This document shows positions 1 to 43,969 of a DNA stretch of 43,969 bases, in pieces. Numbering within the stretch: the first letter of the stretch is position 1; each line of letters opens with the position of its first letter. The DNA is from Chloroflexota bacterium (GTDB taxonomy: Bacteria; Chloroflexota; Limnocylindria; P2-11E), in contig VBEY01000228.1 of the NCBI GenBank assembly GCA_005889295.1, positions 1 to 43,969 on the forward strand, read 5' to 3'. The notes below the pieces were generated by a model. That model was given only the letters and a program-made list of their open reading frames with translations, was not told the origin of the DNA and did not search any database. The position numbers and the translations under genes are program-made.

Positions 1-2
1 AC

Positions 3-128
3 GGCCGGCCGGTTCGCTTTCGGCTGTTGCACCTCTTCGAGTTCCGTGACGGCCTGATCTCACGTGAGAACGCCTGGCTCGACATGCTCGCGATCCAGCG
101 GCAGCTCGCGCCGCCGCGGCACGACTAG
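3..128 (+). CDS. C-terminal fragment of a SnoaL-like / NTF2-like protein (truncated by window edge)
   Basis: Frame 3 reads ...GRPVRFRLLHLFEFRDGLISRENAWLDMLAIQRQLAPPRHD* ; SnoaL-type C-terminal pattern; stop TAG 126-128. Confidence 0.6.
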   Translation, partial: GRPVRFRLLHLFEFRDGLISRENAWLDMLAIQRQLAPPRHD

Positions 129-3100
129 ATTCGCGCCACTAGATCCAGAAGCACATCGGCATTGTCCGGCGCGAGCGACTTGCCCCGTTGCGCGTTCACC
201 TCGTTCGCGAACGCGTTCAGGATGTTCCGCTCCGCTTTTCGTTTCCCACGGTCGCGCGCGACCGCCGCGGCATCAAGCTTGGCGCAGAGAGAGTCACCGA
301 TGCCCTCCTTCGTGGCGAACCGCTTCGCGAGGACGCAGAGGGCCTCCTCGTTTGCGCCGACCGTGAAGGTGGTCGAGGCGATCTGCACGTTGCCGGCCCT
401 GTCTGTCGCGACCGCGCTCAAGGTGTTGAGCCCGAGCGCGAAGCTATACGCCGGGCCGCTCGCGCCCGGGCATGTGGTGTGTGCCGGGTCGAGCAGCGAC
501 AGGGAATCAGCGGCGGTGCACGTGATGGCGACCGTCTGGTCGACCGTGTAGGTCCCGAGATTTCCGGAGTACGCGATCGTCGGCTTGGTCAGGTCAACGT
601 TGAGGCCGGTCACCGTGGCCGACGCGGTGTTGCCGGCGCCATCGGTCGCGGTTCGGGTCAGCGACTGATTCGCGCCCTCGCCGAGCGTGACCGCCGGGGA
701 GCACAACAAGCCCGCCGGAATGTTGTCCGTGCACGTGAAGGTGACGGTCGGTCCGACGGCACCGCCGTACCAGCCGTTGGCGTTCGCGGGCGGCACATTG
801 GCGGCGATCGTCGGCGGCGTCCGGTCATGGATCAGGACGACCTGCGGATCGTGGTCGCTGGCACGCGTCGTCGCATCGAACTCGGCGTTCACATGGACCA
901 CGTCGAGCTCCGACGCCGGTGCGAGCGATGTGCTCACCATGATGTGATCGAGCGTCTGCGAATTGCCCTCGAAGTCGTAGGTGTAACGCTCGTTCAACGG
1001 AAGGCTCTCGATCAGATCGTCGAGCGGCGCGCTCTTCAGCGTGGCGAGCGTTGCGGAGAACTCGAAGTCGTTTAGATCGCCAAGAACGACCACCTGGGCC
1101 TCCGCGTCGATAGCGAGGATGCTCTTCACGAAGTCGGTAACGAGCTGCGCCTGCTGGCCGCGCTGGACTTCCGAGGAACGCGTTGGCGGCTGGAAGCGCC
1201 CGACGAGCGCCTGATCGCCGCCCTTCGAGTTGAAGTGGTTCGCGATCAGGAACAAGTGCCGCTCGTAGTACGTGAGCTCAGCCACCAGTGGCTTGCGGCT
1301 CGAGCTCCACGCGCCGTTCGCCGGGTCGATGCGACCGGGACTCTGCGAAAGCTGCGGCGAGCCGCCGACATTCGTGACGGCAGTCGCGCTCGTCGAGGTG
1401 CCACCCGGACGATCGACAAACGCGAGGCCATCGCCCGAACGGAACAGGAAGATCTGCCGGATGTTGCCGCCGGGTTCTCCGCCGTCCTGGTCGTTCACCG
1501 GATCGATCTGGCGATAGTCATAGGTCGGCCCGCCGGCGGCTTGGATCGCGTCCGTCAGCTTCTTGATCGTCGCCGACGCATCCACCACGCCGTTATCGGT
1601 GGCGCCGTCGTTGTCCTGCACTTCCTCGACCGCAATAATCCGCGGCGCGCGCAGGTTGTTCACGATGAGGTCGCCGAGCGTCGCGAACTTCGACGGTGGA
1701 TCGTTGGCGTCAAGGTTCTGGACGTTGAACGTCGCCAGCGAGAGATCCGTGACACCGGGGACGCGCGTCGTCTCACGAGTCAGACCGCCGGGAACCGCGA
1801 CCGGCGTCGAGGTGAGCTCGACCATGAAGTTGCCGAAGTTGTAGTCGACGACACCGACGACCGAGCCGGCGAAGTGATCACCGACGTTGAGACCACCCGG
1901 GAAGGGAACGATCGCGTCGTCGACAATGATCCGCTCGGGATTCCCATCCGCGTAGCTTCCGTAGAGGATCCCGCCTCGCGCAGAGCGCGGGCCGGCCCAG
2001 GAGCCGTTGTCCGGAAGCACCGGAATCTCGTTGAACGAGTTCGTCGGACCGACGATGACCGGATCGTTGATCTGAACCAGCATCCCCTCGAGCGACTCGT
2101 AGAAATCGATGCCGTCGCTCGCGGGGTCGAATACGCCACTCGTCTCGACGCTACCGGTCGCGTCATCCTCGATCACCGCTGTCGGGGGCATGCGCCCGCC
2201 GAGCCCGATGACCGTCGCCGCCGGGAGGGCGTTCCCGCGCGACAGGACGGTGATGATCGGAGACACAAGCTCAGTCGTCGTCAGGTTGGCGGTCGAGGAC
2301 CCGCCGGGCCGGAACTCGCTCACCCTCGCCTTTACCCGCACGGCGTCGCCAACGGTGACCGAGCCGGGAGCGCTGCTCGTGAAGACGAAGATGCCTTCAG
2401 AGGTCGCGGGATCGCTGTCGGGGCTCGGATCCTGGAGATAGAAGCCGTTGCTGCGCTTCGCCGTCACGATCCCGGGGATGTTTCCGAGGGTCTGCCCGTT
2501 CAGGGGCGAGATGTGCGTAGCTCCCTGAATCTCGTGGATGAAGGTCGCCGGCGGCGGGGCCGCCTCCGTCGTGAAGCTGAACGTGTAGTTCGCGGCCATG
2601 TTGTTCGGCGGATCCGCCGTGTCCTGGTCGGTGACCTCGGAGGCGAGAACGGTCACCGTGCAGCTTTCGGAGAAGGCGAAGTCCACCACGGGGTGGAGTG
2701 AGTACGTCGCCGGACCGCCGCTCTGGATGGCGGCGTGGGAGCCGCTCGAGGCGCAGGCGATCGCGTACCAGGCCGTCGAGACATCCACCGGCTCGCTGAA
2801 GGTGATCGTGATGTTCGTCTTGAAGCCGACGCCGACGGCTCCGGACAGGGGCGACGTCGCCGTAACCGCCGGCGCGTTGTCCCCGGTGCACAACTGGAAG
2901 GGTGATGCCGTGTTCCGCGGATTCGGTGCGCCTACCGCGAAGTCCGCTCCGTTGTTGTCGGTGTCGACGCAGCCATCGCTCATCCGGATCGCCGCGGTCG
3001 GGTTGCTGAGGCTCGGGGTCGGTCCAGTGCCTTCGAAGCAGTTGGTGCCGGTTCCGTAACCCACGAGGTCGATGACCGAGGGACCGGTCGGGCAGGAGAT

Positions 3101-3520
3101 TCCACTCGAGATCGTCGTCTGTGTGCTGACGAGGGCGACCTTTCCAGCGACGCTCGCCATCGGGAGGCCACCCGAGACGTCGGGAGTCGGCAGGCTCGCC
3201 GTGCCACCGAGCCCGGCAGTCTCCTGCACCAGGTAGTACTGGCCCGGCGCGAGGGTTACCGGGGTCAGGTCTGTCCGCTGCCAGAACGTGCCGGCTGTCG
3301 CCGCGTACTGAACGGACCAGCCGGTAAGGTCGACCGGTGCCGCGCCGCGGTTGTAGAGCTCGATGAAGTCGTTCTTGAAAGTCGCCCCGGCGTTGCCACC
3401 GCCGCCGTAGACCTGGCTGATAACGATCGACGGCGACGCCGCCGCGCTTTGCCCGAACGGCATGGGCGCCGCGACCATCGAGGCAAAGACGAGGAGCGCA
3501 AGAGACCTGCGACGGATCAT
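125..3520 (-). CDS. Secreted multidomain ExeM/NucH-like nuclease: lamin-tail domain, Big_5-like domain, endonuclease/exonuclease/phosphatase domain, C-terminal FIMAH-like tail
   Basis: Signal peptide; IVISQVYGGGGNAGATFKNDFIELYNRG (LTD); FNVQNLDANDP..., NHFNSKGGD, VVVLGDLNDFEFS, DHIMVS, ASDHDPQV (EEP motifs). Confidence 0.88.
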   Translation of the reverse strand: MIRRRSLALLVFASMVAAPMPFGQSAAASPSIVISQVYGGGGNAGATFKNDFIELYNRGAAPVDLTGWSVQYAATAGTFWQRTDLTPVTLAPGQYYLVQETAGLGGTASLPTPDVSGGLPMASVAGKVALVSTQTTISSGISCPTGPSVIDLVGYGTGTNCFEGTGPTPSLSNPTAAIRMSDGCVDTDNNGADFAVGAPNPRNTASPFQLCTGDNAPAVTATSPLSGAVGVGFKTNITITFSEPVDVSTAWYAIACASSGSHAAIQSGGPATYSLHPVVDFAFSESCTVTVLASEVTDQDTADPPNNMAANYTFSFTTEAAPPPATFIHEIQGATHISPLNGQTLGNIPGIVTAKRSNGFYLQDPSPDSDPATSEGIFVFTSSAPGSVTVGDAVRVKARVSEFRPGGSSTANLTTTELVSPIITVLSRGNALPAATVIGLGGRMPPTAVIEDDATGSVETSGVFDPASDGIDFYESLEGMLVQINDPVIVGPTNSFNEIPVLPDNGSWAGPRSARGGILYGSYADGNPERIIVDDAIVPFPGGLNVGDHFAGSVVGVVDYNFGNFMVELTSTPVAVPGGLTRETTRVPGVTDLSLATFNVQNLDANDPPSKFATLGDLIVNNLRAPRIIAVEEVQDNDGATDNGVVDASATIKKLTDAIQAAGGPTYDYRQIDPVNDQDGGEPGGNIRQIFLFRSGDGLAFVDRPGGTSTSATAVTNVGGSPQLSQSPGRIDPANGAWSSSRKPLVAELTYYERHLFLIANHFNSKGGDQALVGRFQPPTRSSEVQRGQQAQLVTDFVKSILAIDAEAQVVVLGDLNDFEFSATLATLKSAPLDDLIESLPLNERYTYDFEGNSQTLDHIMVSTSLAPASELDVVHVNAEFDATTRASDHDPQVVLIHDRTPPTIAANVPPANANGWYGGAVGPTVTFTCTDNIPAGLLCSPAVTLGEGANQSLTRTATDGAGNTASATVTGLNVDLTKPTIAYSGNLGTYTVDQTVAITCTAADSLSLLDPAHTTCPGASGPAYSFALGLNTLSAVATDRAGNVQIASTTFTVGANEEALCVLAKRFATKEGIGDSLCAKLDAAAVARDRGKRKAERNILNAFANEVNAQRGKSLAPDNADVLLDLVARI

Positions 3521-3569
3521 CCCTACCCCTCACCCCGCGTCTGAGCGCGCCTCGGGCACAGTACCGGAA

Positions 3570-4688
3570 ATGACCAGCATCTGGCTCGACGAAATCGCGC
3601 CGGACGGTTATCCGAGCCTCGACGAAGACACGACCGCCGATGTCGCGATCGTCGGCGCGGGTGTCGCCGGTGTCGCGACCGCCTACCACGTGTCGCGCGG
3701 CGGAGCAAAAGTCGTGGTGGTCGAGGCACGCACGGTCGCCGAGGCAGCGAGCGGGCGGAACGCGGGGTTCCTTCTCGCCGGCGTTGCGGAGAACTTCGTC
3801 GCGGCGGCGCGCCGCTATGGCGAGAACCGCGCGCTACACATCTGGCGCCTCACCGAACACAACCAGCGGCTCGTGCGCGAAATCGTCGCGCGGGAGCGTA
3901 TCCGGTGCGACCTCGCGTGGAACGGCTCCGCCCAGATCGCCGGGGACGATGAGGAATGGGCGGAGGTGCGTGAGAGCGCCGCCCGTCTGAAGAAGGAGGC
4001 GGTGCGCGTCCGCCTGGTGCCTGAGGACCGCTCGGCAATCTACGACGGTGACGGCGAGCTTCACCCAGTGCGGTACGTTCGTGGGCTCGCGCGGGCCGCC
4101 GTGAAGGCAGGCGCCCGCATCCACGAGGGCACGCGCGCGATCACGGCAACGAAGAGCGAGGTCCGCACGGACCGCGCACGTATCCGGGCGGGAGCAGTTG
4201 TGGTCTGCGTCAACGCCTACTCGCAGCATCTCGTGCGTTTGCGCGTGCGGCCGGTCCGCGGCCAGATGCTCGCGACCGCACCCGTGGCGCGCCGCGTCTT
4301 CGAACGGCCGGCATACGCCAACCGCGGCTACCGCTACTGGCGCCAGCGTCCCGACGGCCGGCTCCTCGTCGGCGGCTGGCGGGACACCGCGGTGGACGAG
4401 GAGGTGGGCGAGGACGAGCGGACTACGTCACGCATCCAGAAGCAGCTGGAGGGGTTCCTTCGCGAGCGTTGCGCCGAGGCGGAGATCACGCACCGCTGGG
4501 CCGGGACGATGGGCTTCTCGCACGATGCGCTTCCGTACGTCGGCCACCTCGCGAGCGGTGTGTTCGTGAACGCCGGGTTCACCGGCCACGGCATGGCGTT
4601 CGCGACCGCGACCGGTGAGCTCATCGCCGACCTCCTCCGGGGCGAGAAGCGACCTGAGACCGATCTGCTCGCGCCGGACCGTCCCTGA
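3570..4688 (+). CDS. FAD-dependent oxidoreductase, DAO (D-amino acid/glycine oxidase) family
   Basis: DVAIVGAGVAGVATAYHVSRGGAKVVVVEA Rossmann motif; C-terminal GFTGHGMAFATATGELIADL; start ATG 3570 preferred over ORF-track 3462. Confidence 0.88.
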   Translation: MTSIWLDEIAPDGYPSLDEDTTADVAIVGAGVAGVATAYHVSRGGAKVVVVEARTVAEAASGRNAGFLLAGVAENFVAAARRYGENRALHIWRLTEHNQRLVREIVARERIRCDLAWNGSAQIAGDDEEWAEVRESAARLKKEAVRVRLVPEDRSAIYDGDGELHPVRYVRGLARAAVKAGARIHEGTRAITATKSEVRTDRARIRAGAVVVCVNAYSQHLVRLRVRPVRGQMLATAPVARRVFERPAYANRGYRYWRQRPDGRLLVGGWRDTAVDEEVGEDERTTSRIQKQLEGFLRERCAEAEITHRWAGTMGFSHDALPYVGHLASGVFVNAGFTGHGMAFATATGELIADLLRGEKRPETDLLAPDRP

Positions 4689-4739
4689 GCGGCCAAGCAA
4701 CCGAGCCTTTTGCGTGACCCGGCGCGTTGAGATTCATCG

Positions 4740-5285
4740 ATGCATGCCTCGCTCGTTCCGACCGCGAACGATCTCGCCGACCTCGTCGCGTACATCTTCG
4801 GTAACCCGTACCTCTTCATTAGCTCGAGCACCGTCATGACGACGGGGCTCGTGCTCGGGGCCGCCGCGGTCTCGATGGTCCCGCGTAGCGCACCGGTCAT
4901 ACGCATCGTCGCGCCGCCGCTCGCCATGCTGCTCACCTACTTCGGGGTCGGCAGCATGGTGCTCGCGACCGAGATCCTCCTGCGCTTCCACGCCTCGATC
5001 CCCGACCCCTCCGAGACCCAGTTCGCGTCAGGCGTCGGCCACCTTCTCGCGGCGGCCGCGGGCATTGCCGTGCTCGCACCTCACCTGCGGGCGCGCTCGC
5101 GACGGACCTGGATCGTCGCCAACGCGGTGGCGGTCGCCTACTGGACCGTTCACGTCGTCGTGCTGACCCCGCCGTGGTTCGCGTTCCAGGGGCAGCTCGA
5201 GGTCATACGCGCCGCCGCCCTCGGCGCGCTCGCGACGGGCGCGGTGGTCAGCGCTTTCCTGTGGCGGTCAGCTCGCTCGGATTAG
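4740..5285 (+). CDS. Predicted integral membrane protein, unknown function
   Basis: 181 aa with several hydrophobic segments. Confidence 0.65.
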   Translation: MHASLVPTANDLADLVAYIFGNPYLFISSSTVMTTGLVLGAAAVSMVPRSAPVIRIVAPPLAMLLTYFGVGSMVLATEILLRFHASIPDPSETQFASGVGHLLAAAAGIAVLAPHLRARSRRTWIVANAVAVAYWTVHVVVLTPPWFAFQGQLEVIRAAALGALATGAVVSAFLWRSARSD

Positions 5286-6127
5286 TCGCGCGAATCAGGG
5301 AATGACGGCGCGTACGCGGCGCACAGCATTCCGAAGTACGTTGGCGCCTCGTACGAAAGGAGCTCGCCTTTCCAGCCGCCCTGCCCAAGCGCGCCCTCGA
5401 GCATAAGCATCTGCCAGTAGCTATCGGCCTTGGCCTCGCGGGCAAACACCGACCCGAGCCGCGAAAACCGCAGGCCGTCGCCATTCCCGATCAGAGCCGC
5501 GACGGCCTCGTCAAACTCTTTCGACTTCGGTGTGTAGCCGTAGGGCCCTTTCGCGTCGTGCCCGTGGCCGTGATCGCAGCTCGCGATGAGGGCGATTCGC
5601 TTCCGCGATGCCGCCGCGGCCCGGCCGATGGCTTGGCCCGCTCGGACGTGCGCGTCGTCGCTCAGATCGCGGGCCGGCGCGACGACGGCGACCGGCACCT
5701 GGGGCTCGCTCCGCCCGCCCATGAAATGAGCGGGCACGAGCACGGCCCAGTCCATGGGAAAAACCGCCGACGCCGGGTCATTCGCGCCGTAGCTCACGGC
5801 CACGACGGGAATGCCGTTCTCGCGGATGGAGTCGCGGACGGAGAGCGACAGCTCGCGGTCAATCGGGATCCGTAGCGCGATGGGGCTGCCCCACTGGCCC
5901 AGGTCGCCCGACACGGCGGCGGCGTCGATCACGGCCATGGCACCCTCGACGTGGATGTTGTGCGGAGTCAACACGATCGAGACGTCCGGTTCGGCGGCTG
6001 CGAACCGGCGGCTGAGCTCCACCATCCCGGCCGTGGTGGCGCTGGCCAGCGAGGGTCGATCCTTTGGCTTCGCTTCGGGGATCGCGATCGATCCGTGAGG
6101 CGCGATGCACGCGAACACCAGCGGCAT
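5282..6127 (-). CDS. Class III extradiol dioxygenase LigB-like / AmmeMemoRadiSam system protein B-like
   Basis: N-terminal FACIAPHGSIAIPE, VLTPHNIHVEG, IALIASCDHGHGHDAKGPYGY. Confidence 0.72.
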   Translation of the reverse strand: MPLVFACIAPHGSIAIPEAKPKDRPSLASATTAGMVELSRRFAAAEPDVSIVLTPHNIHVEGAMAVIDAAAVSGDLGQWGSPIALRIPIDRELSLSVRDSIRENGIPVVAVSYGANDPASAVFPMDWAVLVPAHFMGGRSEPQVPVAVVAPARDLSDDAHVRAGQAIGRAAAASRKRIALIASCDHGHGHDAKGPYGYTPKSKEFDEAVAALIGNGDGLRFSRLGSVFAREAKADSYWQMLMLEGALGQGGWKGELLSYEAPTYFGMLCAAYAPSFPDSRD

Positions 6128-6165
6128 TCGCGGGAGTATGCGCGCCTAAACTTGAAGTACTTCGC

Positions 6166-6237
6166 GGGCCGCTAGCTCAACGGTAGAGCAGGGGACTTTT
6201 AATCCCTTGGTTCCGGGTTCGAATCCCGGGCGGCTCA
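6166..6237 (+). tRNA. tRNA-Lys (anticodon TTT), 72 nt, no encoded CCA
   Basis: Acceptor GGGCCGC/GCGGCTC, D-arm GCTC..GAGC, anticodon loop CTTTTAA, T-arm CCGGG-TTCGAAT-CCCGG, discriminator A. Confidence 0.97.
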
Positions 6238-6322
6238 CCCGTCACGTATCGAATGATCATCGAGACGAGGATCGCCTCGAGCTCCGCCAGGTCCGCCTCA
6301 GAACTCGCCGGCATCCCACCGC

Positions 6323-6730
6323 CTAGTTCAGGACCGCACGCTCCACCTGGCCGACCAGCTCGTCGACCTCAAACGGCTTCCCGCAGACATACGCGGCGCC
6401 GATGAGGCTCGCGATCTCCCTGCGATCGGCGCGCCCGCTCACGATCACAATGGGAACGTCGTTCGCATCGGGCCGCCGCTCACGCCAGCGCGAAACGAAC
6501 TGCGTCCCGTCGTAATCCGGCAGGCCGAGGTCGAGGACGACAGCGGCGGGCTTTCGAGCGAGCGCCGTTCGAAGGGCCTGACTGGCGTCAACGGCCGCGA
6601 CGGGGTCGAGTCCGGCGTTGCGGAGCGACTCGGTGATCAGCCTGCGGATATCGCCATCGTCCTCGATGACGAGGACGCGTCGATTTAGTCGTCGCTGCAT
6701 CCTTGAGAATGGTGGCATTTGACTTGCCAA
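6323..6730 (-). CDS. Stand-alone response regulator receiver (CheY-like)
   Basis: RVLVIEDDGDIRRL, VVLDLGLPDYDG, PIVIVSGRA, VCGKPFEVDEL; start may be ATG 6700. Confidence 0.85.
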   Translation of the reverse strand: MASQMPPFSRMQRRLNRRVLVIEDDGDIRRLITESLRNAGLDPVAAVDASQALRTALARKPAAVVLDLGLPDYDGTQFVSRWRERRPDANDVPIVIVSGRADRREIASLIGAAYVCGKPFEVDELVGQVERAVLN

Positions 6731-6760
6731 ACCGCCAGCGACAGGCTCAGAAGCGAGCGG

Positions 6761-7018
6761 CTAGATGCCGCGCAACAACTCGGCCAACGGAACGTCCAAC
6801 CGCTTGGAGAAGTGCGCGAGTGCCGATAGTGACGGCGCAACGCGCCCCGTCTCCATCTTCCACACGTACTGGCGCTGGAAATAGACCACGCCCTTGGGGC
6901 TCGAGCCGAGCTGGGCCATGGTGAGTCCCTTCCTCTCGCGCAGCTCGCGGATGCGCCTTCCAACCTTGCGCAGGAGACGAGGCTCGCCGGGGACGTCTGG
7001 ATTCACCCGCGCCGGCAT
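6761..7018 (-). CDS. XRE-like helix-turn-helix regulator
   Basis: VGRRIRELRERKGLTMAQLGSSPKGVVYFQRQYVWKMETGRVAPSLSALAHFSKRLDV. Confidence 0.82.
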   Translation of the reverse strand: MPARVNPDVPGEPRLLRKVGRRIRELRERKGLTMAQLGSSPKGVVYFQRQYVWKMETGRVAPSLSALAHFSKRLDVPLAELLRGI

Positions 7019-7653
7019 ACAAACTCCACGATCTCAGCCAGCGCTTCATCCCCGTATGGGGCGGTGAACATGGCGCGCGAATGCTCCCGGCCACCGAACA
7101 GCACGAGCTTCTTCGGCGCGTTCGCGGCGGTGAAGCATGCCAGCACATTCGGCATCAGGCGCAGCGGATCGCGGTCCGCGAATACGAAAAGCTTTCGGCC
7201 GGTGATCTTCTTGGAGAGCTCGTCGGGGACCGCCGCGACAGGAGCGGAGATCGCCACGACACATTCGATGTTGCCCTCGAAGCTCGACGCGAGCACCGCG
7301 CTGCCTCCCATCGACGCGCCGACGAGCGCGATCTCTTTGACGCCGCGGCTACGGAGCGCGGCCTTCGCGGCGCGAAGATCGGCCACCGGGGTCCACGGCT
7401 TGTCGGGTCGGTACCGGTTCGTCTTGCCACTCGACCCGCCGTAGCCGCGCAGATTCACGGCGAGCGCTGGCACACCGCTCGCGACAAAGAGGGGCGCGGC
7501 GTCCCGCCATCCCGACGCGTCCCAGTTCATTCCATGCACGAGAATCACGACACGCGCCGCGGGCAGCCTGCCATACAGATCGGCCTGGATCGTCTCTCCT
7601 TCACTCGAGAGACTCAGGCGCTCCTGTGGCGCAACGCTCGTCGCCGTCGCCAT
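7003..7653 (-). CDS. Alpha/beta hydrolase
   Basis: VVILVHGMNWDASGW, LVGASMGGSA (nucleophile elbow), REHSRAMF catalytic His region. Confidence 0.85.
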   Translation of the reverse strand: MATATSVAPQERLSLSSEGETIQADLYGRLPAARVVILVHGMNWDASGWRDAAPLFVASGVPALAVNLRGYGGSSGKTNRYRPDKPWTPVADLRAAKAALRSRGVKEIALVGASMGGSAVLASSFEGNIECVVAISAPVAAVPDELSKKITGRKLFVFADRDPLRLMPNVLACFTAANAPKKLVLFGGREHSRAMFTAPYGDEALAEIVEFVCRRG

Positions 7654-8609
7654 CAGGGCACCGGGTCGAGAAGCGGCTTGCCCTCGATGAACGCGCGAAT
7701 GTTCTCCGCGGCCCGCAGCGCCATGCGCGTCCGCGTGCGGTCAGACGCGGAGGCGATGTGCGGGAGAAGCACCGCGTTTTCGAGATCCAGCAGAGCGGGC
7801 TCCACGGCAGGTTCGCGCTCGTAAACATCCAGTCCTGCGCCAGCGATGACGCCCTCCTTCAACGCCTGCGCGAGCGCCTGCTCATCGACGACCGGACCGC
7901 GCGAGGTGTTGATCAGGATCGCCGTGCGTTTCATCTTGCGCAGTCGGTCCGCGTTCATCAGGTGGCGCGTTTCGGCGAGAAGCGGAACGTGGAGCGAGAC
8001 GAAGTCGCTTCGGGAGAGCAGGTCATCGAGGCTCTCGACATATGTCGCACCGATCTCCTGCTCCGCGCCGTGGTTGCGGCGTGCGTCGTGATACAGGACG
8101 TGCATCGCGAACCCGTGGGCGCGGCGCGCCACAGCGAGCCCGATCCGTCCCATGCCGACGATGCCGAGCGTCGCGCCGTGAACGTCCTGGCCGGTGAACA
8201 TGAAGGGGGTCCAGCCGCGGAATTTCCCGGCACGGAGGAATCGCTCGGCCTCTCCGAGACGGCGTGCGGTCGCCAGGAGCAACGCGAACGCCCCGTCTGC
8301 CGTTGTCTCGTCCAGGATCCCGGGCGCGAAGGTCACCGGTATGCCCCGCTCCTTGGCGGCGGCAGTGTCGATATTGTCGTAGCCCGTGCCCATCGTGGCG
8401 ATCATGCGCAGCTTTTTTGCGGCGCGTATGGCGTCGCCGTTCACCGGATTTGCCGGAAGCGTATAGACGATGTCGGCGTCGGCGATCATCCGGCCAACCT
8501 CGTCGGCCGTGGGGATCGGAGGTTCGCCTGAACCCACGACGACGTCCGCCTTCGAGCGCAGGATCGCGAGCGCTTCCTCGGCGATCGGACGCGTGACCAC
8601 GATCTTCAC
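7653..8609 (-). CDS. D-isomer-specific 2-hydroxyacid dehydrogenase (glyoxylate/hydroxypyruvate reductase-like)
   Basis: VKIVVTRPIAEEALAIL; TLGIVGMGRIGLAVARRA; LINTSRGPVVDEQAL; GAGLDVYEREP; ENAVLLPHIASAS. Likely GTG start 8609, shorter than the ORF track. Confidence 0.92.
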   Translation of the reverse strand: MKIVVTRPIAEEALAILRSKADVVVGSGEPPIPTADEVGRMIADADIVYTLPANPVNGDAIRAAKKLRMIATMGTGYDNIDTAAAKERGIPVTFAPGILDETTADGAFALLLATARRLGEAERFLRAGKFRGWTPFMFTGQDVHGATLGIVGMGRIGLAVARRAHGFAMHVLYHDARRNHGAEQEIGATYVESLDDLLSRSDFVSLHVPLLAETRHLMNADRLRKMKRTAILINTSRGPVVDEQALAQALKEGVIAGAGLDVYEREPAVEPALLDLENAVLLPHIASASDRTRTRMALRAAENIRAFIEGKPLLDPVP

Positions 8610-8644
8610 GAGCGCGAGCGAGTCTATGCCGCCACAATTTCGAC

Positions 8645-9565
8645 GTGCCCAAACGCGTCGCGGTAGACGAGGTCGCCGCTCACAACGAGCGCATGTGGGA
8701 GCGCCTCGCCAAGGCGGGCATCCCATACACGCGCCCGCAGGGCACGCCGCCGAGGACCAGAGCCGGCAAGCGGCGGTTCTTCGATCGGATTACGAATGGC
8801 ACTCTCGAAGGGGTCGAGCTCGAAGGAAAGCGCGCGCTCTCGCTGGCCGGCGGAGGCGGTTGGGACGCGATCCTCTTCGCGGAGCTCGGCGCCGCGACGA
8901 CCCTCGTGGACATCAGCAGACGGCAGCTCGCGACGGTGCGCGCTCTCGCGCGAAGCCGTGGCACCGAGCTCGACTACCTTCGGACGGACATGCGCGACCT
9001 GAGCGCACTGGGCAGCGGCGAGTTCGACGTCGTCTTCCACCAGCATTCCCTGGTCTTCGTCCCGGACGCGGGACGCGTGATCGCCGAGGTGGCACGTGTC
9101 CTCGCCGCCGGCGGCGTCTACGTCTTCTCGACGATGCACCCGGTGACCTTCCTCTTTTACGAGTCTTGGACAGGCACCGGATGGCGGCCGAAGAAGACCT
9201 ACTTCAACGATCGGCCGGTGCCGGTGCTCCAGCCGACGTGGGAGTTCGGCCGCGTGAAGGTCCACGCGCCGACGTACGAGTACGCGCACCGCACCGCGGA
9301 TCTCGTCAACGCGTGTGTCGCTGCGGGCCTTTACGTCGACGGGCTCTGGGAGTGGTCACCGCACTATGACGGTGGGCCAGCGGGCTCCGACGACGCCCTG
9401 GAGCAGAAGCTCCCGGCGTTCATTCAGATCCGCGCGAGGAAGCCCTCTTCTTCGGGCCACGCAGGGAACGGCTCGCGTCGGCGTACTGATCCACCAGCGC
9501 CGCCACCTTTCGCGCGGCCGCCGGGATATTCACCGCCCAGCCCACGCCGAATACGCGCTCGCTGA
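8645..9565 (+). CDS. SAM-dependent class I methyltransferase with unusual basic/Pro-rich C-terminal tail
   Basis: ALSLAGGGGWDAILFAELGAATTLVDIS motif I; GEFDVVFHQHSLVFVPD; tail after IQIRARKP is probably non-homologous. Confidence 0.8.
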   Translation: MPKRVAVDEVAAHNERMWERLAKAGIPYTRPQGTPPRTRAGKRRFFDRITNGTLEGVELEGKRALSLAGGGGWDAILFAELGAATTLVDISRRQLATVRALARSRGTELDYLRTDMRDLSALGSGEFDVVFHQHSLVFVPDAGRVIAEVARVLAAGGVYVFSTMHPVTFLFYESWTGTGWRPKKTYFNDRPVPVLQPTWEFGRVKVHAPTYEYAHRTADLVNACVAAGLYVDGLWEWSPHYDGGPAGSDDALEQKLPAFIQIRARKPSSSGHAGNGSRRRTDPPAPPPFARPPGYSPPSPRRIRAR

Positions 9566-9761
9566 AGATCTCGTCGGAGTCGGGATTCCAGTACGCCTCG
9601 CGCAGTCGGTCGTAGGTCGGCACCCGAAAGTCGTACGGCACGACCCCCGCGACCTTGCCATGCCATGTCCGCTCGGCATCTGGCTTTTTGAGCTCCTGAT
9701 AGAGAGCGCCAAAGAACGCGAGCCAGACAAGGGTCCTCGCGAGTCGATACAGGTCCTTCAT
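9420..9761 (-). CDS. Conserved protein, DUF5808-like
   Basis: MKDLYRLARTLVWLAFFGALYQELKKPDAERTWHGKVAGVVPYDFRVPTYDRLREAYWNPDSDEIFSERVFGVGWAVNIP; 4-bp overlap with pyrE. Confidence 0.72.
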   Translation of the reverse strand: MKDLYRLARTLVWLAFFGALYQELKKPDAERTWHGKVAGVVPYDFRVPTYDRLREAYWNPDSDEIFSERVFGVGWAVNIPAAARKVAALVDQYADASRSLRGPKKRASSRGSE

Positions 9762-10363
9762 CGTGATGCACCGACCGGAGCAGGAGTGGTGCCGGGATGC
9801 GTCGCGAGGATCCCCTTCGCGCAGAGCGGGCACTCCGCGCTGGTGTACGAGGGGATGTCTAGGCGCCACAAAGCTTCGCTGGGCACGTCCAAGTGCGCCT
9901 CGCCGCCGGAACGATCGACGAGGACGGCCGCCCCGGCGACCTCTCCGCCTGCCGAGCGCACAGCGTCGATCGTCTCCTGAACCGAGCCGCCGGTCGTCAT
10001 GATGTCGTCGACCACGGCCACGCGTTCGCCGGATCGAAGAGCGAACCCGCGGCGGAACTCGCGACCGATGCCGTTCGCGCGGCGCTCCGCATAGATAGCC
10101 CGAGCGCCGAGCTGCCGCGCAACCTCGTGCGCGAGGATGATCCCGCCGGTGGTGGGTCCGGCCACGGTGTCGGCACCCAGCAACCGTACCCACGACGCGA
10201 TCGCGGCGCACAGCCGCTCGGTATCGTCCGGGTGCTGAAGCACCTGGAACTTCTCGAGATAAAGCGGGGAGTGGCGGCCGGACGCGAGGATGAAGTGTCC
10301 CTCGCGGAGCGCACCCGACTCGCGGAAGATTCGCTCGACCTCGGCCGCCGCAATGGTCATCAC
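9758..10363 (-). CDS. pyrE: Orotate phosphoribosyltransferase
   Basis: SGALREGHFILASGRHSPLYLEKF; VAGPTTGGIILAHEVARQLG; VAVVDDIMTTGGSVQETI PRPP-binding motif. Confidence 0.95.
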   Translation of the reverse strand: MMTIAAAEVERIFRESGALREGHFILASGRHSPLYLEKFQVLQHPDDTERLCAAIASWVRLLGADTVAGPTTGGIILAHEVARQLGARAIYAERRANGIGREFRRGFALRSGERVAVVDDIMTTGGSVQETIDAVRSAGGEVAGAAVLVDRSGGEAHLDVPSEALWRLDIPSYTSAECPLCAKGILATHPGTTPAPVGASR

Positions 10364-10401
10364 GACTATTCTGCCGGTATGTGCGCGACACGGGTCGGCC
10401 C

Positions 10402-11043
10402 ATGAAAGTCCATGACCTTTCGCTCACCCTTCGTCCCGACATGGTGACGTGGCCGGGCGAGCCTGCCCCGCGGATCGAGCCACTCAAACGGATCGCGCAA
10501 GGCGACTCGAACAACGTCTCGATCATCACGCTCGGAGATCACACCGGGACACACGTCGATCCGCCGCTCCACTTCATCGAGGGCGGGAACACCGTCGACA
10601 AGCTGCCGCTTGACGCGCTCGTCGGACCATGTCGAGTCATCGGATTCGACGGACAAGGTCACGTCTCGGGCGATTGGCTCGATGGGCAAAAGATCCCAAA
10701 GGGCACGGAACGACTCCTCTTCAAGACGCGGAACAGCGCGCGCTGGGCGGATCCCACCGCGCCGTTCACGCGCGACTTCACGACGCTGAACGCAACCGCG
10801 GCGAAGTGGTGCATCGATCACCGAGTCAGGCTCGTGGGCATTGACTACCTTTCCATAGAACCGCAGGGACCGGAGAAAGCGGGATATCCCGTCCACATGA
10901 CGCTGCTCGGGGCGCAAGTGGTCATCATCGAGGGACTCGATCTGCGGGCTGTCGAACCCGGCACGTACGAGCTGATCTGTGCCCCCCTAAAAATCCTGGA
11001 TGGTGACGGCGCTCCCGCTCGAGTGTTCTTAATCGAGCGCTGA
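10402..11043 (+). CDS. Cyclase family protein (kynurenine formamidase-like)
   Basis: MKVHDLSLTLRPDMVTWPGEP; LGDHTGTHVDPPLHFIEGG (HxGTHxDxPxHF); alternative GTG start 10381. Confidence 0.9.
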   Translation: MKVHDLSLTLRPDMVTWPGEPAPRIEPLKRIAQGDSNNVSIITLGDHTGTHVDPPLHFIEGGNTVDKLPLDALVGPCRVIGFDGQGHVSGDWLDGQKIPKGTERLLFKTRNSARWADPTAPFTRDFTTLNATAAKWCIDHRVRLVGIDYLSIEPQGPEKAGYPVHMTLLGAQVVIIEGLDLRAVEPGTYELICAPLKILDGDGAPARVFLIER

Positions 11044-11125
11044 CACGCGGCCGCCGACCTGACCGAGGGCCCCCGCGCGCTGGGGCGCCGTCCGAGGCCG
11101 GGGGGACCCCGGCGCGTAGAGAGGG

Positions 11126-11165
11126 TATCGGTCGCGTCGGCGAGTGCCCTGGGACGCACCCGATA
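11126..11165 (+). other. Candidate structured element (hairpin) upstream of the KDPG aldolase gene
   Basis: TATCGG-tc-GCGTC-GGC-gagt-GCC-ctgg-GACGC-ac-CCGATA: 6+5+3 bp nested stem. Confidence 0.4.
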
Positions 11166-11183
11166 GCACGTACCATCGAGCAG

Positions 11184-11867
11184 ATGGCGATCACCCAACG
11201 ACCGCTGGCGCTCCGTCGCGATCTGATCCGGATTTTCGGGGAAGACAGGCTCGTCGCCGTGATCCGGACCGGGAGCCCGCAGATCGCGCGTCAGGCGGCT
11301 CGCGCGATGAGCGAAGCGGGCGTCCGTCTTGTGGAGATCACGCTGACGGTCCCTGACGCGTTCGAGATCATCGAGGAGCTCGCGCTCGACGAGGCGTTCG
11401 GAGCTCACGGGTCGATCGTGGGCGCGGGAACGGTGCTCTCCGGCGCTCAGGCGGAGCAGGCGCTCTCGGCAGGAGCACGCTTCCTGGTGAGCGCTGTCCT
11501 GGTGCCCGAGATGATCGAGGCCGCGCGGGCACGTGACGCCATGAGCATGCCCGGGACGATGACTCCGACCGAGATGGTCCAAGCGGCCGAACTCGGTGCC
11601 GACTTCATAAAGGTGTTTCCGGTGTCGGCGATCGGCGGACCGGATTTCATCGCGAACGTGCGGCGCGCCCTCGTGCATCTCCCGCTCGTTGCGACGGGCA
11701 ACATCGACCTCGACGAGATCCCGGAGTACCTCCGGGCCGGCGTGGTGGGATTCGGCGTCGGTGGCCCGCTCATCCGCCCCGATCTCCTGGAGCGCGGCGA
11801 CCTCGGGAACGTGATCGCGAATGCGGAGCGCTATCTCGCCGCGACCAGGCGGCCCGCGACCAACTAG
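11184..11867 (+). CDS. eda: KDPG/KHG aldolase family
   Basis: RLVAVIRTGSPQIARQAARAMSEAGVRLVEITLTVPDA; GAGTVLSGAQAEQALSAGARFLVSAV; DFIKVFPVSAIGGPDFIANVRR. Confidence 0.93.
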   Translation: MAITQRPLALRRDLIRIFGEDRLVAVIRTGSPQIARQAARAMSEAGVRLVEITLTVPDAFEIIEELALDEAFGAHGSIVGAGTVLSGAQAEQALSAGARFLVSAVLVPEMIEAARARDAMSMPGTMTPTEMVQAAELGADFIKVFPVSAIGGPDFIANVRRALVHLPLVATGNIDLDEIPEYLRAGVVGFGVGGPLIRPDLLERGDLGNVIANAERYLAATRRPATN

Positions 11868-11869
11868 CG

Positions 11870-13885
11870 ATGCCGCGCGATCTCCCGCTCGGCAACGGCG
11901 ACTACCTCGTCACCTTCGATTCGCGCTACCAGCTGCGCGACATCTATTACCCGAACGTGGGTCAGGAGAACCACACGGTGGGCGATCCGTCGCGGTTCGG
12001 GCTCTGGGTCGACGGAACGTTCGCCTGGACCGGCGACGATGGATGGGATCGTCACATCACCTACGAGCACGAGACCCTCGTCGGTGACACAACCCTCGTG
12101 CATCCGAAGCTTGGCCTGAGCCTGCGCTTCAGGGACGCGGTTGACTTCGACCGCAACATCTATTTCAAAGAGGTCACCGTCGAGGATGCGATCGGGCGTG
12201 AGCGGCAGGTCCGGTTCTTCCAGCACTTTGACGCGCACCTCTACGGCAACGACACCGGCGATTCGGCCTACTACGACCCGCGGAGCCAGGCGGTCGTCCA
12301 CTACAAGGGGCGCCGGTACTTCCTCATCTCCGGGTCCAGCGGAGGGAGCGCGTACGGACTCTCGTCGTTCGCGATCGGTCAGAAGGACGCCCCGGGAAAA
12401 GAAGGCACATGGCGCGACGCAGAAGACGGCGAGCTCTCGCGCAACCCGGTCGCGCAAGGCTCGATCGATAGCGTGGGTATGGTCGCCGTCACGGTACCGG
12501 CACGAGGCACGGCAACCGCGGTGTTCTGGATCGCGGCGGGTCAGGCCTACGAGGACGTGCGCGAGCTCGACAAGCTCGTGCGCGAGCGGACGCCGGCATC
12601 GTTCCTCGCGCGCACGAAGGATTACTGGCGGCTTTGGGCGAACAAGGACGAGTCAATCACCGAGCATCTGCCTGACGAGATCAATGGCCTCTACAAGCGT
12701 TCGACCCTCGTGATCCGTACGCAGGTCGACAACCGGGGCGCGATCATCGCGGCGAACGACTCGGACGTGCTCCGCTTCAACCGGGACACGTACTCCTATC
12801 TATGGCCTCGCGATGGCGCCCTCGTAGCGGATGCTCTGGACCTGGCCGGATACGGAGAGGTGACGCGTCGCTTCTTCTTCCTGTGCGGCGAGCTCATCAC
12901 GCGGGAGGGCTATCTCCTCCACAAGTACAACCCCGACGGCTCGCTCGGCTCCTCGTGGCACGCGTGGTCGACGCCCGACGGCCGTCTCGAGCTCCCGATA
13001 CAGGAAGATGAGACCGGTCTACCGATATGGGCGCTCTGGCAGCACTACGACCGCGACCGCGACATCGAGTTCATTCGCCCGCTCTACCGCAAGCTTGTGC
13101 GAACCGGCGCCGATTTCATGGCGACGTATCGCGAGCCCCGCACCAAGCTGCCCGCTCCGTCGTTCGACCTGTGGGAGGAGCGTCGTGGAATCCACGCCTT
13201 CACGACGGCGGCTGTCTGGGCCGGGCTCACCGCCGCACGAAACTTCGCAGTCGCGTTCGGCCAGCATGAGCTCGCAAAACGCTACGCGGTCGCTGCCCAG
13301 GAGATCCGCGACGCCGCGCTCATCCATCTCTGGGACGCGGACCGGGGCCGCTTCGTGCGTACCGTCAGCGTGCTTCCCGACGGAACGATCGTGAAGGACG
13401 CGACGATCGACATCTCGCTCGCCGGCATCTTCCTCTTTGGCCTTCTGCCGGCGGACGATGAGCGAGTTCGCTCGACGATGCGCGCAATCGAGGACCGGTT
13501 GTCGGTAAAGACGCCCGTGGGCGGAATCGCACGCTACGAGAACGATTACTACTTCCAGGTGTCGTCGGACATCGCGAGCGTCCCAGGCAATCCCTGGTTC
13601 GTCGCGACGCTCTGGCTGGCGGAGCACCTGATCGCGATCGCCGAGACACTCGGGGACCTCGACCGGCCGCGCGCGTATCTGGACTGGTGCGCCCGCCGCG
13701 CGTTGCCGTCCGGGGTCCTCTCCGAGCAGGTCCATCCCTACACCGGCGAGCCGCTCTCGGTCTCGCCGCTCACCTGGTCTCATGCCGCGTTCGTCAGTGC
13801 GGTTCAGCACTACGCGCGCCGCTCGCGGCTGATAAAGGAACGCCTCCGCGATCGGGTGAGGACCGCGGGCGAGGTCATCGTGTGA
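11870..13885 (+). CDS. Glycoside hydrolase family 15 (glucoamylase/trehalase-like)
   Basis: LPLGNGDYLVTFDSRYQLRDIYYPNVGQENHT; YSYLWPRDGALVADALDLAGY; DLWEERRGIHAFTTAAVWAGL. Confidence 0.93.
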   Translation: MPRDLPLGNGDYLVTFDSRYQLRDIYYPNVGQENHTVGDPSRFGLWVDGTFAWTGDDGWDRHITYEHETLVGDTTLVHPKLGLSLRFRDAVDFDRNIYFKEVTVEDAIGRERQVRFFQHFDAHLYGNDTGDSAYYDPRSQAVVHYKGRRYFLISGSSGGSAYGLSSFAIGQKDAPGKEGTWRDAEDGELSRNPVAQGSIDSVGMVAVTVPARGTATAVFWIAAGQAYEDVRELDKLVRERTPASFLARTKDYWRLWANKDESITEHLPDEINGLYKRSTLVIRTQVDNRGAIIAANDSDVLRFNRDTYSYLWPRDGALVADALDLAGYGEVTRRFFFLCGELITREGYLLHKYNPDGSLGSSWHAWSTPDGRLELPIQEDETGLPIWALWQHYDRDRDIEFIRPLYRKLVRTGADFMATYREPRTKLPAPSFDLWEERRGIHAFTTAAVWAGLTAARNFAVAFGQHELAKRYAVAAQEIRDAALIHLWDADRGRFVRTVSVLPDGTIVKDATIDISLAGIFLFGLLPADDERVRSTMRAIEDRLSVKTPVGGIARYENDYYFQVSSDIASVPGNPWFVATLWLAEHLIAIAETLGDLDRPRAYLDWCARRALPSGVLSEQVHPYTGEPLSVSPLTWSHAAFVSAVQHYARRSRLIKERLRDRVRTAGEVIV

Positions 13886-14883
13886 ACAAGCGGCTCCGTT
13901 ACGCCTCCGCCATCGTCCTCGCCGCGGCGGCGCTCGTGGTCTGCACGTCGCCACCGGTTCCACCGCCGGCAAGCCAGGGCGTCGGGCTCCAGGCGTCGTT
14001 CGTGCTCGCGAACCCAGCTGGTCTCCTCGCGCTCGACAAGGGCGGGCACGCGATCGGTCGGATCATCGACCTACCCGCACAGAGCGCGCCGGCGACACCG
14101 GTGCTCCATCCGTCCGGCAAATCGATCGTCTTCGCGCTGACGGGGCAGCCAGACCGGACCACCGGCTTTGGCTCGGACCTGTACATCGTCAACCTCGATG
14201 GCACGGGCTACAAACCGGTGGTGCAGCACGAGGGCGACAACGTGTTTTACGCCTCGCCGCGCTTCGACAAGACCGGCAACGTCCTCTATTTCCACCGCCG
14301 CGCCGCGATCATCAAGGCCGGCGCATACGTGGGGAACGAGGACTCGCTCGAACGCCTCGACCTTCGGACTGGCGAGCGCAAGCGGCTGCTCACGGACGGA
14401 GCGGATCCCTCAATCTCGCCGGCCGGCGACCGAATCATCTACACGCATCTCTCTCAGGGATATCCCGACGCCCTCTGGACGGCCGACATCGATGGCTCGA
14501 ACGCTCGTCCGTTCTTCAAGACGAAGGACACCTGGTGGTACTTGCAGACCCCACGCTTCGGACCGAGTGGCTGTGAGATCGTCTTCTCAGCAGCCGGACA
14601 CGCGGTCGCGGTTGCGCCCCCTCTCATCCGAAGCGGAGGCAAGGCGGGATTCGCACATCTCACCATTCCGTCCTTCCTCTATCTCGCACCATGCGACGGC
14701 ACCAGCGTCAAGGAGATCGTTCAGACGATGGACGATGTGGTCCCCGCTTGGTCGCCGGATGGAAGCCAGGTCGCCTACGTCGGAACTGGCGCCTTCTTCG
14801 TGTTCACGCTCGCGAACGGGAACCTCCGCACGCTCGCTCAAGGTCAGGACTTCTTCTTCGGCGATCTGTTGTGGCTGAAATGA
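13882..14883 (+). CDS. TolB/WD40-like beta-propeller lipoprotein
   Basis: GTG start overlapping the GH15 stop (GTGA); lipobox-like ALVVC; repeated blades e.g. VVPAWSPDGSQVAYVGTG. Confidence 0.78.
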   Translation: MNKRLRYASAIVLAAAALVVCTSPPVPPPASQGVGLQASFVLANPAGLLALDKGGHAIGRIIDLPAQSAPATPVLHPSGKSIVFALTGQPDRTTGFGSDLYIVNLDGTGYKPVVQHEGDNVFYASPRFDKTGNVLYFHRRAAIIKAGAYVGNEDSLERLDLRTGERKRLLTDGADPSISPAGDRIIYTHLSQGYPDALWTADIDGSNARPFFKTKDTWWYLQTPRFGPSGCEIVFSAAGHAVAVAPPLIRSGGKAGFAHLTIPSFLYLAPCDGTSVKEIVQTMDDVVPAWSPDGSQVAYVGTGAFFVFTLANGNLRTLAQGQDFFFGDLLWLK

Positions 14884-14986
14884 GTGGTTTCTATCTCACA
14901 ACAGCGGCCGCGTCCGGGCACACCCGCTGCACCGGCGCGTGACGAGCCGAGCTGAAAGCCGTCACATCAGGAATGAGGAGAGTTCC

Positions 14987-15160
14987 ATGTCGCAAGACAA
15001 ATCGAACGAGCGCGGGTTTGCGGCGATGGATGCCGAGGAGCGCCGCCGCATCGCGGAAAAGGGCGGCGAGACGGTAAGCAAAGACCGCGAGCACATGAGC
15101 AAGATCGGTCGCAAGGGGGGCGAAGCCTCAGGCGAAAAGCGTCGGCGAGAGGACCGCTAG
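14987..15160 (+). CDS. KGG-repeat stress-induced protein (GsiB/YciG-like)
   Basis: NERGFAAMDAEERRRIAEKGGETVSKDREHMSKIGRKGGEASGEKRR; SD GAGGAGAG. Confidence 0.82.
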   Translation: MSQDKSNERGFAAMDAEERRRIAEKGGETVSKDREHMSKIGRKGGEASGEKRRREDR

Positions 15161-15173
15161 CCAAGGGTTTGGC

Positions 15174-15863
15174 CTACTCGTCCGGGCGCGCAAACCTGTA
15201 GCCGACTCCGCGGACGGTCTGGATGAGGGTGGGCTGGTCGGGTTCGGGCTCGATCTTGTCGCGAAGACGCCCGACGTAGACCTTGAGGTACTGCGTTTCG
15301 TACCGATACTCCGGTCCCCATACACGCGTGAGCAAGGCGTCGTGCGTGAGCGCCTCGCCGGGGTGCGTTGCGAGCTCCGCAAGGAGATTGAACTCGGTTG
15401 GCGTGAAGTGGATGTCCTTGCCGGCGCGGCGAACGCGGCGCGCCGTCAAGTCGATCGCGAGGTCGTGCGTATTGATGGTTCCCGAACGGGGCGCGCGCGG
15501 TACTGAGCGCCGGAGGACGCTCTCGATCCTCGCGACGAGCTCGCGCGGTGAGAACGGCTTCGTGAGGTAGTCGTCCGCACCGAGCTGGAGTCCCTTGATC
15601 TTGTCCTCCTCGAGCCCGCGAGCGGTCAGCACGATGATCGGCAGATCGGTCTTTTCGCGGACCTGCTCGAGCACGGCAAAGCCATCGCGTCGCGGAAGTG
15701 CGAGATCGAGGACGACGAGGTCCGGTCGTTCGGAGTAAATCATGGCGAGCGCCTCGTCGCCATCCGAAGCCTCGATCGCGGTGAGGTCCTGCCGCGCGAA
15801 CGACAACGAGCTTCGCACGAGCGAGCGTACGTCCGGCTCGTCGTCGACGATGAGAACCTTCAC
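15174..15863 (-). CDS. OmpR/KdpE-family response regulator
   Basis: VKVLIVDDEPDVRSLV... LVVLDLALPRRDG ... LTARGLEED ... LTKPFSP plus winged-helix YVGRLRDKIEPEPDQPTLIQTVRGVGYRF. Confidence 0.95.
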   Translation of the reverse strand: MKVLIVDDEPDVRSLVRSSLSFARQDLTAIEASDGDEALAMIYSERPDLVVLDLALPRRDGFAVLEQVREKTDLPIIVLTARGLEEDKIKGLQLGADDYLTKPFSPRELVARIESVLRRSVPRAPRSGTINTHDLAIDLTARRVRRAGKDIHFTPTEFNLLAELATHPGEALTHDALLTRVWGPEYRYETQYLKVYVGRLRDKIEPEPDQPTLIQTVRGVGYRFARPDE

Positions 15864-17098
15864 GTCGCGAGCGGCAGCACCGTCACAAATGCCGAGCCTC
15901 CGCCGGGATTCTCCTCGTACTCGAGGGTTCCTCCGTGGAGCGTCACAAGCGATCGCGCGATCGCGAGCCCCAGACCGGAGCCGGGGATGCCATCCGCGTT
16001 GTGACCGCGGAAGAACTTGTCGAAAACGCGCTGGCGGTCTTCCGTAGCGATTCCCGGACCATGGTCGCGCACTTCGATGCGGAGCGCGTCTCCCCTGCGG
16101 TGCGCCGCGACGAGGATGGGAGTGCCCTGCGGCGCGTAGCGGATCGCGTTGACGATGAGGTTGGCGAGAGCCTGCTGCATCTTGCCTCGGTCCGCGACAA
16201 CGCGCGGCGGATCGGGATCGACGTCCAGCGAGATCCACTGCCGCTTCTGCTTGGCCAGGACCGCGTGGTCAGCGACCACGTCCCGGACGAGGGCGATGGC
16301 GTCGATCTCCTCTTTATCGAGGGCGGTCTGACCTTCCTCGAGACGGGCCATCTCGAGGAGCTGCGCGGTGAAGTCCTCGAGGCGCCGGACGTTCCGCTCG
16401 GCGCTCTCGGCGAGCTCGCGCTGCGCCGCGGTGAGCGTTCCCGGCCGCTCCCCAAGAAGGAGCTCCACGGCCCCGCGCACGACGGTCAGCGGACTGCGGA
16501 AGTCGTGGGACATCGCCGCTAGGAATTCGCTCTTGATGCGGTCGGCCTGCCTGAGCGCCGCGGCCTCCACCGCCTGGCGCACGAACTTCTCTCGCTGTGC
16601 CCGAAGGTGCTCGAGCTCGCGCAGAAGACCCGACATCAGGTACGCGGCGAGGATGAAGACGCTGACGTGGAAGGCGAGGCGCCACGGTTCCACCACAAAG
16701 CCGAACGCTTCGGCGCGATATGCGGCGATCGCGACGTACGCGAGCGAGATGGCGCCGGCCGCGGCGAAGGCGCCCGCCGTCCCGAAACGAAAACCGCCCG
16801 CGATGATGATGAGACTGCCGATCACCCACGTGGTCCAGCTTGGATCCGACGAAAAGACGAGCATCGCCGACGAAACGATGCCAATGTCGAGGACGAACAT
16901 CACGCGTGTCAGTCGCTCGAAACTCCGGGGCTTCGACTGCATCATCCAGTAGACGACCGCGGCGTACCCAAGCACGAAGACCCCAAGACTGACCAGATAG
17001 GCAATCCCGATGTTCGGGAAAAACGGGCCCAGAAAGAAGATCAGCCCCGCGCCCCCGAGGCGCGCCCAGTTGAACGTGCGCTCCAGCCGCTCTGCCAC
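15860..17098 (-). CDS. Membrane sensor histidine kinase
   Basis: N-terminal TM segments; AMSHDFRSPLTVVRGAVELL H-box; NLIVNAIRYAPQGTP; DHGPGI; GSGLGLAIARSL; 4-bp overlap with RR. Confidence 0.95.
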   Translation of the reverse strand: MAERLERTFNWARLGGAGLIFFLGPFFPNIGIAYLVSLGVFVLGYAAVVYWMMQSKPRSFERLTRVMFVLDIGIVSSAMLVFSSDPSWTTWVIGSLIIIAGGFRFGTAGAFAAAGAISLAYVAIAAYRAEAFGFVVEPWRLAFHVSVFILAAYLMSGLLRELEHLRAQREKFVRQAVEAAALRQADRIKSEFLAAMSHDFRSPLTVVRGAVELLLGERPGTLTAAQRELAESAERNVRRLEDFTAQLLEMARLEEGQTALDKEEIDAIALVRDVVADHAVLAKQKRQWISLDVDPDPPRVVADRGKMQQALANLIVNAIRYAPQGTPILVAAHRRGDALRIEVRDHGPGIATEDRQRVFDKFFRGHNADGIPGSGLGLAIARSLVTLHGGTLEYEENPGGGSAFVTVLPLAT

Positions 17099-17100
17099 GG

Positions 17101-17115
17101 GCGCTAAGTTAGCGC
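17101..17115. repeat. Perfect dyad GCGCTAA-G-TTAGCGC immediately upstream of the histidine kinase start
   Basis: 7-bp arms around one central base; encloses TAACTT -10-like hexamer on the minus strand, 7 nt before GTG 17098. Confidence 0.6.
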
Positions 17116-18411
17116 TTGCGCGGCGGGCTGGACGGGTCCGGGGGAAGGCTGCGACCGTTCCGCGCGAGCGTTTCGTCGCTCTTCGTCGATCATCTCGATG
17201 AAACAGTCAACGGCGCGCTCGCGCCACTGCTTTCCGCGCTGGCGCACGAGCTCGGCGCGTACCGCGTCCCAGGCGAGACCCTTTCGATACGGACGATCGG
17301 TCGTCATCGCGTCGTACGTGTCCGCGACGGAGATGACAGAGACCTCGACCGGGAGCTCGTCACCTTTGAGCCCGCGAGGGTAGCCGGCCCCATCGTGGCG
17401 CTCGTGATGCGAGAGTACGAGCTCGGCCCCTTCCCAGAACTCCGGGAGACGGCTGAGGAGGCGGTGGCCGATCTCGGCATGGCGGCGCATCTCGCGTTGT
17501 TCCTCCTCCGTCAGCGGCCCCGGCTTCAGGAGGACGAGGTCATTCGTTCCGATCTTACCGATGTCGTGGACGCGTGCCGCGTCGCGGATCAACTCGACCT
17601 GCGCGTACTCCAAGCGAAGACGTCGTGCGAGTCGCTCCGCGAGCGCCGCGACCCGCTGGGAGTGGCCGTGCGTGTACGGGTCACGCAGATCGATCAGGTC
17701 GGCGAGCTCGAGGATCGCGGCCTTCGTCTGTTCCCGTACGCGCGCGCTATCGCGGAGCGTGAGCAGGACAATCGCCATCGGCACGCCGAAGAGGAGGAGC
17801 GTCCACGGCTGCGCCTGTGCGGCGATTGCCGCGAGCGCCCCAAGGACGAGCAGCGCCGCCTCGTACGGCAGCAGGCGGCGGTGCAGGGTCCACCAACCGG
17901 CGAGGGGATTCCGCCGCATCTGAAACGCAACGACGAGGTCGACAAGCGTGCTGTTGATGAGGTACTTCGCGATCGCGGCGATCCCGATCGCCCATGGCTC
18001 GCGTCCGACCTGAGCGCTGGGACCTGCAAGGAGGATGAATGCAGTCGCGGCCGCCCCGGTCGAGAGCACCGACGTAGCTGCGTTGAAGCCTCGGTTGTAC
18101 CAGCGCTGACGAACCCCGCGGAAGTGGAGAGCGATGAGCGTCGTCCCACCGGCGACGATCATCGCGTAGAACGGACCGAGGAGGAGAGCCGCCGCGAAGG
18201 TCGCGGTGTCGTCGACGGTGATCTTCATCTTCACCGAAAGGTGAACGGGCCAGAGCTGCGCCATGGCCGCCATCGCCATCAGCAGCGCGAAGAGGACCGT
18301 GTCCGCGGGACGGAGATTCCCCCGGAACGCGGCGCTCGCGGGGAGGGCCGCGAGCGCCGCTCCGAGGACCGCGAGAATGAAGAGACGAAGCGACCAGCGG
18401 AGCCGTGACAC
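17104..18411 (-). CDS. Membrane-anchored HD-GYP domain phosphodiesterase
   Basis: DPYTHGHSQRVAALAERLAR; HDIGKIGTNDLVLLKPGPLT; HHERHDGAGYPRGLKGDELP (GYP); VADTYDAMTTDRPYRKGL. Confidence 0.93.
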   Translation of the reverse strand: MSRLRWSLRLFILAVLGAALAALPASAAFRGNLRPADTVLFALLMAMAAMAQLWPVHLSVKMKITVDDTATFAAALLLGPFYAMIVAGGTTLIALHFRGVRQRWYNRGFNAATSVLSTGAAATAFILLAGPSAQVGREPWAIGIAAIAKYLINSTLVDLVVAFQMRRNPLAGWWTLHRRLLPYEAALLVLGALAAIAAQAQPWTLLLFGVPMAIVLLTLRDSARVREQTKAAILELADLIDLRDPYTHGHSQRVAALAERLARRLRLEYAQVELIRDAARVHDIGKIGTNDLVLLKPGPLTEEEQREMRRHAEIGHRLLSRLPEFWEGAELVLSHHERHDGAGYPRGLKGDELPVEVSVISVADTYDAMTTDRPYRKGLAWDAVRAELVRQRGKQWRERAVDCFIEMIDEERRNARAERSQPSPGPVQPAAQALT

Positions 18412-18414
18412 GGG

Positions 18415-18885
18415 CTAGAGCCCGATGAGCGTGTACCGCACCTGTGTCGTGACGTTGGACTTGCCATAGGCCGTCGAGCTCAGCCAGAGATACGTGCCGG
18501 TGACCTTGGTCTTCGTGTCGAACGACTGTGTCGACGTGACGGTCACCTTGACGATCACGGGCACGCCGAGCGAGAGGAGCCCGTTCGCGGGCAGGACGCT
18601 GCTGATCTTCGCCGTCATCGGGACTGCGCCGGGGAGCGACACGACCGCGGCGATCACGTTCGTCGGCACGAGCAGCTCGATCGCGACAGGCTCTTTGATC
18701 GTGTCCTTGTAGGTTGCCGGGAACGCCGTCGTGATATCGACGAGGGCCCCGTTGACCAAGAAAACCGGGTCCTCTTCGCACCACTGGACGCCGGCATCGG
18801 CGTCGAGCCCCAACACGAGTGTCGACAGGCAAAACGCCATCGCGAATCCGAATTTCCCAAACGCGGACGCATGCAACCGCCCCAT
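18415..18885 (-). CDS. Secreted protein of unknown function
   Basis: Signal-like N-terminus FAMAFCLSTLVLGLDADAG; beta-rich body; 3 bp from HD-GYP gene. ATG 18885 or GTG 18915. Confidence 0.6.
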   Translation of the reverse strand: MGRLHASAFGKFGFAMAFCLSTLVLGLDADAGVQWCEEDPVFLVNGALVDITTAFPATYKDTIKEPVAIELLVPTNVIAAVVSLPGAVPMTAKISSVLPANGLLSLGVPVIVKVTVTSTQSFDTKTKVTGTYLWLSSTAYGKSNVTTQVRYTLIGL

Positions 18886-19046
18886 CAGTCCACCACCCAC
18901 CCACCCAATTTTCACTGGCTCGTTCGCGCAATCAGTACGAAGTGATTACGTCAGCAGGATGAGTTGATGGGCGGCGCGATTCGTGTCGCTCCGGTCGCAG
19001 GACACGTCAACGCACGGTCCGTCAATGAGCGGTAAACGGCGGAGCG

Positions 19047-20150
19047 TCAGGCGGTGGGCGGCAGTGGATATCCGGCGAGCGCGGGCTCGCCGCGAAGACG
19101 GGCGTAGCCAGGCTTGATACGCGCGTAAATGATCGCGACACGCTCGTCGTATCCCACGAACGCGCTCTTCATCGCGTTGACCGACAGCCGCTCCACATCG
19201 GCGAGCGTCAGCCCGGCTACGCGGGACAGTCGCTGAAACTCATCGGAAAGCGTCACGTGCGACATGAGGCGGTTGTCGGTATTGACCGTGACCCGGAAGC
19301 GCTGCGCGATGAAGTGCCGAATCGGATGCTCCGCGAGGGTCGGTACAGCCCCGGTATCCACGTTCGATGACGGGCACAGCTCGAGCGGGATCCGCTTGTC
19401 ACGCACGTAAGCGGCGAGGGGCCCGAGCTTGACCACTTTGCCATCGCTGATCGCCATGTCCTCGACCAGACGGACGCCGTGGCCGATCCGGTGCGCGCCG
19501 CAGTACTGCAGCGCCTGCCAGATCGACGGCGGCCCAAAGGCCTCACCCGCGTGGATCGTGATCGAGAAGTTCTCTCGACGGCAGAGCTGAAACGCCTCGA
19601 CGTGCGCCTTCGGCGGGTGGCCCGCCTCCTCGCCGGCGATGTCGAAGCCGACGACACCCCGTTCGCGATTTGCCACCGCAAGCTCGGCCATCTCGAGGGA
19701 GTCGATGCGGTCGCGCATCGCGCAGATGATCTGGCGGAGCGTGATGCCGCGCTCGCGCTCCGCGCGCTCGAACCCGCGCTCGACACTCTGGACGACTTGC
19801 TCGAGGTTGAGGCCGCGCTCGGTGTGGAACACCGGCGCGTAGCGAACCTCGGCATACACGACGCCGTCACGCGCCAGATCCTCGCCGCACTCGAACGCGA
19901 CACGCTCGAGGGCTTCCTCGGTCTGCATTACGGCGATGGTGTGCGCGAATCCGCGGAGATAGAGCGAGAGCGAACCTGATGCGGCGCTCGCATGAAACCA
20001 CCTGCCGAGGTCATCCGCGTCAGTGGTCGGAAGACCCGGGTAACCCTGATCTCGGGCGAGCTCGACGATCGTCGCGGGGCGTAGGCCGCCGTCGAGGTGA
20101 TCGTGGAGGAGGACCTTGGGCGCCGCGCGGAGCGTCTCGAGCGGGATCAC
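19047..20150 (-). CDS. add: Adenosine deaminase
   Basis: VLLHDHLDGGLRPATIVELA; EVRYAPVFHT; ITIHAGEAFGPPSIWQALQYCGAHRIGHGVRLVED; LELCPSSNVDTGAV; VTVNTDNRLMSHVTLSDEF. N-terminal extension in the ORF track judged spurious. Confidence 0.92.
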   Translation of the reverse strand: MIPLETLRAAPKVLLHDHLDGGLRPATIVELARDQGYPGLPTTDADDLGRWFHASAASGSLSLYLRGFAHTIAVMQTEEALERVAFECGEDLARDGVVYAEVRYAPVFHTERGLNLEQVVQSVERGFERAERERGITLRQIICAMRDRIDSLEMAELAVANRERGVVGFDIAGEEAGHPPKAHVEAFQLCRRENFSITIHAGEAFGPPSIWQALQYCGAHRIGHGVRLVEDMAISDGKVVKLGPLAAYVRDKRIPLELCPSSNVDTGAVPTLAEHPIRHFIAQRFRVTVNTDNRLMSHVTLSDEFQRLSRVAGLTLADVERLSVNAMKSAFVGYDERVAIIYARIKPGYARLRGEPALAGYPLPPTA

Positions 20151-20271
20151 GATCGGCGGAACGATACGCCTCGCTGTGCGTCCGGCGAGCGTCCGGCCCA
20201 GCAAATTGTTGGACTCAATCACCGCAGGCGCGCGTAGGGTATCGGGCGCAGTTCGTTGGGAGGTCAGCATC

Positions 20272-21930
20272 ATGCGCCGGATCCTTGCATCGGCAATCGT
20301 CACCGGTCTCTTGATCGTCGGAGCGACGACCGCGCTCGCAGGTTCCGCGAAGCATCGCCTCGACACCGGCCTCATCAGCTTCACCGAGGACGCCAAGAGC
20401 GGAACGAACGGGCCGGGCGGTGGTGGCATCTCAGGGATCGCCTGCGTGTCGTCGCTGAGCGGACAGCCGAGCTCCTTCGCCGGCAACGCACTGCTCGACT
20501 GCGACAGCGTCGGTCCGCACAACGAGACCACAGTCGCGGTGAACCCGACGAACGCCGCGAACATCGTCGTCGCTTCGCACACGTATCTGTACAACCTCGA
20601 CAAGCAGAGTGCGATCGCGCTCCTGCGGATCTTCACGGAGGCGTATGTCTCCAAGGACGGCGGCCAGACGTGGACGAACGTCCATCCGCCACATGGGAGC
20701 TACCGGTTCCTGACGGACCCCGCGCTTGCGTTCGATGCGGACGGACATCTCTACTGGTCGAACGTCGCCTCGCACGACAGCGTCGCCGGCGCATTCAGCG
20801 ACGTGAGCGTGATCGTCGAGCGATCCAATGATGGCGGCATCACCTGGACCGACCCCGTGACTGTCGCGAAGGGCAACGGCACGATCAGCAACGGCGGATC
20901 GAACGCGCAGTTCAACGACAAGGACTGGCTGGCGGTCGATCGTGGAACGAGCCGTTATCGGGGGAGCGTCTACGTCACCTGGGCGCGACAGCAGTATCGA
21001 AAGGACGTGCAGACCGAGTCTCCGATCTTCTTCGTGCGCTCGCGCGATGGCGGCGTCACATGGACCGTAGGCGCCGAGATCAGCGGCGCGAGCCCACTGT
21101 GCTCGGGCCAGGGTTCGACCGGCCCGCGCACTCGGTGCGACCAGAACGATGCGGGATTCTCGTCACCGATCGTCGCTCCCGACGGAACCATCTTCGTCGC
21201 GTTTCTCAACCACCAGGCGCAGGGCACAACGCTGCGCGATCAGGTGCTGCTCGTCCGGTCAACCGACGGCGGCGACACCTGGAGCGATCCGCAGCCGATC
21301 GTTGGGCTCGTCCACGACGGCGTCGGCGACTATCCGACGAACTGGGTCGGCGACTCCACCCTGACCGATTGTCAGTTCCGCATCTTCGCCGCCGGCAACC
21401 TGACGATGTCGACAGCCACGGCGAACTCCGGCCAGCTCTATTACGTCTACTCGGAAAACCTCGACCCCGGCGCGACAGGGCGCACCAACGTGATGGCGAC
21501 GACCTCGACGGACGGCGGCTTGACCTGGTCGAAACCGGCCCTTGTAAAGAGCAGCGCGTCCGATCAGATCTTTCCATGGGCGGCTGTCGGTCTGGATGGG
21601 AAGGTTCGTGTCGGCTACGTCGACCGGGCGCGGACCGCACCGCCAGGGCAAGCCTGCGTGTATGGCTACACCCTGGCAACCGCCAATGACCTTGCCGCGA
21701 CGAGCTTCACCACGAAACGGCTGGACACCGGTGTGTCGGTCGCCTCGGACGCGCGCTGGTTCCGGAATAACGCAATCAATGGGACAAACACGCGTTTCAT
21801 CGGCGACTACACGAACATCGCCATTGGTCCGGACGGATCGGTGTGGGCGAGCTGGACCGACATGCGCGACACGGTGACCGTTTTCGGGCGAACCGGGCAT
21901 ACCGAGCACGCCGTCGCGGCGAAGGGCTAA
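20272..21930 (+). CDS. Secreted sialidase/BNR-repeat protein
   Basis: Signal peptide; Asp-box repeats SKDGGQTWTN, SNDGGITWTD, SRDGGVTWTV, STDGGDTWSD, STDGGLTWSK. Confidence 0.85.
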   Translation: MRRILASAIVTGLLIVGATTALAGSAKHRLDTGLISFTEDAKSGTNGPGGGGISGIACVSSLSGQPSSFAGNALLDCDSVGPHNETTVAVNPTNAANIVVASHTYLYNLDKQSAIALLRIFTEAYVSKDGGQTWTNVHPPHGSYRFLTDPALAFDADGHLYWSNVASHDSVAGAFSDVSVIVERSNDGGITWTDPVTVAKGNGTISNGGSNAQFNDKDWLAVDRGTSRYRGSVYVTWARQQYRKDVQTESPIFFVRSRDGGVTWTVGAEISGASPLCSGQGSTGPRTRCDQNDAGFSSPIVAPDGTIFVAFLNHQAQGTTLRDQVLLVRSTDGGDTWSDPQPIVGLVHDGVGDYPTNWVGDSTLTDCQFRIFAAGNLTMSTATANSGQLYYVYSENLDPGATGRTNVMATTSTDGGLTWSKPALVKSSASDQIFPWAAVGLDGKVRVGYVDRARTAPPGQACVYGYTLATANDLAATSFTTKRLDTGVSVASDARWFRNNAINGTNTRFIGDYTNIAIGPDGSVWASWTDMRDTVTVFGRTGHTEHAVAAKG

Positions 21931-21933
21931 CGC

Positions 21934-23385
21934 CTAGCCCGACCACCGAGCGAGGAGCGCGCCGATCGAGAGCGCGACCATCGCGAGCCAAAGGAGGCGA
22001 AGGCCCGCCTCCGGGGCTGCGATGAGCGCGCGACGATCGAGCCGCTCGGTCGTGCCGTCGCGGTAGCGGAGCGAGCCGCTTACCTCGATCGCTTTGCGGC
22101 GGACGCGCCGCACCTGCGTCGAGAGGCGGCGCTGTGCGAGCGAGAGGAGCGATGCACCGGCCGCCGCGGCCACTGTCGCCAGCAAGGGGGCGCCGTTCGC
22201 CAGGGCGCTCGCGATGACCGGAAACCCACCCCACGCGAGCGCGAATCCGAGGTCCGAGTGCACGATCGGAATCTCGAGCCCGTACAAGATGACGAGCGCC
22301 GCACCGACGCCGACGAGCACCAGGAACCACAGACCGAGCTGCGATGCGGCGACGATTCCGAGCGCTACCGCGCCGACCAAGCCAACAGAGCCGAGAGTCA
22401 CGAGCACGCCCGAAGGGATCTGTGTCCCGAGCGGCCGACCCTGCAGCTCGTCGAACGAGTGCGACGCGACACCAACTGCAAGGAAGAACGCCAACAGAGC
22501 GCCGGCGACGATCCGCGGATCAGGATGCGGCGCGAGGGCGGCGCCGAGGAGCACGTATGAGAGATGCCAGAGGGTGTATGGCGGGTGCAGCAATGTCCAG
22601 TAGTCACGCCATCCGCCGCCCTCGAGCGCGTAGAAGGCCGGCGCCACCGAGGGCCTCTTTCCGGATGGCGCCACCGAAACCTTCTCGGTCGCGCCGTCCT
22701 TCACTCCACTCATTACTACGCCTGCGCCGAAGCTCATTCGCGCCGTCTCGACATCGTTCAACCCCGCCTCGCGCCAGTAGCGCTCGAGGTCGCCCTGATG
22801 CTCGCGCCCGAAGCGCTCGATGCTGCCCCTCAGGAAAGCACCCACGCCGGCCCACTGCTCGGAGATGGTGCGGCCGATGATCGGAAGTCCGATCGACGTA
22901 TACCCCCGCCAGAGCCCCCGGATGGTCACGTTTGCCGGCACGCCGAAGTCGAGCGCAACGATGCGCCCGCCGGGTCGGATCACTCGCGCGAGCTCGCGTA
23001 TGACATAGGCAGGGTCGTCGACGTACCGAAGCAAATAAGTGAATGTCACGTGATCAAATGAGTCGTCCGCGAAAGGAAGCGACTCGGCACGGGCGCGCAC
23101 GAGCGGGATATGCCCGTCGCGCGCCGCCGCTGCCGAGAGCATATCGGCGCTCTGGTCGAGCCCGACGACCTGGCAACCGTACTCTTCGCGTAGGGCACGC
23201 GCGACGAGGCCGGTCCCGGTCGCTACGTCCAGCACGACGTCCTGTGGGCTAGCCCGCACCAACGAGATCAGCTTGGCCCGCCACCGCGCGTCCTGTCCGA
23301 ACGAAAGCAACGCGCCAGCCTTCTCGTACGTCGCGCCGATCCCGCTGAAGATGCGACGGGCGTCGTCGGGGGGAGAGGCGGGCAT
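21934..23385 (-). CDS. UbiE/COQ5-like methyltransferase fused to a UbiA-like polytopic membrane domain
   Basis: VVLDVATGTGLVARALREEYGCQVVGLDQS; FTYLLRYVDDPAYVIRELARVIRPGGRIVALDFG; C-terminal membrane region WTLLHPPYTLWHLSYVLLGAALAP...HSFDELQGRPLGT. Confidence 0.82.
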   Translation of the reverse strand: MPASPPDDARRIFSGIGATYEKAGALLSFGQDARWRAKLISLVRASPQDVVLDVATGTGLVARALREEYGCQVVGLDQSADMLSAAAARDGHIPLVRARAESLPFADDSFDHVTFTYLLRYVDDPAYVIRELARVIRPGGRIVALDFGVPANVTIRGLWRGYTSIGLPIIGRTISEQWAGVGAFLRGSIERFGREHQGDLERYWREAGLNDVETARMSFGAGVVMSGVKDGATEKVSVAPSGKRPSVAPAFYALEGGGWRDYWTLLHPPYTLWHLSYVLLGAALAPHPDPRIVAGALLAFFLAVGVASHSFDELQGRPLGTQIPSGVLVTLGSVGLVGAVALGIVAASQLGLWFLVLVGVGAALVILYGLEIPIVHSDLGFALAWGGFPVIASALANGAPLLATVAAAAGASLLSLAQRRLSTQVRRVRRKAIEVSGSLRYRDGTTERLDRRALIAAPEAGLRLLWLAMVALSIGALLARWSG

Positions 23386-23395
23386 CGCTCTCTCT

Positions 23396-25678
23396 CTAGG
23401 CACGCACCGCGCGGCGCGGATCGTCGCCCGGAGCGATGTGCCAGCCCGACCGATACGGCGTGCCGAAGACGATGTCGTCGGGGCGCACCGGCACGCGATT
23501 GAGCTCCCTCCCGCTCGCGGCACGGATCGCCGCGACGATCGCGGGCGTGCTTGATATGGTCGGCGGCTCGCCGACGCCTTTTGCGCCGTACGGCGCATCG
23601 GGATGCGGATGCTCGATGAGCTCGGTGACTACCGGCGGCATGTCGAGCGTCGTCGGCAGAAGGTAATCGGTGAACGAGGCGTTCCGAACGTGCCCGTCGC
23701 GGAGCTGTACTTCCTCCATCACGGCGAGCCCGAGACCCTGCGCGATCCCACCTTCGATCTGACCCACGACCGCAATGGGGTTGATGGCTTTTCCGACGTC
23801 CTGCGCCGTCGCGATCTGGACGACCTTCACGAGGCCCGTCTCCACATCAACGTCTACGACCGCGCGGTGCGCCGCGAAGAGAAAGGCCACGTGGCCCTGG
23901 TTCTGCGTCGTGGCGTTGCGCGCCTCGGTGTCCCGATGACGGTGCGTAACTGTCCGATCGATCGGCTCGTCAAGGAGGACACTCAGATCCTCCGGTGGGC
24001 GACCCGCTTTGCGCGCTCGCGCGAGGAGCTCGGCCTTCACCTCACGGCACGCCGCGAGCACGGCCCCGCCGGTCATCCACGTCTGCCGCGATGCCGAGGA
24101 GGATCCGGAGGAACCGATGGTGGTGTCGGGTCGATCGACCTCGACGCGCTCGACACCGAGCTCGGTGCGGGCAATCTGCGCGCAGACGGTCACGATCCCC
24201 TGCCCCACCTCGGCAGCGGCTGTGTGTACATGGACGATCGGCCCGCGCGTGTCACGTGCGAGGCGCACCCGCGCAGTGGAGAAGTCGTCGAAAGCGTGCG
24301 AGTAGCACACGTTCTTCAGCCCAGCGGCGTACCCCACCCCGCGCCGCACCCCTTCGCCGTGGGTGAGGTTGCCGAGCCCGCCTGGTAGACCAATCGGGTC
24401 GCTCGGGATCTCGTCGTCCGGCATTGCGAGGTCGGCGCACCGACGGATGATGTCGGGAACGGGCGCGCTCCCTTCCACGGGCTGACCGGTGATGATCCGA
24501 TCGCCGTTGCGCAAGGCATTGCGTTCGCGAAACTCGACGGGATCCATCCCGAGCGCGACCGCGAGCTTATCCATCTGCGACTCGTACGCGAAGCACGACT
24601 GCACCGCCCCGAAGCCGCGCATCGCGCCGGTCGGCGGGTTGTTGGTGTACGCGCCGACAGCGTGAATGCGCGCGTTGGGCACGCGGTACGGTCCGGCACC
24701 GAAGCACGCCGCGTTCGCGACAACCGCGGGGCTCGACGACGCGTACGCTCCGCCGTCAAGCACGATCGTGGCCCGCACGAAGACCAGCCGGCCCGCCTTC
24801 GTCGCTCCGTGGCTGTACCAGAGCTTTGCGGGATGCCGATGGACGTGTCCGTAAAAGGACTCTTCGCGTCCGTAGGTCATCCGCACCGGGCGCTTGGTCG
24901 CGAGCGCGAGCAGACACGTGTGGATCTGGAGCGTGACGTCCTCGCGTGCGCCGAACGCGCCGCCGACGCCGGCCAGGACGAGGTGCACCTTCGACTCCGG
25001 CAGCCCCAAGCAGGGCGCGATCTGGCGCAGGTCCTCGTGCAGCCATTGCGTCGCGATGTGGAGCTCGACGCCGCCGTCCTGCCGCGGGATAGCGAGCCCG
25101 GCTTCCGGTCCAAGGGCCGCTTGATCTTGCATCCCGAGCTCGTATTCGCCCTTGACGACGACCTCCGCTGTGGCATTTGGATCGCCGTGCTCGACAAGAA
25201 CGGCCTCGATCACGTTTCCCTCGTGGTGAAGCTTCATGGCGTCCGGCTGCAACGCCGCGACCGGGTCCGTGATCGGCGCAAGCGGGTCATACCGAACGAC
25301 GATCGCGCGCGCCGCAAGGCGCGCTTCCTCGGCCGTCTCGGCCGCGACGATCGCGACAGGCTCGCCCACGTACCGGACCTTGCCGACCGCGAGGACCGGC
25401 TGGTCCAGCTTCATGAGCCCGAAAAGCTCCCGCGTCGGTAACTCGGCCGCGGTGATGATCGATTTCACGCCGCTCATCTTCTTCGCGCCTGCCGTCTCGA
25501 TGGAAAGGATTCGCGCGTGCGGATGCGGACTCCGGAGGGTCGCGCCGAAGAGCATGCCCTCGCGCCGCAGGTCGCTGCCGTACTGGAACTCGCCTTTCAC
25601 TTTCGGCGCGCTGTCGGGCCGTTCGATCGACTCGCCGACGCCGCCGCGGATCTTCGGTCGAACGGGAGCGACGGTCAT
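23396..25678 (-). CDS. Xanthine dehydrogenase-type molybdopterin-binding (large) subunit
   Basis: VGGAFGAREDVTLQIHTCLLAL; GAMRGFGAVQSCFAYESQMD; AEVGQGIVTVCAQIARTELG; YGAKGVGEPPTISSTPAIVAAIRAASG. Confidence 0.93.
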   Translation of the reverse strand: MTVAPVRPKIRGGVGESIERPDSAPKVKGEFQYGSDLRREGMLFGATLRSPHPHARILSIETAGAKKMSGVKSIITAAELPTRELFGLMKLDQPVLAVGKVRYVGEPVAIVAAETAEEARLAARAIVVRYDPLAPITDPVAALQPDAMKLHHEGNVIEAVLVEHGDPNATAEVVVKGEYELGMQDQAALGPEAGLAIPRQDGGVELHIATQWLHEDLRQIAPCLGLPESKVHLVLAGVGGAFGAREDVTLQIHTCLLALATKRPVRMTYGREESFYGHVHRHPAKLWYSHGATKAGRLVFVRATIVLDGGAYASSSPAVVANAACFGAGPYRVPNARIHAVGAYTNNPPTGAMRGFGAVQSCFAYESQMDKLAVALGMDPVEFRERNALRNGDRIITGQPVEGSAPVPDIIRRCADLAMPDDEIPSDPIGLPGGLGNLTHGEGVRRGVGYAAGLKNVCYSHAFDDFSTARVRLARDTRGPIVHVHTAAAEVGQGIVTVCAQIARTELGVERVEVDRPDTTIGSSGSSSASRQTWMTGGAVLAACREVKAELLARARKAGRPPEDLSVLLDEPIDRTVTHRHRDTEARNATTQNQGHVAFLFAAHRAVVDVDVETGLVKVVQIATAQDVGKAINPIAVVGQIEGGIAQGLGLAVMEEVQLRDGHVRNASFTDYLLPTTLDMPPVVTELIEHPHPDAPYGAKGVGEPPTISSTPAIVAAIRAASGRELNRVPVRPDDIVFGTPYRSGWHIAPGDDPRRAVRA

Positions 25679-26082
25679 GATCTCGCCTCGCGGAAGGTTG
25701 GGATGCAGCCGTCGCCCAAGCGGTGGAGCAGCGTCGGAGGGATTCGCTCGCGATCGACGCGCCGGAATCCGATCGCCCCGTAGAAGCCCTCGAGATGCTC
25801 CCACGGGAAGCACCAGCATTCACGCCGCCCGATCGCGTCGGAAGCGAGGGCGAGCATCGCGCGGCCGATGCCGCGCCCGCGCCGTCCCTCGGCAACGACG
25901 ACGGTGCGCAGCACGAGCGTCTGCGCCTCGGGACAGAGGCGCAACGCGCCGACGATTGCACCGTCCCGCGCCGCGTATACCTCCTGATCGGCTTCGAGCA
26001 CCACTTCCCGTCCCAGCTCGCGCCGATAGAAGGATTCGACTTCCGCGCGACCATCGTTGTCGACGCGAGCCACCGCGGTCAT
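25675..26082 (-). CDS. GNAT-family N-acetyltransferase
   Basis: LVLRTVVVAEGRRGRGIGRAMLALASDAIG (Q/RxxGxG/A); FYGAIGFRRV; 4-bp overlaps on both sides. Confidence 0.9.
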   Translation of the reverse strand: MTAVARVDNDGRAEVESFYRRELGREVVLEADQEVYAARDGAIVGALRLCPEAQTLVLRTVVVAEGRRGRGIGRAMLALASDAIGRRECWCFPWEHLEGFYGAIGFRRVDRERIPPTLLHRLGDGCIPTFREARS

Positions 26083-26546
26083 CGTCGGAACCTCCCGGAC
26101 GATGCGCGATCGACCGCTTCAAGAATCTTGCCGTACCCCGTACAGCGGCAGATGTTGCCCGAGAGCGCTTCGCGGACCTCCTGCTCGCTCGGCTCGGGAT
26201 TGCGTTTGAGCAATGCGTACGTCGCGACGACGAGGCCGGGCGTGCAAAACCCACATTGGACCGCGCCCGCTTCAACGAATGCGCGCTGCACTGGATGCAG
26301 CCTCTCGTCGTCGGAGAACGATTCGACAGTCTGGATGCTCCGTTCCGCAGCCGCGGCGCCGAGCACGAGACATGCGCACACGAGGTCGCCATCCATGATC
26401 ACCGAGCAGGAACCGCACTCGCCCTGCTCGCATGCGTTCTTGCTGCCGGCAAGTCCGAGGTTCTCGCGCAGGACCGTGAGGAGGCTTTCGTGGTCCGCCG
26501 CCTCCGCCTCGCGCTCCTCGCCGTTGACGGTCAGCTTGATCCTCAT
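26079..26546 (-). CDS. Xanthine dehydrogenase-type [2Fe-2S] small subunit
   Basis: KNACEQGECGSCSVIMDGDLVCACL; VQCGFCTPGLVVATYALL; GNICRCTGYGKILEAV. Confidence 0.95.
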   Translation of the reverse strand: MRIKLTVNGEEREAEAADHESLLTVLRENLGLAGSKNACEQGECGSCSVIMDGDLVCACLVLGAAAAERSIQTVESFSDDERLHPVQRAFVEAGAVQCGFCTPGLVVATYALLKRNPEPSEQEVREALSGNICRCTGYGKILEAVDRASSGRFRR

Positions 26547-27391
26547 GGGATGACCGCCACTCGCGCGAGCGCGCGGGCTCCCATTACAGCGAGCACGTGG
26601 CGGCGATACGCCGCCGTGCCACGAACGTCGTCGATGGGTTTCGCGGCGCCCGCAACAAGTTTTCCGAACTCCTTCGCGGCGGTCTCGCTCGGCCGTTTCG
26701 GCCGGTCCCAGCCGGCTTCTTCGAGAAGGCCGGCGGCGAAACGTTCGGCCTCGGTCGCCTGGATGATCGTGGGCCCGCACGAGCCGAGGCCCACGCCCAC
26801 GCGCCGCCGCGAACGGTCGACGACCAGAGCGAGCCCCGCGACCGCGATGACCATCGCGTTCCGGGTCCCCACCTTCATGAACGTCTGGGCAGGCCCGGCG
26901 TCGTCCCATTCCGCAGCCACGACGAGCTCGTCCGGCCGCCGGACGCTCTTCTTCGGACCGGTCATGTAGTCGCCGAACCGCACCCGCCGCTCGCCGGAAG
27001 TCGAACGGAGCACGACGGTCGCGTCGAGGGCGGCGAGTACCGGCAGGGTGTCACCGGCGGGAGAGCAGGTCGCGAGATTGCCACCCAGGGTACCGGCGTT
27101 GCGGATCTGCGGCGAGCCAACCGTTCGCGCCGCCTCCTGCAGCGCGACCGAGCCGGCGTCGGCCTCGAGCATCCTCGTGTACGTGACGAGCCCGCCGATA
27201 CGGACGTGGCCGTTGCTCGAGAGGTCTTTCAGCTCGGCGACACGGTCGATCGCGATGATGTGAGCCGGGCGGATCCGACCGAAGTTGATCTCGACGAGGA
27301 GGTCGGTGCCGCCAGCCAGAACCGTCGCGTCCTTAACGCTGGAAAGGTTCTCCAGTACATCGTCGAGATGCCGGCTGATGTGGACGCTCAC
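26543..27391 (-). CDS. Xanthine dehydrogenase-type FAD-binding medium subunit
   Basis: ATVLAGGTDLLVEINFGRIRPAHIIAIDRVAEL; TVGSPQIRNAGTLGGNLATCSPAGDTLPVLAALDA. Confidence 0.93.
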   Translation of the reverse strand: MSVHISRHLDDVLENLSSVKDATVLAGGTDLLVEINFGRIRPAHIIAIDRVAELKDLSSNGHVRIGGLVTYTRMLEADAGSVALQEAARTVGSPQIRNAGTLGGNLATCSPAGDTLPVLAALDATVVLRSTSGERRVRFGDYMTGPKKSVRRPDELVVAAEWDDAGPAQTFMKVGTRNAMVIAVAGLALVVDRSRRRVGVGLGSCGPTIIQATEAERFAAGLLEEAGWDRPKRPSETAAKEFGKLVAGAAKPIDDVRGTAAYRRHVLAVMGARALARVAVIP

Positions 27392-27396
27392 GCCGG

Positions 27397-27403
27397 GATT
27401 ATC
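27397..27403. promoter_or_regulatory. Candidate overlapping bidirectional -10 (GATTAT + / GATAAT -)
   Basis: + GATTAT 27397-27402, 7 nt, GTG 27410; - GATAAT (27403-27398), 6 nt, GTG 27391. Confidence 0.4.
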
Positions 27404-27409
27404 ACTTCC

Positions 27410-30400
27410 GTGTTCGCAAGGCGGTCACTAGGATGGCGGCACTCGGGAGGCGAGGAGTTGGGCGGAGCGGCCGACGTCGAGCGGGAGCTCGCGGAATCGC
27501 GGGCGCGCGAGGCCGCGCTCGCCGAGGTCCTGGGCGTCATGCGGCGCACTCCAGGTGATCTCGCCGGCGTTCTGAACACAGTTCTCGATCGTGCAGCGCG
27601 CCTCTGCGGGGCGGAGCGTGCCTCGATCCACCTGCTCGACGGCGACGTTTACCGGACCGCGGCGTTCTGGGGACCCACGAACCCCGAGTACAAGCAGGTC
27701 GCATACGACACGACACGCAAGCCTGGCCGCGAGACGCTCATCGGCCGGACCGCTCTCGACCGCGCGGTGATCCATATCCCCGACGTCCTCGCCGACCCTG
27801 AGTACACGGCGAGGGACCTCCAGCGACTCGCCGGCTACCGGACGATGCTCGGCGTACCTCTCTTCCTTGGCGAAGTCGTCGCAGGTGTGTTCGTCCTGAC
27901 GCGCAATGTCGTTCGCCCGTTCTCCGATCGGGAGATCGCACTAGTTCGCGCCTTCGCAGATCAGGCGGTCGTCGCCGTCGAGAACGCCCGCCTCTTTAAG
28001 GAGACAAACGAGGCGCTCGAGCGGCAGACGGCGCTAGCGGAGATCCTCGGCGTCATCGCGGACTCGCCCGCTGATCAGCAGCCTGTTGTTGACGCCATCG
28101 CGCTAAACACGACTCGCTATTGCGGCGCTGAGGACGCCGTGGTGCTGCTCGTAGACGGCGATGTGCTTGTTCGTGTTGCGCATCACGGACCGCTACCCAT
28201 GTCTTCGGGTCCGCGCTTGCCGATCGACCGTAACTCGGTCGCCGCGCGCGCGATTCTCGAGCGGCGCACCGTACACGTCGCCGACGTCGAAGGCGCCGAA
28301 GGTGAAGACTTTCCCGATACGCGAGCGCGAGCGGCGGCGGCAGGACAGCGCGGGACTCTGGCGGCGCCGATGTTGCGCGAGGGAGCGCCGATAGGAGTAA
28401 TCCTCCTGCGCAAGACGGAGCCGACCGGATTCAGTCCAAGCCAGATCCAGCTCGTCGAGGCGTTCGCGGACCAGGCCGTCATCGCGATCGAGAACGTTCG
28501 TCTCTTCAACGAGACGAAGCAGGCGCTCGATCGTCAGAAGGCGACCGCAGAGGTCCTGAAGGTCATGAGCGCCTCGCCGTTCGATCTCGAGCCCGTGTTG
28601 CAGTCGCTTGTGGACACCGCCGCCCGGCTCTCGGACGCGGATAACTGTGTGATCTTCCGCCGCGAAGGCGACCTGATGCGATTGGTGGCGTCCTCGCTTG
28701 GAGCAAGCAGCGACGTGGTTCAAGTCCTCGGCGTTGACCCGCTTCAGTTGGACCGCGCGACCATCACGGGCAGGGCGGTCCTGGGTGCCAGGACAGTGCA
28801 TGTTCCGGACGCCTCAGGGGATCCGACCCTCGTCATGCTCTCGGAACGCCCTGAGTTCCTGCACCGCACCGGCATGACCCGGGACCAGGTCCGGCGGCGC
28901 AGCGGCCTCAGTGTTCCGCTCATTCGCGAGGCGGAGGTGATCGGCGCGTTCACGCTTTGGCGCCACACCGTCAGGCCTTTCATCCCGCGTGAGATCGAGC
29001 TCATCGAAACGTTCGCCCGGCAGGCCGTAATCGCGATCGAGAACGTGCGCCTCTTCAACCAGACGAGGGAGTCGCTCGAGCAACAAACCGCGATCGCGTC
29101 GGTCCTAGGCGCGATCAGCCGGTCAGCGTTCGACCTCGATCTCGTGCTCACCACAATCATCGAAAATGCAGTCCGGCTCACCGACGCGGCGAACGGAACG
29201 ATCCTGGGGATCGACGACGCGTTGGCGCGCGTGCTCGTGTCGACCGAGCCGGAGTCGGATGGGCTGGTTACGGGACCTCTCGAGCCCAGCCGTCGGAGTC
29301 TCACCGGCCGAGTGCTCCTGGAGCGCCGGACCCTTCAGATCGAAGACATACGCGCAGACCCCGAGTACGAACTGACCGGGTACACCGGACCCGCTTGCAC
29401 GATGCTCGGGGTACCGCTGCGTCTTCGCGACGATCTGATCGGGGTGCTGATCGTTCGTCGCCGCGATGTGCGCGGGTTCACCGCCGACCAGGTGCGCATC
29501 GCCGAGACGTTCGCGGACCAAGCCGCGATCGCAATCGACAACGTTCGCCTGTTCAGCAAGACGAAGGAGGCCCTCGACCGCGAGACCGCGACGTCAGAGG
29601 TCCTGCGGGTGACGGCGCAGAGCACATTTGAGCTTCAGCCTGTCCTCGACGCCGTGATCACGAACGCGACACGGCTCGCCGGTGCCGAGAACGGATTCAT
29701 CTACCAGCTCGACGGCGAGGTCCTGCGCATGACCGCGGCCGTCGGCGAGAAGGCCGAGCTCATGCGCGAGTGGCAGCGGACGAGCCCGATTCGCGCGGAC
29801 GATCGCGGCACCTCAACCGGCCGGGCATTCAGCGAACGTCGCACCGTCCAAATCCCAGACGTGTTCGCCGACCCCGAGTACCAATACTGGGATGCTCAGC
29901 GCCGCGGGAATTTCCGTACGTTGCTGAGCGTGCCGCTCATCCGCCAGGGAACCGCGGTCGGCGTGATTGCGATGTGGCGAACGGAAATGAGGCCCTTTAC
30001 CGAGAAAGAGATCCAGTTAGTCGAGACCTTCGCCGACCAGGCCGTCATCGCTATCGAGAACGTGCGGCTCTTCAACACCACGAAGGAAGCTCTCGAGCAG
30101 CAGACGGCCATCAGTGAGGTGTTAAAGGTCATCAGCCGCTCGGCCTTCGACTTGAAGCCGATCCTCGAGACGGTCACCGAGAGCGCGGCGCGGCTCTGCG
30201 ACGCCGACCTCGGATGGACCGGCTTGATAAAGAACTTGGAGGGACTTGGAGGGCTCCGGGATGTGCCGGCGCGGTGGGCACGGACCGAGGACCTCAGGCA
30301 GCGCTTCGATTCTCTGGCCAGCGCGCCGCCTACGCGAGATCTTCGACCGAGCCTCCTCGGACGCGCCTTCCGCGAGAAGAAGACGATCCACATTGCCGAC

Positions 30401-31369
30401 ATGGCGACGGAGCCGGAGCTGCTCGAGGTTTCGAGGGCAGTCCGCGTCACCGAGTCTCGGACAGTTCTCGCTGTTCCCATGGTGCAGGGCGGCGAGGCGC
30501 TGGGGGTGATCGTCCTCACGCGAGTGACCGTCCGGCCCTTCAGCGAGCGCGAGGTCCAGCTCGTCGAGACCTTCGCGGACCAGGCCGCCATCGCGATCCA
30601 GAACGTCAAGCTCTTCAAAGAGATCCAGGAGAAAAGCCAGCAGCTCGAGATCGCGAGCCGGCATAAGAGCGAGTTCCTGGCGACGATGTCGCATGAGCTC
30701 CGGACACCGCTCAACGCGATCATCGGCTTCTCTGAGGTGCTTCTGCAGCAGATGTTCGGGCCGCTCAATCCAAAGCAGGCCGAGTACCTGAACGACGTCC
30801 TTTCCTCCGGCCGCCACCTGCTCGGCCTCATCAACGACATCCTCGATCTGTCGAAGATCGAGGCCGGCCGGATGGAGCTCGACGCCGACACGTTCTCACT
30901 CGTCGAGGCGCTGGAGAACGCGGTCACGATGGTGCGGGAGCGCGCGGCTCGCCATCAGATCGTACTTGCGCTTCAGGTTTCGCCGGGCGTCGACCTGATC
31001 CAGGCGGACCCACGCAAGGTGAAGCAGGTCCTCTTCAACCTTCTCTCGAATGCAGTGAAGTTCACTCCGGACGGCGGTCGCGTCGACGTGAGCGCCGCGC
31101 GCGCGGATGGCGACATCGTCGTGACCGTGAAGGACACGGGTATCGGGATCTCGCCCGACGACCAGGGGCGGATCTTCGAAGAGTTCCAGCAGGCTCGCCG
31201 GCAATCGGAGCGTTCGCGCGAAGGCACCGGACTCGGCCTGTCGTTGGCAAAGCGCTTCGTCGAGCTGCACGGCGGCCGGATCTGGGTGGAGAGCGAGCCG
31301 GGCAAAGGCAGCACATTCACATTCACCCTCCCAGTGCGGGTTCACGCTCCCCAGCCGGTGTCGGCGTGA
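27410..31369 (+). CDS. Soluble hybrid sensor with six tandem GAF domains, HisKA and HATPase
   Basis: Six GAF units each opened by SxF/S-D/E-L-x-P-V-L-like helices; HKSEFLATMSHELRTPLNAIIGFSEVLL; NLLSNAVKFTPDGG; DTGIGIS; GTGLGLSLAKRFVELHGG. Start GTG 27410 (leaderless-like) or TTG 27458 with GGAGG. Confidence 0.93.
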   Translation: MFARRSLGWRHSGGEELGGAADVERELAESRAREAALAEVLGVMRRTPGDLAGVLNTVLDRAARLCGAERASIHLLDGDVYRTAAFWGPTNPEYKQVAYDTTRKPGRETLIGRTALDRAVIHIPDVLADPEYTARDLQRLAGYRTMLGVPLFLGEVVAGVFVLTRNVVRPFSDREIALVRAFADQAVVAVENARLFKETNEALERQTALAEILGVIADSPADQQPVVDAIALNTTRYCGAEDAVVLLVDGDVLVRVAHHGPLPMSSGPRLPIDRNSVAARAILERRTVHVADVEGAEGEDFPDTRARAAAAGQRGTLAAPMLREGAPIGVILLRKTEPTGFSPSQIQLVEAFADQAVIAIENVRLFNETKQALDRQKATAEVLKVMSASPFDLEPVLQSLVDTAARLSDADNCVIFRREGDLMRLVASSLGASSDVVQVLGVDPLQLDRATITGRAVLGARTVHVPDASGDPTLVMLSERPEFLHRTGMTRDQVRRRSGLSVPLIREAEVIGAFTLWRHTVRPFIPREIELIETFARQAVIAIENVRLFNQTRESLEQQTAIASVLGAISRSAFDLDLVLTTIIENAVRLTDAANGTILGIDDALARVLVSTEPESDGLVTGPLEPSRRSLTGRVLLERRTLQIEDIRADPEYELTGYTGPACTMLGVPLRLRDDLIGVLIVRRRDVRGFTADQVRIAETFADQAAIAIDNVRLFSKTKEALDRETATSEVLRVTAQSTFELQPVLDAVITNATRLAGAENGFIYQLDGEVLRMTAAVGEKAELMREWQRTSPIRADDRGTSTGRAFSERRTVQIPDVFADPEYQYWDAQRRGNFRTLLSVPLIRQGTAVGVIAMWRTEMRPFTEKEIQLVETFADQAVIAIENVRLFNTTKEALEQQTAISEVLKVISRSAFDLKPILETVTESAARLCDADLGWTGLIKNLEGLGGLRDVPARWARTEDLRQRFDSLASAPPTRDLRPSLLGRAFREKKTIHIADMATEPELLEVSRAVRVTESRTVLAVPMVQGGEALGVIVLTRVTVRPFSEREVQLVETFADQAAIAIQNVKLFKEIQEKSQQLEIASRHKSEFLATMSHELRTPLNAIIGFSEVLLQQMFGPLNPKQAEYLNDVLSSGRHLLGLINDILDLSKIEAGRMELDADTFSLVEALENAVTMVRERAARHQIVLALQVSPGVDLIQADPRKVKQVLFNLLSNAVKFTPDGGRVDVSAARADGDIVVTVKDTGIGISPDDQGRIFEEFQQARRQSERSREGTGLGLSLAKRFVELHGGRIWVESEPGKGSTFTFTLPVRVHAPQPVSA

Positions 31370-31752
31370 CCGGCGGCGAGGTCGTCCTCATCGTCGAGGA
31401 CAACGACAAGAACCTGAAGCTCGCGCGCGACCTTCTCCAGTTCGCCGGCCTGCGGACGCTCGAGGCGACGAGCGCCGAGGACGGCATCGCCATCGCGCAG
31501 CGTGAGCGGCCGAGCCTCGTGCTGATGGACATTCAGCTCCCGGGAATGGACGGGATAGCCGCGCTTCGCAGTCTGCGCGGGGACGAGCGGACGGCCGCCA
31601 TCCCGGTCGTCGCGCTCACCGCCTCGGTGATGAAGTCGGATCGCGAACGGTTCGACGCGGCGGGCTTCGACGGGTTCATGCAGAAGCCAATCGACGTCAA
31701 GACCTTCGCGGTGGATGTGCGCGGCTTCTGCGCGCGCGGGCGCGCCGCATGA
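31366..31752 (+). CDS. DivK-like single-domain response regulator
   Basis: VVLIVEDNDKNLKLARDLLQFAG; LVLMDIQLPGMDG; VVALTASVM; FMQKPID; GTGA overlap with kinase. Confidence 0.94.
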   Translation: MTGGEVVLIVEDNDKNLKLARDLLQFAGLRTLEATSAEDGIAIAQRERPSLVLMDIQLPGMDGIAALRSLRGDERTAAIPVVALTASVMKSDRERFDAAGFDGFMQKPIDVKTFAVDVRGFCARGRAA

Positions 31753-33326
31753 CGGCCGCAACGATCCTCGCCGTCGACGACACCCCGCAGAACCTGCGGC
31801 TTCTGGAGGCGCTGCTCTCAACGGAGGGCTACGAGGTGCTCACCGCGGCGTCGGCCGATGAGGCGCTCCGAGTGGTCGCGGAACGACACCCGGACCTGCT
31901 CCTCGTGGACATCCTCATGCCGGGAATCGACGGGTATGAGCTCTGTCGTCGCATTCGCGCGAACGAGGAAACGCGCTACCTCCCGATTGTGCTGATGACG
32001 GCCAGCATCGAGCAGGACAAAGCGCGCGCGCTCGAGTCGGGCGCCGACGATTTCGTGCAGAAGCCGGTGCTGCAGCACGAGCTTTCGGTTCGCGTACGCT
32101 CGCTGCTACGGATCAAGCGCTACCACGACGACCTCAAGGACGCGCTCGACCGCCAGACGGCGATCGGGGAGGTCCTCCGGGTCATTGGCTCGTCCGCATT
32201 TCAGATCGAACCCGTGCTCCACGCGGTCGCGCAACACGCTGCGCGACTCTGTCACGCGCGAAATGTCGTGATCTGGCGCACGCTTGCAAGCTCGTACCGC
32301 CAATGGGTCGTCGAGGACGCGATTCCGGAATACACCCGGGTTCTGCGTGACCAGGAAATTCCGCTCGGGACTGACACCATTGTCGGACGCGCCCACCTCG
32401 AGAAGCGCCCCATCCTCGTCGGAGATACGAGGGAGTACTACCGCGGCGCGACCGGGCCGGCCGCTGACATGTCGCGTCTAGGCGTCGTGCGGACGCTCCT
32501 CGCCGTTCCGCTTGTCCACGATGACCGTGTTGTCGGCGTCATCTCCCTCATCCGAGAGGCGTCCAATCCATTCAGCGCGGAGGAGGTCGCGCTCGTGGGC
32601 ACGTTCGCGGATCAGGCGGCGATCGCGATCGCGAATGTCGAGCTGTTCGAGACGGTCGAGCGTCAACGACAGGAGCTCTCGCGGTTCCTCTCGCCGCAAG
32701 TCGCGGCGCTCGTGACGAGCGAGCAAGGGGCGAAGATGCTCGAGGGCCATCGTCGCCAGATCACCGTGGTCTTTTGTGATCTCCGCGGCTTCACCGCCTT
32801 CGCCGAGACGGCCGAGCCGGAGGAGGTCCTCGGCGTACTCCGCGATTACCACCGCGTGATGGGCGAGCTGATCGTCGATCACCACGGGACGCTCGAGCAC
32901 TTCGCGGGCGACGGAATGATGGTCTTCTTCAATGACCCGCTGCCGGTCGAGCGTCACGAGCTGCAAGCCGTCCGCATGGCCTGCGCGATGCGCGAGCGCT
33001 TTGACGGGATGGCGGGCGAGTGGCGGAAGCGGGGTTACGAGCTGGGGTTCGGCGTCGGCATCGCGACCGGGTACGCGACACTCGGCCGGATCGGGTTCGA
33101 GGGTCGCTACGACTACGGTGCGGTCGGCAACGTCGTGATACTGGCCCAGCGTCTCTCCGCCGAGGCGAACGCCGGCCAGATCCTCATAAGCCAGCGCGTT
33201 CACGCGGCCGTTGAGGCCGATGCCGAGACGACCGCGGTCGGGGAGCTCGCGCTCAAGGGCTTCTCGCGCCCGGTCCCAGCGTTCGCCGCCGAATCGGTGA
33301 AGGCGCCCGCTCCGGCCCGAACGTGA
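31749..33326 (+). CDS. Receiver-GAF-class III adenylate/guanylate cyclase homolog
   Basis: ILAVDDTPQNLRLLEALL...VDILMPGIDG...FVQKPV; GAF IEPVLHAVAQHAARLCHARNVVIW; ITVVFCDLRGFTAFAETAEPEEV; LEHFAGDGMMVFFNDP; GFEGRYDYGAVGNVVILAQRL; ATGA overlap. Confidence 0.92.
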   Translation: MTAATILAVDDTPQNLRLLEALLSTEGYEVLTAASADEALRVVAERHPDLLLVDILMPGIDGYELCRRIRANEETRYLPIVLMTASIEQDKARALESGADDFVQKPVLQHELSVRVRSLLRIKRYHDDLKDALDRQTAIGEVLRVIGSSAFQIEPVLHAVAQHAARLCHARNVVIWRTLASSYRQWVVEDAIPEYTRVLRDQEIPLGTDTIVGRAHLEKRPILVGDTREYYRGATGPAADMSRLGVVRTLLAVPLVHDDRVVGVISLIREASNPFSAEEVALVGTFADQAAIAIANVELFETVERQRQELSRFLSPQVAALVTSEQGAKMLEGHRRQITVVFCDLRGFTAFAETAEPEEVLGVLRDYHRVMGELIVDHHGTLEHFAGDGMMVFFNDPLPVERHELQAVRMACAMRERFDGMAGEWRKRGYELGFGVGIATGYATLGRIGFEGRYDYGAVGNVVILAQRLSAEANAGQILISQRVHAAVEADAETTAVGELALKGFSRPVPAFAAESVKAPAPART

Positions 33327-33790
33327 CCGCGGTCTCGTTCAGCACGATCGCGCAGCCGAACCCGCGTGCTCTCGTCCTCATCGAGGTCCCCGAGACGGTC
33401 GTGAAGAAGCTCGGCGCGGGCAAACGCGTTCCGGTGCGTGTGACGCTCAACGGTGTCGGCTACCGCTCGACGATCGCCGTGTATGGCGGCCGCTACTACC
33501 TTCCCGCTCGCAAGGCGATCTGTGAGGAGGCCAAGCTCGGGCCGGGCGGCCGCGCGCACGTTTCGCTCGAGGTCGACACCGTGCCACGTACGGTAGATCT
33601 CCCGGCCGATCTCGCACGTGCGCTCTCGGCGGCGAAATTACGCTCGGGGTTCGACGCTTTCTCTTTCTCACATCGCAAGGAGTTCGTCGACTGGGTGACC
33701 TCGGCGAAGCGCGCCGAAACCCGAGCGGCGCGCATTCCGAAAGTGATCGCACAGGTTCGCGCGAAGGCGAGGGTCGCCTCGCCCGGATAG
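33323..33790 (+). CDS. DUF1905 + YdeI/OmpD-associated-like protein
   Basis: LIEVPETVVKKLGAGKRVPVRVTLNGVGYRSTIAVYGGRYYLPARKAICEEAKLGPGGRAHVSLEVDTVPRTVDLPADLARAL; GTGA overlap with cyclase. Confidence 0.88.
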   Translation: MTAVSFSTIAQPNPRALVLIEVPETVVKKLGAGKRVPVRVTLNGVGYRSTIAVYGGRYYLPARKAICEEAKLGPGGRAHVSLEVDTVPRTVDLPADLARALSAAKLRSGFDAFSFSHRKEFVDWVTSAKRAETRAARIPKVIAQVRAKARVASPG

Positions 33791-33798
33791 CACTAGTC

Positions 33799-35118
33799 CT
33801 ACGCGAGGCCGGCGCGCCTCATGAGTGGTCCGAGCTGCTCGGTCGCTTTCGCTCGAACTTCCTTCGCGTCCATCTTCGTCGGCACACCGTCGCGCACCAG
33901 AAATTCGCCGTCCACGAGTACATGTCGTACCGCTCGGGATCCGCCGCCGAAAAGAATTCGTGCGACGGGGTCGCCGCCAGGCCCATCCAGGCGCTGGACG
34001 TCGAGCACGACGAGGTCAGCGCGCTTTCCTTGCTCGAGCGTGCCGACTTCGGAGTCGATCCGCAGCATCTTCGCTCCCTCGCGTGTCGCGAGCCCCATCG
34101 CGTCGTAACCGCTCAATGTCCCGATGCCGCTCACGACGCGGGCCAGGAGTGTCGCAAGGCGCATCTCCTCGAATCCATCGAGCCGGTTGTTGCAGGCCGC
34201 GCCGTCGGCGCCGAGTCCGACCGTGATGCGCGCGCTCCGAAGGCGTGCCACCTGCGCGATCCCGGACCCAAGCTTCAGGTTCGACGAGGGGCAGTGCGCC
34301 ACCGACGTCTTCGTCGTCCGGAGTATGTCGACCTCCGAGTCGTCGAGATGAACGCCGTGCGCGATGATCGCGCGCTCGGACGCGATGCCCGTGTCGAGCA
34401 GGTACTGCATCGGCGTGCGGCCGGTGGCCATGACCACGGCATTGCGCTCGTCCATGCTTTCGTTGGAGTGGGTATGGACAAGCAGGTCGCTCAGCTTGGC
34501 AAGCTGCGTCACCGCCTCCAGCAGCTCGCGCGTACACGAGAGCGCGAATCGAGGCATGTACACGTAGCCGATCCGTCCACTCGACGCCTTATGCCACCGC
34601 TTGGTGAGAGCGCCCCCGGCGTCGAGCGACGCGCGAGTCGTTTCGAGGAGATTCGCGGGGACGCCCTCGCCGGTGTCCATCATCGCCTGGCCGAAGCGTG
34701 CGCGGATGCCGCTCCGCACAAGCTCCTCGGCAACGATGTCGCCGTAATGGGTGGTCCCCATGTCAAGGATCGTTGTCGTGCCCGTCGTCAACAGATCGAG
34801 CAGACCGAGGCGCACGCTCGCCCGCACCGACGCCTCGTCGTGGGCCGCCTCGAGCGGCCACACCCGTGTGCGGAGCCATCCGAGGAGTGGCATGTCCTCA
34901 GCCAGACCGCGGAAGAGCGTCTGCACCAGGTGAACGTGTGTCTGCACGATGCCCGGCATCACGACGCATCCCGAGATGTCGATGACCTCGGTGTCGGCGG
35001 GCGGCGTGACCTCGCCAATGCCCCCGATGCGAGTGCCACTCACCAGAAGGTCGCCCTGCACGGGTCGCGGCGAGTCACGAAGTGGCAGCAGGATGCCCCC
35101 CCGAAGCAGAACGCTCAT
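33799..35118 (-). CDS. ATZ/TRZ-family amidohydrolase (5'-deoxyadenosine/MTA/guanine deaminase-like)
   Basis: MPGIVQTHVHLVQTLFRGLAEDMPLLGWL; LLVHTHSNES; AIIAHGVHLDDSEVDIL; VAHCPSSNLKLGSGIAQV; GLGADGAACNNRLDGFEEMRLA. Confidence 0.88.
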   Translation of the reverse strand: MSVLLRGGILLPLRDSPRPVQGDLLVSGTRIGGIGEVTPPADTEVIDISGCVVMPGIVQTHVHLVQTLFRGLAEDMPLLGWLRTRVWPLEAAHDEASVRASVRLGLLDLLTTGTTTILDMGTTHYGDIVAEELVRSGIRARFGQAMMDTGEGVPANLLETTRASLDAGGALTKRWHKASSGRIGYVYMPRFALSCTRELLEAVTQLAKLSDLLVHTHSNESMDERNAVVMATGRTPMQYLLDTGIASERAIIAHGVHLDDSEVDILRTTKTSVAHCPSSNLKLGSGIAQVARLRSARITVGLGADGAACNNRLDGFEEMRLATLLARVVSGIGTLSGYDAMGLATREGAKMLRIDSEVGTLEQGKRADLVVLDVQRLDGPGGDPVARILFGGGSRAVRHVLVDGEFLVRDGVPTKMDAKEVRAKATEQLGPLMRRAGLA

Positions 35119-36371
35119 GCCTGATATGCGAGGTCGCGGAGCGCCGTCGCGAGCACGCGCGTGCCCAGCACGACGTCCTCCGCCGCGGTCGCCTCTTCCG
35201 GACAGTGGGAGCGACCCCCGATGCTCGGAACGAAGAGCATCGCGGTGTTCGCTGCCGCGGTCAGGACCTGCGCGTCGTGCCCGGCGCCGCTCGTCATCTC
35301 ACGCGGCTCGACGCCCGCCGCGAGCGCCGCGCGGCGAAGGACATCGGTGACACGCGGGGAGAGCGTCACGGGTGGCCGATCGCGCAGCGTCCGGATCTCC
35401 AAGGAGAGACCACGTTCGCTCGCGATCCTCTTGGAAGCATCCCCAATTTGGGTGATGAGCTCGCTCCGCCGTGCGGGATCGGGGTGTCGAGTGTCGACGG
35501 TGAATCGTGCGAGGCCGGGGACGACGTTCACCTGCGACGGTTCGACCGCCATCGTGCCGACGGTCGCGACCGCAGGATGCCCCATCCGCACGGCCGCATC
35601 CGCGATGGCGAGCGCCATTGCCGCCGCGCCGAGGAAGGCATCGCGGCGGCGGTCCATCGCCATCGCGCCGGCGTGGTCGGGCTGGCCCCGCACCGTGACT
35701 TCCAGGTGCGCCGTCCCTGCGATCGTCGTGACCACGCCGAGCCGCGGTCCGTGGTCCTCAAGAACCGGCCCCTGCTCGACGTGCAGCTCGATGAAGGAAT
35801 CGAGGTCGCGGCGTACGGCCGAAGCGGCAGTCGTTGGATCGAGCTCGACCGCGCGCATCGCCTCAGCGAGCGTCACGCCGTCCGCGTCGCGCACCCGATC
35901 GGCCTCGCCCGGCTCGAGCCGGTCAGCGATCGCGCGAGCGCCCCAGAAGTTCGTGTCGAACCGGCTGCCCTCCTCCTCGCAGATCGCCACGCATTCGAGG
36001 ATGCGCGTGGACCGGCCGAACCGCTGCCAGAGACTGCTCACCGCTTCGATCCCGGCGACGACGCCAAGCGCCCCATCGAGTGCGCCGCCACCGCGCACCG
36101 TGTCGATGTGCGAGCCGGTCGCGATAACCCGCCCCCCGCGCGATCCTTCGATCCGTCCCCACACGTTTCCGACAGCGTCACGCCTGGTGAGAAGCCCGGC
36201 TTCCTTCATCCACGCGGTGACGAGGTCCATCGCGGAGCTCCAAGCCGGCGAGTACAGCGGCCGGTAGATACCGCCGCGGGGAAGCGCGCCGCGTTGCGCA
36301 AGGTCGTCGAGCCGGCGCAGCAATCTGCGCTCGTCGATCCCGACGAGCTCGCGCGTCGTGGTCGCGGTCAT
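35115..36371 (-). CDS. allC: M20-family allantoate amidohydrolase / N-carbamoylase
   Basis: ATGSHIDTVRGGGALDGALGVVAGIEA; CEEEGSRFDTNFWGARAI; ELHVEQGPVLEDHG; VRGQPDHAGAMAMDRRRDAFLGAA. Confidence 0.87.
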   Translation of the reverse strand: MTATTTRELVGIDERRLLRRLDDLAQRGALPRGGIYRPLYSPAWSSAMDLVTAWMKEAGLLTRRDAVGNVWGRIEGSRGGRVIATGSHIDTVRGGGALDGALGVVAGIEAVSSLWQRFGRSTRILECVAICEEEGSRFDTNFWGARAIADRLEPGEADRVRDADGVTLAEAMRAVELDPTTAASAVRRDLDSFIELHVEQGPVLEDHGPRLGVVTTIAGTAHLEVTVRGQPDHAGAMAMDRRRDAFLGAAAMALAIADAAVRMGHPAVATVGTMAVEPSQVNVVPGLARFTVDTRHPDPARRSELITQIGDASKRIASERGLSLEIRTLRDRPPVTLSPRVTDVLRRAALAAGVEPREMTSGAGHDAQVLTAAANTAMLFVPSIGGRSHCPEEATAAEDVVLGTRVLATALRDLAYQA

Positions 36372-37753
36372 CCTTCGGCCACTTCCCCTCTTCCGATGAA
36401 TCGCCCCCGCGCGGGATTGGTTACGGTCTCAAGCTCGTTATAGACCGTGCGACCGGCCACGAGGGTGCGAACGACCTTCCCCCGGAAGGACCGTCCGACG
36501 TACGGATCGACCCCGCGTGTGTACGAGCGCTCGCGGTCGAGGGCCCACTCGCGGTCAGGATCGAAGAGCACGACGTCGGCGTCCGAGCCAGGCGCGATGG
36601 CCCCCTTGCGGGGCCAGAGGCCGAACCGCTTTGCCGGTCTCGTCGACAGACGCCAGACCGCGAAACCCGCGACCTTGCGCACATCGATGGCGCCGCTGGC
36701 ACGCGCCATCGCACCGCCAAACACCGCGGGCAGGAGCGACTGGGCGCCGGCGACGCCGCCCCACGCCGCGAAGAGGTCGGCCCCGTCCTTCAGCTCCGGC
36801 GAGCAAGGCGAGTGATCCGAGGCCACGAAGTCGATCCGGCCCTCAAGTAGCGCGCGCCAGAGGCCGTCGCGGTTCCGAGCGTCGCGGATCGGCGGCGCGC
36901 ATTTGAGGGCCGCACCCTGCCCGGCGAGATCGTCCTCGTCAAAGGTGAGGTAGTGCGGGCAGGTCTCCGCCGTGACATCGGTGCCCATGTCGCGGGCGGC
37001 GCCGACCGCGCCGAGCGCCTCGACCGCCGAGACATGCACGATGTGGATCCGCGCCCTGGCCTCCCGCGCCGCCGCGCACGCGCGCGCCACCGCTCGGACC
37101 TCGACGAGTGGCGGCCGCGACGATGGCCAGGCCCCGACGTCGGATCGTCCAGTGCCGCGGACGCGCGCTGTCGCCTCGCGGACGAGTGCTTCGTCCTCGC
37201 AGTGCAGCGCGACGACAAGACCCGCGTCCGCGGCCGCGCGAAGCGCCGGCACGAGATCCTCATCGCTAATCGCGGGAAACTCGGGTACTCCGCTGTCGCA
37301 CAGAAACGCTTTCACGCCGACGGCGCCTCGCTCGCTCAGCTCGCGCAGGGCGCCAGGATCCACGTCGACGAGACCGCCCCAGAGCGCGAAGTCAACGACG
37401 GATGCGCGTTCGGCCGCAGCCCTCTTCAGATCGAACGAGGCACCGTCGAGGACCGGCGGTACAGAGTTGAGCGGCATGTCGAGGACCGTCGTCGTCCCGC
37501 CGGCCGCGGCCGCCCGGCTGCCGCTCGCCCAGCCCTCCCAATCCGTTCGTCCGGGCTCGTTGAAGTGCACGTGCGCGTCGACGACTCCGGGTAGCGCGAG
37601 CAGGCCCCGCGCGTCGATCTCGTGCTTCGCCGTGGAGGCGCCGGCCTCGACGAGCGCGCTGATCCGTCCGTCGCGGATCAGGATGTCGCGGGCGTAGGCC
37701 CCGTCGGAGACCACCACCGCGCCGCGAATCGCGAGGTCGGCTTTGGCGCTCAC
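36368..37753 (-). CDS. allB: Allantoinase (dihydroorotase/hydantoinase superfamily)
   Basis: LPGVVDAHVHFNEPGRTDWEGWASGSRAAAAGGTTTVLDMPLNSVPP; VKAFLCDSGV; HCEDEALV; TAETCPHYLTFDEDDL; DFVASDHSPCSPELK. Confidence 0.92.
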   Translation of the reverse strand: MSAKADLAIRGAVVVSDGAYARDILIRDGRISALVEAGASTAKHEIDARGLLALPGVVDAHVHFNEPGRTDWEGWASGSRAAAAGGTTTVLDMPLNSVPPVLDGASFDLKRAAAERASVVDFALWGGLVDVDPGALRELSERGAVGVKAFLCDSGVPEFPAISDEDLVPALRAAADAGLVVALHCEDEALVREATARVRGTGRSDVGAWPSSRPPLVEVRAVARACAAAREARARIHIVHVSAVEALGAVGAARDMGTDVTAETCPHYLTFDEDDLAGQGAALKCAPPIRDARNRDGLWRALLEGRIDFVASDHSPCSPELKDGADLFAAWGGVAGAQSLLPAVFGGAMARASGAIDVRKVAGFAVWRLSTRPAKRFGLWPRKGAIAPGSDADVVLFDPDREWALDRERSYTRGVDPYVGRSFRGKVVRTLVAGRTVYNELETVTNPARGRFIGRGEVAEG

Positions 37754-38163
37754 TCTTCGGTGATGCTGAAGTCCTGCGCGCCTTCCCAGAGAGCGAGTCG
37801 ACCGACCTCCGCAAGATGCTCGTTGCCCTCGATGACCGTCGCGAAGTGGTTCCCGGCGAGCTGCCCCACCTTGCTCGAGAACAGCGTCGCGCCGTAGGGG
37901 AAGAGGATCTCCATCTCTGAGATGCCGCCGGGGTAGACCAGGATCTGCCCGGGCGCGGGGTGACTCGTGTGATTCTCGAAATCGACGCTGAGCCGGCGCT
38001 CGCCCATCGGGACCCAGGTCGATTCACCGCTCCAGCGACAGTGGACCAGCTTGCTTCGCAGCGGCAGGAGCTTTCGGATGGCGGCGCAGGTTTTCGGAGC
38101 GGCTCGGTCCTCGAGGCGCGCTTTGAAGGTGAAGCGTCCAGCCGTGATGCGGAGCATCGTCAT
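37750..38163 (-). CDS. DUF3830 family protein (cyclophilin-like)
   Basis: MTMLRITAGRFTFKARLEDRAAPKTCAAIRKLLPLRSKLVHCRWSGESTWVP...PGQILVYPGGISEMEILFPYG; 4-bp overlap with allantoinase; alternative ATG 38190. Confidence 0.78.
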   Translation of the reverse strand: MTMLRITAGRFTFKARLEDRAAPKTCAAIRKLLPLRSKLVHCRWSGESTWVPMGERRLSVDFENHTSHPAPGQILVYPGGISEMEILFPYGATLFSSKVGQLAGNHFATVIEGNEHLAEVGRLALWEGAQDFSITEE

Positions 38164-38171
38164 CGCGGGCG

Positions 38172-38178
38172 TACGATA
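38172..38178. promoter_or_regulatory. Candidate overlapping bidirectional -10 (TACGAT + / TATCGT -)
   Basis: GTA-CGA-TAC core; + TACGAT 38172-38177 then 11 nt to ATG 38189; - TATCGT 38178-38173 then 9 nt to ATG 38163. Confidence 0.4.
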
Positions 38179-38188
38179 CCGGCCGCTC

Positions 38189-38482
38189 ATGGCGACCCTC
38201 TCAACACACGTCCTCGATACGGCGACTGGCCGTCCCGCGTTGGGTATCGCAGTCTCGCTGGAAAAAGACGGCGCGGTGATCGCCCGGGGTGTGACCGACG
38301 GTGACGGGCGCGTCGCGGAGCTGGCCCCTTCGCTCGCACCAGGACGTTACCGGCTCGTGTTCGAGCTCCAGGGCCGCTTCTTCCGGCGCGTCGCGCTCGA
38401 CGTCGAGATCGGCTCGGAACCCAAATACCACGTCCCGCTTCTCGTCACGCCGTTCGGGCTGACGAGCTATCGCGGGTCGTGA
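38189..38482 (+). CDS. uraH: 5-hydroxyisourate hydrolase (transthyretin-like)
   Basis: LSTHVLDTATGRPALGIAVSLEK; RVALDVEIGSEPKYHVPLLVTPFGLTSYRGS (C-terminal YRGS signature). Confidence 0.96.
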   Translation: MATLSTHVLDTATGRPALGIAVSLEKDGAVIARGVTDGDGRVAELAPSLAPGRYRLVFELQGRFFRRVALDVEIGSEPKYHVPLLVTPFGLTSYRGS

Positions 38483-38922
38483 TGACCGTCGCGCCAGAGG
38501 CCCTCGCGGCGATCTTCGAGCGAGCTCCGGCGCTCGCGGAGCGGGTGCGAGGGAATGATGCCGCGTCGATCGTGGCGTCGGCTCGTTCCGAGGTCGCGCG
38601 CATGACCGAGAGCGAGCGCATCGCCGTTCTCGACGCACACCCGCGGATCGGGGCCGACCCCGTGTCGCTCTCGGCGCTCTCGCGAAGCGAGCAGGGCGGC
38701 GCCACCGACATCGCGACGATGCGCGAGCTCGCCGCGCTGAACGAAGAGTACGAGCGCAGATTCGGCTTCCGCTTCGTCGTCTTCGTCGCGGGCCGCTCGA
38801 AAGCTCAGATCGTCCCGATCTTTCGCGAACGCCTCCGGCACACGCGCGAGGTTGAGCTCGCGATCGGCATCGACGAATTTCTCGCGATCGCGGGCGATCG
38901 ATTGGAGCGGATCACGTCATGA
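38479..38922 (+). CDS. uraD: OHCU decarboxylase
   Basis: VLDAHPRIGADPVSLSALSRSEQGG; LAALNEEYERRFGFRFVVFVAGRSKAQI; 4-bp overlap; ATG 38482 also possible. Confidence 0.93.
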   Translation: MMTVAPEALAAIFERAPALAERVRGNDAASIVASARSEVARMTESERIAVLDAHPRIGADPVSLSALSRSEQGGATDIATMRELAALNEEYERRFGFRFVVFVAGRSKAQIVPIFRERLRHTREVELAIGIDEFLAIAGDRLERITS

Positions 38923-39770
38923 CCACGACCGAGATCAGCTACGGCAAGGCCCAGGTTGTCTTCTACCGTCTCGGCGGCCACGACATCGCACCCCTCGCGG
39001 CGTCGGTCGACGTCGACGTCTTCGGAAAGCGGTTTCTCGCTGCGTATACCGAGGGCGACAATCGCGAGGTCGTCGCGACCGACACGATGAAGAACTTCGT
39101 GTACGCGATGGCGGCCGAGTACAGCGGCCGGACGCTCCTGGGGCTCTGCGCCTTCCTTGGCCGCCGCTTTCTGGAGACCTACCCGGTGATGGAGGCACTC
39201 CGCGTGTCCGCACGCGAGGTACCGCTCGACGCGGCCGCCGGCGAACGTGGCCCAAGCGACGTCCTGTTCCGCTCGACGCGCGGCGACGGCGCCGTCGCTC
39301 AGGTCGCCGTCGACGCGATCGGCGGAAAGCCCGAGATCACCGGCGCGCGCAGTGGCTGGGAAGACATGCTGCTGGTGAAGACGACGGGGAGCTCATTCGC
39401 GACGTTCGCCCGAGACGACTTCACGACTCTGCCGGAGCTCACCGACCGCCCGCTGACGATCGGCCTATCCGTGTATTGGCGCTACCGCGATCTGGTTGAC
39501 GGGGTCGCCGAGGGCCCCGGTTTTCTCGGCCCGCGAGCCGTACGCGACGAGATCGAGCGCATCTTTCACGAGTTCAACAGCCGCTCGATCCAGCATCTGG
39601 TGCACGAGATCGGCGCTCGCTTGTTCGGGGCGCACACGCAACTTCAAGAGATCGAGTTCGTATCCGAGAACCACACCCCCGACCATGTCCGGGACGGCAC
39701 CGGTGGCGTGAAGATATTCGCCGCACCGAGAGGGACCTTCGGAAAAATCGGCCTGGTTCTCAGGCGATGA
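38919..39770 (+). CDS. Urate oxidase (uricase)
   Basis: YGKAQVVFYRLGGHDIAPLAASVDV; VVATDTMKNFVYAMAAEY; LLVKTTGSSFATFARDDFTTLPELTDRPL; NHTPDHVRDGTGGVKIFAAPRGTFGKIGL. Confidence 0.95.
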   Translation: MTTTEISYGKAQVVFYRLGGHDIAPLAASVDVDVFGKRFLAAYTEGDNREVVATDTMKNFVYAMAAEYSGRTLLGLCAFLGRRFLETYPVMEALRVSAREVPLDAAAGERGPSDVLFRSTRGDGAVAQVAVDAIGGKPEITGARSGWEDMLLVKTTGSSFATFARDDFTTLPELTDRPLTIGLSVYWRYRDLVDGVAEGPGFLGPRAVRDEIERIFHEFNSRSIQHLVHEIGARLFGAHTQLQEIEFVSENHTPDHVRDGTGGVKIFAAPRGTFGKIGLVLRR

Positions 39771-39784
39771 AGCGGCGGCTTCAT
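39767..39784. repeat. Inverted repeat ATGAAGC-GGCG-GCTTCAT at the urate oxidase stop codon
   Basis: 7-bp perfect stem, 4-nt loop; third half-site GCTTCAT at 39791-39797; no U-tract. Confidence 0.45.
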
Positions 39785-39850
39785 TACGGGGCTTCATCCC
39801 CCGCGTAGACTCGCAAAGTAAGGAAGAACCAGCTTCTGGGCCCCGCGCGG

Positions 39851-40558
39851 GTGTTGATCGTCGTCGATCAACCACTGGCGAACCTCGTCGCTCTGGCCCT
39901 GAATCACGGCAAATACCTCACGCGGATCGACCACGACCCGAGGAGCGCGCGGACCGAGCTCGAGGCCTGGCGACCGCACCTCCTCCTCGTGGACCTCGAC
40001 GCTCACGACCCCGAGTCGATCGGCCTCATCGGTCAGCGCGTTGAGAACCGACGGATTCCGACGATCGTCTTCAGCGAGCGAGGTGATCTCAAGACGAAGC
40101 TCACCGCATTCGATCAAGGCGCCGACGACATCATCACCGTGCCGTTCGTGCCTGAGGAGCTCGTGGCGCGGACGCTCGCGCTGATGCGGCGGAGCTATGG
40201 CGACGGCATTGCCTTCATCCCCGTGATCACCGTCGCCGGCCTGGAGATCGACCTGCTGAACAAGCATGTGAAGGTCGGCAGGCTCCGCCCCGAGCTGACC
40301 GCCATGGAGCAGGCACTGCTCTATCTCCTCGCGTCAAATGCCGGTCAGACGCTGGGGCGCGAAGAGATCCTGGATGCGCTTTGGGGCTCGGATTACATCG
40401 CGGGGAGCAATATCGTCGATCGCCACGTGCGAAACCTACGGCTGAAACTGAAGGATCATTGGCGAAATCCTCGATTCATTGGAACCGTCCCGGGAAAGGG
40501 ATACCGCTTCCTCCCGTCCGTGAGTTCGCGTCATGACAGGGCGTTATCCCGGGCGTAG
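39851..40558 (+). CDS. Atypical OmpR-like regulator (pseudo-receiver + winged helix)
   Basis: VLIVVDQPLANLVALAL...LLLVDLDAHDPES...DDIITVPFVPEEL; winged helix LTAMEQALLYLLASNAGQTLGREEILDALWG...VDRHVRNLRLKLKDHWRNPRFIGTVPGKGYRFL; start uncertain (see finding). Confidence 0.88.
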   Translation: MLIVVDQPLANLVALALNHGKYLTRIDHDPRSARTELEAWRPHLLLVDLDAHDPESIGLIGQRVENRRIPTIVFSERGDLKTKLTAFDQGADDIITVPFVPEELVARTLALMRRSYGDGIAFIPVITVAGLEIDLLNKHVKVGRLRPELTAMEQALLYLLASNAGQTLGREEILDALWGSDYIAGSNIVDRHVRNLRLKLKDHWRNPRFIGTVPGKGYRFLPSVSSRHDRALSRA

Positions 40559-40567
40559 ACCTCCTTC

Positions 40568-41323
40568 GTGGCAGTCGTCAACGGGCGCACCCGCGCGGAC
40601 ACCACGTTTTCCAAACGCGAAGCTCCCCGCGTGCTGATCGTCATGAACGAGACCCTTGGGAATCTCGTGGCCGTGACTCTGCGGCACGGGCCGTATGAGA
40701 CGGAGAGGTCCACGAACGCCCAGGAGTGCCGCGATGTGCTCCGCGACTGGAATCCCCACATGGCCTTTATCGATCTCGATCTGTTCGAGCCGTTCATCGA
40801 CATCGTTGGGCGCGGGCTGACCCATGGTCAGATGCCCATCCTCGCGTTCACCCGGCGACGCGATACCGCGCTAAAGCTGAGCGCCTACGAGCGGGGAGCC
40901 GACGACATCATCGAGGTGCCGTTCACGCTTGACGAGATCGTGGCTCGCCCGTTCGCGCTCATGCGGAGAGCGCACGGCATCCCCGTCACTATCGTGCCGA
41001 AGATCAAACTTGACGGGCTCGAGGTGGACCTGCTCTCGCAGCGAGTTAGCGTCGGCGGCCGCGAGCTTCAGCTCACGCCGATCCAGCAGACCCTGCTGTA
41101 TCTGCTTGCCGCGAATGCCGGAAGGGCTTTGAGCCGCGAAGACCTCCTGTCGAGCATCTGGGGAAGCGAATTCGAGATCGAGAGCAACGTGGTCGATCGT
41201 CACATCCGCGAGCTCCGTGTGAAACTTGACGATGAGTGGCGCGCGCCCCGTTTCATCGAGACCGTCCCCGGCGCGGGCTACCGGTTCAAGGCACAGGAGC
41301 CTGTGGGCGACGCCGCGAAGTAA
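40568..41323 (+). CDS. Atypical OmpR-like regulator, paralog of preceding gene
   Basis: RVLIVMNETLGNLVAVTLRHG...MAFIDLDLFEPF...DDIIEVPFTLDEI; LTPIQQTLLYLLAANAGRALSREDLLSSIWG...VDRHIRELRVKLDDEWRAPRFIETVPGAGYRF. Confidence 0.9.
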   Translation: MAVVNGRTRADTTFSKREAPRVLIVMNETLGNLVAVTLRHGPYETERSTNAQECRDVLRDWNPHMAFIDLDLFEPFIDIVGRGLTHGQMPILAFTRRRDTALKLSAYERGADDIIEVPFTLDEIVARPFALMRRAHGIPVTIVPKIKLDGLEVDLLSQRVSVGGRELQLTPIQQTLLYLLAANAGRALSREDLLSSIWGSEFEIESNVVDRHIRELRVKLDDEWRAPRFIETVPGAGYRFKAQEPVGDAAK

Positions 41324-41439
41324 AGCCCCGACGCAACCAATCAGCGATGAAGCGCTGTAATGACTGTGGGTCTTCTTGGTGCTGCAGTAGTTCGACGACG
41401 CGGTAACGGAACGGTGTCGGCCACGCGCATTGGGGGAGG

Positions 41440-41742
41440 ATGAACCTGTCGACTCGAGACATCGTCCACTGGGAGTGCCACTCGCCTGAGCATCGTGTTC
41501 TCCATTCCCGTCACGGGAACGGGGGCCTGACGATTCACGAGGGCGCATGGGCGTACTGCGATGGGGCTGGTGCGAATGACGCGCACCGGTGGTCGCCGAC
41601 CGGAGGCGTGGCGCTCGAATCGCTCGTCCGCTGGACCGCACCGAACGGCGCGCCGGTGGAAGGTGTACGACCACTCACCGTCACTGCGACGAACGGGAGT
41701 CCGAAGGCTTCGCGAAGGACGTCTGGAGTCCGCCAGACCTAA
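41440..41742 (+). CDS. Small protein of unknown function
   Basis: Strong SD GGGGGAGG directly before ATG; Trp/His/Cys-containing MNLSTRDIVHWECHSPEHRVLHSRHGNGGLTIHEGAWAYCDG. Confidence 0.62.
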   Translation: MNLSTRDIVHWECHSPEHRVLHSRHGNGGLTIHEGAWAYCDGAGANDAHRWSPTGGVALESLVRWTAPNGAPVEGVRPLTVTATNGSPKASRRTSGVRQT

Positions 41743-41761
41743 TCTCCCGCTCTCAAGGACC

Positions 41762-42061
41762 GTGGAATACCAGCTTCGGCACTACCGGATTCGGGCGGGA
41801 GGCATGGAACCTTTCCTCGAGGCCTGGCTCCGCGGCGTATATCCGCTCCGCCGCAAGTTCGGTTTCACGTTCGCCGGCGCGTGGCGCGTCGAGGGAGCGA
41901 ACGAGTTCGTATGGATCATCGGTTACGACGGACCCGACGGATTTGCCGCCGCTGATAAGCGGTACTACGCGTCAGAAGAACGCAAACGCATGTCGCCGGA
42001 CCCGGCGCAGTACATCGAGGCGCCGGTAAGCAAGATGATGAAGAGCGTGCTGCCCGAGTAA
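41762..42061 (+). CDS. NIPSNAP-family protein
   Basis: VEYQLRHYRIRAGGMEPFLEAWLRGVYPLRRKFGFTFAGAWRVEGANEFVWIIGYDGPDGFAAADKRYYAS; GTG start. Confidence 0.82.
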   Translation: MEYQLRHYRIRAGGMEPFLEAWLRGVYPLRRKFGFTFAGAWRVEGANEFVWIIGYDGPDGFAAADKRYYASEERKRMSPDPAQYIEAPVSKMMKSVLPE

Positions 42062-42206
42062 GTTCCGACCCGGGTTCGGAGATCGACCGAACGCGCCTGA
42101 TGATCGAGATGACGACATTTGTCGAAGTCCGAGCGCAAGGCTCATCCCGCCGGATTCGCGTCCTATTCTCGGAGACGACTTCGGGCGACCGGACGGGAGG
42201 GGATCG

Positions 42207-42539
42207 ATGGCCACCATTGATCGCAACGAATTTCTGAGAGGCGCGCTGGCAGCGGGAGCCGCGTCGTTCGCGAACTCGGTCGCAACCAACTACACGGCTC
42301 ATCTCGAGCCCTCGCCCGAGGTGCACGAGCTCGCGAACGTGGTGCGGCTTCTCGATGCGGCACGTGACCGGCTGGTCGGAGCGCTCCCGCAGGGGCAAGG
42401 GCCCCAGGGGCAGGGGCCCCTGATGGGGCAGGGGCCCCAGGCCGGGATCGACCCGGACGTGGTCGCGGCGCTCGAGAGCATCAAGTTGAAAGCGCGAGCC
42501 ATCGCGGGACACGTGGAGACGGCGCTACCGCTCGGCTAG
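42207..42539 (+). CDS. Small protein with Gln-Gly-Pro repeat linker, unknown function
   Basis: SD GGGAGGGG; MATIDRNEFLRGALAAGAASFANS...PQGQGPQGQGPLMGQGPQAG. Confidence 0.6.
   Translation: MATIDRNEFLRGALAAGAASFANSVATNYTAHLEPSPEVHELANVVRLLDAARDRLVGALPQGQGPQGQGPLMGQGPQAGIDPDVVAALESIKLKARAIAGHVETALPLG
42392..42438. repeat. Three 14-bp GGGGCA(A/G)GGGCCCC repeats inside CDS 42207-42539
   Basis: Copies at 42392-42405, 42407-42420, 42425-42438. Confidence 0.9.
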
Positions 42540-43801
42540 TCCTCGCGCGCGGGTAGCGCCGCGGCGATCACGTCGCGAATCGACGCGAGCCCTTGCTCTT
42601 TGACGTATGCCGCCAGGCCTTCGATGACCTTGAGCGGCGCGAGCGGGTCAGCGAAGGTGGCCGTGCCGACCTGTACCGACGAGGCGCCCGCCATGAGGAA
42701 CTCGAGCGCGTCCTGCGCATTCGTGACGCCACCCGCGCCGATGATCGGGATGCTGACCGCCTGCGCGACCTGATACGTGATGTGCACGGCGATGGGTCTG
42801 ATTGCCGGACCCGAGAGCCCGCCGCTCCCGGTCCCGAGGATCGGGCGTCGCCGGCGCGTGTCGATGCGCATCCCAAGGACGGTGTTGATCGCGGTGAGCG
42901 CGTCGGCGCCCGCCTGCTCGCACGCGCGCGCGACGGCAACGACGTCCGGCGCGTTGGGCGTGAGCTTCACGATGACGGGGAGGTCCGTCTCCGCCTTGAC
43001 CGCGCGGGTCACCTCCGCGGCTAGGTCCGGATCGCAGCCGAACAACATGCCGCCCTTGACGTTCGGGCACGACACGTTGATCTCGTAGGCGACGACCCCT
43101 GGCGTCCCGGTCATCTCGTGGACCACGTAGACGTAGTCATCGACGCTGTACCCCGCGACGTTCACGATGACCGCGACGCCGAGCTCAGCCCACGCTTTTC
43201 CATACTTCCGGGCGACCTCGGCGGCACCCGGATTCTCAAGACCGATCGAATTGAGGATGCCGGACGGCGTCTCCGCGATCCGGTATTGCGGATTCCCGGG
43301 ACGCGCGGCCGGCGTCGTGCCCTTGTTGACGATCGCGCCGAGTCTCGAGACATCGATGAGCTCGGCGTACTCGACGCCCTGCCCGAACGTTCCCGAAGCC
43401 GTCATCACCGGGTTCTTCAGACGAAGACCGCGCGCCACTTCGACCTCGAGATCGACGCCGAGCTCGGGATAGGAAAGCGACGCAGCGCGGGGGTCTTCCG
43501 AGCGAGCGGCCCCTGAACGGCGGTCCACCGCGATCCCACGAGGGGCCGAGCGAGGAAGACCCACGCGATGCGGCGCGTCGGTGTCGAGAGCCTCACGGAG
43601 CTTGTTCCCGAGATCGGATGGCGCGCGGCCTTCGTCTGGCTGCCCCGTTACGGCTTCGGCGATCGTCGCATCGTCGAGCTCGGCGAGCTCAGTGAGGTCC
43701 TCGTCAGCTTCGCCGTCGGCGGCATCCTCCAAGGACTCTTCTATGGATTTGCTGACGTCGATCGGCCGCTCAACCTTCTTGCGGAACCGGCGCCACGGCA
43801 T
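42536..43801 (-). CDS. pyrD: Dihydroorotate dehydrogenase (class 1B-like) with ~115-aa acidic N-terminal extension
   Basis: LRLKNPVMTASGTFGQGVEYAE; GAIVNKGTTPAARPGNPQYRIAETPSGILNSIGLENPG; EINVSCPNVKGG; PVIVKLTPNAPDV; IPIIGAGGVTNAQDALEFLMAGASSVQVGTA. Confidence 0.93.
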   Translation of the reverse strand: MPWRRFRKKVERPIDVSKSIEESLEDAADGEADEDLTELAELDDATIAEAVTGQPDEGRAPSDLGNKLREALDTDAPHRVGLPRSAPRGIAVDRRSGAARSEDPRAASLSYPELGVDLEVEVARGLRLKNPVMTASGTFGQGVEYAELIDVSRLGAIVNKGTTPAARPGNPQYRIAETPSGILNSIGLENPGAAEVARKYGKAWAELGVAVIVNVAGYSVDDYVYVVHEMTGTPGVVAYEINVSCPNVKGGMLFGCDPDLAAEVTRAVKAETDLPVIVKLTPNAPDVVAVARACEQAGADALTAINTVLGMRIDTRRRRPILGTGSGGLSGPAIRPIAVHITYQVAQAVSIPIIGAGGVTNAQDALEFLMAGASSVQVGTATFADPLAPLKVIEGLAAYVKEQGLASIRDVIAAALPARED

Positions 43802-43968
43802 CAGACGAGACCTACCGTTGCAGGCTCGCCCTGGTCGAATGCGACATCGCCGAGACCGAAGACCGGTCCTTCGCGGCAGACGCGCGCGTTGCCCTGTGCG
43901 GTCACGATCACGCAGGCGCGGCACACACCCATCGCGCACCCCATGTGCTGCTCTACGGCGATCTGCGT
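43801..43968 (-). CDS. pyrK: Dihydroorotate dehydrogenase electron transfer subunit, C-terminal fragment (truncated by window edge)
   Basis: Manual translation TQIAVEQHMGCAMGVCRACVIVTAQGNARVCREGPVFGLGDVAFDQGEPATVGLV*; [2Fe-2S] Cys motif of PyrK; stop overlaps pyrD ATG (TGATG). Confidence 0.9.
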   Translation of the reverse strand, partial: TQIAVEQHMGCAMGVCRACVIVTAQGNARVCREGPVFGLGDVAFDQGEPATVGLV

Positions 43969-43969
43969 C

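Follow-up and report, generated by a model that had tools for sequence, protein, structure and literature searches.

The window, the whole stretch of DNA that was analysed (43,969 nucleotides), is contig C190 of a 3.23-Mb Chloroflexota MAG (339 contigs, 92% complete). Using Pfam and NCBIfam with their curated cut-offs for the window proteins, a complete xanthine-to-ureidoglycine gene set was found at 19047-39770, and inside it lies an intact signalling cassette (27458-33326) consisting of a six-GAF histidine kinase, a receiver and a REC-GAF-cyclase. The genes and features of the locus are as follows.

19047..20129, minus strand, adenosine deaminase (NF006847, 518 bits, cut-off 412)
20116-21930, plus strand, BNR-repeat gene between ada and the UbiE-like methyltransferase gene
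21934..~23390 (start approximate), minus strand, UbiE-like methyltransferase between xdhA and ada (Pfam/NCBIfam)
23396..25639 (start approximate), minus strand, XdhA, molybdopterin subunit of pucD type (TIGR03196 pucD, 819, cut-off 784)
26079..26546 (start approximate), minus strand, XdhC, 2Fe-2S subunit (Pfam, over cut-off)
26543..27391, minus strand, XdhB, FAD subunit (Pfam, over cut-off; GTG start a few nucleotides past GATAAT)
27392..27457, no strand assigned, 66-bp divergent region between xdhB and the kinase gene, candidate overlapping divergent promoters, with conserved blocks CTAGTGACC and CGGAAGTGATAATCC (read on the minus strand)
27458..31369, plus strand, histidine kinase with six tandem GAF domains, HisKA and HATPase (Pfam; TTG start, SD GGGAGG at 27445-27450)
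31366..31752, plus strand, single-domain receiver with all phosphorylation residues present (Pfam, residue check)
31749..33326, plus strand, REC-GAF-class III cyclase-like protein (canonical receiver; cyclase active site D..H..D..G..I..R)
33323..33790, plus strand, DUF1905/OmdA protein (Pfam), restricted to this genome and its closest relatives
33799..35118, minus strand, ATZ/TRZ-type aminohydrolase, the ancestral neighbour of xdhB
35115..36371, minus strand, allantoate amidohydrolase of HyuC/AllC type (NF006771, 400.5, cut-off 399)
36368..37753, minus strand, allantoinase AllB (TIGR03178, 486, cut-off 358)
37750..38163, minus strand, DUF3830 protein (Pfam; start set at 38163)
38164..38188, no strand assigned, 25-bp region between the back-to-back starts of the DUF3830 gene and uraH, with the palindrome GTACGATAC/GTATCGTAC conserved across genera
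38189..38482, plus strand, UraH, 5-hydroxyisourate hydrolase (Pfam, over cut-off; TIGR02962, 75.9, cut-off 87.5)
38479..38922, plus strand, UraD, OHCU decarboxylase (Pfam/NCBIfam)
38919..39770, plus strand, urate oxidase (TIGR03383, 173.7, cut-off 168.4)
39851..40558, plus strand, OmpR-like regulator 1, a pseudo-receiver protein with Lys to Val (Trans_reg_C, 78.6 bits; sub-threshold receiver)
40568..41323, plus strand, OmpR-like regulator 2, a pseudo-receiver protein without an acidic pocket and with Lys to Val (Trans_reg_C, 85.8 bits; sub-threshold receiver)

The uricolytic enzymes are all present, including three XDH subunits, urate oxidase, UraH, UraD, allantoinase and allantoate amidohydrolase, and each enzyme named in the original prediction, which was made from the sequence alone, was confirmed by Pfam/NCBIfam. 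The substrate of the ATZ/TRZ-type protein is left unspecified because its best match, NF005557, is below the cut-off of that model. The minus strand carries DUF3830-allB-hyuC-ATZ and xdhB-xdhC-xdhA-ubiE-like-ada, the plus strand carries uraH-uraD-uox, and many neighbouring genes overlap by 4 bp, like those of translationally coupled operons. The start of UraH was corrected to 38189. For ada, a 535-aa ORF from 20654 is over-long, and orthologues with 76-89% identity begin near 20129. The BNR-repeat gene and the UbiE-like methyltransferase, which is kept in the genus at 60-72%, were absent from the original prediction. Compared with bacterial uricolytic clusters such as the puc genes of B. subtilis, the window has the same enzyme set and the same pucD-type XDH. 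However, it lacks a PucR-type regulator or transporter among the scanned proteins, adds DUF3830 and the UbiE-like methyltransferase, and is broken by the signalling cassette. No PucR/GntR/LysR-type regulator is adjacent among the window proteins scanned with Pfam, which agrees with the prediction of a missing PucR/GntR-type regulator; the two OmpR-like proteins described there as atypical are indeed so, with Val in place of the conserved receiver Lys in the orthologues. Of the 29 genomes of the order, 17 have urate oxidase. The purine cluster itself is an ordinary one for degradation, found across the family.

The genes of the cassette, from the kinase through the receiver and the REC-GAF-cyclase to DUF1905, are also joined by 4-bp overlaps. 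The most probable start of the kinase is TTG 27458, preceded by GGGAGG; the start at 26597 given by the ORF caller was rejected, as the frame upstream of 27458 is the antisense of xdhB. The HisKA His and the N and G ATPase boxes of the kinase are intact, and judging from the residues, both receivers keep D, D, T and K. A DNA-binding output domain was not found in the cassette, and the NKFDE motif of cNMP-binding GAFs, searched as NK-n-FxxxD, had no match in the kinase. The catalytic domain of the cyclase is homologous to those of the class III cyclases CyaB (3R5G) and CyaC (1WC1), and both metal Asp and the transition-state Arg are kept. In contrast, the substrate pair, usually Lys or Glu with Asp, Cys or Thr, is changed in the clade of the window from Lys and Thr to His and Gly, and the transition-state Asn is replaced by Ile. 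This Asn is retained in nearly all relatives outside the clade, and also in G020, G024, G041 and G025. In class III cyclases, loss of the transition-state Asn strongly lowers turnover, and catalysis by the cyclases of the window clade is doubtful because this residue is lost.

For an order-wide census, 29 genomes, all of which are MAGs or MAG-like drafts, were searched for urate oxidase and the REC-GAF-cyclase, and the neighbourhoods were mapped with the window proteins. The ancestral cluster is contiguous, with the order DUF3830-allB-hyuC-ATZ-xdhB-xdhC-xdhA-ada. ATZ is followed by xdhB after about 30-280 bp in G011, G014, G016 and G022, and after 0.7-3.1 kb in G012, G018 and G023, in all cases without the cassette between them; G025, from another family, has a rearranged purine cluster, also without the cassette. 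The cassette lies antisense between ATZ and xdhB in G000-G004, G007, G008, G020, G024 and G041, and G006 and G009 have a reduced form at the same spot. G005 and G010 are interrupted by contig ends at the locus, and in G003, G007 and G020 the two ends are on separate contigs. Since the uninserted relatives keep ATZ and xdhB without the cassette, the interruption is the derived state, and the cassette was inserted between these two genes. The linkage of cassette and purine genes noted in the original prediction was borne out across two genera and 12 genomes, three of which are sister genomes and the others members of the window's genus, and because it recurs in relatives, the arrangement is not due to chance.

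The history of the insertion can be followed in part. The rpoB tree contains no comparable fragment of the window genome and has odd long branches for G016 and G018, and it served for rough orientation only. In the tree with outgroups, the cassette clade of the window's genus is not strong (80/74), and grouping all inserted cassettes into one clade was not rejected (p-AU 0.069). There may have been one or two insertions for the genus plus G020, G024 and G041, a single one being neither shown nor rejected. Pure vertical inheritance was rejected for the cassette of G003 and G004, since its grouping with G000 and G008 has a p-AU of 3e-78 and it groups with G007. The ATZ-allB-hyuC-uraHD genes of the same two genomes group with G000, G006, G008 and G009 (99/98), and the simplest reading is an in-place replacement of the cassette by recombination. 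The insertion is retained in every resolved genome of the genus. However, neighbours beyond the purine genes, such as GH15 and DHOD, are conserved genus-wide too, and because synteny is high anyway, retention is weak evidence either way.

The cassette also occurs outside purine loci. First, within the order, orthologous cassettes that do not lie among purine genes were found in six genomes (G011, G012, G018, G022, G023 and G025), of which G022 carries it about 6 kb from xdhA. Second, GTDB genomes were scanned with the REC-cyclase alignment, and the best 80 loci were annotated with flanks of up to 10 kb. The kinase, the receiver and the REC-cyclase are side by side in 30 named loci among these 80, which span Actinomycetota, Alphaproteobacteria, Burkholderiales, one Desulfobacterales MAG and Chloroflexi. 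Purine genes were found in the flanks of only two, L152 and L153, both from the window's genus, and 28 of the 30 loci have none. The named close relatives of the window genome are Chloroflexi MAGs, with L152 matching G008 (CF_143), L153 G001 (CF_48), L155 G012 (UBA4730) and L187 G025 (CF_107). Operons with the same gene order as the window are present in Knoellia (L177), Kribbella (L221), Nocardioides (L211), Mesorhizobium (L198), Ensifer (L210) and Stappia (L204), at about 49-65% for the kinase core and about 51-62% for the cyclase, but with no purine genes nearby. Full purine clusters, in turn, occur without the cassette. Thus, the cassette is a widespread, portable and general-purpose signalling module, and it is not found with purine genes wherever it is present. 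The original prediction had proposed it as a sensor of purine state, and had named occurrence of the cassette independently of purine genes as one half of what would speak against this; the neighbourhood search found exactly such occurrence, and the cassette is probably not a dedicated purine sensor. A cNMP-binding M50 protease adjoins the cassette or its kinase array in G011, G012 and G022. It was rejected as the effector of the cassette, as it has no close relative in the genome of the window.

The GAF array is the most variable part of the module. With a profile built in the present analysis, each kinase of the order was found to have between 4 (G025) and about 12 (G002) GAFs, compared with mostly one or two in other phyla and up to six in Rhizobiales. 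Compared with G008, the window shows 91% identity in the kinase core and 82-88% in GAFs 1, 5 and 6, but its GAFs 2, 3 and 4 lack a close counterpart there. The matches of GAF 2 are instead in G004 (81%) and in G020 from a different genus (78%), and the inner GAFs turn over faster than the kinase. The GAF types common to different arrays occur in a broadly similar order, so that much of the variation is explained by deletions and duplications starting from a long ancestral array. Some GAF pairs are more alike than their kinases, which suggests exchange between arrays. G006 and G009 lack the kinase and both receivers and instead have two or three GAFs joined directly to the cyclase. These two fusions are 83% identical over their whole shared length, including the junction, and give the strongest evidence that the GAF array has the cyclase as its output. 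An assembly artefact was rejected as the main cause of the array, as these fusions are alike throughout and exact repeats in the window array reach no more than 17 bp, which makes read collapse unlikely. Tandem GAFs before a histidine kinase are likewise present in cyanobacterial multi-GAF photoreceptor kinases such as All2699 (PMC6696110). Unlike them, the window kinase gives no evidence of bilin, has only five Cys in about 1050 residues and carries a variable mosaic array. No paper linking multi-GAF kinases to purine clusters was found in our literature search.

The cassette meets the purine genes at the 66-bp region, where the back-to-back starts of xdhB (GTG 27391, minus strand) and the kinase (TTG 27458, plus strand) are 66 bp apart. 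In nine genomes of the genus, 30 of the 66 columns are invariant, whereas the neighbouring kinase N-terminus has 10 invariant columns out of 66, and GGAAGTGATAAT is invariant with GATAAT placed a few nucleotides before the xdhB start; G020, G024 and G041 retain ATAATCC and CTAG. Overlapping promoters are predicted here, and bidirectional promoters are a described class in prokaryotes (PMC12825309, PMC10268837). A sigma-70 consensus scan of 27392-27457 gave no match, and the xdhB block has no second copy elsewhere in the window that would make it a common purine-regulon motif. As a TA-rich -10-like hexamer is found just before xdhB in most uninserted genomes too, the promoter of xdhB probably predates the insertion, and the idea that the insertion deprived xdhB of its promoter is not supported. 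Co-regulation of the kinase and the xdh genes through this region is plausible.

Taken together, we consider it likely that a portable module was inserted into an ordinary purine cluster, was inherited from then on, and may now be co-regulated with xdhBCA-ada. In an ancestor of the lineage, the cassette would have entered antisense, with the ATZ aminohydrolase gene on one side and xdhB on the other, and would have been inherited with at least one in-place replacement. Since it landed against xdhB's own promoter, the kinase and xdhBCA-ada would be read outward from one 66-bp region and may be controlled together. Small-molecule or redox cues, one or several, may be combined by the tandem GAFs, the HisKA kinase would phosphorylate the single receiver and the receiver of the REC-GAF-cyclase (a presumed direction of phosphoflow), and the cyclase domain may act as the output, either through a nucleotide product or through a nucleotide-dependent conformation. 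Several points can be raised against this explanation. Retention of the insertion could reflect a purine role, a single insertion is neither shown nor rejected, the cyclase may be non-catalytic because it lacks the transition-state Asn, and the genomes compared are MAGs or MAG-like drafts. The ancestry of the cassette itself says nothing on purines. A more speculative extension, which we put forward tentatively, is that the re-assorting GAF chain, in which inner domains are gained, lost and swapped among species as the kinase, receivers and cyclase remain constant, provides a combinatorial, lineage-tuned input, with its output wired to purine oxidation via the divergent promoter and short-circuited by fusion in two species.

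Other explanations were also considered. The cassette could be a neutral passenger in a permissive insertion spot, with a function unrelated to purines and an incidental shared promoter region. The module stands alone elsewhere, general synteny conservation accounts for its retention, and the -10-like element of uninserted genomes implies that xdhB did not need the cassette. However, the genus-wide conservation of the CTAGTGACC and GGAAGTGATAAT blocks and the persistence of the reduced GAF-cyclase form at this position in two species do not fit well, and we regard this possibility as rather unlikely. The tandem OmpR pair can be proposed as phosphorylation-independent, local regulators of purine or nitrogen metabolism, somewhat like actinobacterial GlnR. 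The pair adjoins uox in all genomes of the window's genus whose contigs extend that far, its C-terminal winged helices are intact (Trans_reg_C), and a phosphorylatable pocket was not found, as the Lys is lost and the acidic pair is incomplete. However, similar tandem pairs are apart from uox in G022 (C115) and G025 (C76), uox of the sister genus has no pair at that place, and GlnR membership was rejected, as the similarity to GlnR structures is at the general OmpR-family level. The two proteins are candidates for local control, and the full proposal is doubtful. Finally, a dedicated purine-responsive system, in which the relay would act on the flanking enzymes in response to purines or their breakdown products bound by the GAFs, draws on the 12-genome linkage, the conserved divergent region and the lack of another obvious regulator among the scanned window proteins, but is improbable in view of the off-cluster cassettes in six genomes and 28 of 30 loci, the purine clusters lacking a cassette, the missing DNA-binding output domain, and inner GAFs that turn over when the enzymes do not, which is odd for a fixed-ligand sensor.

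In conclusion, a full uricolytic pathway is documented here for uncultured soil Chloroflexota. The operon shows how a neighbouring sensory system can be gained by insertion, with the states before and after preserved in sister genera, and it cautions against deducing function from gene neighbours in a single genome. The mosaic GAF arrays offer a natural series for the evolution of multi-domain sensors, and the two GAF-cyclase fusions represent a testable shortcut of the relay.

The gene for a BNR-repeat protein, which lies antisense between the ubiE-like methyltransferase gene and ada (adenosine deaminase), appears to be a second insert in the purine operon that also holds the signalling cassette, because these two genes directly adjoin each other in G001, a genome of the same order. 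Other genes of the window are given with it here.

125-3520, - strand: protein of 1131 aa (domains: lamin-tail, Ig-like, endonuclease/exonuclease/phosphatase)
15174-18411, - strand: HD-GYP protein, histidine kinase and OmpR-type response regulator, flanking the purine cluster
20116-21930, + strand: BNR-repeat protein
42536-43939, - strand: dihydroorotate dehydrogenase of the PyrD type 1 family, extended at its N-terminus

The 1131-aa protein is possibly an extracellular nuclease, the HD-GYP group is kept in part of the window's genus, and across the family uox (urate oxidase) is often neighboured by a dihydroorotate dehydrogenase of this PyrD type. Tandem pseudo-receiver OmpR-like pairs resembling OmpR1-OmpR2, the pair downstream of uox in the window, were also seen distant from uox (G022, contig C115, 9421-11560; G025, contig C76, 23100-24549).

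The back-to-back starts of DUF3830 and uraH (5-hydroxyisourate hydrolase) are separated by only 25 bp (38164-38188), and this gap contains a palindrome, GTACGATAC/GTATCGTAC, whose sequence is kept across the window's genus, the sister genus and G014. The gap is likely a symmetric two-way promoter for both genes.

In two species, the kinase and receivers of the multi-GAF signalling cassette are absent, and GAF domains are joined directly to the cyclase, with one fusion per species (L030:4708-6594 and L034:3634-6267). No close form of a peptidase M50 with two cNMP-binding domains was found in the window's genome; in three relatives, such a peptidase adjoins the stand-alone cassette.

L036:110-2470 (G012): peptidase M50 with two cNMP-binding domains
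L095:15004-17457 (G022): the same
L119:1131-3224 (G011): the same

In these three genomes, the neighbouring peptidase might be the effector of the cassette.
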